Positions 1 through 48,589 of a stretch of DNA of 48,589 nucleotides are shown piece after piece. Within the stretch, counting starts at the first letter, position 1. Every line of letters begins with the position of its first letter. The notes under the pieces are model-generated. The model was given only the letters and a program-made list of their open reading frames with translations, was not told the DNA's origin and made no database searches. The position numbers and the translations under genes were made by a program. Source of the stretch: a virus; IMG/VR virus record IMGVR_UViG_3300009181_000008, positions 1 to 48,589 of that record; one strand, written 5' to 3'.

Positions 1-123
1 ATATGCAACAACTTGGCTCCAACTATAGGGGGGATAGCTCTGACACCCTCGGAAACATTATGCAGGGTCAGTACGCCCCGCTTGCTATGCTTAATCAGTT
101 TACTAGCGGCATAACCCAAACCG
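1..123. repeat. Terminal direct repeat (contig overlap), left copy
   Basis: These 123 bases are identical, base for base, to 48467-48589. The gene beginning at base 3 therefore starts again at 48469, one base after the stop of the preceding gene. The simplest reading is an assembly overlap of a circular or circularly permuted genome of 48,466 bp. A true short terminal repeat is possible but less likely, because the repeat lies inside a gene rather than between genes. Confidence 0.95.
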
Positions 124-725
124 CTATGAACAATGACGCAGCCAATAGACGTACGGACGCGCAGATTTCATCTTCAAACTTTCAGTCTAAAATGCAGCGA
201 GACATGATGAATAAGCAGTTTAGCCTTACCCATGCCCTGAACCTTGGAAATCAAGACTTGGCAGCACAGGCGCAGCAGTTCGGCCAACAGAGAGACATAG
301 CCAACTTTGGTCAGACCGGGGCTAGGGATGCCGCCTCCGCCAAGTATCAAGAGTCGATGGCAGGAGCAGCTGGTGTCACCGCCGGCGCGGCTTGGAATAA
401 CTCAAACACATCAGCTTACGCCACCATGGTTGCTCCGGGCGTAGCAAAACAAGAAAAAATCGACGACGAGAATTTAAGCGCTGAGGCAAGGTGGGACATG
501 TACATGCAAGAGCTCACCGGGATAAGGGGTACCCTTGACCAAAAGAAAGATTCCGGGCGAATTTCAGGAATTGATAACTGGTTAACTAAGCTTGGCGAGT
601 GGAAGACTCATGCCAATTCGCGCCACTACCTTAATGCCTACAAGGAGAGCAGACTTTCCGATCCCGTTATAGGGATTGGCATGAATAATCAAACTAAGCA
701 GAGGAGAGGGTGGACAGGAAGGTAA
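3..725 (+). CDS. Putative internal virion / ejection protein (240 aa)
   Basis: I do not recognise a family. The protein is rich in Gln, Asn, Ala and Ser, is probably mostly helical, and has no cysteine and no signal peptide. It follows the 322-aa gene ending at 48467 after a single base once the molecule is circularised, and overlaps the next gene by 16 bases, so it is translationally coupled inside the late operon. Its position, after the tail nozzle and fibre genes and before the giant gene, is where podoviruses keep proteins that are packaged in the head and ejected with the DNA. That role is inferred from context and composition only. The ATG is not preceded by a Shine-Dalgarno sequence. 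Confidence 0.6.
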   Translation: MQQLGSNYRGDSSDTLGNIMQGQYAPLAMLNQFTSGITQTAMNNDAANRRTDAQISSSNFQSKMQRDMMNKQFSLTHALNLGNQDLAAQAQQFGQQRDIANFGQTGARDAASAKYQESMAGAAGVTAGAAWNNSNTSAYATMVAPGVAKQEKIDDENLSAEARWDMYMQELTGIRGTLDQKKDSGRISGIDNWLTKLGEWKTHANSRHYLNAYKESRLSDPVIGIGMNNQTKQRRGWTGR

Positions 726-1642
726 TGCCCGGCTCCCCCTACCAGTACTTTCCAGATCTCAATAAGGGGATCGAGGAGAACCCGTATAGCCAAAATGACC
801 ATGCTATTTTGCTTACGATGCTCGACAAAAGTGAGCGCAGGGGGTCCAAGCCTGACCCGAAGCTAGTAGCTGAAATAAACAGGAGAAACATAGCTCTCTC
901 CGATATGTCTGGCGTAGCTATTGCGGACTTGGGAATGTCGGCTGGAGACACGGCATTAAGCAAGTCGGTAAGGCCGGCAATAAAAGCAACCGGAAGAAAT
1001 GCCGTCACTAAGGCCATTCCAAAGCTATCAAAAGTAGTTTCCAAGTATGCCCCGGGGCTTGGAACCGCGAGTAATTTAATTCAAGGAGGGCTTCAAATTG
1101 AGAGTGGCGTTAGCCCATATGGACGCGGAAAGCCCGGCCTTGGCGTAATGCTGGCTGACATCCTTGACGGGGCTCCATCTTATACCGGTCCATTTATGCC
1201 ATTAGCCCAACCCTTGTTCGGCGGAATAGTAAGTGATTTGGCTAACCAAAACGCTGCCAATAGCGAAAGGGACTCCTTGTTAAAAAACCCAACTGAAGAC
1301 GCCCTTTTAAACGTAAGGTCGAGAGATTGGGGCAGGAACATGATGAGCCAAGTTTTAACAGGGTCGCTAAACGAAAGCGAAAACCTACACAGGCAGACTT
1401 GGCAAAACCAATACTACGCCGCCCCGGAAGCCGACAGGGCAAAACTGCGATCTGAAGAAGGGGCACGAAGGGTGGCGTATGACAGGGCTCAAAACTTGCC
1501 TTGGTTTGTAAGGGCTGTCTACGGGGCTCAAAATCTCACCAACAACCCCGGAAGCGCCGAAGAATATGAATTAATGGAAAGATTTAGAAATGCTGGAATA
1601 ACGTTTGGATCCGGCGAAAATGAAGGAATACCTACACTTTAA
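710..1642 (+). CDS. Putative internal virion / ejection protein (310 aa)
   Basis: Family not recognised. The start overlaps the end of the previous gene by 16 bases. The N-terminal third is hydrophilic. Residues around 60-190 contain Ala/Gly-rich, weakly hydrophobic stretches that could interact with membrane, and the C-terminal third is charged and aromatic. There is no cysteine in 310 residues. An ATG at 725, five codons in, would remove the overlap and is an alternative start. Together with its neighbours it forms a run of Cys-free proteins in the late operon, which suggests a protein that must unfold and refold while passing the portal; this is inference. Confidence 0.55.
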   Translation: MDRKVMPGSPYQYFPDLNKGIEENPYSQNDHAILLTMLDKSERRGSKPDPKLVAEINRRNIALSDMSGVAIADLGMSAGDTALSKSVRPAIKATGRNAVTKAIPKLSKVVSKYAPGLGTASNLIQGGLQIESGVSPYGRGKPGLGVMLADILDGAPSYTGPFMPLAQPLFGGIVSDLANQNAANSERDSLLKNPTEDALLNVRSRDWGRNMMSQVLTGSLNESENLHRQTWQNQYYAAPEADRAKLRSEEGARRVAYDRAQNLPWFVRAVYGAQNLTNNPGSAEEYELMERFRNAGITFGSGENEGIPTL

Positions 1643-1647
1643 ATATC

Positions 1648-3267
1648 ATGTATAACACAAAAATATCTGACTACAGCTCCGTCGAGGAGCTTGATGCTGC
1701 AGTGAATGCAGCCTCGCAAATGGAGGCGAAGGCTAGGACGGAGGCGCTTAAGTATGAAGCAAAAGTTTCCGCAGGAACTGCGTCACCAAACGAAAAGGCA
1801 CTATACGATGCAGCGATGAAGTCTGCCGATCAGCACCAAAAATTTCAAGCCGATGCAAGCACTGAAAAGCCATCCGTTGAAAAAAAGCAAAGGACAGCTC
1901 GCGCAAAGGCAAAGTTTGATGAAGGACAAAACGAAAACTCCGATAGAAAAGATAATTACGTAAGGCAGCGAACCGCCGCCGAAACAAGGGCTCTTGCTGA
2001 AGCCGAGAGGGTTAAGGCCGGCACGGGCGAAAGGCAGTTCGATTGGCTCAGCGCGGTAAACCATATATTGAACCCATTTAGGTATAGAGGTAATCAATCA
2101 CTGGACGACAGGATGAATGCAGCTGACTTGAATAAAACCAACGACGGTAAAGGTTATGGAGTTAAGCCCGTCCTCGACGCAAGCGGCATGGATACCGGCC
2201 TAAACACAAACGACCTGATAAGGCTTCAGGCAGGTGGCATACCTAAGCTTAGTGATAAACTAGAGTCTATTGGCGTAGACACAACCAGCGCTAACGTTCC
2301 CGACCCAATGCACCCCGGGGCGACCGACTTAGACTCTGAAAACATAAGACTCGGCAGGGAGCGAGGCGCAGCAACCATGGAAGCGGCTAACAATACTATA
2401 GCTAAGGAGAAAATTCCAACCATGACCGGAAGGGGCATGGCCTTAAACATAGCAAAAGGCGTCACTCATACCTCCGGCCTTGCGGGTGTCGCTGCTTTAA
2501 CTGGCGTATGGCCGTTCAATAAAAGCTCTAAGCAGCCTTCTCTGTCTCGCGTGTTCAGCGGAGTGAGGGATCGCCAGAGCCTTAAGGTGGATGTAGAAAA
2601 CATACGTAAAGAGCTAATTGCAGGAGATGTAAAGGCTGAGGCAGAAGCGAACGAAGGGTTTACTAAGGAGTATCTCAAGGGCATGCAAAGGGTGATAGGC
2701 GGAAACCCTGCGGCAATGAGTGGAGAGGCCGTCGAGGACGCCGTGATGTCATTTAGGGACGGCACGGATAGCTACCCAGACACTCATCCTGCGTTTAAGG
2801 ATGGCGCGGCCCTAAAAATAGCCGAACAAATAATGGAAGCCGCAGATGATGATAGTGAAACTTCCACTGCCTACGCGGATGCTATCGCGCAGCTAAATAA
2901 ACATTTTACCAACAGCGAAATAAAGCCAAAATCGGGCGTTCCTTTATACGTAGCAAAGCACCCGAGTGGATTTATTTTCGCAGTGCATGATAAGGGGGCA
3001 AATGGATTTAGGCTCGTGCGCGTTCCTCAGACTGGCCCGGAAAAATATGGAGCACCCGAGCCTATTGGCGGGGTGTCGCAGAAGTTTAAAAAATCAGTCG
3101 TGGATATACCGGACGCCGAACTTACTCCGGCTACCTACGCTGCAAGAATGTACAAGGGCGCGGATGCACTTAAGGCCTATCAGGCAAAACAAAGAGAGAG
3201 AATGGCGGCAGGCGGAGCCCCGGCAGAAGAATGGTCTGGCGAGTATGAACCTGCAGCAACTCGATAA
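1648..3267 (+). CDS. Putative internal virion protein, helical (539 aa)
   Basis: Family not recognised. Residues about 10-130 are Ala-, Lys-, Glu- and Arg-rich with heptad-like spacing and should form a long coiled coil. A short hydrophobic patch (Ala/Gly/Val, around residues 270-292) sits in the middle. The C-terminal part (about 430-539) is more globular in composition, with aromatic and Pro residues. There are no cysteines. The gene starts five bases after the previous stop and its stop abuts the next ATG. A structural or ejected protein is the most likely role from position and composition; no catalytic motif was seen. Confidence 0.55.
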   Translation: MYNTKISDYSSVEELDAAVNAASQMEAKARTEALKYEAKVSAGTASPNEKALYDAAMKSADQHQKFQADASTEKPSVEKKQRTARAKAKFDEGQNENSDRKDNYVRQRTAAETRALAEAERVKAGTGERQFDWLSAVNHILNPFRYRGNQSLDDRMNAADLNKTNDGKGYGVKPVLDASGMDTGLNTNDLIRLQAGGIPKLSDKLESIGVDTTSANVPDPMHPGATDLDSENIRLGRERGAATMEAANNTIAKEKIPTMTGRGMALNIAKGVTHTSGLAGVAALTGVWPFNKSSKQPSLSRVFSGVRDRQSLKVDVENIRKELIAGDVKAEAEANEGFTKEYLKGMQRVIGGNPAAMSGEAVEDAVMSFRDGTDSYPDTHPAFKDGAALKIAEQIMEAADDDSETSTAYADAIAQLNKHFTNSEIKPKSGVPLYVAKHPSGFIFAVHDKGANGFRLVRVPQTGPEKYGAPEPIGGVSQKFKKSVVDIPDAELTPATYAARMYKGADALKAYQAKQRERMAAGGAPAEEWSGEYEPAATR

Positions 3268-4197
3268 ATGGACAATGATCCATCACAACTGGCTGCGCTC
3301 GTAAATGGCTCAGCTGGAGCAATAAATGGAGTTAGGCCACCCAATGCCAACATCCCGTCGTACAATGACATCGACATAGCCACGGCTATAAGCGGGGGGG
3401 ACAAGGCCATGGGTATGGCTAGGCTGCTTAGCAGGAATGATAATTTCTCGAAGCAAAAAGACCAATTCATGGCCGCCCAAAGGCAGCAGGCCATTCAGCA
3501 GAATGACCCAATGTTTCAGGCTCAACAGTTCTACAGCCAAAGTGGCAACTTGGGCGCAGCCATCCAGATCGGCAAGTCAAAGGGTTCAGCCTTATTCGAG
3601 CTTGGTCAGGAAGTAAACTTGGGCAGCTTTGGGTCGTTCGCTATAGCCCCTAAGGGCAGCGTCATGGAACAAGGGCCGCAGGGCTCTATGGCCGTACCTG
3701 CTAGATACTCAGCCGCGCGAAGGGGTATTTCCGTTGTGCCCTTTACCGGGGGTGACGAAAACGCCGACGCCTTTAGGACTAGCATGGGCGACACTCAGAG
3801 GATCATGGGGCTCCTAGACAGGCTTGATACTCTATACGGAGAAAGCGGATACATTGGCCGGTTGTCTCCGACGATGAGGTCTGCTGAAGCAGAGGCCATC
3901 GAGAGCCAGCTTGTCACCGGAGTGCTTAAGGTTCTAAATGGGACAAAGAGTTTGGCAGGCGTCTCAGAGGGAGAGATGAATATGGTCATGGGAAGCATCC
4001 CAAGGTCCGCGTCTACTTGGCTTACCAACGGAAGGGGAAACGAGCGCGTAAAGCTCAACAAGCTGCGCAACGATTTGACCAACGTTTTACTTAGGGCGGC
4101 AGACTCGAATGGCATTGAATTAGTACCGATAAGGAGGCAGCCTAGTCCCACGCGTCAGGGTGGAGCTAGCGCCACCCCTAGCGGAGTATCTTTATAA
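3268..4197 (+). CDS. Putative internal virion protein (309 aa)
   Basis: Family not recognised. The ATG directly follows the stop of the upstream gene, and its own TAA overlaps the ATG of the giant gene by one base (TAATG), so expression of the two is probably coupled. The N-terminal 100 residues are Gln/Asn/Met-rich, the middle is Gly/Ser-rich, and the C-terminal half is predicted helical. There is no cysteine. Coupling to the giant gene suggests the two products act in the same particle or the same ejection step; that is inference. No enzymatic motif was found. Confidence 0.55.
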   Translation: MDNDPSQLAALVNGSAGAINGVRPPNANIPSYNDIDIATAISGGDKAMGMARLLSRNDNFSKQKDQFMAAQRQQAIQQNDPMFQAQQFYSQSGNLGAAIQIGKSKGSALFELGQEVNLGSFGSFAIAPKGSVMEQGPQGSMAVPARYSAARRGISVVPFTGGDENADAFRTSMGDTQRIMGLLDRLDTLYGESGYIGRLSPTMRSAEAEAIESQLVTGVLKVLNGTKSLAGVSEGEMNMVMGSIPRSASTWLTNGRGNERVKLNKLRNDLTNVLLRAADSNGIELVPIRRQPSPTRQGGASATPSGVSL

Positions 4198-7100
4198 TGG
4201 ACCAGCCCACTTCCTCTTCTCCTGAAAACGAAAACCCAAATGCTGATCTAGACGTCCAAAGGACGAGAGATATGATGGCGTTCCTTGGGCAGGGGGGCAC
4301 CAGAGTTGCGCCGGTTGCGCCGAAGTTTGAATTTGAGGACGCTGCCCCACAGGAGACTTCGTCGTTTAATCCTAACGCCATGACCGGCAAGGATTACTTC
4401 GAGTTCTTCCAGCAGAATAGGTCAGCTAGGTTTAACCATGACGCGCAAGGTCGTCAGGCATTCAAGCTGATGGCTGAACATATGGATCAGCGCAAAGTTG
4501 ATTTCCTTGGCTCGGCCGAGATGGCAGTGGGCCAGATGGTTGAGGAGCTTGGAGGCATAACAGATGCCCCGCTTCACCCCGGAAAATTTGCAGCAAGTAC
4601 TGCTGAGTCGGCGGCAAAGGGTATACGCGACATGTACGGAATATTTGCCCAATCGGAGGACCCTCAGAGCGCTTTCTTTAAGATCAAAAGCTGGGCAATG
4701 CGTGTGGCCGGAAAGGACGACGGAGACATTGACTCCCAAATGCGTCAGTTTCACGAGGCTAGGGAGTTTAATAATCGCTCCTATGAGCACATGGAGGGCA
4801 AAAGCAGTATCGTTGGAGACATGCTCCCAGAAGGGTATGGCCACATGTTCACGAAGCTCGTTGAGCCCAAATTTGCTAACGCTCTTTCGTATGCCGTTTT
4901 AGATATCCCTGAGATTGTCCTTTCAAGCGGCATGTCTACACCGGGAACTGCCATTAAGCTTGCGGCGCTGCGAGCCCCCAAGGCGGCGGCCAAGGGTGGT
5001 GTGTTTGCGGCTTGGTCGGCTAGGTCTGCAGAGCGACTTTCTAACTACGCACAGGTGATGGGCGGCAAGGCGCTGGAAGCAACGGGCGCTGTCGTTAAGG
5101 CTCCATTCAAAGCTATTTACGGAGCCAGCCAGTCTGCCGCCCAGCTGGGTGGAGATTTCGCTGGCAATGCAGTCAGGAATTTGGCTACCGCAGAGGTCAT
5201 CGAAGCTGGCGCTGAGCTTGTTGGCGGAACCGTTGTAAGGCATCCTGCCATGGGCTTCTTGCGAAGCTTCGGCCTTGAAGCGTTTGGAGAGCTGGCCCAA
5301 ACGGCCGGAGCCGACATTGCAGACAGGGCTCTTGGCCGTGTTAGCGTAAAGATGGATACGCTTGGTGCCACTACGCTTGAGAGACTTGCGGCAGGCACCG
5401 CGAAGGGAGCCGACGTCATGTCGCGTGAGGCACAGCTGCTCGCTAAGGGTATCAACGCCTCTGTCGGTTGGGCTCCTAGCCTTTCTGGTCAGGCCCTTAA
5501 GACCATGTTCCGTGATGGAATTATTGGCGCTGGCCTTGGCTGGGCTAACTCTGGAGAAGAAGGCGCCGGCATGGGCCTTGGCATGGGCATTGGATGGGGC
5601 GGCCTATCCGGAAGTGTCAGGCACCTACACGCCTACACGCACTACACCCATCAAGATGAGCGTGTCGTCCAAAACTTTAATCAGTTCGTAGCGCCCAGCT
5701 TCGCCAGAATACATGGCGCAACCGCCGGAGAGATGGCTCGAAGGTTCGGAGACCACGTCCAGTCGTTCGGCGACCTTAGGACTTCTGCGATCGAAATGTC
5801 GCACCTTTCGACACTTGTCGCCCATGAGACCGGTCTATTTGGCGAAGGCAACGTCATGTTCTTCTTCGGCAATAGTGCGGCTGAGTTCGACAAGATGCTC
5901 TTGGACTCAAATGTCAGGCCGGATGATTTTGCTACGCTGAGTAAGGAATTTTTAAACCTTCAAGACAACCCGGCGATGATGTCCGAGGTGACGCTCAACA
6001 ATAAGGCCGTCAAAAGGATAATAGCCATAAACTCTGATGCGTATCGTCCTACGTCAGCGCGACATGAGATATCCCACCTGCTTCTAAGGTCTGTAGCAGA
6101 AGCGAATGGCGACATGGACCACGTTTACTTTGCTGACCCGTTCACTGGGCAGAAGAGGAGTGCCGGCAGGGTGTTCAGCCCTAGGTATCTATCCACCATT
6201 TACGGCGCCTCGAAGGATCTAGGAATGATGCCAGACGTGGCTTGGAGCGCCGCCCTTCAGCAGTACGTAGCTCAGATAGAACACAATCAGTCCTACGCGG
6301 AAGCTGACCAAGCGGCCGTTTACGCGCGCGCTCAGGCTTTTGGCGTAGAAGCCAAGGACCATATAGCTAAGTTCCGCGATCTGTATAATAGCGGAACCTT
6401 AGACATGAGGGACCTAGATCATATCGCTATCGTCAAGACCATGACGCTAGTGGCAGAGGAAGCGTATGCGTATTACCAATCCGCAACCAGCAATGTGTTT
6501 GCGGTAGACAAGTACGTCAAAGACCCAGCAGCTAGGAATATGCTTAGGGCTTGGGCAGAAAATCGAGCAGCCTCTAACAATAGCCGGATACTTTCCGACC
6601 TTGAACTGGCCGGCGTTGAGCTTCGCGGCAAGCTCATCAACCCGGATGGCAGCGCCAAGCTGTTTGACGATCAGGGCAACCCAGCCATGGAGACCATGGT
6701 CTATGACGACGGCAAAGTGCTAAGGCTCAAGGCCATGGACTCTTGGATCGAGCAGACCATGAAGTCTGCATACAGCCGTGGAGAAGTTCACGTCTCATCC
6801 ATGGATCCGATGCGTCAGGCGGCACTGGCTAAGACTTCCGGCAAGGAGCATCTATTTACGGCCATATCTAACGGCGGGATGAAACTCAAGACCAAGCAGG
6901 AGCTTGACGAGTTGTCTTTGGATCAGTCCAAGAAGATAATCGGAGCCATAGGACAGCTGCCTGAAAGCGTTAGGCCGCTTGTGCAAGTTGGAGCCGATGG
7001 AACTCAGCGTCTCATACTTGAGCAGATGAACGGAGAAGGCCTTGAGGCCCTTCGTGCGTCCGGAGCATTCACGGACCGAGAATTTAATGAACTGATCGGA

Positions 7101-10100
7101 ATGATAGAGATAGCCAAACGTGGCCGCGAGGGTGTGCCTGCGTTTAACGTCATGAACACGACCCTGCTAGCTCACAGCATGCAGGTAAGGCGTGGAGCTG
7201 CGGTCTTTAGGCTCAGGGGTGATGACGTTCCGGTGACCTATAGGACCTTCGTGCCTCTCAGTGTTGAGGTGTACCTCAAGACTCATGATGTTAATGGAGA
7301 CCCGCTAAGGACCCCCAAGGGTGGCGTCGTTATCCACTCACTTGACGTGGCCGCAGAGAACAGGCGTCTCACCAAGATGTTTAAGCGCGGAGACGTGCAG
7401 CAGTTGTTTAGTGGTAACTTTGATGACTTTGTCAGGGTCTATCAGGACTATGTGATTAACCAGTCCGGCCTTAATGGGCCTAGGGTGCCCTCCGCTGAAC
7501 TGTTCAAGCCTCGCTTTGGTTCCGACGCTGAGCGCGTTAGGGACATCATGTATGAAACCTTTGGTGGCCGTAAGCCAAAGGACGCTCCGTTCATCAACAC
7601 TCCTTCCAATGGATACATGGGTGGAGCCGATGACACCAACAGGCCGTTCTACACCATGCGTTTTGACACCATGGCTGACACTAGGCTGCACCCGACGTCG
7701 TGGAACGCCCGGTCTAACCTTCCCTTATTCCCTTACGTGCCTTCCGCCTACGAGGGCATCACTAGGAATATGATGGTGTCTGGCTTCCAGAAGCTCCCGC
7801 TTACCGGCGGCGCAAGCTTCCTGCGCGACAGGAATGGGTTTGAAATCTATCAGGGCAAGAAGGGCTTTAACTTGTTCGACATGTATGGCATCAAGGTCGG
7901 CACGTTTAGCAGCATCAAATCAGCGATAGCCAAGGCTGCTAAGGATATCGGCAAGTATGACGAGGCGGACATACTCCCTGCCGAGGAGGGCCACACTGTG
8001 GAGATCAATGGCAAAACCGAGGAGCTTCTCTTCCCTTCCACGCCGGTGTTCATGCTGCACGGAGTCAGGGACAGGGCTCACTCTATACTTAGCGCCAACG
8101 CCAAGGTTCCCGACTTTAGCGTAAGTGAACAGGTCTTATCCAGTATCGTCGGCTTCGAGTACAAGCTCGACCAAGCCGGAAGACTGGTCGACTCGTCTGG
8201 CACTGTCGTTCCTGATCAGGCGGCTGCAGCGAGGAAGGGCTTTACCGTAAAGGCCGGACAAGCGATACCCGGAGCAGGCTTTAAAGAAACCGTAAGAATA
8301 GGTATTGGACAGGCCTCGGTTACTACAGACTTTGAGGCCCTCGCCCAGAATGAAGCCGTAAGGGTTTCTCCAACTTGGCTAAGAGCACTTCACGCCATGC
8401 CCGGAGGAAAAGATATTGCAGACAGGCAGATGGCCATACGTCTAGCTATAGCAGAACATGTATCTAGGGGCTTTAGGAATGGTGAGCTGCAAATGCCTTC
8501 GGTTAACTCCCGGCAGACGTCTAACAATTTCGCGATCATTGCCGATGCTATGCCGGTTGATGGAGCAGACTTTCAGCGCATCGACTCCGAGATAGACAAG
8601 TGGCTTCTCGCGCAGAAAGCAGATATCAACAAGATAGCCGACCAAATAGATGGGGTATTTGGGATATCTGCGAACGGAACCAGCGCGATATTTCCACTCC
8701 ATGACGTAGGCAGCGGAAATTATGTCCCTGATAGGGTGATACACGCAGCTCACGGCGTTGTGATAACGCCATCGTTGATGGCTTACGCTAAGGCATACGG
8801 CCCGGCCAAAGCTGCGGCAGCTGGCGGCGCCGGTACCATTGAGCTTATAAGGGCACACGCTGAAATGACCGGAGAAGGCGAGCAATCAGTGGTCATTCAG
8901 GCGAATAACGTGCGAGAGTTTCAGGCGCTAATTGGTAATGGCGGAATTCCAAATGAGTGGCTTCAGCACCATGAGACAATGACCCCGGGCTTTACGGCAG
9001 CATTTCAAGCCTTGTTGCCAATCATGGATCAGGCGAAAAACCCGACATCGGCGGCGGCGTCTGGCTCCCGTGGTAAAGTAAGCATGCCGCTTGCGCACCC
9101 TGACGTAAAGTTACACATCAAAAAGTATATAGACGACACAAGGTTCGCGGCGTCTCAGGATGGGCCTTACAGGAAGACTATTACCTCAGAGGTCGGTAAA
9201 GATGGAAGGCTTAAGCGGAATGAAGCAGGCAAGAAAGAGGGAGTATTATTTACCGCGCTGTTAAATATTTCTGACCCGAGGATGGAGAACTTCCTATCTC
9301 ATGAGTCTATATATAGGGCCATAGCTGTTGCGTCAGATGAGAGTAATTACGCCGGGCTTCCGGCCGGGACTAGGGCCTCGGACATGGCTAAGCTCCAGCT
9401 GCTCATCCACGGGATGCAGAGCGATGACAATGTATTTCACCACGAGATAAAGACTACCGCCGAGAGGGAAATCGGGATCCGGGGAACGCGAGAGCTTGGC
9501 GGTGGACCTGTCCCTGTAGGGGGGTCATACGGTATTTATTCTGGAGCCCCATCCCTATCCCCAATGTCCGGGGCTCTAGAATTAAAAAATGGCGGAAAGA
9601 TATCAATACAGCACAACGTAAACCATCAGACCCCGAGAAGGTTTCGCGAGGTTATGGAAAGCCGTGGATCAATGATTAAGGATGGGGTCCTGACTATTAT
9701 TGCTGGAGAAGATAAGACTAAGGCGATGACTCAAAGTATAGCGAATGCGTCATACATACTTAGCACTTCATCGGACTCTCGAATGAGAGGGGCGTCCGGG
9801 ACGGCAAAGGTAACCGTTTCTCCAACCAAGATGACTGGGCTCACAGATGGCGCCCAAGTCCCCGGAGATACTTTTTACAACCCCGGAGACAGGGCGATTA
9901 GCCCTATGGCGTTTGGGTTGGCAATAAAAACTAAGAGCTCCTCAGGGATCCCTAATATGGTCAGGGCCGCGCATGACGCCGGCTACACGTGGCTCGGGAA
10001 GCATATGTCAAAAGCCGACGTGTCTGACCTTAGGCCGTTCGTTGAACAGATTGCGCAGATAGCCATAAGCACAAGTGGGGACTGGAGGATTGCTGACCCT

Positions 10101-13100
10101 GCGGATATAGCCCCGATAATGGCACAGCTTACCGAGCGACTTGAGCAGGTGATGCCACACGAGAAGGTGGTGTTCGCTGAAGATATCATAGTTGGAATGG
10201 CCTTATCGCTTGCCGGCACACAGCCTAAGCAAAGCGGACTAAACTTTAAGCCGGTCAGGGGTGGTGGAGTCAATATAGTGCCCAAGCCTGCCGCGAACCT
10301 AGGCAGGGCTGACGCGATAGCTGGCATGTCTAAGATAGCTCAAGCTATTCATCAGGCGGATTACATTGATGGAAGCGTTAAGTCTGCCACTAACATCAAG
10401 GAGAAGTGGCTGGACTACAGCAAGAGGTCTCGCGATTTCCTTAAGTCGGGCGCTATCGAGCTGAAGACTAAGGAAGTCCCGGCTGGCACCAGCTGGCAGA
10501 CTGACTCGGTCTTCATGCTTGCTGGCAAGAGGGCCATTGAGCGTCTTGACGCTGATCGAAAGGACCTGCTCAAAGACCTAGGACTGCTTGGCAGGGCTAA
10601 GGATGTTCTAGGCAGGGAGTTCGACTATCTGGAAATCTCAGACAGCAGGGCTAAGCTGCTGACCGATAGGTTCGGCGGCAGGGCCGCTATGATGGCGGCG
10701 GATGGCATGACCGATCCCGATGCAGCAATTAAAGCTGCTGTAGCTGAGTTTGCGGCTGGCCGCTTTGACGGCCCGGCAGGACTCGCCCTTGTCGCAAACG
10801 CCAACAGCAACGAACTTGCTCTTGGCCAAATATTCTCACACGACGAGTTGTTCGCGCTCTACCCGGGCATGAAGAGTTCTAAGGTGACCTTTGAGCTTGG
10901 AGCCTTTGGCGCCACTTACTACGGAGAGGGAAGCTTTGGCCGCATCGAGATCGGCATTGGCATGCTGCTGCGCGACGAGCTTGCTGCCTATGACGCAGAG
11001 GTGGGCATATCTAGTGAGTATGTCGGAAGCTATGTCGAGTTCAAGGGAACCGGCGGACTGTCCTATGACGAGAACCTTCGCCGGACTATCATTCATGAAG
11101 TCCAGCACATGGTCTATCATGCTGAAGGTTGGTCTCAGATTTGGGACTGGAACCTAACAGACAATGACACTGGCAAGTTTGATGTAGCTGAAATGAGGTT
11201 TGCCGGTCCGGCCGCGCTGACTCGCATCGAGCAGATGCTTGGGGGCACTGAGCTGACTCCGGTCACAGACTCCTTCGGGCCAAACATTGATGCGGTATTC
11301 GTATCTAAGCTTAAGCACATGCAGGTGGAGACGTCTAGGATACTTAGCTTTGACACGGCATCTAAGACCATCCGAAAAGCGGACGACGATACGGCGACTC
11401 AAGCAATCGAGCGCATCATACATGCGCCCCTAGCTGCCAAGATGGTGAGGGATGTTATCCCTGAGACTATCAGGTGGACGCAGGCCTTAGATGGCACGTT
11501 CCATATGCTGGCCAGCTCCCTAAGGTCACAGAAGGACAAGCTTTCCATCGAGGCCTATAACGGCGCAATGGAGAAGCTCAACAGCTCGGCTGATGCCCTG
11601 TCCAAGTTCACCTCTGTCATCACGGTATTAGAGTCCGAGCTCAAGGCCGGCACGAAAACGGCTCACGCCGCATCGTTCGAGCTCCTCAATGAGATCGACC
11701 AAAACAGGCACTTCTTGATGCTTGAAGACCCTTCGTGGTCCGCCTTGTACGCCGGCATGGGCGGCGGGTTTGAGCACCAGCTCAGGACTATGGCCTTCAG
11801 GGATAAGGCTAACCTTTGGCGCAACCTTCTTGAAGCGCACGAAGACCTTGGTGGTCGGGGTGGCAAGATGCCCGGCGATTGGGCTCAGTGGCACATGGTT
11901 AAGATAGCCAATGCTATGGGCAGGATGATGTACTTCGCCCAGCCCGACGAGCTTACCGCTAGGGTGACTGAAGCTAGGGCTGGCATGAGCGAGCAGCAGT
12001 TGTCCAAGCGGAACAGGTACATGCCTAAGGCAGACAAAGAAATAGCCGCCGCGTACAACGTTGGTAGGTATATTGCTGAAGTCGCTACGACTGGAGCGAT
12101 GAGGCCGTTTGACGATAACCTGTTCATGATTGGCGGGGCAAAGGGATCAGAGCAGTTTGACGCCAACATGTTTGGCGGAGGAACCCCGAACACCTTTAAG
12201 CTAGGCATGAGGATGCTTGCGAGGTCCTCACTGCTTTCACACTACATCAACATCAGGGATGTCGGCTCCGCAATGAAGGTGCTTACCTTCTCTAGCAGGG
12301 GCTGGAGGATAGGCGTAGACGGCAAGCCTGAGTTCGTGTTCTCAATGGGAAGGCTCCAAGGGGCTGACCAGTGGGGCAGGGACACTGCGACGGCTGCAAA
12401 TCAGGGCATATCTAGGATAGTTAACAACGCCATAGACTTCTATCGCGACTTTGAAGACCCAGAGACTCTCCCGGACAGGGCCATGGCTCTCACCGCACAG
12501 CCGGGCGAAGAGACGCGCGTCGCAGAACTTAATTCCGTAAGCGAAGAAACCGTAGTCAAGCAGAACGCCCTAGAGGACTTGATCAGGGCTAACCGTTTCG
12601 TTAACCCGACGGACTACGACGACAACAATGGGCCGGGCTTTGGCCTTCTTGCCGGTCTCTCAAAGGATGGCGTGTCAGTAAAGATAGAGGACGTAGCTAA
12701 GGCTCTCGGCGCAACCATAGCTATCGACAGCTTGGTCACGATGCAGAGCCCCGTGCTCAACGCCATTCATGAAGGCAAGGTTCCGCTGCTTATGACAGGC
12801 GGAGGCATCGCTGACTACCTTAGGATAGCCGGCGTTGATGAAAACGGCCTCGAGCTAGCCAAGATAAGCCAGATCGATAGGCAGTTCGCAGGTATTAAAC
12901 TTTCCGCAGGAGAGCTCGCCGAGCTAGTGGCAGTCTTGCACGACGTTCCATTTGAGAGCGTCCTTGAGGCGCCCTTGGGGGCTAAGGCCATCGCCGTCCA
13001 AACTGCCATGGCTGACACTCAGCTCCCAAACAAGCTTCGTGAACTAAACCGGGGTTGGCTTCCATCATCCACTATGGCCACGCGCATGTCCACTTGGGTG

Positions 13101-16100
13101 AACGAGGTATTATCCGGTGGGCAAAGTCAGGCAAACACCCCTTTAAAATCTTTGCTTTTAGCCAACACCACCCAACGGGCAGGAAGCGGAGTCATGTTCT
13201 TGCAGAGCATGTTAGAAACCCATATCACGCTTAGCTGGAATGGCAATGAATACCTGAGCAAGATGCTTAGCGCAGATAGGTTTGCTAGGATACGTGAAAA
13301 GTTCCTGTCCCATGACACGAGGGAAATGGTATTCAAACAAGTCCAAACTTTAGCTAGCTCGGCAAGCAGCTTGGACCAGCGAAGGAATAGCGAAAGGGTG
13401 CTCCTCGCCTTTTCATCTAGGGTTGAGAAGCTACTGATGGAGCTTACGCCCCTCGCTGAAAAGGTTGCAGAGCGTATCATCAAGTCTGCTGAAGGTGATG
13501 GCTCATATGCTATCGAGCTCTTGGGAGACATTTACGGAGAAGCTATCAAGGAAGCCATGAAAGATGTCAGCGCTTACTCTGCGAGTGACAAGGATGTTTC
13601 CATATCTGAGCCGGGGTTCGCTATCAGGAGAGGAATGGACGTAAGGATTGGCGCAGGGGCTCAAGACGTTCACGCCCTTGGTAATTCCTACGAAAAGGTA
13701 GCCGCAAATTCCCTAGGCATGACCTCGGGTAGGGCAAATAACTCCGTAATGCTTCCGGCGTTTGGAATGATAGGTGGAGCTACCGAGGCGTTCTCTAGGA
13801 CTGCCAGTGGTAGGGCTAGGTATTTGGGCATGGCTGGCATGAGCACTGCGCCAGTGTCCGGCCTTGACACCTTCACGGGTAGTTTCTCCAAGACAACCGC
13901 GCGCGAGTTCGTCAGGGGCGCCAACTTGTCTGCTGGCCCTAACTACACCGGCCTCTCGCCCGACGCGAACGGCATGATGATCGGCATAAACATGTTTGGG
14001 GAGCCATACACTTTAACCACAAACCACAATTCCGACGGCGCCATCAGCATTACGCCGGAGCCTTTCTTCACGGGCATTGGGCAGGACTTGCTTAATCTTG
14101 GTTCCACAAGTCGTCCGGGCAACATGCCAAACCAAATAACCAGATCCGGCCTAGACCCTGCTGTCGCGGCAGCTTCTGACGCAGCTAACAGGCTTATCAG
14201 TATGGCCAAGCAGCTTGCAGAAGTAATAATTAACCAGAACCAAGCCCATAATCTAGACATAGTATCTAGCGCCATATATGAGGCCGTTAGCGTCGACGAG
14301 GGGTCGTCCGAGATCAGGCGTTTCGTTAGGAGTGACCCGACTATTGGTAGGGCTTACCAGCTGGGCGATTTGTCTGGCGACCTATTAAAGGCAAAAGCCC
14401 TGCTTGCAGTCGCATATGAAGTAGCGGACAGGCCAGACATGAACGTCGGCATAGCCAACTTTGGAGTGTCGATTGGTTTCTCTCGAGACTGGGGATACTA
14501 CTCTCAGGGCTCGTCGGAGATATCTAGGAATGCCGGTGGGTATAGGCCGCTGAGCCAAACGTCTGTCGTCAGGACTCACGTGACGCCAGAGGGAAGGGTT
14601 GTGCTTACGTCCGCGTTTGAAGGACTCGCCGACTCTAGGGACATCAGGGAGCTTAGGGTAATAGACGCCATAACTGGCTCTGGCAGCGTTTCTGCGCACG
14701 AGATAGCCCATAAGCCAACCCTTGGGATGATGGCCGATTGGCATGCCAGTATGAATTTGTTTGCGGACAATGAGCATGAGTTTGGGGTAAATAACTTTGA
14801 GCAGGCTCACGAGGCCGACCTCTCAGTTAAATCCATGGGAAGCAGGATTGGGCGCGTAAGTGAAATAGGCCTGACTGCCCTTAAGCGAATACCCATGAAC
14901 CATCAATTCTCCACGGGCTTCATGAAGGAAGTGGCCTACAAGTATGGCTCAAGTTGGTACGCTAGGAACCTCGTCGAGACGCTGACCGGAGAGACGACTA
15001 TGGACATCGTCATTGGAAGGCTGAAGGCAAGTGGTGCCGGCATAAACCTTGCTGCCAGCTTAGAGTCAGTGCTCAACGAAAAGCAGTTCTTTGGCACTGC
15101 ATCTAAGGGGATGGCCGCCAACCCTGACCGTTCCGCATTCTTCCAGCCCCTTGCAAGATATATGTGGGCAGCAGCAGCAACGCTTGGCATCCGACACTTC
15201 TCGGATGGAATAAAGGAGCCCCACAAGTCTATCCTTCTAACGATGATAGCGCGCGGAGATGACACTGATGCCATCAAGCACTTCATAGCCAATACGCCGC
15301 ATGTAGGCTTTAGGGAGGGGTCGGTCAAGTTTGGCAAGAACACCTCACACCTCGACTTGTCGCAGATACATTCTCTGGCCGGCAATATGATGCTAAAGGA
15401 AAGGCTTATACCCTTACTTGAGGCTACAGGCGTATTCAGGGCTGAAGACATAGACCTAATCAGGAAGCACATCGACCACGCCACCGCATTTGATCCCACT
15501 TCCACTGGAGACATACGTCACTCTGGCAGGGTCTTAGATGGATACCAAAGGGCAATAGGCGAAAGAGACGTTACACCCGGCCACCAAACGCCGGCCGATG
15601 CGCTTCGTGCGTTTTCAAACTATAAGTCCGGGCTACTTACTAGCGGCATGGACTTGGGTGATAATGGAGACGGAACTGCCGCAGTTATCGATATCATGAG
15701 GGGCCTTGCTAGCCTAGAAGGAAGGAAACCAAGGTTCTCAATGGATGCCACCGAGGGAGTTAAGTTTATATTCCCAGAGCAAACCGGCGTAGATAAAGCC
15801 GGAGTCACAGATGGCTTCCTTGGCTCCTATCCGGCCAGTTCCTACTACGCCGTTGCGTCGGACACTATTGGCAACCCGGACATTGTTGCCAACGTCAACA
15901 GGGGCGGCCGCCCACACGCGTTAGGTAAGGGTTCTGAGATGAATTTAGACGGCACCAACAGGTACTATGTCCGAAATGCAGGCGCCTCCGTCATAGGCTA
16001 TGATCCTGTCACCCCAGAACAAGGCGGAGCCCTTGCTGCCATGATGGGTGTGCCTGTGTTTAGTGATTTCAAGTACTCGGTAACGCCCGGGTTAATGACC

Positions 16101-19100
16101 GTGACGCCTGACCGTACTGGCAGGTCCAAGCTTTCCTCTTCCGTGATGAGGACTGCAATGGTTGAGTCTATTATAGCTGAGCTAAGGAAAGAAAATGCAA
16201 AGACCATAGACATAGCTCCGGCCGGCCACCACCTGTCGTACATAGGAGCAGATCCAATGATGCTGGCATCAGCCACGCAGAGCGAAGCCATCAAGGACAT
16301 CACGGCTACATGGAATAACAAGGGCCTTAAGGGTATAAATAGAACCCTCCAAAGCGGTTACAGGCACGGGAACTCAATGGGTGACGTCGTTAATGCGAGC
16401 GTTGTTACGCACTCTCTTTATAGCGATCAGGGCGGCCCGTACGGCCAAAATGCACCCAGCCACGGATTAGGACAGAATGCTGGCCCTGACCAGCTCGGCG
16501 AGTTTGCTCCTAAAAAGGGGTATGCTTGGCAGCGCCTGCCTGATGGCAGGATAATGCTCAATGTCACCGGTGACCATCTCGGGTACAAGCTAGACCATAA
16601 GCAAATCACTAAGCGCCGGCCCGGCTACGGCTTCAGTCTCATAGAAGGCCTTGGATGGGATCAGCAGAATGGAGTCCTGATACCAATGCGTATCAACGCT
16701 CACGTCGGAATTGCCGACATGCTTAGGACCATGAAGCATCCTCTTGCAGCGATGTATGATCACACTGATCCAGCTATAGTTGGTCAGCACATACGAGCAG
16801 CTGCGTCGTCAAATCGGAGGAACTTCCATGAAACGCGCGGCAATTTCCAGCCAATGACTGGTTCGTTTAGCGCAGCAGGAGACGCAAGGCTAACAAAGGG
16901 CATAAAAGACTTTGCATTTATATCCGGCTACTTGGCGGATAACGCCATAGATCCTATGGTCAAAGCAGATGCGGCCGCGCAGCTTAATGGTCACCAGTCG
17001 GCGAATGGATACGCGAGCATTATACTTCCGGCCAACGCCACTCCAGATGACATCAGGAGCGCTGTACTTGCGTTGCACATGGAGCCGGTCATTGGCCTGT
17101 CGTTAAGCCACATGTCTAACCACTCCCGCAGGTATTCGCACCTCGAGTTCACCGGCGACAACGCATATTCAAGCGGCCGGTCCCTGCCCACTAGGAATGG
17201 CATATCTCCGTCTACTGAGGGATACAGGTATTCCTTTAGGGGGTCTATGCCCGGACGACTTCCTCAGGAAGTCCTCAAGGGCCTTATGGACACCACCATG
17301 ATGCTTAGCCCTACTCTCATCGACGACATCGATGTGATGATCGGCAAGATGTCTGGCGGTGAAAGCGGCTACTTCCTCCCTGACTCCGAAAGGATACTAT
17401 CCATGAATGGAGACACTGGCCTATCCATTGCGTCCATGTTCCCGGGCAGGCCCGACTTGTTACGATACTCTTGGGACTCCAAGAATATGCACGGCATCAA
17501 GGTCTGGAAGCGCACTATTCCTAAGGGCGCCGAGAGGTACCATGCCCACGTCGTCCAGTTTGAGGCACCCATGCAGTATGAGGCTGAAGGGGGCCTTAGG
17601 ATAGGGCCTAAGTCGATTGCGTTCAGGACGCCGGAAGAAGCTACGGCATTCGCAAACAGGGTGTCCGTATCCCGAAGTGGCGCCGATATAGCAAAAGCCC
17701 TCGCCGCCGGAGACGTCGAAGTCGTTAATGGCGCCGATACTCCCACGAGTCCGTTCATGCCTGAGGCTGACGTCAGGAAAGGCGTGTTTATGAACGGCCA
17801 TGAGCTCACCGCAATGGAGAACTCTGCCCACTTCGTTGGAGACATGGACACTCCAATGGATAGGAAGTCTGCTAAAACTCTTGGTGCTGCCCTTGGATCG
17901 AATAAGCACTTGAGGTTCTCGCCCGGAGAAAGCCTGATGATGGTCGGAGGCAAGTCTATGGATGAGCTTCAGGACTTGGTTAGGTGTAAGCTTAATTTTG
18001 GATCCCCTCGCGGAACCATGGAATTCGCCTCCAAGGCAATGAACGCCATCATACATGGCGCCCTCCCTAACACCCAGAAGCTTGAGGCCATGCTTGGTGA
18101 AGACTGGTTCAAGGTAATGAAGAAGGCTGGCGTTTCCGGGGAAGAGATGAGGCAGACCGGGCTTGCTGCTCTATTCATAGGAGCTAAGACAACTAAGCTG
18201 ACTAGGATGGATGTGGCAGAGTTTATGGCCGCAACCATACCTATGTTGCGCAGGCACGACCTTAGTACCAGCAACGACCTAAAGCTTTCTGGAATACTCG
18301 CCATGGGCGGCGGACTCGAAGGTGGAGACAGCCCCCACAAGCTTAATGGCGGTTACTTAATGCCATACATGCCGGACAGCGTCCTACAAAGCAGGATAAA
18401 CCAGCATCAGGCTATATCTGGAATAATCGGAAGCTTAGAAAGGCTGGAGCTTACCCACAGGGCTCTTCTTGAGGCCGGCAATGTCAACTCGGAGTCGACC
18501 CTCAATGCTATTGCTGCCACCAATAAAGTGCTTCTCTCTTACGCCAGAAAGATAGGCATGGATGAAGAGGCGATTGCGAACAAGGGCGCGTCCGAACTCG
18601 CTACGTTAATCCAGACTAGGATCGAAACGCTAGCAAAGAAGACCCACACCGGCGGCGACACTTTCGGCAACCTAAATTACACTGGCTTAGAAAACGTAAG
18701 GCTTACGTTGAATGACCACATCTCAAACATAAGGGCTCTTCAAGATGTTAGCTCTATGGTTGGTGGCGTCATGCCTGAGCTGGTGCTTCCATTAAGGCAG
18801 CTGCATAGCGAATTCATGATGGGCTCTCCTGCCATGGAGCTCCCAACAAGGTTTGCCACTGGGGCTCCTTATGGATGGTCGGCTGGCACAGTTAATAACG
18901 GGGTCGAAGACCTTACCGGCCAAGTCATCAGTGGCCACTATAACAAGTATTGGGGCAATTACACCTCTGGCTACCAGCACGTTCAGACCCAAGCTGCCGT
19001 CAGGTTCGGGGATAAGTACGCAACTGAGCAGATTGATGGATACCTTACCCAGCTTAGGGCAACAAATGTTGCCGAGCTGCGCAAGGACACCCCCGACAAA

Positions 19101-22100
19101 GGTCTGATCGAAAGGAATGACCTGCTCATCGCCACTGCTAAGAGAGTTTTAACCGTCAGAAATGCCTTAAGGAGCATTATGAAGGCGAACTCAAGCACTG
19201 GCCACTTCGCTAGCATGTTGCCCGGCAATAACCCCAACCTCGGAGGCGCGTCGGGCGTTCATGAGATAGGGCATTCTCGCTTTAGCCAATCGCTTGCCGT
19301 TTCCGGCTTATCCATCGAGGGCTTTGCTGATCCTCTCGGGTTTAGTGGTGCCATGTATACTGGAACAAGAGACTATGCTCTCACTCCTCTAGGCTTCCCG
19401 ATAACGCTGCTTGAAGAAATCCAATCCGACTTTGCGCAAAAAATAGAAGGAGTCGGCGTAGATAAGGACATGTCTATCTACCTTCCATTGAGCCCTGATG
19501 AAGAGGCCTCTCTGGCTGCCGTTCCTGAGTATGAAAGAATGGTATCTAAGGCTGCAGAACTTCGGGCTCTTGCCGAGTCGGTCACCGGGTTTGTCACGGA
19601 TAAGCTCGTGGTCTCGATGCTTACGCCCCGGGGCAACAGGAGCAGCGGCGTCGGATCGTCTGCTGCGTTAAACTTATTCCTAAAGCTTCAATTAGACCAG
19701 ACGGATATACTTAACAGGGGTATATTGGCTGTTCAGGTGCCCGGCTTGTTGAGGGGAACGGGGCGCGAGGTGAAAGCTCCAGAGTCACTTAAAGCAAGCT
19801 TGAGGGGCAAGTTCCAGCTCGAGCTGCCGGACAAGGTTCCGTCTATGGACTTTGACCATGAATTGATAGCCAAGATTGCAGAATACCAGACGTCAGGGTT
19901 CTCCAATGTTCCAGAAGCGGTTGCAGACTCCATAGCTAAAAGGCTCGCCGATAACATTCGGTCTACGGATCAGTGGAATAATTCTTTTGGCCGCAAGATA
20001 GGCGGACAGGGGACTGACGCCGCCATTGCTGCTGTGTCGAGAGAACCGCACCGTGCCATGGAAATGATAAGGCAGAACCTACTCCAGATCATGACTCGCG
20101 GTCAGGAGCAGATGCAAGAACAGCATGCCGTGCTTAAAAGCATAGCCACAGGCATGAGAAGCGCGGGAGACACCTCGGACCTGTCTGCGTTCGTGGAAGC
20201 CCTTGCGGACATAGCCGAAAGGCAGAAAGGTGACCTTGGTGCTTCGATAGGCTGCGAGCTTGCAGGAATGGCTATACTCGACGAGTCGGTTGCGATGAAC
20301 GTCGCAGCCTACGCCCGTGGCGAATATAAGTTCGACTACGAAACCATAGCTAGGTCTGCCTTAGAACGGATAAGGGCTAGGTATACGGACACCAAGACGT
20401 TCACCGGCAAGACTATCCTTTTAGCGTTCGAGGAGATGCTTAGGACTCCTGCCGAGGAGCGCCCATTCATATCTATTGCGGACGGCTTAAGCGAACCAAA
20501 GGAAGTAAGCGCTGTGTCAGATATGATTACTGACCTAGCTTCTACGTTCAGGACCAATGAGGGCACCTCACTTGAGATAGCCGAGAGGCTGATGACTGAT
20601 CCGGCGAACACCCTCCCGTCGACAATTCAGGACAACCTTGTTAGCATTGCTGAGTTCTTTGGCACCGGTGGTAACCTCTATGTCCAAAACGCCAACTCTG
20701 GTGGCATACTGTCCGAGGGCGGCAAGAAAACATACAGGGTATTCAGGTCTCTAGAAGAAGGCGGACACGAAAAGATGGCGTACCAGCTCTTGGCTCACCT
20801 CTTGGAGCGCGCAGGTGAAGGGCACGACCTGTCTAAAATTAATGCAGTCGAGGCTCAGTATCACAGGCACAACGGGTCGCTAGCTGGAGACTTCGTGAAG
20901 CAAGTTATTGAAGTCTATGCAGGCATGTCAAAGAGGGCGGAATATGCCATCGAGGCGCAGGCCATCGAGGCGCAGGCCAGAGAATTGAAAAAGACCATTC
21001 CGGAAGTGGGAAGCTATAGGGATGATCGAATGGTTCCGGCCACCTTGCCGTACGCTGGAGAAAACTCCTACAAGTCCATGCAGTTGCAGATGTCTATCGT
21101 GGACTCGATGAACCGAGGCCAGCGAGGCGTCGGAATAATGGATGCAAGCTGGCAGCTAACCCGTGGTCATGGACTTAGTGAGTCAGCAACGGTCGGCCTA
21201 GGTATTGGAAAAAATAAAAGGATAGCTTGGATGCCCTGTGTCGATGGGCCGGGCTCTGCGATACAAACCGTGCTTGCCTGCTATGAAAGGATGACCGGTC
21301 TCAATCCTAACGAGGCCGGAGGCATAAATAATGGGTTTTTATTCAGGCTTGGCCAAATGGATGAAGCAGAGGTAAGGGCGGTAATGTCTGGAACGAATTT
21401 CGATCACGATGGCTCAAGTAAGAACCTGCATGGGCATATAATGCAGACCTTAGAGCTCATGCTTGATAGGATTAGGACGAACATATCGGAGGACTCTTAT
21501 CGCGCTATAGCTAAGGACCTTCTCGAGTTTGCGTCAGTAAAAGGAGTTAAGGACTTTAACTTCTCCATCAAGAAGGGGGCTGAACTTGGAGCAGCCTTTA
21601 TGGAGGGCAAGAAAAACCCAAATCACCCCAACTGGGGCGATGCCACAAAGTTTATAGCCAATGGAATGAAGGATGTGTCGCTTGCCACCATGCCGGCGCA
21701 CACCGGCTCTGGAGGATGGGGGTACATCACCAACTATGGCCTGCCGCAGCATAAGGCCGACATCATGATGGCTGGAACCAGTAAGCTATTCAGGTCTCAG
21801 TACTCGCTTGATGCGTTTGAGCGCCCAGCAATAACCGTTGAGGGCACAACGATGTCCATGTTTGACACTAAGAGTGGCAAGCTCATCGCCTCTGTAGACG
21901 TTAGGGATCCTGCACAGGTTAAACTGTTCCGTGAAAGATATCTGCAATCGTCTAAATACGTTGGTGGCAACTGGATGGTCCGAGCGTTCATTAAGGAGTG
22001 GGCGCCGGTTGGCGGTTATGTAGACCTTACTGTTGCCGGCTCTACTGCCCAAAATAAACCCGCCCTCGGCAACTTTGCTTGGGATGAGTCTGTTCATTCC

Positions 22101-23339
22101 TCTGCCACAATGGATCAGATTGTCGCCGCCGTGCGAAGGAAGTATGGAACCGGGGAGGCAACCATCCTTGATAACTCAGCACAGCTTAACACGCCCGAAT
22201 ACGCTGCTTCAACTAAGGCGATCGAGGCAGCTGGCGGCGTGACTTGGGGTGGAGAAATAGCTCCCCCTAAAAAGTTCACCATGGAAGGGCAGAGTGAAGC
22301 CATGAGGCAGCCTACTTCTACAAACGTGAACCCGCTTGCGCCGGGAATTATGAGAGATGGCAGGTCGTCATATGGCACCACTGGAAACCCGTCACACATT
22401 CGAGCGCTGGTCGCCGCCTTCGCAGGCTTTGCCCGAGACCCGGGCGCCGATGAAGTCGCGGCGTTTGCAGCCAGAATGAGAGACCCGGTCGTTACTACCC
22501 TCGTGCACACGCCAGAAGGCAGGACTAAAGAGATGGACGCTCAGTTCAGGCGCAAGATGTCTGAAGGCGTGTTCCTGCTTATGGCAGCCGGTGAGCGTCC
22601 TCGTGACGGAAAGATATCCCAGACTGGCTTCTCGTCTTTGATGTCCACCGTAAGGAACAGAGAAAACCAGCCGATAGTATATGCCAAGAACTTGCTCGTC
22701 GACAGGCTTGAGCTGCCGCCCCTAGACAAGGCCCCTTTCATGGCACCAAGGGACCCTCATGATATGCGTAGGCGAGTATTCGACAGGAGAATGGCTGTTG
22801 AACTAATGAAGGCAGGATACCCTGATACTCAGATTGGAGCCCATCTTGGCATCAGTCGCGAAGCTATATTTAATTTAAGGAGTAACGCAGGCATAGCCCC
22901 GCTTCCTGAGGGAGGCGTGAAAGGCCATGCAAACACCCCCAAAGGGCGTCCGTCGCCTAAAAAACTAAAACCTGAGGAAATTCAGCGCAGGATGGATCTA
23001 GTTCTTGAAGCGTTTAAAAAGACCGGCTACGCGCGCCCAGAGTTTGTAAGGCAGGGGCTACATCAAGTGACAGGCAGGCAGAATGGCAGGGGAATGGATG
23101 CGCTGCGCGCTTATGCTGAAAGCAAGGGCGTGGAACTGCCCAAGCGAGGGCGCCGGACAAAAGATCAAATGGCTGAAATTGCAGCTAAACGAAACGCATC
23201 CAAAGCGGCCGGAAGCAACCCGATGCCTAGTGATAGCTTGAGTGATCCTCAGCATCCTAATCAGATCAGACCCACCGAAAGCAGCCCCAAGAGCAATATG
23301 GCCAAACTAGAAAACACGGAGCGTGAAATGAATGAGTAA
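4197..23339 (+). CDS. Giant multidomain virion-associated polyvalent protein (6,380 aa)
   Basis: A single uninterrupted frame of 19,143 bases, about 39% of the genome, with an estimated mass near 690 kDa. Domains seen in order: an acidic, disordered N-terminus (1-60); an Ala/Gly-rich, membrane-active-looking region (225-475) with a glycine-zipper stretch at 440-475; a zincin-like segment with H623-E-I-S-H627 and a downstream Glu pair at 754-755; a second zincin-like segment with the sequence LFALYPGM near 2215 and H2300-E-V-Q-H2304; another HExxH at 3501; a segment with EEIQSD at 5073-5078 and IAWMP near 5675; and a C-terminal helix-turn-helix (6199-6232) followed by a basic GRP-containing tail. 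The second zincin and the EIQSD segments resemble domains of large polyvalent phage proteins. Only four Cys occur, none before residue 4597. The start overlaps the upstream stop (TAATG). A packaged, ejected effector is inferred. Confidence 0.85.
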   Translation: MDQPTSSSPENENPNADLDVQRTRDMMAFLGQGGTRVAPVAPKFEFEDAAPQETSSFNPNAMTGKDYFEFFQQNRSARFNHDAQGRQAFKLMAEHMDQRKVDFLGSAEMAVGQMVEELGGITDAPLHPGKFAASTAESAAKGIRDMYGIFAQSEDPQSAFFKIKSWAMRVAGKDDGDIDSQMRQFHEAREFNNRSYEHMEGKSSIVGDMLPEGYGHMFTKLVEPKFANALSYAVLDIPEIVLSSGMSTPGTAIKLAALRAPKAAAKGGVFAAWSARSAERLSNYAQVMGGKALEATGAVVKAPFKAIYGASQSAAQLGGDFAGNAVRNLATAEVIEAGAELVGGTVVRHPAMGFLRSFGLEAFGELAQTAGADIADRALGRVSVKMDTLGATTLERLAAGTAKGADVMSREAQLLAKGINASVGWAPSLSGQALKTMFRDGIIGAGLGWANSGEEGAGMGLGMGIGWGGLSGSVRHLHAYTHYTHQDERVVQNFNQFVAPSFARIHGATAGEMARRFGDHVQSFGDLRTSAIEMSHLSTLVAHETGLFGEGNVMFFFGNSAAEFDKMLLDSNVRPDDFATLSKEFLNLQDNPAMMSEVTLNNKAVKRIIAINSDAYRPTSARHEISHLLLRSVAEANGDMDHVYFADPFTGQKRSAGRVFSPRYLSTIYGASKDLGMMPDVAWSAALQQYVAQIEHNQSYAEADQAAVYARAQAFGVEAKDHIAKFRDLYNSGTLDMRDLDHIAIVKTMTLVAEEAYAYYQSATSNVFAVDKYVKDPAARNMLRAWAENRAASNNSRILSDLELAGVELRGKLINPDGSAKLFDDQGNPAMETMVYDDGKVLRLKAMDSWIEQTMKSAYSRGEVHVSSMDPMRQAALAKTSGKEHLFTAISNGGMKLKTKQELDELSLDQSKKIIGAIGQLPESVRPLVQVGADGTQRLILEQMNGEGLEALRASGAFTDREFNELIGMIEIAKRGREGVPAFNVMNTTLLAHSMQVRRGAAVFRLRGDDVPVTYRTFVPLSVEVYLKTHDVNGDPLRTPKGGVVIHSLDVAAENRRLTKMFKRGDVQQLFSGNFDDFVRVYQDYVINQSGLNGPRVPSAELFKPRFGSDAERVRDIMYETFGGRKPKDAPFINTPSNGYMGGADDTNRPFYTMRFDTMADTRLHPTSWNARSNLPLFPYVPSAYEGITRNMMVSGFQKLPLTGGASFLRDRNGFEIYQGKKGFNLFDMYGIKVGTFSSIKSAIAKAAKDIGKYDEADILPAEEGHTVEINGKTEELLFPSTPVFMLHGVRDRAHSILSANAKVPDFSVSEQVLSSIVGFEYKLDQAGRLVDSSGTVVPDQAAAARKGFTVKAGQAIPGAGFKETVRIGIGQASVTTDFEALAQNEAVRVSPTWLRALHAMPGGKDIADRQMAIRLAIAEHVSRGFRNGELQMPSVNSRQTSNNFAIIADAMPVDGADFQRIDSEIDKWLLAQKADINKIADQIDGVFGISANGTSAIFPLHDVGSGNYVPDRVIHAAHGVVITPSLMAYAKAYGPAKAAAAGGAGTIELIRAHAEMTGEGEQSVVIQANNVREFQALIGNGGIPNEWLQHHETMTPGFTAAFQALLPIMDQAKNPTSAAASGSRGKVSMPLAHPDVKLHIKKYIDDTRFAASQDGPYRKTITSEVGKDGRLKRNEAGKKEGVLFTALLNISDPRMENFLSHESIYRAIAVASDESNYAGLPAGTRASDMAKLQLLIHGMQSDDNVFHHEIKTTAEREIGIRGTRELGGGPVPVGGSYGIYSGAPSLSPMSGALELKNGGKISIQHNVNHQTPRRFREVMESRGSMIKDGVLTIIAGEDKTKAMTQSIANASYILSTSSDSRMRGASGTAKVTVSPTKMTGLTDGAQVPGDTFYNPGDRAISPMAFGLAIKTKSSSGIPNMVRAAHDAGYTWLGKHMSKADVSDLRPFVEQIAQIAISTSGDWRIADPADIAPIMAQLTERLEQVMPHEKVVFAEDIIVGMALSLAGTQPKQSGLNFKPVRGGGVNIVPKPAANLGRADAIAGMSKIAQAIHQADYIDGSVKSATNIKEKWLDYSKRSRDFLKSGAIELKTKEVPAGTSWQTDSVFMLAGKRAIERLDADRKDLLKDLGLLGRAKDVLGREFDYLEISDSRAKLLTDRFGGRAAMMAADGMTDPDAAIKAAVAEFAAGRFDGPAGLALVANANSNELALGQIFSHDELFALYPGMKSSKVTFELGAFGATYYGEGSFGRIEIGIGMLLRDELAAYDAEVGISSEYVGSYVEFKGTGGLSYDENLRRTIIHEVQHMVYHAEGWSQIWDWNLTDNDTGKFDVAEMRFAGPAALTRIEQMLGGTELTPVTDSFGPNIDAVFVSKLKHMQVETSRILSFDTASKTIRKADDDTATQAIERIIHAPLAAKMVRDVIPETIRWTQALDGTFHMLASSLRSQKDKLSIEAYNGAMEKLNSSADALSKFTSVITVLESELKAGTKTAHAASFELLNEIDQNRHFLMLEDPSWSALYAGMGGGFEHQLRTMAFRDKANLWRNLLEAHEDLGGRGGKMPGDWAQWHMVKIANAMGRMMYFAQPDELTARVTEARAGMSEQQLSKRNRYMPKADKEIAAAYNVGRYIAEVATTGAMRPFDDNLFMIGGAKGSEQFDANMFGGGTPNTFKLGMRMLARSSLLSHYINIRDVGSAMKVLTFSSRGWRIGVDGKPEFVFSMGRLQGADQWGRDTATAANQGISRIVNNAIDFYRDFEDPETLPDRAMALTAQPGEETRVAELNSVSEETVVKQNALEDLIRANRFVNPTDYDDNNGPGFGLLAGLSKDGVSVKIEDVAKALGATIAIDSLVTMQSPVLNAIHEGKVPLLMTGGGIADYLRIAGVDENGLELAKISQIDRQFAGIKLSAGELAELVAVLHDVPFESVLEAPLGAKAIAVQTAMADTQLPNKLRELNRGWLPSSTMATRMSTWVNEVLSGGQSQANTPLKSLLLANTTQRAGSGVMFLQSMLETHITLSWNGNEYLSKMLSADRFARIREKFLSHDTREMVFKQVQTLASSASSLDQRRNSERVLLAFSSRVEKLLMELTPLAEKVAERIIKSAEGDGSYAIELLGDIYGEAIKEAMKDVSAYSASDKDVSISEPGFAIRRGMDVRIGAGAQDVHALGNSYEKVAANSLGMTSGRANNSVMLPAFGMIGGATEAFSRTASGRARYLGMAGMSTAPVSGLDTFTGSFSKTTAREFVRGANLSAGPNYTGLSPDANGMMIGINMFGEPYTLTTNHNSDGAISITPEPFFTGIGQDLLNLGSTSRPGNMPNQITRSGLDPAVAAASDAANRLISMAKQLAEVIINQNQAHNLDIVSSAIYEAVSVDEGSSEIRRFVRSDPTIGRAYQLGDLSGDLLKAKALLAVAYEVADRPDMNVGIANFGVSIGFSRDWGYYSQGSSEISRNAGGYRPLSQTSVVRTHVTPEGRVVLTSAFEGLADSRDIRELRVIDAITGSGSVSAHEIAHKPTLGMMADWHASMNLFADNEHEFGVNNFEQAHEADLSVKSMGSRIGRVSEIGLTALKRIPMNHQFSTGFMKEVAYKYGSSWYARNLVETLTGETTMDIVIGRLKASGAGINLAASLESVLNEKQFFGTASKGMAANPDRSAFFQPLARYMWAAAATLGIRHFSDGIKEPHKSILLTMIARGDDTDAIKHFIANTPHVGFREGSVKFGKNTSHLDLSQIHSLAGNMMLKERLIPLLEATGVFRAEDIDLIRKHIDHATAFDPTSTGDIRHSGRVLDGYQRAIGERDVTPGHQTPADALRAFSNYKSGLLTSGMDLGDNGDGTAAVIDIMRGLASLEGRKPRFSMDATEGVKFIFPEQTGVDKAGVTDGFLGSYPASSYYAVASDTIGNPDIVANVNRGGRPHALGKGSEMNLDGTNRYYVRNAGASVIGYDPVTPEQGGALAAMMGVPVFSDFKYSVTPGLMTVTPDRTGRSKLSSSVMRTAMVESIIAELRKENAKTIDIAPAGHHLSYIGADPMMLASATQSEAIKDITATWNNKGLKGINRTLQSGYRHGNSMGDVVNASVVTHSLYSDQGGPYGQNAPSHGLGQNAGPDQLGEFAPKKGYAWQRLPDGRIMLNVTGDHLGYKLDHKQITKRRPGYGFSLIEGLGWDQQNGVLIPMRINAHVGIADMLRTMKHPLAAMYDHTDPAIVGQHIRAAASSNRRNFHETRGNFQPMTGSFSAAGDARLTKGIKDFAFISGYLADNAIDPMVKADAAAQLNGHQSANGYASIILPANATPDDIRSAVLALHMEPVIGLSLSHMSNHSRRYSHLEFTGDNAYSSGRSLPTRNGISPSTEGYRYSFRGSMPGRLPQEVLKGLMDTTMMLSPTLIDDIDVMIGKMSGGESGYFLPDSERILSMNGDTGLSIASMFPGRPDLLRYSWDSKNMHGIKVWKRTIPKGAERYHAHVVQFEAPMQYEAEGGLRIGPKSIAFRTPEEATAFANRVSVSRSGADIAKALAAGDVEVVNGADTPTSPFMPEADVRKGVFMNGHELTAMENSAHFVGDMDTPMDRKSAKTLGAALGSNKHLRFSPGESLMMVGGKSMDELQDLVRCKLNFGSPRGTMEFASKAMNAIIHGALPNTQKLEAMLGEDWFKVMKKAGVSGEEMRQTGLAALFIGAKTTKLTRMDVAEFMAATIPMLRRHDLSTSNDLKLSGILAMGGGLEGGDSPHKLNGGYLMPYMPDSVLQSRINQHQAISGIIGSLERLELTHRALLEAGNVNSESTLNAIAATNKVLLSYARKIGMDEEAIANKGASELATLIQTRIETLAKKTHTGGDTFGNLNYTGLENVRLTLNDHISNIRALQDVSSMVGGVMPELVLPLRQLHSEFMMGSPAMELPTRFATGAPYGWSAGTVNNGVEDLTGQVISGHYNKYWGNYTSGYQHVQTQAAVRFGDKYATEQIDGYLTQLRATNVAELRKDTPDKGLIERNDLLIATAKRVLTVRNALRSIMKANSSTGHFASMLPGNNPNLGGASGVHEIGHSRFSQSLAVSGLSIEGFADPLGFSGAMYTGTRDYALTPLGFPITLLEEIQSDFAQKIEGVGVDKDMSIYLPLSPDEEASLAAVPEYERMVSKAAELRALAESVTGFVTDKLVVSMLTPRGNRSSGVGSSAALNLFLKLQLDQTDILNRGILAVQVPGLLRGTGREVKAPESLKASLRGKFQLELPDKVPSMDFDHELIAKIAEYQTSGFSNVPEAVADSIAKRLADNIRSTDQWNNSFGRKIGGQGTDAAIAAVSREPHRAMEMIRQNLLQIMTRGQEQMQEQHAVLKSIATGMRSAGDTSDLSAFVEALADIAERQKGDLGASIGCELAGMAILDESVAMNVAAYARGEYKFDYETIARSALERIRARYTDTKTFTGKTILLAFEEMLRTPAEERPFISIADGLSEPKEVSAVSDMITDLASTFRTNEGTSLEIAERLMTDPANTLPSTIQDNLVSIAEFFGTGGNLYVQNANSGGILSEGGKKTYRVFRSLEEGGHEKMAYQLLAHLLERAGEGHDLSKINAVEAQYHRHNGSLAGDFVKQVIEVYAGMSKRAEYAIEAQAIEAQARELKKTIPEVGSYRDDRMVPATLPYAGENSYKSMQLQMSIVDSMNRGQRGVGIMDASWQLTRGHGLSESATVGLGIGKNKRIAWMPCVDGPGSAIQTVLACYERMTGLNPNEAGGINNGFLFRLGQMDEAEVRAVMSGTNFDHDGSSKNLHGHIMQTLELMLDRIRTNISEDSYRAIAKDLLEFASVKGVKDFNFSIKKGAELGAAFMEGKKNPNHPNWGDATKFIANGMKDVSLATMPAHTGSGGWGYITNYGLPQHKADIMMAGTSKLFRSQYSLDAFERPAITVEGTTMSMFDTKSGKLIASVDVRDPAQVKLFRERYLQSSKYVGGNWMVRAFIKEWAPVGGYVDLTVAGSTAQNKPALGNFAWDESVHSSATMDQIVAAVRRKYGTGEATILDNSAQLNTPEYAASTKAIEAAGGVTWGGEIAPPKKFTMEGQSEAMRQPTSTNVNPLAPGIMRDGRSSYGTTGNPSHIRALVAAFAGFARDPGADEVAAFAARMRDPVVTTLVHTPEGRTKEMDAQFRRKMSEGVFLLMAAGERPRDGKISQTGFSSLMSTVRNRENQPIVYAKNLLVDRLELPPLDKAPFMAPRDPHDMRRRVFDRRMAVELMKAGYPDTQIGAHLGISREAIFNLRSNAGIAPLPEGGVKGHANTPKGRPSPKKLKPEEIQRRMDLVLEAFKKTGYARPEFVRQGLHQVTGRQNGRGMDALRAYAESKGVELPKRGRRTKDQMAEIAAKRNASKAAGSNPMPSDSLSDPQHPNQIRPTESSPKSNMAKLENTEREMNE
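5520..5617 (+). other. Glycine-zipper segment of the giant protein
   Basis: Residues about 442-473 alternate Gly with Ala, Met, Ile, Leu and Trp (for example GMGLGMGIGWGG). Such sequences are typical of membrane-inserting helices in ejection proteins and toxins. It ends a 250-residue Ala-rich region and precedes the first zincin-like domain. A pore or membrane-anchor role is inference. Confidence 0.5.
6060..6464 (+). other. Zincin-like metallopeptidase segment 1 of the giant protein
   Basis: The frame encodes ARHEISHLLL (HEISH at residues 623-627). About 128 residues later comes VAEEAYAYY (E754, E755). HExxH followed by a distal Glu in a helical context is the gluzincin arrangement of zinc ligands. 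The spacing is longer than in thermolysin (about 20 residues), so the third ligand is uncertain. It could be a protease that cuts the giant protein itself or a host target; neither is shown by the sequence. Confidence 0.5.
10818..11140 (+). other. Large-polyvalent-protein zincin-like domain (segment 2)
   Basis: Residues about 2208-2313 read as a typical block of phage polyproteins: a helix ending LFALYPGM, a beta-rich GSFGRIEIGIG stretch, then IIHEVQHMVYHAEGW. In the established family this pattern (ELF..YP, then HE.QH....EGF) marks a large polyvalent protein-associated domain with a zincin-like active site (HEVQH at 2300-2304). Its biochemical activity in phages is not well established. Confidence 0.65.
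19260..19442 (+). other. EIQSD-type polyvalent protein-associated domain
   Basis: The region encodes HEIGHSRFSQ (from residue 5022), then a TGTRDYAL segment, then LLEEIQSDFAQ (EEIQSD at 5073-5078). The order [G/A]HxRF, then E[IV]QSD[WF]xQ, then further on IAW[TM]P (here near 5675) matches a domain common in very large phage polyproteins. The HEIGH here overlaps the xHxRF element and is probably not a zinc site. Confidence 0.6.
20946..20978 (+). repeat. 15-bp tandem duplication inside the giant gene
   Basis: The 15-base unit GCCATCGAGGCGCAG occurs twice in tandem (20946-20960 and 20961-20975) and is followed by GCC, encoding two perfect copies of A-I-E-A-Q. The in-frame, error-free duplication looks recent. 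Confidence 0.9.
22791..23160 (+). other. C-terminal helix-turn-helix and basic tail of the giant protein
   Basis: Residues 6199-6232 (AVELMKAGYPDTQIGAHLGI and on to SREAIFNLRSNAG) have the pattern of a homeodomain-like HTH: a helix, a Gly-containing turn, then a recognition helix starting SREAI. They are followed by a basic segment with PKGRPSPKK (about 6248), which resembles an AT-hook core, and later by KRGRRTK. DNA binding is predicted from the pattern; target and role are unknown. Confidence 0.6.
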
Positions 23340-23679
23340 CCCTCCCGACACAGACTTTAGCACGTTGGCTAAAGACTCACTGATATCTAGTGTGCTAGGT
23401 TCGGCGGCCATGGGCGCACGACTCCTCCTTAGCCCAGAACCGGTAGGGCTTGCGTGGATCATAAGGAGGACGCTCGCGGCCTGTATTACGGCCGTGTTCG
23501 TAGGTCTGGTGGCTCAGGACTATATCCACTCCAAGGGCGCTCTCTATGCAGCTATTGGTGTATCTGGTGCAGCAGCTCCAGAAATAATGGACTTCATCAT
23601 CAAGTACGTCCGCGCTCGCGGAAACAAAGAGGTATCCAATGTCACCAAAGCCAAACCAACCAAGAAACGACGCAAATAA
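23332..23679 (+). CDS. Holin-like membrane protein (115 aa)
   Basis: A small protein with three hydrophobic stretches (about residues 17-34, 37-62 and 68-82) and a highly basic C-terminus ending KPTKKRRK, as in many phage holins. The twin-Arg followed by TLAACITAVFVGLVAQ, and the later YAAIGVSGAAAPEIMDF, are reminiscent of LydA/holin-3-type families. The ATG overlaps the end of the giant gene by eight bases, so it is coupled to it at the end of the late operon, the usual place for lysis genes. A holin would permeabilise the inner membrane to release or activate an endolysin. Specific family assignment is uncertain. Confidence 0.6.
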   Translation: MSNPPDTDFSTLAKDSLISSVLGSAAMGARLLLSPEPVGLAWIIRRTLAACITAVFVGLVAQDYIHSKGALYAAIGVSGAAAPEIMDFIIKYVRARGNKEVSNVTKAKPTKKRRK

Positions 23680-24739
23680 CCTCCTATGGGTTGTAGCGAT
23701 GATATTGTCCATGGCCGGCGTTTGCGCGGTCTATACCTCCTATGTCGTGCAGTCGGTGTTGGATGCGTTGATGAGCTCGAACACCATGGCCCTACTGATA
23801 ACGACGGACGGCTTCAGGAGCGACGACGTGAAGCTGGAAGCAAAGCTAAACAACGCCCAGCAAGCCCTTCAAACGTCTGCGGATGTATCAACCGCCCTGA
23901 CTGTGGCGTGTGTAATGGTGGCTGCCGGACTAATCGTGCGAGTAATCTTTCTAAACAACCATGACCAAAGTACTAAAGTTCTGGAACGAAAAAGCAAAAC
24001 CCGCGCTGGTAAAGGCCCTCGAGCTGCTGTCATCGCTGCTCTTGCGGCTTGCCTCGCTTCTCAAGTAGGCTGCAAGTCCACGCCCGAGCCGGCGCCGATC
24101 GTCATTAAGGAGAACGTGGTCAAGGACGCCTTCATCGATCGCATTGAGAAGGAAGTGTCTGAGGCTGCTGCTGCTGTCACGGTAAGCATCAGGGCTAAGA
24201 GTATAGAGCTGTTGCCTCTTACTGAGACCCGCCTGTCCGGGATTGCCAAAGCGTCTCCAGAGCAGATCAAGAAGTACGAGGCGGCCCTGTCCAATAAGGT
24301 GGCCCTGAAAAGCGAGGAGGATAAGGCGGCCAAGGTAGACGCAGAAACCTCAGCCCTGTACGGCAGGGTTGAGGAAATGGATCGGGAGAACGCAGAGCTG
24401 AAGGCAACCATTGAGGCTGAGCGTCGTGCCAAAGCCTTTGACGAGCTCAGACAAGGGTGCATTAGGCTTGCCGGCCTATTTGCTATAGCCGGAGCCGGGC
24501 TGATCGTGCTTTCAACTCTTGTCGGTAAAGGGAAGGCGGCAGGAGTTACCCTGTTGCTGCTTGCGGCTATAACCGCATCAGCGCCCTACCTCATAGAGGA
24601 CCTGATACAAGCTACATGGTTTAAGTGGACGGCCGGTAGCGTCGTCGTACTTGGCATACTCTGGGGCCTCAAGGAGGCAGTGGAGGGCCACACGGAGGTC
24701 AGGACCCGCTTGACACAGAAACCGACCACCACAGCCTAA
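23639..24739 (+). CDS. Polytopic membrane protein with central coiled coil, possible lysis-associated (366 aa)
   Basis: Hydrophobic segments are at about residues 14-38, 85-106, 129-145, 275-296, 300-318 and 328-344. Between 160 and 270 is a charged helical region with coiled-coil character (Glu/Ala/Lys-rich). The 129-145 segment is preceded by a strongly basic stretch and ends SQVGC; this resembles a lipoprotein signal but has Gln where the lipobox expects Leu. The gene overlaps the holin-like gene by 41 bases and is the last rightward gene before the convergent terminator. Membrane anchor plus periplasm-length coiled coil suggests a spanin-like or other envelope function, but I do not recognise a family. 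An ATG at 23699 is an alternative start. Confidence 0.55.
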   Translation: MSPKPNQPRNDANNLLWVVAMILSMAGVCAVYTSYVVQSVLDALMSSNTMALLITTDGFRSDDVKLEAKLNNAQQALQTSADVSTALTVACVMVAAGLIVRVIFLNNHDQSTKVLERKSKTRAGKGPRAAVIAALAACLASQVGCKSTPEPAPIVIKENVVKDAFIDRIEKEVSEAAAAVTVSIRAKSIELLPLTETRLSGIAKASPEQIKKYEAALSNKVALKSEEDKAAKVDAETSALYGRVEEMDRENAELKATIEAERRAKAFDELRQGCIRLAGLFAIAGAGLIVLSTLVGKGKAAGVTLLLLAAITASAPYLIEDLIQATWFKWTAGSVVVLGILWGLKEAVEGHTEVRTRLTQKPTTTA

Positions 24740-24767
24740 TGCAGTCGGTTCAATGTGTTCGTGGGGT

Positions 24768-24835
24768 GGCTTCGGCCTTAAAGGGAGCTTAAGAAACTCC
24801 CGCCTACACAGGCACAAAAAAGGGAGGCCGAAGCC
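24768..24835. repeat. 11-bp inverted repeat at the convergence of the two operons
   Basis: GGCTTCGGCCT (24768-24778) is repeated exactly as its reverse complement at 24825-24835. The right arm lies inside the terminator hairpin, so a long-range stem would compete with the terminator. It sits in the 128-base gap between the ends of the rightward and leftward operons. Confidence 0.8.
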
Positions 24836-24839
24836 TCCC
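24816..24839 (-). terminator. Rho-independent terminator of the leftward operon
   Basis: On the minus strand the sequence is GGGAGGC, loop TTCG, GCCTCCC, then six T. This is a perfect seven-pair GC-rich stem with a stable UUCG tetraloop and a U tract, 28 bases beyond the stop of the last leftward gene. In the other direction the A tract precedes the stem, so it would be weak for rightward transcripts. Confidence 0.9.
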
Positions 24840-24867
24840 GTGTTAATAGCGACTAGGTGTATTAACG

Positions 24868-25206
24868 TTAGGACTTGAGGAGGGCACGGAGGCGGCTGAG
24901 CGTCTCCTTGGCTTCCTTGTCCACCTTGTTCGCCTTGTACCGGATCTCGGTGTTATCGTTCGTACCGAAGGCAGAAGCGCTAAGCTTAAGTTCCTTGGCG
25001 AGAGCGATAGCTCCGACCTCACGGATCAAGCCGCGCCGGACGATGTCAGACAGGCTGAGACCGCTATCCGCGATTGCCTGATTGACCTTCTCATTGAGGA
25101 CGGCCGGGATGACTGCGCTGATGAGCGCCTTCTTCGTGGTGTCCTTGGTGAGCGTTACCTTGCGGTACTTGCCGGTGCGCTGACGCGCTGATGTGTTCGT
25201 GTTCAT
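24868..25206 (-). CDS. Small putative ribbon-helix-helix DNA-binding protein (112 aa)
   Basis: Last gene of the leftward operon. The N-terminus is basic and disordered (residues 1-25). A strand-like VIPAVLNEKVNQAI followed by SLSDIVRRGLIREVGAI resembles a ribbon-helix-helix fold, and the C-terminus is a Lys/Glu-rich helix. It would bind DNA as a dimer, perhaps as a regulator; family not certain. The start codon is preceded by CACACACAC, with no Shine-Dalgarno, 21 bases from the end of tRNA-Arg, so tRNA processing would leave a short C/A-rich leader. The terminator follows 28 bases downstream. Confidence 0.6.
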   Translation of the reverse strand: MNTNTSARQRTGKYRKVTLTKDTTKKALISAVIPAVLNEKVNQAIADSGLSLSDIVRRGLIREVGAIALAKELKLSASAFGTNDNTEIRYKANKVDKEAKETLSRLRALLKS

Positions 25207-25227
25207 GTGTGTGTGGGTGAAAAGTTT
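25204..25227 (-). promoter_or_regulatory. C/A-rich translation leader between tRNA-Arg and the next ATG
   Basis: Minus strand reads ACTTTTCACCCACACACACATG. The leader has no purine-rich ribosome binding site. Near-identical leaders occur at 27264-27289, 31646-31668 and 32204-32216. Confidence 0.6.
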
Positions 25228-25299
25228 TGGCCCTACTAGGAGTCGAACCTAGATTAAGCGTTTAGGAAACGCCTGTCCTATCCGTTGAACGATAAGGCC
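25228..25299 (-). tRNA. tRNA-Arg (CCT)
   Basis: A complete 72-base cloverleaf on the minus strand. The acceptor stem is GGCCTTA with TAGGGCC, the anticodon stem is GGCGT/ACGCT, and the loop TTCCTAA has anticodon CCT reading AGG. The T arm is CTAGG-TTCGACT-CCTAG. The discriminator is A and CCA is not encoded. It lies seven bases after the stop of the ERF gene, in the same direction, so it is presumably cut out of the operon transcript. AGG is one of the commonest Arg codons in several phage genes. Confidence 0.93.
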
Positions 25300-25306
25300 G
25301 GATTGA

Positions 25307-26038
25307 TTAGAACGGTACGTTGTCTTCGGGTTCGTTGTTTCCGGGATCGAAGCCGTGGGCCTTAGCCTTCATGTAGGAGTCGAGGGCGTTGCGGAGGATG
25401 ATGTCGGCCTCGGAGATGCCCTTGTCGCCGTAGGGCTTGGGCTGCCATTCCTTGGCGTACCAGTCGAGGCTGTTAGCCGGGAGTGATCCTAGGGTCTGGC
25501 CCTTGTTCTTGCCGAAGTGAAGAGCGACGTTGCGCCATTCACCCTGCACAGACGAGGGAGCCTGCTTAGGCTTGATGTTGGCGTCGGCGGCGGACTTGGC
25601 GAACACGCCGGTGTTGTGCGTGTTTACCGGGGTCTCGACAGCGCCCTGACCATCATCATCCTCTGCGGCCAGATTTGCGATGGCGCTCAATGCGTACCTG
25701 CGAAGGTAGCTATAGATAGAGCCTGCTTTCTGGGCATCGATCTTGGTCGGATCCACGGGGATGTGGGCCTGAAACTCGAGTTGGTCGCCGGTGACGTGGA
25801 GCAGGATGGTTTTAATGCCCACCTGACCGTTGTATGACGACGGATGCTGGATGATAGTCCACCCGTGCTTGGTGAAGGTTCCCTTGATGGCTTCAATGTG
25901 CGACCCGAGGGTAGCATACTTGTTGCCATAGTGAGGGTTCTTCGCGTCGAACTTTGGTGACTGTACTTCGCTGATCGCTTTGACCAGAGCCGTGGAAGCG
26001 ACGGCGCTGAGCTTGGTGTTGGGTTCTTGGTATTCCAT
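25307..26038 (-). CDS. erf: ERF-family single-strand DNA annealing protein (243 aa)
   Basis: A clear ERF superfamily member. The conserved block NPHYGNKYATL is at residues 34-44, the HGWTIIQ strand at 58-64, a T-LLHVTGD core at 77-85, and the diagnostic AGSIYSYLRRYAL...EDDDG block at 105-130. The C-terminal 110 residues are a linker plus a small domain ending EPEDNVPF, an acidic tail like those that contact partner replication proteins. ERF proteins anneal complementary single strands in phage recombination and circularisation. It probably works with the RecE/Cas4-like nuclease at 30058-30909 in the same operon. It follows the 57-aa gene by six bases and has no Shine-Dalgarno. Confidence 0.93.
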   Translation of the reverse strand: MEYQEPNTKLSAVASTALVKAISEVQSPKFDAKNPHYGNKYATLGSHIEAIKGTFTKHGWTIIQHPSSYNGQVGIKTILLHVTGDQLEFQAHIPVDPTKIDAQKAGSIYSYLRRYALSAIANLAAEDDDGQGAVETPVNTHNTGVFAKSAADANIKPKQAPSSVQGEWRNVALHFGKNKGQTLGSLPANSLDWYAKEWQPKPYGDKGISEADIILRNALDSYMKAKAHGFDPGNNEPEDNVPF

Positions 26039-26044
26039 GGGAAA

Positions 26045-26218
26045 TTATTTGTTCTTAGCGGTGAAGACGGCGATAGCCCGGCCGATGATGGCGGTGGCGA
26101 GAAGCGTTTGGTTAAGCTTCGCGTCCTTGGCCAGTTTGCCAAACGCTTTCCATTCAGCCTTTGACAGGCGAAGGGTCACGAACTGGCGTGGGATGTTGTA
26201 TAGTTTAGGCTTAGACAT
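26045..26218 (-). CDS. Small putative ribbon-helix-helix protein (57 aa)
   Basis: A 57-residue frame starting MSKPKLYNIPRQFVTLRLSK. The start overlaps the stop of the upstream gene by one base (TAATG), a strong coupling signal, and its stop lies six bases before the ERF start. FVTLRLSKAEWKAFGKL followed by NQTLLATAIIGRAIAVF has the strand-helix-helix pattern of small RHH DNA-binding proteins. The whole protein is basic. A regulatory or nucleoid role is possible; I do not recognise a specific family. Confidence 0.65.
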   Translation of the reverse strand: MSKPKLYNIPRQFVTLRLSKAEWKAFGKLAKDAKLNQTLLATAIIGRAIAVFTAKNK

Positions 26219-26595
26219 TATTTGCGAGGGATTGGGTGGAGGCGAGTGTCATCAATGACATGGACGTCGGTCAAGGACTTCTCGAGTTTTGCGATAGCCC
26301 TAGCCTCTTCCTCCTTGAGTTTGATCACCTTGTAACCTTCAGCCATGAGCCTAAGGTTTTCCTGCGTGATGCTTTCGGAGAAAGAAACGACCGGCGCGAT
26401 GGTGTCGACGCTAAAGGAGTGAACCGTAAGTTCTTCTACCTGCGTGAAGTGTGTGTCCGAACTCCACTCGCCGGCGAGGGCGACGTCGTAGGCGTCTGAG
26501 GGGTTACTCAGGTGGAAGTGAGTGAGCCGGCGTTTAGTGAGGTCATACGGCGTGGTGTAGGCCGTAGTGACGATGTATGTTTTGGTTGTGATCAT
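26218..26595 (-). CDS. Hypothetical early protein (125 aa)
   Basis: Family not recognised. The N-terminal half is rich in Thr, Tyr and His with alternating hydrophobic residues, suggesting beta structure. The C-terminal third is a Lys/Glu-rich helix (around residues 80-110). There are no cysteines, membrane segments or catalytic motifs that I can identify. It sits between the 222-aa unknown and the 57-aa RHH-like gene, coupled to the latter through TAATG and separated from the former by five bases, so it belongs to the leftward replication operon. Confidence 0.7.
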   Translation of the reverse strand: MITTKTYIVTTAYTTPYDLTKRRLTHFHLSNPSDAYDVALAGEWSSDTHFTQVEELTVHSFSVDTIAPVVSFSESITQENLRLMAEGYKVIKLKEEEARAIAKLEKSLTDVHVIDDTRLHPIPRK

Positions 26596-26600
26596 GGTGA

Positions 26601-27266
26601 TTAGTAAATCTCTTTGGTGCGGATGCGGCGAGCAAGTTCATTCATGGCGGAGATCATGTTTTTCTCGTTTTTATCATGAGTGTGGTAAAGGCGGATCATC
26701 TCCTTGCGCATGCGCTCTTGAACCTTTTTGCGAGCCCTGTCGTTGTCCATGTAGGTCTCTGCGATAGCTTCGACAACAGACTCAACGGCGCTGGTGACTC
26801 CAATAGGATCATCAAAGTCTTCATCGGCGTCTAGCGTGGGAAGATTAACTACGACAGGCTTGCCAAACTGCTTAGCGGCGCGCTCTACGGCAGCCTTGAT
26901 GGGCTCAAGGAGGAAGCCGTCGATGTTGACCATGTTCGACACCTTATAGCCAATGTCGGCGAGGATGTCGATGGACTTGGGGAGGATGTTCATCCGGGCA
27001 TTGCGCACGAAGATGGAAGACGGGGCGTCCTCGTCGTAGTCTTCAAGCCTTATGCTGAAGCTCTTTTCCTTCTTGTTGAAGGTCATGGTGCCGTGAACGG
27101 CCGGGATGATCCATGTGCCACCGTCGCTGAGCCCGTCGACGAGCTGGCGTTGCCATTCGACGAATTCGCTCCAGACGTTAGCCGGGATTTGGGTTCTTGG
27201 GTCCATCGTGAAATATGATGGATCGTCGGTCACTTTGATGACCTTGGTTTTTTTGCTTTTACTCAT
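26601..27266 (-). CDS. Hypothetical early protein (222 aa)
   Basis: Family not recognised. The start chosen at 27266 gives MSKSKKTKVIKV and is preceded by the CACACACAC leader shared with three other early genes. The longer frame from 27344 would run through the tRNA-Cys gene and is rejected. The N-terminus is basic. A middle acidic stretch (DADEDFDDP, about residue 149) is followed by a long helical C-terminus rich in Arg, Lys and Glu. It directly follows tRNA-Cys (leader 23 bases), so processing of that tRNA would create its mRNA 5' end. Confidence 0.7.
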   Translation of the reverse strand: MSKSKKTKVIKVTDDPSYFTMDPRTQIPANVWSEFVEWQRQLVDGLSDGGTWIIPAVHGTMTFNKKEKSFSIRLEDYDEDAPSSIFVRNARMNILPKSIDILADIGYKVSNMVNIDGFLLEPIKAAVERAAKQFGKPVVVNLPTLDADEDFDDPIGVTSAVESVVEAIAETYMDNDRARKKVQERMRKEMIRLYHTHDKNEKNMISAMNELARRIRTKEIY

Positions 27267-27289
27267 GTGTGTGTGGTGTGGAAATGAAA
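27264..27289 (-). promoter_or_regulatory. C/A-rich translation leader after tRNA-Cys
   Basis: Minus strand reads TTTCATTTCC, then ACACCACACACACATG. The leader starts at the base after the CCA of tRNA-Cys and matches the leaders at 25204, 31646 and 32204. There is no Shine-Dalgarno. Confidence 0.6.
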
Positions 27290-27364
27290 TGGAGGCTGAG
27301 GTGAGAATTGCACTCACGTAAGGTGCTTTGCAGGCGACCGGCATTACTACTTTGCTACTCAGCC
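27290..27364 (-). tRNA. tRNA-Cys (GCA), with atypical features
   Basis: Minus strand, 75 bases including an encoded CCA. The acceptor GGCTGAG pairs perfectly with CTCAGCC, the discriminator is T (a tRNA-Cys identity base), the D arm starts GCAAAGTAGTAATGC, the anticodon loop CTGCAAA gives GCA, and the T stem is GTGAG/CTCAC. Two oddities stand out. The T loop is TGCAATT, with G where T55 (pseudouridine) is nearly universal. The anticodon stem (GGTCGC against GCACC) pairs only with a bulged C or with two mismatches. It may be a degenerating or specialised tRNA. It lies within the leftward operon. Confidence 0.75.
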
Positions 27365-27373
27365 GAAATTGTG

Positions 27374-27387
27374 CCCCCTTTCGGGGG
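27374..27387. other. CCCCC-TTTC-GGGGG hairpin before tRNA-Cys
   Basis: A perfect five-pair GC stem with a four-base loop lies between the stop of the 78-aa gene (27394) and the 5' end of tRNA-Cys (27364). There is no U tract on the minus strand, so it looks more like a processing or stability element than a full terminator. Rightward it is followed by TTT only. Confidence 0.5.
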
Positions 27388-27393
27388 TTTCGA

Positions 27394-27630
27394 TTACTTC
27401 GTGATCGAGTTCAGGCCGAGTTGGGACTCGATGCGAGAAACACGAACGTTGAGGTCTTCGATAGCCTTAATGGTGGCGTTGTGGATGCGGATGATTTCTC
27501 CCGCGTCCTCAAGAGGATTAACCTCGGCATGACGCTTGTTGAGAAGCGCGGTTACCGGGTTTTCAAGGTCCTGCATGAGAGCCTTGATTTCCTCCTTCGT
27601 CACCTTGGCCTTATGATCGATGAACGACAT
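27394..27630 (-). CDS. Small helical early protein (78 aa)
   Basis: Family not recognised. Nearly the whole protein is predicted helical and charged, with a C-terminal coiled coil (IIRIHNATIKAIEDLNVRVS and onward). It is probably an oligomerising accessory protein. Its ATG is preceded by a C/A-rich, G-free leader (AACAACCCAACCT) with no Shine-Dalgarno. Upstream lies a 111-base gap (27631-27741) in which I see no gene, only a short CTTAG-TG-CTAAG palindrome near 27735 and no convincing promoter. Confidence 0.65.
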   Translation of the reverse strand: MSFIDHKAKVTKEEIKALMQDLENPVTALLNKRHAEVNPLEDAGEIIRIHNATIKAIEDLNVRVSRIESQLGLNSITK

Positions 27631-27741
27631 AGGTTGGGTTGTTGGTTGTTAATGAACGTGGTCAGTGTTTGTCACCGACTCAGGCACTATTCCTATCTGT
27701 TGACCCTCGTGCAACAACAATTCCACACTTAGTGCTAAGAT

Positions 27742-28164
27742 TTACCTAAGTCGTTGATATGGAACGTGATATTCTTGGACCTTTTTTTGGAAATTAGCCG
27801 GTGTGCACCAGATCCGGCCGCCCATTTTGACATATCCGGTCACTCCGTAGCGGTAACCGGCGTATACATCAGCAAAGGTAAGCTCCCTATTCAGCTTAGC
27901 CCTGAGCCTGATGTATGTGATTTCCAGATACGCGGCGCAAGCACGACGAGCTACCCACGCATTGTGTGCGTCAGTCCAAGGGCACTGCGACACCTCGCTC
28001 CATGCGTCCTTGGAAAGTCCATACGCGCCACGAGCTACGATGAGGCCGTGACTTGCGTGGATATATTCATCCGGGTTCTTGACGCCGCCGGTCTCAAAGT
28101 GCTTAACCCATTCTGTTTGATCAGCGCGAGCCGCGAAGCCAAGCAACAGCATGAGCCACTTCAT
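27742..28164 (-). CDS. Exported lysozyme/transglycosylase-like protein (140 aa), putative endolysin
   Basis: Begins with a short signal sequence or signal anchor (MKWLMLLLGFAARA, then DQ). The mature part resembles small lysozyme-like transglycosylases: HFETGG with a candidate catalytic Glu (E24), then RGAYGLSKDAW (45-55), equivalent to the GAYQ(I/F)S..W block, then a run of helices with W-A-RRAC-AYLEI. It would cleave peptidoglycan in the periplasm, possibly as a SAR-type endolysin. The start overlaps the stop of the helicase-loader gene (ATGA). An endolysin in the replication operon, far from and opposite to the holin-like gene, is unusual. The family is assigned from motifs only. Confidence 0.55.
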   Translation of the reverse strand: MKWLMLLLGFAARADQTEWVKHFETGGVKNPDEYIHASHGLIVARGAYGLSKDAWSEVSQCPWTDAHNAWVARRACAAYLEITYIRLRAKLNRELTFADVYAGYRYGVTGYVKMGGRIWCTPANFQKKVQEYHVPYQRLR

Positions 28165-28877
28165 AGCAGCTCAAGCGTGTCGTTGCCCGGCGCCACTCCA
28201 ACGGTGGTGAATAGGTCTCTGTCCTTAAGCCTAGCTAACAGGGCTGAGCCAAGCTCCTTGTCATGGAAGCGCTCGGCAAGTGTCATGCCGGTATGGTTGG
28301 TGGTGATGATGGTCGGCTTCATGTTCTGTGAGCGCTGGTCAATGAGAGCGAACAATACAGAGGCCATGCGCTCCGTCATCTTCTCCTTGCCGAGGTCGTC
28401 AAGCCCAAGCACATCAACGTCGATGAGGCCCTTCATAACCTGATCCCACTTCTCCTTGCCCCAAGCGCCCACCATCTCGGCCTCTAGCTCAAACATAGTA
28501 AGCACCTTCACGCCCATGCCCTCGGCCTTAAGCCTATTACGGATATACCACAGGCACCGGGTCTTGCCCTTGCGTGTGGCTCCATGAATGAGCAGAGACT
28601 TCCTCACCCGCCCCGGGTTCCACGACGTCGCGATGTCTGCTAGTGCCTTGGGCAGCCGGTTAGGATCAGTGTCCTTGAATAGCTCCGGGCAGCCGTCGGT
28701 TGCGCTTGGCCTAGGCTTAGAGCCCTCCTCCTTGGCACGAATAGCCTCGGCGGCAATTACGCACTCGTCCTTGCAGCAATACACTGCTGCCGGGAACTGA
28801 AACAGCTTCCCGTTCCACTCCAAGCTGTGAGGCGGAATGTCTGCCCCGCAATTACGGCATGCCCTATGTTCGTTCAT
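28161..28877 (-). CDS. DnaC-like helicase loader ATPase (238 aa)
   Basis: Counting from the ATG at 28877: an N-terminal zinc-binding module with Cys7, Cys10, Cys34/35 and Cys39; then a linker; then an AAA+ core with Walker A GATRKGKT (99-106), Walker B VLGLDD (156-161), a sensor-1 PTIITTNHTG block and a C-terminal LLARLKDRD with the likely arginine finger. This is the layout of DnaC/IstB-type loaders, which place the replicative helicase on origin DNA. It lies two genes downstream of the lambda-O-like initiator. The GTG at 28895 is an alternative start; I prefer the ATG, which overlaps the upstream gene by 14 bases. Confidence 0.85.
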   Translation of the reverse strand: MNEHRACRNCGADIPPHSLEWNGKLFQFPAAVYCCKDECVIAAEAIRAKEEGSKPRPSATDGCPELFKDTDPNRLPKALADIATSWNPGRVRKSLLIHGATRKGKTRCLWYIRNRLKAEGMGVKVLTMFELEAEMVGAWGKEKWDQVMKGLIDVDVLGLDDLGKEKMTERMASVLFALIDQRSQNMKPTIITTNHTGMTLAERFHDKELGSALLARLKDRDLFTTVGVAPGNDTLELL

Positions 28878-29235
28878 GGCGGCGGTTAACCCCACGGTTC
28901 ACGAGGAGTACGTCAATGTCGTCGTCGATCATCTCAACTGTGACTACGATGCGGTTGTCTTTAATCATGTGTGTGATCTCTAATTTTCGGAGAGACTTAG
29001 AATATGCCCTCATGTCCTTGTGCAGCTTCTCAACCGCGCGCTCGACGAGGAGCTTTGATACGCCGATAAGCCTGTTGTCTAACTCGGCTTGAGCGAAGTC
29101 GATATCTTCGATCATCTTGCCTAGGCACTTAGCTAGTGCGTGGGAGTCCACGCCGACGTTGCGAGCTGCCTTACTTGTGGTCCTGTTCTTCCGGCCAGTT
29201 GAGCCGTCGCCGGGCTTATAGTACTTTCGCGTCAT
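28864..29235 (-). CDS. Hypothetical early protein (123 aa)
   Basis: Family not recognised. The N-terminal 25 residues are basic and Gly/Ser/Thr-rich, probably disordered and nucleic-acid binding. The remainder is helical with a beta-like segment (NRIVVTVEMIDDDIDVLLV). It lies between the 59-aa gene (20-base overlap at its start) and the helicase loader (14-base overlap at its end), so all three are translationally coupled and presumably needed together in replication. No enzymatic motif was seen. Confidence 0.7.
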   Translation of the reverse strand: MTRKYYKPGDGSTGRKNRTTSKAARNVGVDSHALAKCLGKMIEDIDFAQAELDNRLIGVSKLLVERAVEKLHKDMRAYSKSLRKLEITHMIKDNRIVVTVEMIDDDIDVLLVNRGVNRRHERT

Positions 29236-29395
29236 GGGCTAAGAGCTTATCGATGGTCTTTTGGCTGTAGGCTTTAAGCTTACCGTCGATAGACAGGTTC
29301 CAATAGTTGATGTTACCCTTCTTGCGTGGCTTGAGCAGCCGGGCAACGGCTCCACATGGAAGGATGTAGTATTTGGTATCGTTTATTTGTTTCAT
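29216..29395 (-). CDS. Small hypothetical early protein (59 aa)
   Basis: A short frame starting MKQINDTKYYILPCGAVARL, three bases after the stop of the initiator gene and overlapping the next gene by 20 bases. It fills an otherwise empty gap in a tightly packed operon. The sequence is basic, with a GAVARLLKPRKKGN stretch and a predicted C-terminal helix (SQKTIDKLLAHDAK). It resembles a small DNA-binding module but I do not recognise it. Confidence 0.6.
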   Translation of the reverse strand: MKQINDTKYYILPCGAVARLLKPRKKGNINYWNLSIDGKLKAYSQKTIDKLLAHDAKVL

Positions 29396-29398
29396 GGG

Positions 29399-30061
29399 TC
29401 AGAAGCCTTTGGCGTGATCAGCGTCAGTCTGGGCTGGCTTGCTTATGCGGACATAGCCGTGCTGCCCTGCCGGTGCCTTCACATGGATGGATTGCCACTC
29501 ATTGCGAGTGGATACCTCAAGCGCCTCCTTGGCGGCCTTAGGATCGAAGCCAGATAGGTATTTAAGCTGCTTGTGCATCCAAGGGATGCTGGTCGTCCAC
29601 TTGCGGGAACGCCTTAGCTTGATGTACTCAATCCATGCATCGGAAACGCCCTGCTCCAGCTTCCCGGCAGCAACAGCGACCTCTGTCATCTGTATCTTAG
29701 TCTTATCGTTTATATCACTTGTATCTATTGGGTGAAGTTTCCTTCGCCCCTCCCCTGAAGGATTTTTCACCCCCCCGGTGAAGTTTTCTTCACCCTCTAG
29801 GCATAGCGTGACTATGTCCCAGAGGACGCCCTTGGCGTCGCGCGTGATCAGGCCGGCCTCCAGAAGCTCCCCAATTAGCATCTGGACGTTACGGTCAGTG
29901 CAATGCAGGTAAGCCCCAAGGGTAGCCCTAGAGGCATAGCACCCACGCTCATTGCTGAGTATGTGCACAATGCTCCAGAGGAACTTGGCGTTGGTGCTGA
30001 TGTTCGGGTTACTGAATACCTTGGCCGGTATCCAGACACCCTTGAATGGCAGGTCGCTCAC
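29399..30061 (-). CDS. Lambda-O-like replication initiator / replisome organiser (220 aa)
   Basis: Residues 1-90 form a winged helix-turn-helix (NISTNAKFLWSIVHIL, then CYASRATLGAYL, then RNVQMLIGELLEAGLI), as in phage initiators and replisome organisers. Residues 90-125 are a flexible linker whose DNA carries three phased iterons (29731-29794). The C-terminal domain (AWIEYIKLRRSRKW...AAKEALEVSTRNEWQSIHV) resembles the helicase-loader-contacting region of such proteins. It starts with GTG, overlapping the upstream stop (GTGA). With the DnaC-like loader it forms an O/P-type module that would direct host replication machinery to the intragenic origin. Confidence 0.75.
   Translation of the reverse strand: MSDLPFKGVWIPAKVFSNPNISTNAKFLWSIVHILSNERGCYASRATLGAYLHCTDRNVQMLIGELLEAGLITRDAKGVLWDIVTLCLEGEENFTGGVKNPSGEGRRKLHPIDTSDINDKTKIQMTEVAVAAGKLEQGVSDAWIEYIKLRRSRKWTTSIPWMHKQLKYLSGFDPKAAKEALEVSTRNEWQSIHVKAPAGQHGYVRISKPAQTDADHAKGF
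29690..29730. other. AT-rich stretch beside the iterons, probable unwinding element
   Basis: About 40 bases of clearly raised A+T (for example TATCGTTTATATCACTTGTA) directly abut the iteron array on the side downstream in the initiator gene, within coding sequence. Lambda ori has the same order: iterons, then an AT-rich region. Its function is inferred from this arrangement. Confidence 0.55.
29731..29794. repeat. Three 18-bp palindromic iterons at exact 23-bp spacing, putative replication origin
   Basis: Plus-strand units are GGTGAAGTTTCCTTCGCC (29731-29748), CCTGAAGGATTTTTCACC (29754-29771) and GGTGAAGTTTTCTTCACC (29777-29794). The third is a perfect palindrome around TTTT; the first differs from it at 2 of 18 positions and the second at 5 of 18. 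The spacers are five C-rich bases. Because 23 is not a multiple of three, the encoded peptides differ, so the repetition serves DNA rather than protein. They lie inside the initiator gene, as lambda's 18-bp iterons lie inside O. Confidence 0.8.
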
Positions 30062-30909
30062 AGTGTAGATACGCCGAAGTAGACGTCATCTCTCATCGTG
30101 GGATTGTTGCGCTGATTATGGATACGGATGAGTCCACGGATCAGAGAGGTGCGGCCGAAGGCAAGCGAGTCTTCATTGAAAGTATAGGCGCGCGTGGCAC
30201 CCGTGTCCTTGCCGGACACAAGATATAGCACCCCGACAACCTTGTCTCTCATCATGCCCTCAGCGAGCATAACGTAGGTGAAGGCCTGAAGTGGCCACTC
30301 GGAGTCACGAGCCTTACGCCTGACGGCCTCGAAGGAGCTAGTTTGTGTGGTCTTATAATCCACAAGCACAGTGTTGTCCTCAAGTATGTGGAGCATGTCA
30401 ATCTGGCCCTTAATTGGGATCGTGAACAGAAGCTTATTGTCGCGAAACACCTCTGCGTCTGCGATGATGGAGAGCTCCCTACGACGATTGCCCGTGCCCG
30501 GCGTAAAGGTTTTCTCAGAGGCCTTGGCGCCGGCCGTGAGAGACTCAGCCTTATCCCACAGGTGCTCCTGCACCATGGTTTTACCGGAGTCGTGTGCTAG
30601 TGATAGCATAGACTCGAACTGGGCCTTACCCTCTTTGGTGCGCCTATCCATCTTGGGCACACGCATATATTTGCTCGTGTCATCAGCCATGATGGCGTGG
30701 AAGACAGAGCCAATTAGCATGTCGTCAGACGGATCATCGTGCTCGGCCGCAAGCTTAACGGCCATATTATAGCCGTGCTCGTTGACGAGCTTGATGAAGC
30801 TCTGGTTGATGGCTGGATAGTCACGGTATATCTCGTTGGAGATCTCCGTGGCCTTGGTCAGCCTGATGTCGGTGGTGGGTGTTACTACTTCGGATATGAT
30901 GTCGGTCAT
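30058..30909 (-). CDS. RecE/Cas4-like PD-(D/E)XK exonuclease (283 aa)
   Basis: The N-terminal part has YRDYPAINQSFIKLV (28-42) and LIGSVFHAIM with His71, as in the exodeoxyribonuclease VIII C-terminal family. The catalytic core is IKGQIDMLHI (D171), then NTVLVDYKTTQ (D184-Y-K186), followed by a helix with the usual Gln and Tyr (LQAFTYVML). Such enzymes resect double-strand ends, giving single strands for an annealing protein; here the partner is the ERF gene at 25307-26038. The gene ends in a GTGA overlap with the initiator gene. Its ATG has a C/A-rich leader. Confidence 0.85.
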   Translation of the reverse strand: MTDIISEVVTPTTDIRLTKATEISNEIYRDYPAINQSFIKLVNEHGYNMAVKLAAEHDDPSDDMLIGSVFHAIMADDTSKYMRVPKMDRRTKEGKAQFESMLSLAHDSGKTMVQEHLWDKAESLTAGAKASEKTFTPGTGNRRRELSIIADAEVFRDNKLLFTIPIKGQIDMLHILEDNTVLVDYKTTQTSSFEAVRRKARDSEWPLQAFTYVMLAEGMMRDKVVGVLYLVSGKDTGATRAYTFNEDSLAFGRTSLIRGLIRIHNQRNNPTMRDDVYFGVSTL

Positions 30910-30917
30910 GGTGGAAA

Positions 30918-31331
30918 TTATTTCTTGATGCGCTTGATGATCTCTCGTCGCTCGACCTTGATGGCCTTGACGTCATCCCAGATGAAGCCACCTCGGGATG
31001 GCTTAGACTCGCGCGACACATATGCGGCCGCAAGCGTGGAGTTGCCGGCGAAGCCAACAGATATCCACAGGTCTGTGGTCAGGACGTCGGCAAGCCGGTC
31101 CTCGTATCGCTTCACCCAATCAATCTTATCCATGTGAAGCTTGCTCAGCATGTCTGCGTTGTGGGCGATCTCATGCTTCATGCGAGCGATATCCTTGCGG
31201 TATTGAGCCGCGTGGAACTCGCGCCACTTTGGGCCAGCATATCCGGCGACTACATATTCGTAGTCCCGGTTGCTCTTGCGAGTGATCACGACGCCATCAG
31301 GCAGCGTGGCTGTGTATTCGTATTGAGCCAT
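30918..31331 (-). CDS. Hypothetical early protein (137 aa)
   Basis: Family not recognised. The N-terminus (YEYTATLPDGVVITRKSNRDYEYVV) reads as a small beta sheet. The middle is a long charged helix (HAAQYRKDIARMKHEIAH and beyond) with coiled-coil character, and the C-terminus is basic (VERREIIKRIKK). It is eight bases upstream of the exonuclease gene in the same operon, so it may be an accessory factor of the recombination module; that is inference from position. Confidence 0.7.
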   Translation of the reverse strand: MAQYEYTATLPDGVVITRKSNRDYEYVVAGYAGPKWREFHAAQYRKDIARMKHEIAHNADMLSKLHMDKIDWVKRYEDRLADVLTTDLWISVGFAGNSTLAAAYVSRESKPSRGGFIWDDVKAIKVERREIIKRIKK

Positions 31332-31336
31332 GGTTG

Positions 31337-31648
31337 TTAGGCCTTGGGGTTAGCGTCGAAGCCAAGGTAGGCTCCAAGTTCGTCGATTGCTTTCTCGACG
31401 GCGTCGAGGGCGAACTTATTGGGGCTGAACGTTAGTCCGCGCTCCGTGAAGTTCTGTTCGACCTTGGCAAGCTTGGCCACAAGGGCGTGAACCCGGCGAT
31501 TGTGCGCATCGGAACGGCTAGGTCCATGACTGATCTGGATCACGCTGGTCGCCCCTTTGGAAAGCTTTAGCTTCGATTTGAGAATGCCGACGCCCGGAAT
31601 GAGCGATGCATTGATAGGCTTAAGCCCGTTGTTGTTTTCTTGGTTCAT
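31337..31648 (-). CDS. Hypothetical early protein (103 aa)
   Basis: Family not recognised. Asn-rich N-terminus, a middle with KLKLSKGATSVIQISHGPSR, and a helical C-terminal half rich in Lys, Ala and Leu. No catalytic or metal-binding motif. The start at 31648 has the CACACACAC leader found before three other early genes, which supports this start. It is five bases upstream of the next gene. Confidence 0.7.
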   Translation of the reverse strand: MNQENNNGLKPINASLIPGVGILKSKLKLSKGATSVIQISHGPSRSDAHNRRVHALVAKLAKVEQNFTERGLTFSPNKFALDAVEKAIDELGAYLGFDANPKA

Positions 31649-31668
31649 GTGTGTGTGGATGAAATGTG
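31646..31668 (-). promoter_or_regulatory. C/A-rich translation leader
   Basis: Minus strand reads CACATTTCATCC, then ACACACACATG. The leader shares TTTCAT(T)CCACA with the leader at 27264-27289. This is the only one of the four that does not follow a tRNA gene. Confidence 0.6.
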
Positions 31669-31669
31669 A

Positions 31670-32206
31670 TTAGATGATAGAGTCTTGGAGCTTCTCGAGT
31701 GCGGCAACTTCCGGGGTGTCGAAGCCCTGATGGTAGATGGCCATGATGTCATTGACGAGGTCACGGGCCTTGGCGAAGTCTGGGTGATCCTTGGAAGGCC
31801 ACATATCGATTAGCTTGCGATTGGCTGGGTCATAGAACCACTCATTGCGGTTGATGATCTTGAAGCCAAGGCTGACAAGCTTTGTTCCCTTGACGAGGAC
31901 TTGGGAAGGCAAGCGACGCTTGCTGTTGGCGTATTGCCAGAACTCGGTGATACGGCTGTCGATAAGCATTTCGCCGATGAAGCCAGTCTTGGCGCCCGGG
32001 TTATGCTTAGCGTACATCACGTTCAGGCGTTCTACGCTAGGCTTGATGACCGCGCGAACGGTGATGCGAGCCTTGGCGTTGTGCTTGCTGATCTTGTCGC
32101 CCACGAGCTTGTAGAGCTGTTCGCCGACCTTATCAGCCTGAGCTGTGACTTTGTTGTTTCGTTTAACCAGCTCAGTGAGCTGGATGATGGTGCTGTCTGT
32201 CTTCAT
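31670..32206 (-). CDS. Hypothetical early protein (178 aa)
   Basis: Family not recognised. The chosen start at 32206 (MKTDSTIIQLTELV) follows an ACACAC leader; the frame could also open at 32239. It is largely helical and basic, with a Lys-rich segment (LYKLVGDKISKHNAKARITV, residues 36-55) and a Trp/Tyr-containing C-terminal part (NEWFYDPANRKLIDMWPSKD). It is the second protein-coding gene of the leftward operon, after the CAT tRNA. The role is unknown; the composition would suit a nucleic-acid-binding protein. Confidence 0.7.
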   Translation of the reverse strand: MKTDSTIIQLTELVKRNNKVTAQADKVGEQLYKLVGDKISKHNAKARITVRAVIKPSVERLNVMYAKHNPGAKTGFIGEMLIDSRITEFWQYANSKRRLPSQVLVKGTKLVSLGFKIINRNEWFYDPANRKLIDMWPSKDHPDFAKARDLVNDIMAIYHQGFDTPEVAALEKLQDSII

Positions 32207-32216
32207 GTGTGTATTG
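32204..32216 (-). promoter_or_regulatory. C/A-rich leader before the 178-aa gene
   Basis: Minus strand CAATACACACATG. It is a shorter match to the shared leader, in the 110-base stretch between the 3' end of the CAT tRNA and the ATG. The rest of that stretch holds no gene that I can see. Confidence 0.5.
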
Positions 32217-32316
32217 GTGTAGGCAATCACTTTGACCATCCAGCCACCTACGTCAAGCAGTTTGACCTATATTTCTCATCATTTGTGTAAGTCACTGATA
32301 GCCATGCACATTTAAT

Positions 32317-32392
32317 TGGTGGGCCCACCCGGATTTGAACCGAGAACCAATCCCTTATGAGGGGACTGCTCTAACCATTGAGCTATGGGCCC
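32317..32392 (-). tRNA. tRNA with anticodon CAT, probably tRNA-Ile2 (reads ATA)
   Basis: A canonical 76-base tRNA including an encoded CCA. The acceptor is GGGCCCA/TGGGCCC, the D arm is AGCTCAATGGTTAGAGC, the loop CTCATAA gives anticodon CAT, and the T arm is CTCGG-TTCAAAT-CCGGG. Anticodon CAT could mean elongator Met or lysidine-modified Ile2. The C4-G69 and C5-G68 pairs, the G27-U43 pair and the short D loop match E. coli tRNA-Ile2 better than tRNA-Met, and ATA is abundant in many of the phage's genes. It lies five bases after the stop of the first leftward gene. Confidence 0.88.
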
Positions 32393-32397
32393 GGCAA

Positions 32398-32793
32398 TTA
32401 GTTCTGGTCGCCAGAGCGTATTATTATCGGCCGGCGCTCGCCCATATAGGCCACGCCACGCACGACATTATAATCCACCCATTCAACAGCCGTGGTCAGC
32501 TTGTCTTCGTCATTCTCTTCGTCATCGAACGCCCTGTAGAATGCAGCCACAAGCTTCTCGTAGCTGTAGTATACATGATGCCCATCCATGTCCCATCCAA
32601 TGATCGCATCATCTAGCTCTTCGCGCGGCTCCAGCAGGATGCATCCATGTAAGCCTTCCTCATAGTCGAGCACATCATCGAAGTGTGTTCTGTGCTTTGC
32701 AGGCACATCGCTTCCGAGCTTATTTGCCGGGCTTGTGCTCACCCTTGGCTTTGATTTCGTTTTGGTTTTTTTGTGTTTGCGTCGTTGTGTCAT
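32398..32793 (-). CDS. Hypothetical early protein, first gene of the leftward operon (131 aa)
   Basis: Family not recognised. The start at 32793 gives MTQRRKHKKTKTKSKPR, a very basic disordered tail. The rest is acidic (a DDEENDEDK cluster near residue 90) with Tyr/Trp-rich beta-like segments (GWDMDGHHVYYSYEKLVAAF). The opposite charges of the two parts suggest a nucleic-acid- or protein-binding adaptor. It is divergent from the nuclease-like gene at 32824, with only 30 bases between the two ATGs, where any early promoter must overlap coding sequence. I cannot identify one with confidence. Confidence 0.65.
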   Translation of the reverse strand: MTQRRKHKKTKTKSKPRVSTSPANKLGSDVPAKHRTHFDDVLDYEEGLHGCILLEPREELDDAIIGWDMDGHHVYYSYEKLVAAFYRAFDDEENDEDKLTTAVEWVDYNVVRGVAYMGERRPIIIRSGDQN

Positions 32794-32823
32794 TGCGGTT
32801 CTATCCAGATCTAATCGTTGCAT

Positions 32824-33315
32824 ATGTCCATCCCAATATATGAGAGTAATTCAGATCGGCAGCGGCAGCAGGATGTCATAACCTTTGTATCAGCTCAGTG
32901 GCTGTGCGTGGCCGTTCCGTCAGCGCCAATGGCTCAGCACGACTACGCTCTATGTCGCCACGACCACAAGGATGACCGGCTATATGCCCACGCCTACGTG
33001 GAGATCAAATGCCGGTCAGAGCACAGGCAGGATTATTGGCTGTCCAAGGCCAAGTGGGATTACCTCATGGACCTGAGCAATACAACCGACAGGCCGGCCT
33101 TCGTTGTCATTCATTGTGCCAAGACCGACAAGGTCAGGTATGCCAAGGTTGGGGTTGAGCAATACTATCCCAAGGTCATCCAAGCTGGCAGGACTGACCG
33201 GCCAGATGATCCCAATGCTATCGAGGATATGGTCGTCTTACCTATGTCTCGATTTAGGTGCCTAGGATGCCTCAGGAAGCCAGATCAGCATATAGATGAG
33301 CTTACTACCGGATAG
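32824..33315 (+). CDS. PD-(D/E)XK-like phage nuclease (163 aa)
   Basis: Counting from the ATG at 32824, residues 39-62 contain HDYALCR (Asp40), then AHAYVEIKCR with Glu60-Ile-Lys62. This is the D...ExK core of small PD-(D/E)XK nucleases carried by phages, followed by the usual basic helix (HRQDYWLSKAKWDYLMDL) and a strand (AFVVIHC). The C-terminus has a possible zinc pair (CLGC). Such enzymes cut DNA or branched intermediates; the exact substrate is unknown. It is a lone rightward gene, divergent from the early operon and convergent with the HTH protein at 33529. A TTG at 32818 is an alternative start. Confidence 0.6.
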   Translation: MSIPIYESNSDRQRQQDVITFVSAQWLCVAVPSAPMAQHDYALCRHDHKDDRLYAHAYVEIKCRSEHRQDYWLSKAKWDYLMDLSNTTDRPAFVVIHCAKTDKVRYAKVGVEQYYPKVIQAGRTDRPDDPNAIEDMVVLPMSRFRCLGCLRKPDQHIDELTTG

Positions 33316-33528
33316 TGCCTAGCTTGACGTCCTGAGCCGATTAGAATTGAGTCAGGGATAGATATAACGCGTGACCCCCTGCTGGTAGCCTCTTAAAGAA
33401 GACCCCTGTGTCAAGTAGCTAACTGTCCACGGCGCCGGTTAGGTATGCTTTATGTTCAAGATCACACTAGACATAATACCCGTTGTGCGAAATCGGCTGC
33501 TATCCCGACGTTGACCGGCGCCAGTTGG
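33316..33528. other. Non-coding region between convergent genes, with inverted repeat
   Basis: There is no gene in these 213 bases. They contain a nine-base inverted repeat, GGCGCCGGT at 33431-33439 and ACCGGCGCC at 33514-33522, and a smaller TGACC...GGTCA repeat around the second arm. No hairpin with a U tract was found, so termination of the two flanking genes is not explained. A packaging (pac or cos) or regulatory site is possible, since the region borders the terminase genes. Confidence 0.5.
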
Positions 33529-34149
33529 TCATGCTGAAGGGGGCGGGGGGGGTCGATCGTTGATGTCTGTCCCTAGGGCTGACGGGTTGATAGACTCATC
33601 CTTTATTTCCAAAAAAGACCCCTTGGGATCCTTAGCCCAATTCAGGAATTTGGCCGTATCCTCCGGCTTGACGGACTCAAATTCCGCGTCGAGCACGACC
33701 TCCTTGGACCTACGCAGGTCAGCCCCCCTAGATTTTAGCAATTTGTCGAGTGAGGCATGGTCTACCGTGAAACGGTGTTCGACCACCGCCTGAGGTTGGT
33801 CCTGAAGGGTCTGGATCTTGTCAATGGCGATGCCCATGGCGATTGGGATCTGGGAGACGTGTAAGTTGTCCAGCTCGTCGACTAGCTTCTGGCTCGCCTG
33901 TTGGACAAAGCTTTTGAGGTTGCGGACGGTGGCCGCCTTGAACTCGTCATTCAGGCCGGTTGCCTCCGGCATGCTCCTTTTGATGGCCATGACGTTGTTG
34001 GGGGACATGCGCTGAGACTTGGCGATGTCGTCGATCGCAACCCCCGACCTTAGCAGCTCCCTGACAGCCAACTTGCGCTCTTCGCCTATCCGGGACGCGT
34101 TGTGGTCCGAGCTGGGGCTCGTATCCAGTCTTTCATTATCATTTGACAT
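33529..34149 (-). CDS. Putative terminase small subunit / HTH protein (206 aa)
   Basis: The start at 34149 gives MSNDNERLDTS. Residues about 28-60 form a helix-turn-helix (VRELLRSGVAIDDIAKSQRM, then SPNNVMAIKR), as in small terminase subunits that bind pac/cos DNA. A helical oligomerisation segment follows (LKSFVQQASQKLVDELDNL). The C-terminus is disordered and ends in five prolines encoded by a G8 run on the plus strand (33543-33550). Small terminase genes usually sit just before, and in the same direction as, the large subunit; here the gene is divergent and four genes away, so a transcriptional regulator is the main alternative. The frame could open further upstream but that would run into the RusA start. 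Confidence 0.5.
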   Translation of the reverse strand: MSNDNERLDTSPSSDHNASRIGEERKLAVRELLRSGVAIDDIAKSQRMSPNNVMAIKRSMPEATGLNDEFKAATVRNLKSFVQQASQKLVDELDNLHVSQIPIAMGIAIDKIQTLQDQPQAVVEHRFTVDHASLDKLLKSRGADLRRSKEVVLDAEFESVKPEDTAKFLNWAKDPKGSFLEIKDESINPSALGTDINDRPPPPPSA

Positions 34150-34190
34150 GGGATGGGATCGTCCTGATATTTTGCCACATGTCAAACGAT
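34138..34190. promoter_or_regulatory. Divergent promoter/operator: inverted repeat spanning two start codons
   Basis: ATCATTTGACAT (34138-34149) and ATGTCAAACGAT (34179-34190) match as an inverted repeat at 11 of 12 positions, and each arm contains the start codon of the gene it enters. The left arm supplies TTGACA (34143-34148). Seventeen bases on is GATATT (34166-34171), a fair sigma70 -10. Transcription from it would begin at or near the RusA ATG (34179), giving a leaderless message. Promoter and operator roles are inferred. Confidence 0.55.
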
Positions 34191-34676
34191 GAGCTGATTG
34201 ACCGAGACCCTCTTCGGCTAAATTTCATCTGCAACATCGAGCCGATCAGGACGACACACCAAGCCGACCTGCGGATACTGCGCACCAAGGACGGTAGGCA
34301 GTTTATCGGCAAGACGTCGAAATCGAAGATTAAGCACTGGGGCGAAGAGTTTGCCACGCGCGTCCGCAGGTTTAAGCCAGACCGGCCACTTGAAGGCCCT
34401 TTATGGCTCAGGCTGGTCTTCGCCTTCCCGCTGAACAAGGGAGACAAGGCCAAGAGCCTTCCTCACCCGGTAAAGCCAGATTGGGATAACCTTCCTAAGA
34501 CCGTCTGCGATGTGATGACCAAAGAAGGCTTCTGGCATGATGACGCCCAGATCGTTTTCGGCCAAGTGGTTAAGTGCCGTCACAGCCAGCCGTTCATAGG
34601 CATCAAGGTCTGCTCGGCCCCGTGGATAGATGAAGCTTTCGTCAACGCTCTCTATGACTCCCATAATACAGACTGA
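34179..34676 (+). CDS. rusA: RusA-like Holliday junction resolvase (165 aa)
   Basis: Carries the RusA signature: HPVKPDWDNLPKTVCDVM, with Asp101, Asp103 and Lys107, followed by GFWHDDAQI with Asp121/Asp122. These acidic residues bind the metals that cut four-way junctions. Family length is about 120-160 residues. The ATG at 34179 is chosen over the TTG at 34143; it lies just after a sigma70-like -10. It is the first gene of the rightward operon leading into the packaging genes, and resolves branched DNA before packaging or during recombination with ERF and the exonuclease. Confidence 0.9.
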   Translation: MSNDELIDRDPLRLNFICNIEPIRTTHQADLRILRTKDGRQFIGKTSKSKIKHWGEEFATRVRRFKPDRPLEGPLWLRLVFAFPLNKGDKAKSLPHPVKPDWDNLPKTVCDVMTKEGFWHDDAQIVFGQVVKCRHSQPFIGIKVCSAPWIDEAFVNALYDSHNTD

Positions 34677-35130
34677 GAAGGAGCTGATAGCTCGCTATGG
34701 ATTGCCTCGAGATGAGATGATCCGCTTCCGACGCGAGAAACTCAGTCCCATCGCCGACTGGAACCGCGTCAGGCAAGGGGACAAGCCTGAGCACATGTGC
34801 CCAATAGAATTTACGGAAGCCGGTATGGCAAAGGTATTAGATCATTTCAAGATAAGCCTCAAGCCGCAGGATAGCTGGCCTAAGACCGCCATAGTGTCTC
34901 GAACCAATTGGCCAAACCATAAGCTCATGACAGTCTTGATCGACGGCAAGAGCCATAACGTCATAGTAGCCAATGCTAGGCTTTTCTATCCGGGCGCCGA
35001 GGTAAAGGTGGACCGCAAGGGCGGCCAGCTAATCTGCTCGCAACGTCCAGAAAGCGCACACAAACTTTTTTCCACCATCCAACGCAAGCAACATGAAGAA
35101 ACCATACAACAGCAACAAGGAAAGCGGTAG
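34654..35130 (+). CDS. Hypothetical protein (158 aa)
   Basis: Family not recognised. Begins MTPIIQTEKELIARYGLP; an ATG at 34630 would add eight residues and increase the overlap with rusA. The first 45 residues look like a small helical DNA-binding unit (ELIARYGLPRDEMIRFRRE). The C-terminal part has strands (TVLIDGKSHNVIVANARLFY) and a Gln-rich basic tail. It overlaps rusA by 23 bases and the next small gene by 38, so it is co-translated. The role is unknown. Confidence 0.65.
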   Translation: MTPIIQTEKELIARYGLPRDEMIRFRREKLSPIADWNRVRQGDKPEHMCPIEFTEAGMAKVLDHFKISLKPQDSWPKTAIVSRTNWPNHKLMTVLIDGKSHNVIVANARLFYPGAEVKVDRKGGQLICSQRPESAHKLFSTIQRKQHEETIQQQQGKR

Positions 35131-35263
35131 CCACGAGAAGTCTGAGTCCAATCGGTACGAGGGCTACGAGAAGAAGCAGAAGGGCTACTCTGATAAGGAG
35201 AAGTCTGAGGGCAAAGGCAGCGGGACCGGTAAAAGCTGGAAGGGCTTTAAGGGCTGCAAGTAA
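35093..35263 (+). CDS. Small Lys/Gly/Ser/Glu-rich protein (56 aa)
   Basis: A 56-residue frame of low complexity, starting MKKPYNSNKESGSHEKSESN and ending SWKGFKGCK, with repeated GY-E-K-K motifs. It overlaps the previous gene by 38 bases, and its stop directly abuts the TTG start of the next gene. It is probably disordered, so function cannot be read from sequence. It is real if the TTG start downstream is, because it then fills the operon without gaps. Confidence 0.5.
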   Translation: MKKPYNSNKESGSHEKSESNRYEGYEKKQKGYSDKEKSEGKGSGTGKSWKGFKGCK

Positions 35264-36118
35264 TTGGGAGCCAACTTTACATTCACAGGCCAGACGAATA
35301 ATCGAGCTGGCGGCGGCAGATGGTGGGATGACAATAGTCAGAATTCCTCCGGCCGCAATTACGTAGAAAAGCCCCAAGGGCCAACCGCTTCACCAATTCC
35401 CAAGCTGGCGCCCGAGCCGGCCGTAAAAAGGCCCGACCCTGAGCCGGAAGATACTAGCCCGGACACGGCCGAGGCCATGTACAAGCTTTTCCACGCCGAC
35501 GAGATATCGTTAAGGGCAAAGCAAATGGCGGAAGAGGCGACAGCAAACGCCAGATACAGGCAAGCCTTAGAAAATCAGCGGAAATCAATAGACTCGGTGG
35601 CTGGGCTCAGGGGCGCCTTCAATTCGCCGATCAACCAGCTAGGAGGCATACAGTCTCCGATCAATAAGCTGGCAGGATACCAGTCCCCGGTAAACCAGCT
35701 TGGTGGATTTCAATCCCCGATAAACGACTTATATAGCGGAAGCACCGTCCCGATATCTCGGATAGGAGATACCGTTGAGCAGCACATGCAGATTGCGGAA
35801 AATAGCGGCAAAAGGCAGCATAGTTACGCCATAGGAAAAAGGTACCGCGCTGGTAAAAATAAAAACAATGGCGTCCTTGCGGACGCCAGACGCATCGCGA
35901 TGGGCGACCATATGCCCGGAATGGGGATGTTTGTCGTTGGGCCGGCGGACTATAGCCAGTCTTTCACATTTAAAGGATCTCACCCGATGACAGGAGTTTT
36001 CACCGCCGGGAAAGCGGGACATCCAGCCGGAGTTGGTGGAGAGGATCCGATGAAGAGGTCTATGAATAGGTTATTCTGGTCAAGCTTCCCCGGGGGATCA
36101 GGAGGCTACTCTCCGTGA
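35264..36118 (+). CDS. Hypothetical protein with four 10-residue repeats, before the large terminase (284 aa)
   Basis: Family not recognised. TTG is used as start (MGANFTFTGQTNN), immediately after the preceding stop; no in-frame ATG occurs in the first 70 codons. Residues 1-75 are Pro/Gly/Asn-rich and disordered, 75-115 are helical, and 119-158 hold four copies of a 10-residue unit with core SPINQLGG. The C-terminal half is Gly/Met/Phe-rich. It overlaps the terminase start by four bases (GTGA). A head or packaging accessory protein is possible from position. Confidence 0.6.
   Translation: MGANFTFTGQTNNRAGGGRWWDDNSQNSSGRNYVEKPQGPTASPIPKLAPEPAVKRPDPEPEDTSPDTAEAMYKLFHADEISLRAKQMAEEATANARYRQALENQRKSIDSVAGLRGAFNSPINQLGGIQSPINKLAGYQSPVNQLGGFQSPINDLYSGSTVPISRIGDTVEQHMQIAENSGKRQHSYAIGKRYRAGKNKNNGVLADARRIAMGDHMPGMGMFVVGPADYSQSFTFKGSHPMTGVFTAGKAGHPAGVGGEDPMKRSMNRLFWSSFPGGSGGYSP
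35618..35737 (+). repeat. Four tandem 30-bp (10-residue) repeats
   Basis: Units start at 35618, 35648, 35678 and 35708 and encode FNSPINQLGG, IQSPINKLAG, YQSPVNQLGG and FQSPINDLYS. The DNA has diverged more than the protein, so the repeat is kept by selection on the peptide. Collagen-like or solenoid structure is not indicated; it may be a series of short binding motifs. Confidence 0.85.
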
Positions 36119-37755
36119 GCTTTGAGCAGATCAACATAGGGAGCAAGGAGTCGCCGTTGATGGTGACTAAGCACCCAATAATACACACCCCATCTAGGGA
36201 TGACGTTGTTGATCTTGCGCGCGAGATGGGAGCTGAAGCTACGCTTGAGATACTAAAGCGGCGCGAGGAGAAGATAAAAGCAGAAGAACTAGACCCTTAC
36301 AGGCACGGCTACGAGCCGGATCATTGGCGCGAAGCCGATCAGCTGCTTATGTCTGGAAATGAGCTACTCATAATGGGAGGCAACCGAGCCGGAAAGACCG
36401 AGTACGCCGCCAAGCGAATAATGCAGCTACTGTGCAGCAGGCCTAATTCTAGGGTCTGGTGCCTACACACGACGTCGCAAACATCCATCCAGATGCAGCA
36501 GGCTGTGATCTGGAAGTATATGCCACCTGAGTACAAGAGCGCGAAAAAAACTAAGGTCACAAACATCCAGTACTCACAGAAAAATGGGTTTACCGACGCC
36601 ACGTTTGTTCTCCCAAACAGGTCGCAGATATTCTTCATGAACTACGGTCAGGAGAAGAAGGTCATTGAAGGCGGAGAACCTGACATGATCTGGTGCGATG
36701 AGCTTGTGCCGCCTGACTGGGTTGAAACTTTACGATACCGATTGGTAACAAGGTCAGGTAAAATGATACTCACCTTCACGCCCATCACTGGCTACACGCC
36801 GGTCGTTAAGGAGTATGTCGCCGGGTGCCGGTTTAAAAAGACCCTTAAGGCAGACCTGCTACCAGACACTCAAAATGTCCCAAACATACCCAAGGGACAT
36901 ATGCCGTACACCGCCGCGTGTATAAAAGGGTCCGCCAATGTTATCTGGTTCCACTCGATACTTAACAGCTACTCCCCCTTTGAACAAATCAAGCTAGCCC
37001 TCCGAGGTCGAGGGCCGTACGAAGTTAAAATACGAGCATACGGATGGGCCGAGTCTCTGTCGGGATCTCAGTTCCCTAGGTTCGGAGAGCCCAACATCAT
37101 ACCAGACGACAAGGTACCTAAAGAGGGGACGAATTACATGGCGGTCGACCCGGCCGGAGCCAGAAACTGGTTCATGTGCTGGATGCGGGTAGACAAGCAG
37201 GGCAACAGGTATGTCTATCGGGAATGGCCAGACATAAGCATGGGCGAATGGGCTCTCAATGGCGAGAAGCCAGACGGTAAGCCCGGCCCAGCGCAACGGC
37301 AGGGCGCCGGCATGGGTGTGATAGAAATGAAAGAGCACATCAGGTCATTTGAAACTGAGGAAGAAATCTTTGAGCGATACATTGACCCAAGGGCCGGCAA
37401 CTCCACCGCGATAAATAAAGAGGGCGGAGTCACCCTTATCCAACTTTTAGAAGACGAGCCAAACCCAATGTGGTTCACCCCTGCAGCTGGCTTAAGGCTG
37501 GAAGAAGGGATTGGCATCTTGAATGACTGGTTCTCCTACGACCAGAATAACCCGATTAGCGCCGTCAATCAGCCCAAGCTCTACATAGCTGAAAGCTGCA
37601 TTAACACCATATGGTGCCTGAGGGAGTGGACGGGCTTAGATGGCGAAAAGGGATCAAGCAAGGACCCGATAGATGTCCTGCGATACCTCGCCGTCATGCA
37701 GCCAAACTACGCCGACGATAACTCGTACAAAGCCCTAGGCGGGGGAAGCTATTAA
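36115..37755 (+). CDS. terL: Terminase large subunit (546 aa)
   Basis: The DNA-packaging motor. ATPase: Walker A GGNRAGKT (88-95) and Walker B DMIWCDE (190-196), with the coupling stretch LTFTPITG near 219-226. Nuclease: first acidic strand MAVDPAG (Asp345), second acid in RYIDPRAG (near 424), third in DPIDVLRY close to the C-terminus. Length fits the family. It starts with GTG in a GTGA overlap with the preceding gene. It would dock on the portal encoded one gene downstream. The small subunit is not its direct neighbour (see 33529-34149). Confidence 0.95.
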   Translation: MSFEQINIGSKESPLMVTKHPIIHTPSRDDVVDLAREMGAEATLEILKRREEKIKAEELDPYRHGYEPDHWREADQLLMSGNELLIMGGNRAGKTEYAAKRIMQLLCSRPNSRVWCLHTTSQTSIQMQQAVIWKYMPPEYKSAKKTKVTNIQYSQKNGFTDATFVLPNRSQIFFMNYGQEKKVIEGGEPDMIWCDELVPPDWVETLRYRLVTRSGKMILTFTPITGYTPVVKEYVAGCRFKKTLKADLLPDTQNVPNIPKGHMPYTAACIKGSANVIWFHSILNSYSPFEQIKLALRGRGPYEVKIRAYGWAESLSGSQFPRFGEPNIIPDDKVPKEGTNYMAVDPAGARNWFMCWMRVDKQGNRYVYREWPDISMGEWALNGEKPDGKPGPAQRQGAGMGVIEMKEHIRSFETEEEIFERYIDPRAGNSTAINKEGGVTLIQLLEDEPNPMWFTPAAGLRLEEGIGILNDWFSYDQNNPISAVNQPKLYIAESCINTIWCLREWTGLDGEKGSSKDPIDVLRYLAVMQPNYADDNSYKALGGGSY

Positions 37756-37757
37756 CC

Positions 37758-37964
37758 ATGATTACCGTGCCTGCGGGAACCCCGCCCCTGCTGCGCCTCA
37801 CAGAGGCGAACCAGATATTTAACCTTAGCAAGTCTACCCTTCTTCGCCTTCGGCGCAAAGGGGTGCTTAAAACGTACAGGACATCCGGAGGGCAATTCAT
37901 GTTCTACCGGGACGACCTGATCGATCATATTTCCAAAAACACCAATGGCGCAAATCAAGTATAA
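37758..37964 (+). CDS. Excisionase/MerR-like small HTH protein (68 aa)
   Basis: Residues 9-60 follow the excisionase-type winged HTH pattern: LLRLTEANQIFNLSKSTLLR, then RKGVLKTYRTSGGQFMFYRDDL, with the wing between the two strands. Such proteins bind DNA as architectural factors or regulators. It starts two bases after the terminase stop and overlaps the portal start by 20 bases, so it is coupled to both. No integrase exists in this genome, so an excisionase role is unlikely. Late-gene regulation or a packaging-linked role are alternatives. Confidence 0.75.
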   Translation: MITVPAGTPPLLRLTEANQIFNLSKSTLLRLRRKGVLKTYRTSGGQFMFYRDDLIDHISKNTNGANQV

Positions 37965-40191
37965 AGACCACGACGCTTCGCGAGATCAGCTCGCCTACCA
38001 TAAGCGCGTACCAGATATTCAGTTCATGCTGAATGAGTATCAGCGCTCCGCCTACCATGGAACGATGGTATCGAAGATGGTCTACGCCGATGACGTTCGT
38101 TTGGCTAGGTGGCCGGGGCAGACTGACGATGGCAAAAAGCACAGCTACGCCCGTCCCGACGGCGACCCAGCGTTCCCTTTTGAGGGTGCGTCGGATGTAC
38201 GCGTCCGATTGGTTGATAGGCTTATAAACGAGCAGAAGGCCATGCTTATGCATGCCTTTAAAGCATGCACCCTTAAGGTTGGCGGCACTGAGATAATGGA
38301 CACTATGGCCGCCGCATCGGCAACTAACCTAATGCGTTGGCTCATTGAGACTAAGATGAAGCTGGAGATGCACCGCGAGGCCGAGCTTCTAGCTGATTAC
38401 CATATCCACTACGGCTGGGCTATCGTCCAGATTGGTTGGGATCGTCAGATGGGCAAGCGCACCCAGACCATAAGCATGCAGGAGCTAGCTCAGGCGGCTG
38501 AAGCGTCTAAGGCCGGCGGCCAAGAGTCGGGCATGATAGGCTCACTCGTCGCTGCAATTGGAGACCCGCGCAAAGAAGATTACGCCCTTCAACTCATCCA
38601 GCAGCTGCTTCCGAATATGGGAGACCCGCAGCTCCGCAAATGCATCCAAGACCTTCGCGAAAAAGGCGAGGGCATTGTCGAGGAGCAATACATAGCTAGA
38701 AACCTGCCCGTCGTGACAGCCCTTAAGCCCTACGATGAAGTGTGCTTCCCCCCTGAGACGTCGGACTTGCAGAAGGCTCGCATTATATTCCGCCGGCAAT
38801 ACGTCACGGAGGTCGAGCTAAGGTCTATGGCCGAAGTGGATGGCTGGAAGTCGGACTTTGTCGAAGCGGCAAGCAGGACCATGGGCAACCATTACTACTT
38901 CAATGACCCCAATCTAGTGCCAACCACCACGATGTTAAACTCCAACATCCAGCGCGGCGACAACCTGATCGAGATCGTGTGGGCCTATTACCGTCAGCTA
39001 GACAAGGACAACGTCCCAGCCATATACTACACCGTGTTCTGCCCTCAGGTAGGGTCAGACATGTACGCGAAGCAGGAGATGCTGAACTACGCACATAATG
39101 ACTATCCCTTCATCGACATACGCTACGAGCGAAGCCGACGTCAGGTAACAGAGTCGAGGGGCATCCCCGAGCTGTGCAAGACGGAGCAGGATGAAATTAA
39201 GGCTCAGCATGACGCAATCAGGGATAGGACCGCTATAGAGGTGCTTCCGCCCGTCAAGGTCGTTAAGCGCATCGGCGCCCTTAACAGGATAGCTCCCGGA
39301 CAAGTCCTGCCTGTCACCAACAAGGATGACTACACTTGGCTAGAGCCCCCAGCAGGTCGAGCTGAGTACGCATTTCAAGTCATTGAGCAGATCGAGAAAA
39401 ACCTTGGAAACTACTTCGGCTTCCAAGTCGGAGAAAAGCCAATCGACCCAACGAAGATACAGATGATCCAGCAACTGCGGGTCGACAACTGGCTCATGTT
39501 CTGGACTAGGGCGTACACCCAGATGTTCTCTCTGTGCCTTCAGTTTATGCCAGAGGAGGAGATAATACGCATCACCGGCTCCCCGTTGAAGCAAGGCATG
39601 TCAGACATCCACGCCCAGTACGACCTTAACGTCAGGTTCGACATCCGCGACGCAGACCCGGACTTCGTTCGCGAGAAGCTCAAGTCTATCATCGAGACTG
39701 TTGTTCCTCTGGATGTATCCGGAGTCATTGACCGAGATAAGCTGGTCAAGCTGGTCATTGAGTCCATAAGCCCTGATGCCGCGCGCGAGCTCGTCATCGA
39801 TAAGGCCACCGCATCACAGAAGCTGTATAAGGACGTCACCAGCGATATAGCTCTCATGATGCTTGGCAATGAAGCTCAGTACGTAGAAAACGACCCACAG
39901 GCCTCATCTAAGCTGCAGTTCGCTCAGGAAATCCTACAGAAGAACCCGAAAGCCCAGCAGGCCGCCGGCGGAGACAGGATATTCCAGATATTGCTGGAGA
40001 ACTACATGAAGCAGCTTCAGTTCTCCGTGGACCAAGAGAAGAACAAGCAGATAGGTCGAGTCGGCGTATCGCCTGCGTCCGAAAAGATCCAAGAGGAGTT
40101 CGGTAAGGCCGCTGAAGAAGCGCAACAGCAGCAGGCAGCCCCCGAGCAGGCTCCTCCACAAATGCCCGGCCCAACCGGAATGCAGTTTTAA
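37945..40191 (+). CDS. Portal protein (748 aa)
   Basis: Large podovirus-type portal. Evidence: position after the terminase and before scaffold and capsid; length typical for the P22-like size class (700-750); the N-terminal region ending PFEGASDVRVRLVDRLINEQ (about 74-93), characteristic of many phage portals; a long middle with YRQLDKDNVPAIYYTVFCPQ and AQHDAIRDRTAIEVLPPVK; and a C-terminal helical, Gln/Pro-rich tail (QQQQAAPEQAPPQMPG). Twelve copies would form the vertex ring for packaging and ejection. It overlaps the HTH gene by 20 bases. Confidence 0.85.
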   Translation: MAQIKYKDHDASRDQLAYHKRVPDIQFMLNEYQRSAYHGTMVSKMVYADDVRLARWPGQTDDGKKHSYARPDGDPAFPFEGASDVRVRLVDRLINEQKAMLMHAFKACTLKVGGTEIMDTMAAASATNLMRWLIETKMKLEMHREAELLADYHIHYGWAIVQIGWDRQMGKRTQTISMQELAQAAEASKAGGQESGMIGSLVAAIGDPRKEDYALQLIQQLLPNMGDPQLRKCIQDLREKGEGIVEEQYIARNLPVVTALKPYDEVCFPPETSDLQKARIIFRRQYVTEVELRSMAEVDGWKSDFVEAASRTMGNHYYFNDPNLVPTTTMLNSNIQRGDNLIEIVWAYYRQLDKDNVPAIYYTVFCPQVGSDMYAKQEMLNYAHNDYPFIDIRYERSRRQVTESRGIPELCKTEQDEIKAQHDAIRDRTAIEVLPPVKVVKRIGALNRIAPGQVLPVTNKDDYTWLEPPAGRAEYAFQVIEQIEKNLGNYFGFQVGEKPIDPTKIQMIQQLRVDNWLMFWTRAYTQMFSLCLQFMPEEEIIRITGSPLKQGMSDIHAQYDLNVRFDIRDADPDFVREKLKSIIETVVPLDVSGVIDRDKLVKLVIESISPDAARELVIDKATASQKLYKDVTSDIALMMLGNEAQYVENDPQASSKLQFAQEILQKNPKAQQAAGGDRIFQILLENYMKQLQFSVDQEKNKQIGRVGVSPASEKIQEEFGKAAEEAQQQQAAPEQAPPQMPGPTGMQF

Positions 40192-40194
40192 CCT

Positions 40195-40485
40195 ATGAGC
40201 AAACAAAAAGAAGACTGGGTAACTAAATCATTCTCGGCCACCGACCCTAATAGCGTAGAGCTATTTAAAGCCGTGCTAGTCGTCATTGATCAAGGCCTGC
40301 AAATCGAAATGTCGCGCGTGATGTCAGCCAACACTACTGGCGAGGCTCGCATCCATTCGGCTGGAAGGCTTGATGCGTTCAACGACATACTTGTGCACCT
40401 GCAGGACAAAAGGGACTCCGCGCTTAAGCCGAATGCGGGTCAAACCGGGGCTCCGCAGTCCACTAACTTGCGTACCGGCCCGTGA
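40195..40485 (+). CDS. Hypothetical structural-operon protein (96 aa)
   Basis: Family not recognised. It has a helical core (NSVELFKAVLVVIDQGLQIE, then ARIHSAGRLDAFNDILVHLQ) and a disordered Asn/Thr/Gly-rich C-terminus. It starts three bases after the portal stop and is followed by 52 non-coding bases containing a short ACGTC/GACGT inverted repeat. Location between portal and scaffold suggests a small head or connector factor, but nothing in the sequence fixes this. Confidence 0.65.
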   Translation: MSKQKEDWVTKSFSATDPNSVELFKAVLVVIDQGLQIEMSRVMSANTTGEARIHSAGRLDAFNDILVHLQDKRDSALKPNAGQTGAPQSTNLRTGP

Positions 40486-40537
40486 GGACCATTTCTACTT
40501 ACGTCTCTGCGGACGTTAAACGCTGACATCCATCTAC

Positions 40538-41491
40538 ATGGAAAACGACCAACAGCCACAAGCTGACCTCGAACTTGGGAACGAGTATAATAACCCCATG
40601 CAAAATGCTGGACCAGCCGAGCCCAGCAAAAACCAAACTCCGGAAGATTTCTTCTCCCGGATACTGTCTGGCGGCCAGACGGAACAAACCACCGACGTGG
40701 AGTCGTCGGAAGCGCCCGAGGCAGCAATGCCAGAGGCAACCACAGAAGCCGAAGAAGTAGAAGTACAGTCCCAGAACTCTGAGCGCCCCACCAAAGGCAT
40801 ACAGAAGCGTCTGGATAAACTTACTGCCCTAAGGCGAGAAGCCGAGGAAAGAGCTAAGCAGTTAGAAGGTGAAGTTGCCGATCTCAAGCGATCAAAGGCC
40901 ACGCCAGCACCAAGTGCGTCCAATAACCCATATGGACATATCGAAAGTGTGAGCGAAATTCAGGCCGAGTACGAGAAACAGCGACAGATACGTCTATTCT
41001 GCGAGCGTTACCCGGACGGATACTACCCAGAGCAGGGTGAACCAGTAGGCAAAGAGAATATTGCGAAGGCTAAGGTCAACGCACTCCGAGCTATCGAGGA
41101 ACACCTACCGCGTCATGCCCAGTATCTGGAAACGAAAGACCAAGCTAGGAAGTCCGCCGCAAGCGAGTTCTCTTGGCTTAATGATCCAACCGACGAACGA
41201 GCGATGAAGGCCAAGGCCTTTATTGATGCGGTCCCGGAGATTAAGCGTTTCCCAGATTATGAGATGTACGCGGCGCATATGGTTAATGGTCTTACGAGCT
41301 ACCAAGCTCAAAAGGCTAGGACCAGACAGCAGCCTGCGCGAGTTCCGATGCAGCCATCCGTATCGTCATCCGCCCCAAGCCGTCCTTCACAGGGCGACAG
41401 CAAGATGGATGGAGCTATGAGTATGGAGCGCTATCGCAAGACGGGATCTATGGATGATCTGGCCGACGTGTTTAAAAACAAGTTCGTCTAA
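40538..41491 (+). CDS. Scaffold protein (317 aa)
   Basis: Identified by position between portal and major capsid and by composition. The N-terminus is acidic, Gln/Glu/Ser/Pro-rich and disordered (1-85). Then comes a coiled coil (LDKLTALRREAEERAKQLEG, about 89-130), then a mixed helical region. The C-terminus is basic, with Ser/Pro/Gln linkers and a final short helix (SMDDLADVFKNKFV), the usual capsid-binding helix of scaffolds. It would template the procapsid and leave before DNA entry. A protease is not evident nearby. Confidence 0.7.
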   Translation: MENDQQPQADLELGNEYNNPMQNAGPAEPSKNQTPEDFFSRILSGGQTEQTTDVESSEAPEAAMPEATTEAEEVEVQSQNSERPTKGIQKRLDKLTALRREAEERAKQLEGEVADLKRSKATPAPSASNNPYGHIESVSEIQAEYEKQRQIRLFCERYPDGYYPEQGEPVGKENIAKAKVNALRAIEEHLPRHAQYLETKDQARKSAASEFSWLNDPTDERAMKAKAFIDAVPEIKRFPDYEMYAAHMVNGLTSYQAQKARTRQQPARVPMQPSVSSSAPSRPSQGDSKMDGAMSMERYRKTGSMDDLADVFKNKFV

Positions 41492-41503
41492 ACCAAAAAG
41501 ACC

Positions 41504-42838
41504 ATGGCATCGCTCTATGAACGGGAATTCCAAAATCAGCGCCCCCTCCCCGGCGCTCGCATCGGTATCCGAGAAGAACTCTCGGACCTGATCCTCAACG
41601 TCGACGCTAAGGACACGCCCATCTCCTCGATGGCTAAGCGTGGCTCTAAGCCCGGCAACACGACCTTCCGCTGGCAGGTCGATCGTAACCCGGAACCCTC
41701 GATCGAGCTCGGCATCCTTGACGGTGCTGACGTCGATCCGACCTCTCCGTCCACCAACCCTGAGTTCAAGGAGTACACCAAGAACTACCGAACGGAAGTT
41801 GAAAACAACATCCACATGTTCCGTAGGTCTGTCCACGTGTCCAACCTGACGCAGGATATCCTGAACATCGCCGGCGTTAAGGACGAGCTCTCTCGTCAGC
41901 TCTCGAAGGCCACCATCGACCTGAAGCGCTCCATGGAGCTCACCTTCACGTCTGATATCCTTCCTGCGTTCGACAACGGAACCCTTCCCTACCGCACCCG
42001 ATGCCTCACCGCTTGGATCAAGCCCGAACTCGCCACCGCTACCGTCAATACCCAGACGAAGTATGGCATTCAGGCCTCTAACAGCGGCCTCGGCAACTAC
42101 AGGCAGGAAATTCGCGGCATCAACGAGAACTTCACCACCCCCGCAACGTCCATCATTGGTACCGGCCTCACCGTCGATGAGCTCTCCGAGAACGACGTTC
42201 AGGACGTGATGACTTCGGTCTACGAACAGACCGGACAGTTCCGCTCCCATGAAGCCGTCGTTGGAACGTCGCTCAAGCGTCAGTTCACCAACCTCGTCTA
42301 CACCCAGCGCGCTCCTGCCGACACCAGCAAGATCACGAATAACCGCGACGCCAACTCGGATACCATCAAGGCTTCCGTGGACGTGTTCGAGGGTGACTTC
42401 GGCCGTCTCTCGCTGATCCCGTCGCAGTTCCTGCATGCTGGCGTCAATCCGTACACCATCAAGTTCGTCTCCGGCGATGCCGCTGGCGAATACCATGTGT
42501 ACGACGGCGACACCTCCATTGCCGCTAACCTTGTCGATAACAAGGTCACGTGGTCTGGCGATGTCCCGACGATCACCGCCGGCACGAACAACGCCAAGTA
42601 CGCCACTGAGGCCGACGCCAAAAAGCACGTGAACCTTCACGCGCAGAACGCGAAGACCAAGGGCTTCATCATTCCGTGGGAATACCTCGAAATCCGCTAC
42701 GGTGGCAACATCGCGCAGGTTCGTGAGCTCACCGAAAACGGTGGTGGTCCTCGTCGCATGATGGAAGCTATGGCTGCTCTGGTCGTCCAGAGCCCCCTGT
42801 GCTTCGGCATGTTCGACTACAAGGCTAACGACGCCTAA
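41504..42838 (+). CDS. Major capsid protein, SU10/HK97-fold type (444 aa)
   Basis: The N-terminal GARIGIREELSDLILNVDAK, then DTPISSMAKRG, then a Trp-containing strand (FRWQVDRN), then VENNIHMFRRSVHVSNLTQD, resemble the SU10-type major head protein family (formerly DUF5309), an HK97 fold. It directly follows the scaffold. Codon use differs sharply from the neighbours: 2 of 25 Arg codons are AGG and no ATA is used, with strong C/G preference at third positions, as expected of the most highly expressed gene. The ATG is preceded by AACCAAAAAGACC, with no Shine-Dalgarno. One Cys only. Confidence 0.8.
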   Translation: MASLYEREFQNQRPLPGARIGIREELSDLILNVDAKDTPISSMAKRGSKPGNTTFRWQVDRNPEPSIELGILDGADVDPTSPSTNPEFKEYTKNYRTEVENNIHMFRRSVHVSNLTQDILNIAGVKDELSRQLSKATIDLKRSMELTFTSDILPAFDNGTLPYRTRCLTAWIKPELATATVNTQTKYGIQASNSGLGNYRQEIRGINENFTTPATSIIGTGLTVDELSENDVQDVMTSVYEQTGQFRSHEAVVGTSLKRQFTNLVYTQRAPADTSKITNNRDANSDTIKASVDVFEGDFGRLSLIPSQFLHAGVNPYTIKFVSGDAAGEYHVYDGDTSIAANLVDNKVTWSGDVPTITAGTNNAKYATEADAKKHVNLHAQNAKTKGFIIPWEYLEIRYGGNIAQVRELTENGGGPRRMMEAMAALVVQSPLCFGMFDYKANDA

Positions 42839-42850
42839 TTAATCGAGGTC

Positions 42851-43189
42851 ATGGAACAGCTGCCAGCTCTCCATGAGTCCATACCGGACGAGCTTCTCAA
42901 GCCTATGCTTGAGGAGTTTCGCTCCGGGTGGAACCTCCGTAAGGTCCAATCAGAGGCAGCCCGAAAGCTCATCGCGGAGACCAATAAGGATGAGCACCAA
43001 TTTTCCGAAGGGCTTGGCCAGATGCGCGCCCGAATACCGATCGAATTCTATCAGCACATGAAGTTCCTATTTGGACACGGCATATGGAACGACAAGAAGT
43101 TCCTTAACCGGGTGCTGCAAGAAAACCCTGAGTTCAAAGTGAACACGGTGGCTAAGACTCAAATAGTAACCCCGGGGCTCTCCTTCTAA
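42851..43189 (+). CDS. Hypothetical head protein (112 aa)
   Basis: Family not recognised. The protein is predicted to be almost wholly helical, with Glu/Lys/Arg/Leu-rich helices and a central IPIEFYQHMKFLFGHG. It starts 12 bases after the capsid gene and ends one base before the next ATG. Position immediately after the major capsid suggests a head-completion or decoration factor. The presence of helices and absence of beta structure argue against a typical decoration protein. Confidence 0.65.
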   Translation: MEQLPALHESIPDELLKPMLEEFRSGWNLRKVQSEAARKLIAETNKDEHQFSEGLGQMRARIPIEFYQHMKFLFGHGIWNDKKFLNRVLQENPEFKVNTVAKTQIVTPGLSF

Positions 43190-43190
43190 C

Positions 43191-43922
43191 ATGGCAAAAG
43201 GCATCTCACCACAAGGCCAAGAAGGCCGCGACTATCAACGGGATCAGGCCGAAATGCTTAGGGACTCCGACATCACTAGGTCCCTGAATGAGGCATACCG
43301 CAAGCGGTTTGGCGGCCAGCCGCAGCAAGACCCTCGAAACGCTCAGAGGCAGGAGATGGAGCAGCAGCGTCCTATGCCGGAACAGCAAATGCCACCTCAG
43401 CGCCCCATGCCGGGCCAGCCTATGCCGGGCGGCGGCATGATCGACCCTTCTATCATAGCAGGCGAGCTCGACCAGTCTAATGGCGGTACTAACCCTGAGT
43501 GGGAAAGGGAGTACTACCTTAAAATTCTCGGCATGCTTGGCCTAGCAGGCCGAAGCGGAGCACCCGGCCCCGTCGGCCCAAATGGGTATGCAGCTCCGGG
43601 TAATGGCATGAACACTTTTAGGTTTGGCCAACAGAGTGACGGAATAAACAGCCAGCCCATGCAAGAGCACTACATGGATCAAAGGATGGAGCAAATTACT
43701 CCCCCTTCTAATGACTTTTACGACGACGACGACGGAGTAGAGAGGGAAAACGAAAATGGAATTCGAGTAGGCCCAAATGGGCGACCCTTAAGGCCAAGGA
43801 CTGGCCGAGGAGCCGGCAATGAGCACCTCCTTCCATTCCTTCCTCAATTTCATTCCGAAATGGGGATGCTTCCGGGTGGCGCAGGTCAGTTCATGATGCA
43901 GACCCCGTTTAAATTCCTGTAA
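43191..43922 (+). CDS. Pro/Gln/Met/Gly-rich structural-operon protein (243 aa)
   Basis: Family not recognised. Residues 40-85 consist of Gln, Pro and Met in approximate repeats (QRPMPEQQMPPQRPMPG), followed by a short helix with hydrophobic centre (EYYLKILGMLGLAG), then Gly/Pro/Asn-rich sequence and an acidic patch (YDDDDG). Most of it is probably disordered. The stop overlaps the next start by one base (TAATG). It may be a minor head protein or linker; no firm evidence. Confidence 0.6.
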   Translation: MAKGISPQGQEGRDYQRDQAEMLRDSDITRSLNEAYRKRFGGQPQQDPRNAQRQEMEQQRPMPEQQMPPQRPMPGQPMPGGGMIDPSIIAGELDQSNGGTNPEWEREYYLKILGMLGLAGRSGAPGPVGPNGYAAPGNGMNTFRFGQQSDGINSQPMQEHYMDQRMEQITPPSNDFYDDDDGVERENENGIRVGPNGRPLRPRTGRGAGNEHLLPFLPQFHSEMGMLPGGAGQFMMQTPFKFL

Positions 43923-44677
43923 TGCGTACCGCAAACTTCAGCGAGATACTATTCTCGGCCCTGCAGTTTTGCAGCCTAGACAGGAACCTTACTACTCCTG
44001 ATAGGTTCGCCATGATCCGTGATTTCGCAGGGCGCAGGCTCCAGAAAATATGGGAGTCCAATGACTGGCCTGACCTCAAAAAGTACACTGTTTGCCCTAC
44101 CGAGAACAACGGCGACAGGCGCAAGGTAACGCTCCCGGCCGACATCGGCCAAGTCATAGCCATATGGTCTAGGGACCCGCTTGGAACTACTCATGCAATA
44201 CAGAAAGATTTTGAGTCCGTCGACGACGGCTTCTACCTCCCAAGCGACTCCGACTCACAGGTCTGGGTCGAGCACCGCCCGGACTCTCCTGTTCTCAATG
44301 GAGATGCTTGGAGTGCCTCGGTATCCTACCACAAGGGAGCTCAGGTATATTATGATGCGGGATCGGAAAGCGGCTCTTTGGTCCCGCTGAACGGCTATCC
44401 AGTACAAGGTAACTTCTACAACTACACGGGAGACACTCCCTCTGTAGCCGGCACTAAGCCGACCATAGGCCCATGGGAAAAGGTTGGCATACCTAAGCTC
44501 TTTTCAGACTACATTGCGCAGGGAGCCTTCTCGGACTACAGCCGAGCCCAGATGACCCAAGACGTCAATACGCTTGGCTTTATCGAGAACCGCGCCGAAG
44601 AAGCAAAAGACCATGCCTTAGACCAAGTCCTTAGGCAGCAGGGCTCCACTAGGCGTATCAATTTCCGAGGATACTAA
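43922..44677 (+). CDS. Head-tail adaptor / tail tubular A-like protein (251 aa)
   Basis: The N-terminus (residues 20-60) has the helical pattern of podovirus adaptors: LDRNLTTPDRFAMIRDFAGR, then LQKIWESNDWPDL. Such proteins (P22 gp4, T7 gp11-like) attach below the portal. Residues 120-190 insert an aromatic/Gly-rich beta segment (VSYHKGAQVYYDAGSESG), and the C-terminus returns to helices (AEEAKDHALDQVLRQQGS). The position before fibre and nozzle genes fits. Start overlaps the previous stop (TAATG). Confidence 0.6.
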   Translation: MRTANFSEILFSALQFCSLDRNLTTPDRFAMIRDFAGRRLQKIWESNDWPDLKKYTVCPTENNGDRRKVTLPADIGQVIAIWSRDPLGTTHAIQKDFESVDDGFYLPSDSDSQVWVEHRPDSPVLNGDAWSASVSYHKGAQVYYDAGSESGSLVPLNGYPVQGNFYNYTGDTPSVAGTKPTIGPWEKVGIPKLFSDYIAQGAFSDYSRAQMTQDVNTLGFIENRAEEAKDHALDQVLRQQGSTRRINFRGY

Positions 44678-44680
44678 TCT

Positions 44681-44956
44681 ATGTTCAATAAAACCACCCC
44701 CCTCATCAAGCGGTTCAAGACGAAAACCTTTACGGCTTCCGCCACCGCCACCAAAATTGAGCCTGTCATGATAGGCGAACAGCGCATTCAGCTGCACATC
44801 CAGCCCAAGGCTGCCGACTGCGTCATTAAGTTTAACGACGGCGATGCCGACGGCCTTCTCATTGCAAGTGGCGGCATCTATATCATTGAAGGCTACCAAG
44901 GGCCTCTGTCCATCACCGGATCGGGAGTTATAGTCGTTTACGAGGGCGTGATCTAA
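44681..44956 (+). CDS. Small beta-rich structural protein (91 aa)
   Basis: Family not recognised. The whole protein reads as alternating strands (FTASATATKIEPVM, IQLHIQPK, CVIKFNDG, LLIASGGIYIIEGY, SITGSGVIVVYEG), giving a small beta sandwich. It overlaps the fibre gene start by one base. It could be a head decoration protein or a small tail component near the fibre; the sequence does not decide. Confidence 0.65.
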   Translation: MFNKTTPLIKRFKTKTFTASATATKIEPVMIGEQRIQLHIQPKAADCVIKFNDGDADGLLIASGGIYIIEGYQGPLSITGSGVIVVYEGVI

Positions 44957-46080
44957 TGGGATCGTCCTATTCGATCCCTCCGGAAAAGAACGTCGTCAAT
45001 GTTGGCGATGAGATTTCCCAGCAACTGATCGACGCGCTTAACGCCGCGCCGGCGCCTTCTTCCGGCAACCCGTATGCTACTGCCGCCGACATATCATCGG
45101 CCATATCAGCAATACCAGCGGCCTTGCCTCTGACCGGCGGGACGATGACCGGGGCAATTGACATTAACAGCGGAAATGCATCCACATCAAGTCACACAGA
45201 GTCGGCTATTTCGTTCACCAATACAGGTATAGCCTCGTGGCTTGATGCCGAGTCACTTGGAATAAATGTAAATGGAAACGCAATACAACTTAGTCCAAGC
45301 CAACTTTGGCTTTCTAATAGCACTTCTGGTAACGAGATTTTTGTTACGCCAGATGGATTACAAGGCGTTTTAAGCATCACTTTCAGTGACGGTTCAATCC
45401 AGACTACGGCTGGTTCTGGAACGCAAGGTCCTCAAGGTCCAGCCGGAACCAACGGAACCAACGGAACCGTTTGGAATTACCTTGGAGCATACGACGGCGG
45501 AATTACCTACGCACCTAACGACTATGTAACTCTTGATGGCTCAAGCTATGTGATGATTAATTTCATCGGCGCCGCCGGCTACAGCCCACTTGGCTATCCC
45601 GGATCATGGCAGCTGGTCGCCAGCAAGGGCGACCAAGGCCCTCAAGGTCCGCAGGGCAACGATGGCCCTCAAGGACCGCAGGGCAACGATGGCCCTCAAG
45701 GCTCAAGTGGAAGCAACGGAAACGATGGCGGTTCTTTTTCAGATGCAAGTTACGACGGCACTCCATACATCCGCATCAATCAGTCTTGGCAACCTCTCTC
45801 GTCATACGGTATTGGCGAAGCACCGAACAACGGAAGCCCATATGTCCGTATCAACAACGAATGGTCACCCATGTCGTACTACGACCAGAACAGCGGGGGA
45901 GGCGGTGGTGGTATTTCCGATGCTCCCGCTGACAACACATACTATATCCGCGTCAATAGTAGTTGGGCACCGGCCTTTAGGGATGCTCAGGGCAACGCAA
46001 GTGGTGACCCATTTTATCCTTTCGAGGTTAAGATTACCGTCAACAGCACGGACTACTGGATGCCTATCCGGCCAGTTTAA
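44956..46080 (+). CDS. Tail fibre with collagen-like segment and C-terminal repeats (374 aa)
   Basis: Modular fibre. Residues 56-66 LPLTGGTMTGA is a motif common in tail fibres. Residues 155-255 alternate short globular pieces with collagen-like Gly-X-Y triplets (GPQGPQGNDG repeated). Residues 257-350 carry three copies of a receptor-end repeat: DGTPYIRINQSWQPL, NGSPYVRINNEWSPM and NTYYIRVNSSWAPA, known from many phage fibres. It would trimerise and contact the host surface. It lies between a small beta-rich gene and the nozzle-like gene, three bases before the latter. Confidence 0.8.
   Translation: MGSSYSIPPEKNVVNVGDEISQQLIDALNAAPAPSSGNPYATAADISSAISAIPAALPLTGGTMTGAIDINSGNASTSSHTESAISFTNTGIASWLDAESLGINVNGNAIQLSPSQLWLSNSTSGNEIFVTPDGLQGVLSITFSDGSIQTTAGSGTQGPQGPAGTNGTNGTVWNYLGAYDGGITYAPNDYVTLDGSSYVMINFIGAAGYSPLGYPGSWQLVASKGDQGPQGPQGNDGPQGPQGNDGPQGSSGSNGNDGGSFSDASYDGTPYIRINQSWQPLSSYGIGEAPNNGSPYVRINNEWSPMSYYDQNSGGGGGGISDAPADNTYYIRVNSSWAPAFRDAQGNASGDPFYPFEVKITVNSTDYWMPIRPV
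45637..45701 (+). repeat. 27-bp tandem repeat encoding collagen-like triplets
   Basis: Unit GGCCCTCAAGG(T/A)CCGCAGGG plus CAACGAT occurs at 45637-45663 and 45664-45690, with a partial third copy to 45701. The two full copies differ at one base. Such repeats let fibre length change by slippage. Confidence 0.85.
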
Positions 46081-46083
46081 TTA

Positions 46084-47499
46084 ATGGCCCGGGACATCAC
46101 AGCCGACTCAGACTTCCGATACGAGGGCTTCGCCAGCTACCCGAATAGCGCTGCGTTTGAACCGAACAGCATGCTGGAGTATGCCGGCAATGTCCGGATC
46201 GTAGATGGAGTCGTCGTGCCAAGAAAAGGGGCAAGACTCAAGCTGTACCCATATAACTCTCCGCCGATTACTTATGCGGCCGGCGCCGCCCATCCTACGG
46301 CGGAAGACTCAATATACCTATGGGGAGCTGGAATAAGGTACTTCCCGACTACGAATTCCACCACATCGGCAGACCCTATAAATAACTACCCTCCGATAAG
46401 AGGTCAGGGTTACCGCGACTTACTGGCAGCCGAGACGACTAGGGCTGGAGGAATTGGAGATTTTGTGTGCGGTGGCAATGTGACCGAGAGGCTTGTCTAC
46501 GCCAACCATGATCAGGTTATGTTTTCTTTATACGGAGGCGTAAAAGTAAATGATACGGATACGGTAAGCCTAGTCCAAGGCACCTATGATTGGGTCAAGG
46601 CCCTTATCGCCGGCCACAACTCTGTCATGGCATTTGGAAGCAGGAGCATATACCTGATAAAGGCTGGGCTTGGGTACATAACTAGCCCCAAGAAGACCGA
46701 AACAATGCATCAAGTTCAAAAGCTGAGCTCTAGTGATGGAGTTTCTGGCCCGGATGCGGTAGCAAGCATTGGAAGTATAACAGTATTCTTTGACGTCAAC
46801 CGTCAGCCCGGCATAAAAGTAATCTCCGGGGACAAATTCAACGAGGGCGGAGAGCCAATGAGCTCCGTGATCAGTGACATCATAGCCCAAGTTGATCCGC
46901 TTAAATATGACAAGGTGTGCATAGTGGCCTGCGCGGGTAGATTTTACGTATCTTTGCCATTCAGGGACGGTAAAAGCCGTGTGCTGGTGCTCAACCCTTC
47001 GCTGAAAGGGATGTTTGAGTCGCTGGACGAATACGAGTTCAGCGCAAACATACTCTTGGTCGCTAAATACAACCAGATACCTAGGGTATTTGCAGTAGAT
47101 ACGAATATAAGCATGGTCTACCTATTGGATGAGCTAGATTACGACGATGGAGTAGTGAATGGGCCTACGCCCGGACCTCGTCCGATTAGATCCGAGATAA
47201 GGACTAGGAATTTCATGTTCAAGACCATGGCCGACAAGCGATATGAAGGCTTCTACGTCCATATGGAAAACGTTTCCGGGGCGGACGTCGTTATTAGCGC
47301 AATAACGATTAACCCAGACTCAGAGCAAGTCATGGATCGCTTTAGTACGGCTGCTGGATCGACGATTAGGCGCGGTTTGATCAACAAACGATCGATGGGC
47401 GTAAAGCTCAAGGTCGTTGTAACGGGCGGATCGTTCAAGATACTTGGTGCCGGGGTTGACGCCTCTGTCGCAGGAAGGTCTTTATTTAGCATCTACTAA
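46084..47499 (+). CDS. Tail nozzle / tail tubular B-like protein (471 aa)
   Basis: All-beta composition. It begins with an N-terminal segment (RYEGFASYPNSAAFEPNSML) and GNVRIVDGVVVPRKGARL, the 'G....dG.i..R.G' opening seen in podovirus nozzle proteins. Repeated propeller-like strands follow (NSVMAFGSRSIYLIKAG, ITVFFDVNRQPGIKVISGD, RVFAVDTNISMVYLLDELD). The C-terminus is a beta sandwich. It would form the distal tail tube. Arg is coded by AGG at 10 of 26 positions and Ile by ATA at 17 of 32, in contrast to the capsid gene. It overlaps the next gene by one base. Confidence 0.6.
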   Translation: MARDITADSDFRYEGFASYPNSAAFEPNSMLEYAGNVRIVDGVVVPRKGARLKLYPYNSPPITYAAGAAHPTAEDSIYLWGAGIRYFPTTNSTTSADPINNYPPIRGQGYRDLLAAETTRAGGIGDFVCGGNVTERLVYANHDQVMFSLYGGVKVNDTDTVSLVQGTYDWVKALIAGHNSVMAFGSRSIYLIKAGLGYITSPKKTETMHQVQKLSSSDGVSGPDAVASIGSITVFFDVNRQPGIKVISGDKFNEGGEPMSSVISDIIAQVDPLKYDKVCIVACAGRFYVSLPFRDGKSRVLVLNPSLKGMFESLDEYEFSANILLVAKYNQIPRVFAVDTNISMVYLLDELDYDDGVVNGPTPGPRPIRSEIRTRNFMFKTMADKRYEGFYVHMENVSGADVVISAITINPDSEQVMDRFSTAAGSTIRRGLINKRSMGVKLKVVVTGGSFKILGAGVDASVAGRSLFSIY

Positions 47500-48467
47500 T
47501 GAACCTAGAATATCCCATACCGAATGTACAAAACCCGCCATTGACGGGCATTGGTATACCCTATGTCGGGCAGCAGATACTTACCCCTGACGCTAGTTAT
47601 ACACTGCCACTTATCCATGAGCTTGTTTCGGTCGAGACAGACAAATACCTAAACCCTACAGACAAGGGATACAGGCTCTATGGTAGGAGCATGACCGATG
47701 AAATAAGGTACGGCATAGCAGCAAACTCAGCAAACTTAGAAGACTGGAAGACGGCAAACAGGACGGCAAAGGGCCACCTTGCTCAGGATGTAAATATAAG
47801 CGGAATTACGATTAGGAATAATCTGGTATATAGGTTTAACGAGGAAAATACCGGAATGGTCCAAATAGCCGACGATTTGTTTGGGCCGGCACCCCCTTCG
47901 TGGGTGGCTAATGTCCCGACTAAAATCCTCCAGCGCGAACGCCTGATCGAATTCGCTGCTGCAGCAAAAAGCCTCTATGAAAGCCCGGAGATTGACGAAA
48001 CGCAGAATGGCCAGCTTGCTCTTGGCCTTAGCGCGGCGATGGGCGGCGGCCACAATGCAGTTCCTGCACTGAAAGATAACCTAGCTTTCGAGCAGAAGCT
48101 CCAAGCTAAACAGCTTGCCCTTGGAACCTACGCTCAGGTCTTGGACATGTACTACAAGACTTACACCGCTTCGGCGATACAGGTCGGATCGACTATCGCC
48201 CAGACGGCAAATCAAACTGCGGCATCCATACCAACTGTCGTGCCGCTGGAGTCCCAACTTGCAGGCGACATCTTGGCCAACTGGCAGGACACCATAAATA
48301 CCGGCCAAATGCGCGACCAGCAGGTAAGGCAGACACTCGCAGGCTCTAGGGCCATGAGGGTTGCCTACAACAACACCGACACATACTACCCGCAAAATGC
48401 CGTAGCAGAACACTTTGTTGCCACCATGGGCATCAGGTCTCAGTACGCATCGGCATCCACTTACTAA
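47499..48467 (+). CDS. Putative tail/internal virion protein (322 aa)
   Basis: Family not recognised. The N-terminal 150 residues are mixed, with Pro, Tyr and Asn (PNVQNPPLTGIGIPYVG). Residues 150-300 are strongly helical and Ala/Gln-rich (ALKDNLAFEQKLQAKQLALG), including a weakly hydrophobic stretch (SAIQVGSTIAQTANQTAASI). It has no cysteine. Its stop is one base from the ATG of the gene that continues at the other end of the contig, so it begins the block of proteins that are probably packaged inside the head and ejected. Confidence 0.55.
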   Translation: MNLEYPIPNVQNPPLTGIGIPYVGQQILTPDASYTLPLIHELVSVETDKYLNPTDKGYRLYGRSMTDEIRYGIAANSANLEDWKTANRTAKGHLAQDVNISGITIRNNLVYRFNEENTGMVQIADDLFGPAPPSWVANVPTKILQRERLIEFAAAAKSLYESPEIDETQNGQLALGLSAAMGGGHNAVPALKDNLAFEQKLQAKQLALGTYAQVLDMYYKTYTASAIQVGSTIAQTANQTAASIPTVVPLESQLAGDILANWQDTINTGQMRDQQVRQTLAGSRAMRVAYNNTDTYYPQNAVAEHFVATMGIRSQYASASTY

Positions 48468-48589
48468 TATGCAACAACTTGGCTCCAACTATAGGGGGGA
48501 TAGCTCTGACACCCTCGGAAACATTATGCAGGGTCAGTACGCCCCGCTTGCTATGCTTAATCAGTTTACTAGCGGCATAACCCAAACCG
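48467..48589. repeat. Terminal direct repeat (contig overlap), right copy
   Basis: Identical to 1-123. Joining the ends at this repeat restores the continuous late operon. Confidence 0.95.
48469..48589 (+). CDS. Partial second copy of the 240-aa ejection protein gene
   Basis: The first 40 codons of the gene at 3-725, cut by the end of the window. It is a result of the contig overlap rather than a gene duplication. Confidence 0.9.
   Translation, partial: MQQLGSNYRGDSSDTLGNIMQGQYAPLAMLNQFTSGITQT

Follow-up and report, generated by a model that had tools for sequence, protein, structure and literature searches.

Neither polyvalent proteins nor giant ejected proteins are new as such. Iyer, Burroughs, Anand, de Souza and Aravind (2017, PMC5512222) present phage polyvalent proteins as likely to be packaged, and state that the virion RNA polymerase (vRNAP) of phage N4, which carries such a metallopeptidase domain, is packaged unprocessed. 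The N4 vRNAP is described in PMC12633501 as an ejected protein of about 3,500 residues, each virion having 4 ± 1 copies. In phage SU10 (PMC9509320), the late operon ends with the genes of gp20-24, gp24 (1,473 aa) being the last before the strand switch, and gp20-24 are found in the virion and are gone from the genome-release intermediate. Phage phiM5 has three putative internal virion proteins, detected in particles, which end its structural cassette. Another giant protein is gp96 of phage P23-45 (5,002 aa; PMC10770324), a tape measure protein with a fused RNA polymerase. The new element here is a conserved member of 5.6 to 6.5 thousand residues in a clade of uncultured podoviruses, with several domains unnamed in the searched libraries; no description of this gene family was found in the open-access literature searched.

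The window, i.e., the whole stretch of 48,589 bp that was analyzed (IMG/VR record IMGVR_UViG_3300009181_000008), contains a giant gene that takes up 19,143 of its bases (39.4%), the product having a mass of 690,716 Da (690.7 kDa) and a pI of 6.4 as computed from the translation. An earlier note, made from the letters alone, had described one unbroken frame of 6,380 residues covering about 39% of the genome, and this frame is real according to the ORF call, the simulations, and the relatives with the same frame. When the window was simulated 100 times by a first-order Markov chain with its dinucleotide steps, the longest stop-free run had a mean of 212 aa and a maximum of 316 aa. A 123-bp direct terminal repeat was found in the window, as expected for a contig assembled as a circle.

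Relatives were reached through the major capsid protein of the window, which matches viral contigs at 51 distinct loci, and 21 of the large records among these were searched for giant-protein matches. Residues 1-1200 were matched in all 21 records and residues 5001-6380 in 19, in frames without internal stops; in the two records missing the latter match, the giant frame leaves the contig end. The search for homologous giant genes in other viral records suggested by the earlier note succeeded, with 14 complete, stop-free homologues of 5,615-6,459 aa (10 trimmed to a plausible start, three with the methionine as read, and one, G008, untrimmed). Together with the window they align as two groups with about 20% mutual identity, and the giant gene represents approximately 36-40% of the record in relatives of at least 46.7 kb. 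A second scan, with residues 560-1300, gave 34 loci and a third, with residues 4100-4760, gave 42. Fourteen loci from these later scans were resolved to 11 records, nine of which are matched by the N-terminal profile (one frame measures 4,341 aa, the other eight 5,303-6,340 aa); the remaining two probably fall short of the N-terminus, since their frames before residue 4100 measure just 1,554 and 2,340 aa. No relative of the giant protein was found by tblastn in 50,697 phage records, either for residues 1-2999 (E ≤ 0.01) or for residues 3401-6380 (E ≤ 1e-5), nor in two scans of the bacterial genome collection with profiles A5 and A9, so that the latter scans give no evidence of a prophage or host.

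Conservation in the 15-member alignment peaks in the N-terminal 1,250 residues, mostly at 100-500 and 1000-1200, and other conserved blocks lie near residues 2100-2300, 4100-4200, 4400-4700, 5000-5100, 5600-5700, and 5800-5950. Fast-evolving stretches lie between these blocks, and much of residues 1300-2100 and 3190-4100 shows little conservation. Five pairs of relatives showed pN/pS below 0.8 in every 400-codon window (highest 0.77), whereas the single dN/dS value of two pairs was unusable because their synonymous sites are saturated. The idea that an assembly artefact has fused several genes, which the earlier note had raised against itself, is ruled out by the 14 complete stop-free homologues in other records and by purifying selection throughout the frame; the more distant relatives also have long stop-free frames, no point in support of a fusion was found, and its probability is practically nil.

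The plus-strand genes extend from about 34.6 kb, across the circular junction, to 24.7 kb, and the giant gene is among the last of them (Table 1). The window is a podovirus-type genome with an SU10-like structural module. The stop codon of the 309-aa gene just upstream ends on the first base of the giant ATG, one base being shared, and a consensus scan, which left bases 36,501-48,589 outside, detected no plus-strand terminator-like site between 1 and 4197. Neighbouring genes were compared with three relatives, two of them represented by a partial genome. The 539-aa gene, two upstream of the giant gene, was found in none of the three, though its downstream neighbour is present in each, and its product has no Pfam or PHROGs match. 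In the gap between the terminase and portal genes, a 68-aa protein (37758-37964, plus strand) that is 94% identical in the nearest relative resembles, by eye, an excisionase-type HTH. The minus-strand early region encodes ERF, exonuclease VIII, a replication-initiator-like protein, and a DnaC-like loader. No endolysin was recognized in PHROGs scans of 28 of the 34 gene calls beside the giant gene, the weak holin match at 23332-23679 being the one lysis-related result.

Table 1. Coordinates of the giant gene, the domains of its product, and neighbouring features in the window, with the supporting matches or counts.
Feature	Residues of giant protein	Position in window	Strand	Support or remark
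Candidate ejection protein by position, 240 aa		3..725	+	found in 2/3 relatives
Candidate ejection protein by position, 310 aa		710..1642	+	found in 1/3 relatives
Candidate ejection protein by position, 539 aa		1648..3267	+	found in 0/3 relatives
Gene just upstream of giant gene, 309 aa		3268..4197	+	syntenic homologues in 3/3 relatives
Giant polyvalent-protein gene, 6,380 aa	1-6380	4197..23339	+	ATG to stop, frame conserved, purifying selection
Conserved N-terminal region, glycine-rich near 440-475	100-500	4494..5696	+	conserved in 15 members
ZIN1, HExxH at 623-627 and invariant E755	600-800	5994..6596	+	15/15 members
D950	950-1270	7044..8006	+	holds best conserved stretch of giant protein
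ZIN2, metallopeptidase-like domain	2195-2610	10779..12026	+	HE[IV]QH at 2300-2304, E2310, E2585
Module copy M1	2850-2925	12744..12971	+	hhalign to M2
D4100, N-TGDHLGYK motif	4100-4200	16494..16796	+	15 members; 13/13 distant loci (found with a profile including this stretch)
D4385, conserved domain ending in M2	4385-4700	17349..18296	+	13/13 distant loci (found with a profile including this stretch)
Module copy M2	4620-4690	18054..18266	+	hhalign to M1; matches other phage ORFs
EIQSD-type domain (GHxR ... EExQSD)	4980-5110	19134..19526	+	15/15 members
D5610, conserved domain	5615-5960	21039..22076	+	conserved; 12/13 distant loci
C-terminal HTH (HTH_23-like), optional extension	6193-6233	22773..22895	+	Pfam HTH_23
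Hydrophobic segment, weak holin match, 115 aa		23332..23679	+	PHROG 6384 E = 0.033; KD19 1.86
Strongly hydrophobic segment, ends plus-strand operon, 366 aa		23639..24739	+	KD19 2.55; 3/3 relatives
tRNA-Arg (CCT)		25228-25299	-	early region
tRNA-Cys (GCA)		27290-27364	-	early region
tRNA-Met (CAT)		32317-32392	-	early region
Terminase large subunit		36115..37755	+	PHROG 2 1.8e-16; PF03237 8.4e-9
Portal protein, SU10 type		37945..40191	+	PF23899 3.6e-8, 32.7 bits, cut-off 30
Major capsid protein, SU10 type		41504..42838	+	PF17236 1.5e-36, above cut-off
Collagen-like tail fibre, 27-bp tandem repeat		44956-46080	+	weak fibritin C-terminal match

This position among the late structural genes, where SU10 has its ejection proteins, favours a packaged protein with several tasks, and packaging followed by injection is the best reading of it. 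The giant protein was compared with 18 sequences (SU10 gp20-24, phiM5 28/29/31, Venkman gp43-46, and C75C1 proteins) and showed no significant similarity, the best rows being Venkman gp43 (0.0038, 5.0 bits) and SU10 gp20 (0.0057, 4.8 bits); in view of this, the argument for packaging is one of position. To our knowledge, the virions of these phages have no proteomics. A different explanation of the same position is that the protein serves in structure or assembly without being injected, e.g., as an internal core or tail-associated protein, and the strong conservation of the N-terminal 1,250 residues could reflect a docking or core region. However, ZIN2, the M module, and D950 are common to polyvalent-type proteins, as detailed below. 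Short-tailed phages have no long tail to measure, and a short tail is suggested here by the SU10-type module. On balance, a purely structural role is improbable.

The giant protein contains four HExxH motifs, a number reached in none of 300 shuffles (mean 0.19, maximum 3). Zincin is the name for this motif, and it fits the description in PMC5512222; a zincin-like site combines HExxH with a downstream glutamate located in a later helix. The zincin-like segments proposed by the earlier note held for the motifs at 623 and 2300, invariant in all 15 members, but not for HEIAH at 3501 and HEIGH at 5022, in which the first histidine is kept in two of 15 members, window included; these two are ruled out as metallopeptidase sites by their non-conservation. 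The motif and E755 of ZIN1 are placed in helices by the model of residues 560-1300. The ZIN1 domain was detected in nine of 13 more distant loci, none of which has its HExxH, suggesting that any ZIN1 activity is dispensable. Structural comparison of this part with VIA-align returned one endopeptidase, 9fma, against model positions 58-205 (Z 3.1, rmsd 9.7, 115 aligned).

The site of ZIN2 is far better kept, as H2300, E2301, H2304, E2310, and E2585 are invariant in the 15 members, and HExQH is found in 11 of the 13 distant loci, the remaining two not covering the site. Among the ORFs of eight annotated phage loci, the ZIN2 profile matched EBPR podovirus 3 gp3 (5.1e-17) and a 3,145-aa protein of ctsTn925 (4.7e-9), the latter match spanning the downstream motif with E2585, and the third-ranked hmmsearch match had an E-value of 0.046. 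EBPR podovirus 3 and ctsTn925 had been fetched for their ZIN2 similarity, so this test, not being blind, serves as a confirmation of the match. A short ZIN2 query from relatives against phage records also gave EBPR podovirus 3 (1e-4) and ctsTn925 (0.06), followed by three rows at E ≥ 4, and comparable EIQSD and D950 queries gave rows at E ≥ 1 exclusively. The ZIN2-bearing gp3 of EBPR podovirus 3 has 335 aa and is encoded early in its record (694-1701 of L131), among neighbours annotated as hypothetical.

A metallopeptidase domain in a giant protein also recalls a virion RNA polymerase, either of the N4 kind or fused to a tape measure as in P23-45. In addition to size and this domain, one row of the short ZIN2 query, rejected at E = 7 and 19% identity, fell in a gene whose annotation reads virion RNA polymerase. 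No polymerase profile of phage or bacterial kind was matched at E ≤ 1 in Pfam and PHROGs by six overlapping pieces of the protein, and the DxDxD motif is not conserved in the six members checked, which makes a polymerase very improbable.

The invariance of the ZIN2 HExQH has a bearing on whether the chain works as one. It may be a polyprotein, cut by its own metallopeptidase domain or domains before or during packaging into ejection or effector proteins, in which case the full chain would never be the working unit. The long fast-evolving stretches that part the conserved blocks agree with this, as do the five separate ejection proteins at the equivalent locus of SU10, and self-processing by such metallopeptidases is proposed by Iyer et al. 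(PMC5512222). Against it, the same paper has the metallopeptidase-bearing N4 vRNAP packaged unprocessed, and none of the frames examined here is split into separate genes, contig-end cuts aside. Processing of this kind is rather unlikely.

The earlier note had also seen a membrane-active-looking region, which was not supported, as no transmembrane segment was found by hydropathy; the maximum 19-residue Kyte-Doolittle mean is 1.39 over the whole protein and 0.83 in the glycine-rich residues 400-480, and the 21-residue hydropathy mean nowhere reaches 1.5 in the giant protein of the window or in those of three relatives. Residues 100-500 gave no match in Pfam, PHROGs, or a PDB profile search. The structure prediction called for by the earlier note was applied to two regions, with different outcomes. 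An AlphaFold model of residues 560-1300 (32 sequences, mean pLDDT 68.6) matched eight viral proteins in BFVD at E ≤ 1e-3 with Foldseek (best 1.1e-19), comprising three proteins named large polyvalent protein, two named ART-PolyVal-like, one NAT_SF, one uncharacterized, and one nameless protein; the TM-scores, taken by query length, were 0.17-0.40, a low range that is usual when a multi-domain model has moderate confidence. The model of residues 4100-5135 (mean pLDDT 60.6), on the other hand, gave no viral match at E ≤ 0.001, the best being 0.015. Foldseek of the first model against the PDB gave nothing at E ≤ 0.001, and VIA-align reached Z 4.8 at most, mostly with Hsp70 fragments and WYL-type regulators. 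The WYL-type rows concern the D950 part: 7tb6 (Z 4.8, rmsd 3.6, 94 aligned) and 9fnd (Z 4.4, rmsd 4.1, 114 aligned), which we take to be WYL-type proteins, and 8tp8 (Z 4.5, rmsd 2.2, 81 aligned), a WYL protein by its entry title. A WYL profile is absent from the Pfam scan, so this likeness, which is below the trust level, is a lead only. With VIA-align, the second model gave mostly helical bundles over model positions 623-768 (best Z 7.6). Four PI-SceI entries were also aligned to D4385 (17487-17687, approximately residues 4431-4497; model positions 332-398) with Z 5.3-6.2, about 60 residues aligned, and rmsd 2.8-3.4, below the trust level.

Profile searches along the protein had also been suggested by the earlier note. 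The six overlapping pieces searched against Pfam and PHROGs gave a sub-threshold HTH_23 and otherwise chance-level matches, and no domain of the window's giant protein reached a curated Pfam cut-off, named polyvalent families included (LPD1, E = 0.15 only). PDB sequence-profile searches with profiles A1, A2, A3, A5, A6, and A7 found nothing convincing (best E 0.032), and the 15 members of A3 against Pfam, like those of A6 against PHROGs, produced weak scattered matches only. A birnavirus polymerase model matched by three of 15 members (best E 0.0097) was taken as chance.

Further links to other phage proteins come from the M module and the EIQSD-type domain. M1 and M2 are copies of one module, as indicated by hhalign (96.5%, E = 8.9e-10, against 6.2% for the best of 40 random control segments), and the M1-containing profile also finds the place of M2 in four distant loci. 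No third copy was detected in a sliding scan of 382 comparisons, the best score outside windows overlapping M1 or M2 being 22%. Loci with the EIQSDWH pattern number at least 80, and ORFs in 10 of the 80 listed were matched by M1 or M2 at E ≤ 0.1, with E ≤ 0.001 reached in four (best matches 1.7e-5 and 1.9e-5). The matched M always lies upstream of EEIQSDW, 120-381 residues apart, and the giant protein has M2 and EIQSD in this same order. One EIQSDWH phage ORF, L246, was also matched by D950 (E = 3.5e-5). Four EIQSDWH ORFs were scanned; ART-PolyVal was above the cut-off in one and below it in another, and two matched a PHROG named endolysin.

The EIQSD-type polyvalent domain recognized in the earlier note was supported by its EExQSD, kept in all 15 members; in the window, EEIQSD occupies 5073-5078, and the residues E, E, Q, S, and D are invariant. 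Among the loci from the third scan, 41 after a truncated one had been omitted from the 42, EE[IVF]QSD was found in 28 and EE[LT]QSD in 12 of the other 13, the frame of the last locus ending before the site. The EIQSD profile aligned with the listed EIQSDWH proteins (hhalign 93%, E = 3e-7, 34 columns) in a comparison that is partly circular, as these loci were picked by the motif itself, whereas the M-module and D950 matches are independent of the motif.

The C-terminal HTH proposed by the earlier note was found in the window as a sub-cut-off HTH_23 (E = 0.00017, 21.7 bits against a curated cut-off of 24.6), but it is not a core part of the protein. Pfam HTH models matched four of the 10 C-termini scanned, out of 15 members, at E ≤ 0.01; the scores fall below the cut-off for the window and the relative nearest to it, and exceed it for two members of the second group. 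G003-G005, of the window's group, have a similar C-terminal sequence by eye, and the two that were scanned had no Pfam match. The HTH tail has either been gained more than once or often been lost.

Taken together, we consider it reasonably probable that the gene encodes a polyvalent protein of giant size that is produced late, packed in the capsid as the largest ejection protein, and injected, its domains acting in the host. ZIN2, the M module, EIQSD, and the model of residues 560-1300 support this explanation by their ties to polyvalent-type phage proteins; a point against it is that a 691-kDa chain would need to pass through the portal. The giant protein would be made together with the virion proteins, packed probably with the small proteins from the genes just upstream, and ejected into the host cell at infection. 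There, ZIN1, ZIN2, D950, the two M copies, EIQSD, and the lineage-specific HTH tail, as a DNA-binding element, could jointly set up infection, with the ZIN2 site most likely cutting either the giant protein or some target in the host. Because the site of ZIN2, and not that of ZIN1, is kept in all the examined members covering it, cleavage of its own chain or of a fixed target in the host would be the most attractive activity. The data establish the gene, its conservation, the homologies of its domains, and its place behind an SU10-like structural module, from which we infer packaging, ejection, all enzymatic activities with their targets, and DNA binding. A bolder and unlikely proposal is that the one chain amounts to the whole ejection set plus early effectors, which would thread the portal, aid DNA entry with its N-terminal part, and release the effectors through a ZIN2 self-cut in the host, having been kept single over deep divergence.

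The phage must depend heavily on this protein, as two fifths of a genome of less than 50 kb are devoted to it and it has been kept down to about 20% identity. These phages could offer a simple system for how a giant protein is packed, passes the portal, and is used or cut in the host. D950, D4100, D4385, D5610, and the repeated M module, all unnamed in the searched libraries, may have anti-host or take-over functions.

Comparison with known systems showed different degrees of likeness. As in SU10 gp20-24, the giant gene lies among the last genes of the late operon, behind capsid and portal genes of the same kind; unlike gp24, its product is far longer than 1,473 aa and has no significant sequence similarity to it. 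In phage C75C1 (L064), whose portal is the nearest, a 2,769-aa gene spans the start of the record and follows the tail genes; its homology to the giant protein is undetectable. The 3,145-aa protein of ctsTn925 (MW202426) shares a homologous ZIN2 with the downstream second-glutamate motif, but it is half as long, and its gene precedes the terminase, unlike the giant gene, which comes close to last among the late genes. Gp3 of EBPR podovirus 3 (JF412296) also has a homologous ZIN2, but in a small protein. P23-45 gp96, by its description in PMC10770324, resembles the giant protein in being a giant virion protein that combines tasks, but belongs to a long-tailed phage. N4 vRNAP (PMC5512222, PMC12633501), from a short-tailed phage, is likewise a giant single chain that includes a metallopeptidase domain, and it serves as an analogue for packaging and ejection; by contrast, the giant protein is almost twice as long, has no detected polymerase domain, and accompanies an SU10-type capsid module. 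With the phage polyvalent proteins characterized in PMC5512222, single chains often longer than 2,000 aa, it shares very large size, several domains, zincin-like motifs, and a genome with portal and terminase; it differs from them in its 6,380 aa, its 39% share of the genome, its domains lying mostly outside curated families, and its being one unit clade-wide. With a large multi-domain chain of separate conserved blocks and two metallopeptidase-like domains, encoded by a phage with portal and terminase genes, and with ZIN2, M, EIQSD, and the structural matches as its polyvalent vocabulary, the giant protein fits the class of phage polyvalent proteins as an extreme variant.

Follow-up and report, generated by a model that had tools for sequence, protein, structure and literature searches.

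The stretch analyzed here (hereafter, the window) is the whole of IMG/VR virus record IMGVR_UViG_3300009181_000008, 48,589 nucleotides in length. At positions 29399-30061, its minus strand carries an initiator-like gene of 220 codons with a GTG start. Directly upstream of this gene is one for a PD-(D/E)XK exonuclease (30058-30909, minus strand; PDDEXK_1, E=3e-10; exonuclease VIII phrog_412, E=1e-21). Downstream on the same strand come small ORFs of 59 aa (29216-29395) and 123 aa (28864-29235), a DnaC-like helicase loader of 244 aa (28161-28895; IstB_IS21, E=8e-10; phrog_50, E=8e-20) and, at a greater distance, an Erf-like annealing protein. The 59-aa ORF is kept in the closer homologous loci, while the 123-aa ORF has no family above cut-off in Pfam or PHROG. 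A first-pass annotation made from the sequence had put the DnaC-like loader two genes downstream of the initiator; the loader is indeed present, as the third ORF. Within the flanks that were fetched, linkage of the initiator gene to the exonuclease and the DnaC-like loader is kept in most homologous loci.

The record probably represents a complete, circularly assembled genome, because it has a 123-bp direct terminal repeat at window positions 1-123 and 48467-48589. On its plus strand, one open frame of 6380 aa (4197-23339) takes up about 39% of the genome, and neither half of it matches Pfam at E≤0.001. A terminase, an SU10-type portal and an SU10-type major capsid protein (36115-42838, plus strand) form a head module like that of phage SU10. 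Two coding repeats were also seen on this strand: a 30-bp tandem repeat of about 3.3 copies within a 284-aa ORF (35627-35725) and a 27-bp repeat encoding collagen-like Gly-Pro-Gln in a tail fibre gene (45626-45701).

Deep within the initiator gene lie three 18-bp units. Read in the gene direction (29690-29794, minus strand), the region runs GGTGAAGAAAACTTCACC-ggggg-GGTGAAAAATCCTTCAGG-ggagg-GGCGAAGGAAACTTCACC and then CAATAGATACAAGTGATATAAACGATAAGACTAAGATACAGAT. Iteron 1 occupies 29777-29794 (plus strand, GGTGAAGTTTTCTTCACC), iteron 2 occupies 29754-29771 (CCTGAAGGATTTTTCACC) and iteron 3 occupies 29731-29748 (GGTGAAGTTTCCTTCGCC). As first described, the units start exactly 23 bp apart, twice, and are separated by 5-base C-rich spacers (plus strand, CCTCC and CCCCC). 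The perfect palindrome centered on TTTT that had been ascribed to the array holds for the unit at 29777-29794, the sole perfect inverted repeat among the three, with 7-bp arms around TTTT on the plus strand; the other two differ from GGTGAA...TTCACC at one and two positions. In the gene direction, iteron 1 is GGTGAAG-AAAA-CTTCACC, with its inverted repeats meeting at an A-tract. TRF called a period-23 repeat at the array, and a triple GAA-N6-TTC at 23-bp spacing occurs once in the 48.6-kb window, compared with 0 of 100 shuffles. Scored as three palindromes, the array reaches 33/36; when the gene was shuffled among synonymous codons 200 times, the highest score was 29/36. The only other site in the window scoring 33/36, at 45.6 kb with a period of 27, was rejected as a collagen-like coding repeat.

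Directly adjoining iteron 3, on the 3′ side of the gene, is an AT-rich stretch (29690-29729, minus strand), again as the annotation had it. Its AT content is 72.5%, compared with 46.8% genome-wide, and by duplex stability only one other 40-bp peak of the genome is less stable. Given its composition, its stability and its synonymous rate (see below), we presume it to be a DNA unwinding element.

The 220-aa protein is predicted to consist of a winged helix (about residues 11-83), a low-confidence, disordered linker (about 86-121) and a helical C-terminal domain (about 125-187). The model, built from 31 sequences after an earlier one from 16 had been poor, has a mean pLDDT of 72 and a pTM of 0.38, with pLDDT below 50 over most of residues 86-121. 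Within the codons for this linker (29699-29806, minus strand) fall the array and the greater part of the AT-rich stretch. A putative recognition helix, residues 54-66 (CTDRNVQMLIGEL; codons 29864-29902, minus strand; model helix 56-69), has Arg57 at index 3 and Met61 at index 7, and Arg57 is invariant among 31 relatives. HTH_36 (PF13730) matches at 19.7 bits (E=7e-4), below the curated cut-off of 25; the relative L021 scores 24.6 bits. Neither Phage_rep_O (PF04492) nor RepA_N (PF06970) matches at up to E=1, and no PDB sequence was matched by the family profile. PHROG initiation-protein families do match, at E=4e-5 to 3e-3, among them the O-like phrog_678, weakly, at E=4e-5. The description of the gene as O-like is apt for role and layout; for homology to lambda O, the one sign is this weak phrog_678 match. 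The nearest solved folds are the RepA_N initiators 4pta and 5kbj, although even the best PDB match, 4pta, is weak (E=0.006; TM, 0.30/0.51).

A wider homologue search yielded 36 loci, about 30 of them distinct, down to about 36% identity. Nearly all of the roughly 30 distinct homologues have GAA-N6-TTC cores at about 23 bp, and nearly all those with full sequence have three of them, so the search for iterons in homologous initiator genes that the annotation had suggested came out in its favor. Damage to iteron 1 was seen in the L240 group and in L233 and damage to iteron 3 in L242. Comparison of ten homologues gave synonymous difference rates of 0.13 for the array and 0.089 for the AT-rich stretch, as opposed to 0.36 upstream and 0.30 downstream, which puts synonymous change in the two elements 2 to 4 times below that in the rest of the gene. 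One homologue (L230) translates its first unit in a different frame, as VKEIS instead of GEENF, and retains the DNA motif, with spacings of 22 and 23. The low synonymous change and this frame switch together show that selection acts on the DNA rather than on the peptide. One contig of the set, IMGVR_UViG_3300043419_001406 (L225 and L227), has two near-identical copies of the initiator module, one at each end, and is possibly a strain-chimeric assembly.

Since a BLAST search with a synthetic three-iteron array found no match among phage records, wider distribution was assessed by pattern scans and protein similarity. Pairs of GTGAA-N6-TTCAC were found in 72 viral contigs, compared with 10 for a scrambled half-site; their spacings peak at 23 bp (28 pairs) and 24 bp (47 pairs), whereas the scrambled control has no preferred spacing. 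All nine scanned period-23 representatives with a spanning ORF, including L020 and L021, match HTH_36, two of them below the cut-off; this profile scan left out L058, and a few period-23 matches fall in no ORF. One of the proteins with the same iteron type, L015, matches RepA_N besides HTH_36, and four period-24 proteins (L036, L045, L059 and L076) match Phage_rep_O. At L040, L054, L075 and L085, a period-24 pair immediately precedes a CI-like repressor frame. The motif alone is thus no proof of an origin. In thirteen viral contigs (L037 and relatives), a period-24 pair stands just before a conserved start, MTATRRT, and is probably an operator rather than an origin. A scan of genome contigs returned mostly Streptomyces pairs with spanning frames that are not initiator-like, and it was set aside as evidence; the many GGTGAA-N6-TTCACC pairs at period 23-24 across many Streptomyces genomes (L096-L175) are probably sites of a regulator.

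Relatives with other half-sites exist among cultured phages. Cruim01, Skulduggery, HU1, GJ44, phi39:1, Cormatin, Lysinibacillus phage vB_LspM-01 (LspM-01) and Lactobacillus phage c5 all have 21- to 24-bp repeats after a winged helix, although in several of them the repeat score is only modestly above that of 20 synonymous shuffles and in phi39:1 it is not above them. All of these but phi39:1 have an annotated replication initiator with a related winged-helix region, often followed by a helicase loader or helicase gene. They differ from the window in half-site (e.g., TTCGG..CCGAA, GACA..TGTC or TTAAC..GTTAA), and their proteins show about one-third identity to the window protein over the N-terminal part only, or no direct match.

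That brings up the question of how half-site and protein are matched. A rule was derived from initiators grouped with those of phi39:1, Cormatin and c5, a different family from that of the window protein, with the best 80 of roughly 570 to 590 reported relatives considered per scan. In this family, an arginine at index 7 of the putative recognition helix seemed to accompany GAC..GTC palindromes, and the prediction to that effect was fixed before the DNA of the last, held-out scan was examined. Among the relatives listed, at least two GAC..GTC palindromes were present in 12 of 23 held-out clusters with Arg7 and in 0 of 16 without it (Fisher p=0.0004). Stated for Arg7 alone, the rule fits roughly half of the Arg7 proteins and no more, and we gave up that form. 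A post hoc refinement brings in index 3: with discovery and held-out sets pooled, again among the relatives listed, GAC was found in 15 of 18 clusters with both Arg3 and Arg7; of the 10 clusters with Arg3 alone, none had GAC and 8 had two or more GAA..TTC; and those with neither had GAA in 3 of 31. Tree-independent pairs gave 6 for, 0 against and 8 ties (p=0.03), with relatedness only partly controlled.

The window protein, with Arg57 at index 3, Met61 at index 7 and GAA..TTC cores, fits the refined rule. This fit supports, but does not prove, a role of the winged helix in recognizing the iterons within the gene. We imagine that a broad class of phages may share a code in which two helix residues determine the iteron core: GAC..GTC where Arg3 and Arg7 occur together, GAA..TTC where Arg3 occurs without Arg7; from the sequence comparisons so far, we take this generalization to be a real possibility, with the balance tipped slightly against it. 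A literature search, to which subscription journals were mostly closed, found no report of this iteron or of such a recognition code, and the rule is the part of the work that specialists might find new.

The general plan, iterons and a melting stretch inside the initiator gene, is already known. In the lambda record, four 18-bp iterons lie inside O with starts 20, 24 and 23 bp apart, so the annotation's comparison to ori-lambda was well founded. Like the window, lambda has imperfect palindromic iterons in the middle of the initiator gene (in the window, in linker-coding DNA), an AT-rich element on their 3′ side and a loader gene downstream. The differences lie in the half-site (GGTGAA in the window, TCCCTC in lambda), in the initiator, which in the window has no Phage_rep_O match, and in the loader, which is DnaC/IstB-like and follows two small genes, whereas lambda P is directly downstream of O. 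The count of three iterons rather than four, which had been singled out, is correct but hardly remarkable: work cited in PMC7466680, as relayed there, indicates that three suffice for lambda growth, and Stx phages have six (PMC7466680). RepA_N initiators (pSK41, pTZ2162 and PLE) provide the nearest solved folds, and the RepA_N-matching L015 has the same iteron type. RepA_N iterons have inverted repeats that meet at a poly-A tract (PMC7145576), a layout to which iteron 1 conforms. The window protein differs from these initiators in that it lacks a RepA_N match, the fold match is weak and the helicase loader is phage encoded.

Taken together, the comparative evidence (conservation of the array DNA, the L230 frame switch, the adjacent low-stability stretch and the loader linkage) supports the lambda-like origin that the annotation had proposed. 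The array is very probably the iteron part of an in-gene phage replication origin, bound by the product of its own gene. Further support comes from the comparable arrays of the cultured phages, from the co-variation of helix residues and half-sites in held-out initiators of a related family and from the occurrence of the same half-site in Phage_rep_O and RepA_N proteins. Against this reading count the sub-threshold HTH_36 score, the weak fold match, the iterons damaged in the L240 group, L233 and L242, and the palindrome pairs before repressor-like genes. Functionally, this would be a lambda-type origin; by Pfam, its protein belongs to neither Phage_rep_O nor RepA_N.

The palindromes might instead be an operator array, at which a repressor or the initiator binds for control of the operon only, with replication starting elsewhere. 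Initiators can also autoregulate, and the pairs before CI-like frames described above speak for this view. However, in nearly all homologues the array sits deep in the gene, at the linker, and it adjoins DNA that ranks among the genome's least stable; allowing up to two mismatches, a search for extra iterons elsewhere in the window, e.g., at the operon start, gave about as many matches as expected by chance. We therefore consider an operator improbable. It seems more unlikely still that the units act as mRNA hairpins in attenuation or translational coupling: each, as an inverted repeat, could form base pairs in a transcript, but nearly all homologues retain GAA/TTC cores with no compensatory changes, the units keep a 23-bp phasing, and in the related family the half-sites vary together with residues of the helix. 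Linkers in such proteins are often of low complexity, yet a by-product of a repeated peptide is refuted, as the annotation had argued from the period, since at 23 bp the units are read in three frames (GEENFT, VKNPS and RRKLH), no synonymous shuffle scores as high as the array and L230 keeps the DNA rather than the peptide.

If the array is an origin, one can envision how it would work by analogy with the lambda (PMC7466680) and RepA_N (PMC7145576) systems, from which we infer that the protein binds, in what number, that the DNA unwinds and helicase is loaded, and where replication starts. The 220-aa protein would bind the three palindromes via its N-terminal winged helix, probably as a dimer on each iteron. 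At 23 bp, slightly more than two turns of the helix, the phasing could allow the dimers to stack into a compact complex, and strain from this complex may open the AT-rich stretch beside iteron 3, where the DnaC-like protein would load the host DnaB helicase.

For an uncultured phage group, these findings provide a sequence-level candidate for the replication origin along with its likely initiator, and they suggest that the lambda plan reaches beyond lambdoid phages. The co-variation of helix and half-site is a testable rule that could allow origins to be called from metagenomic phage genomes. If it is true, the origins of uncultured phages would be locatable, and their half-sites partly predictable, from protein sequence, and the rule would cover initiators that are at present split among HTH_36, Phage_rep_O and RepA_N.

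Within the phi39:1/c5 family (L260-L339), many initiators also show, past the iterons, an AT-rich repeat (AATAATACAATTAATAATACA...) that is likely a melting element.
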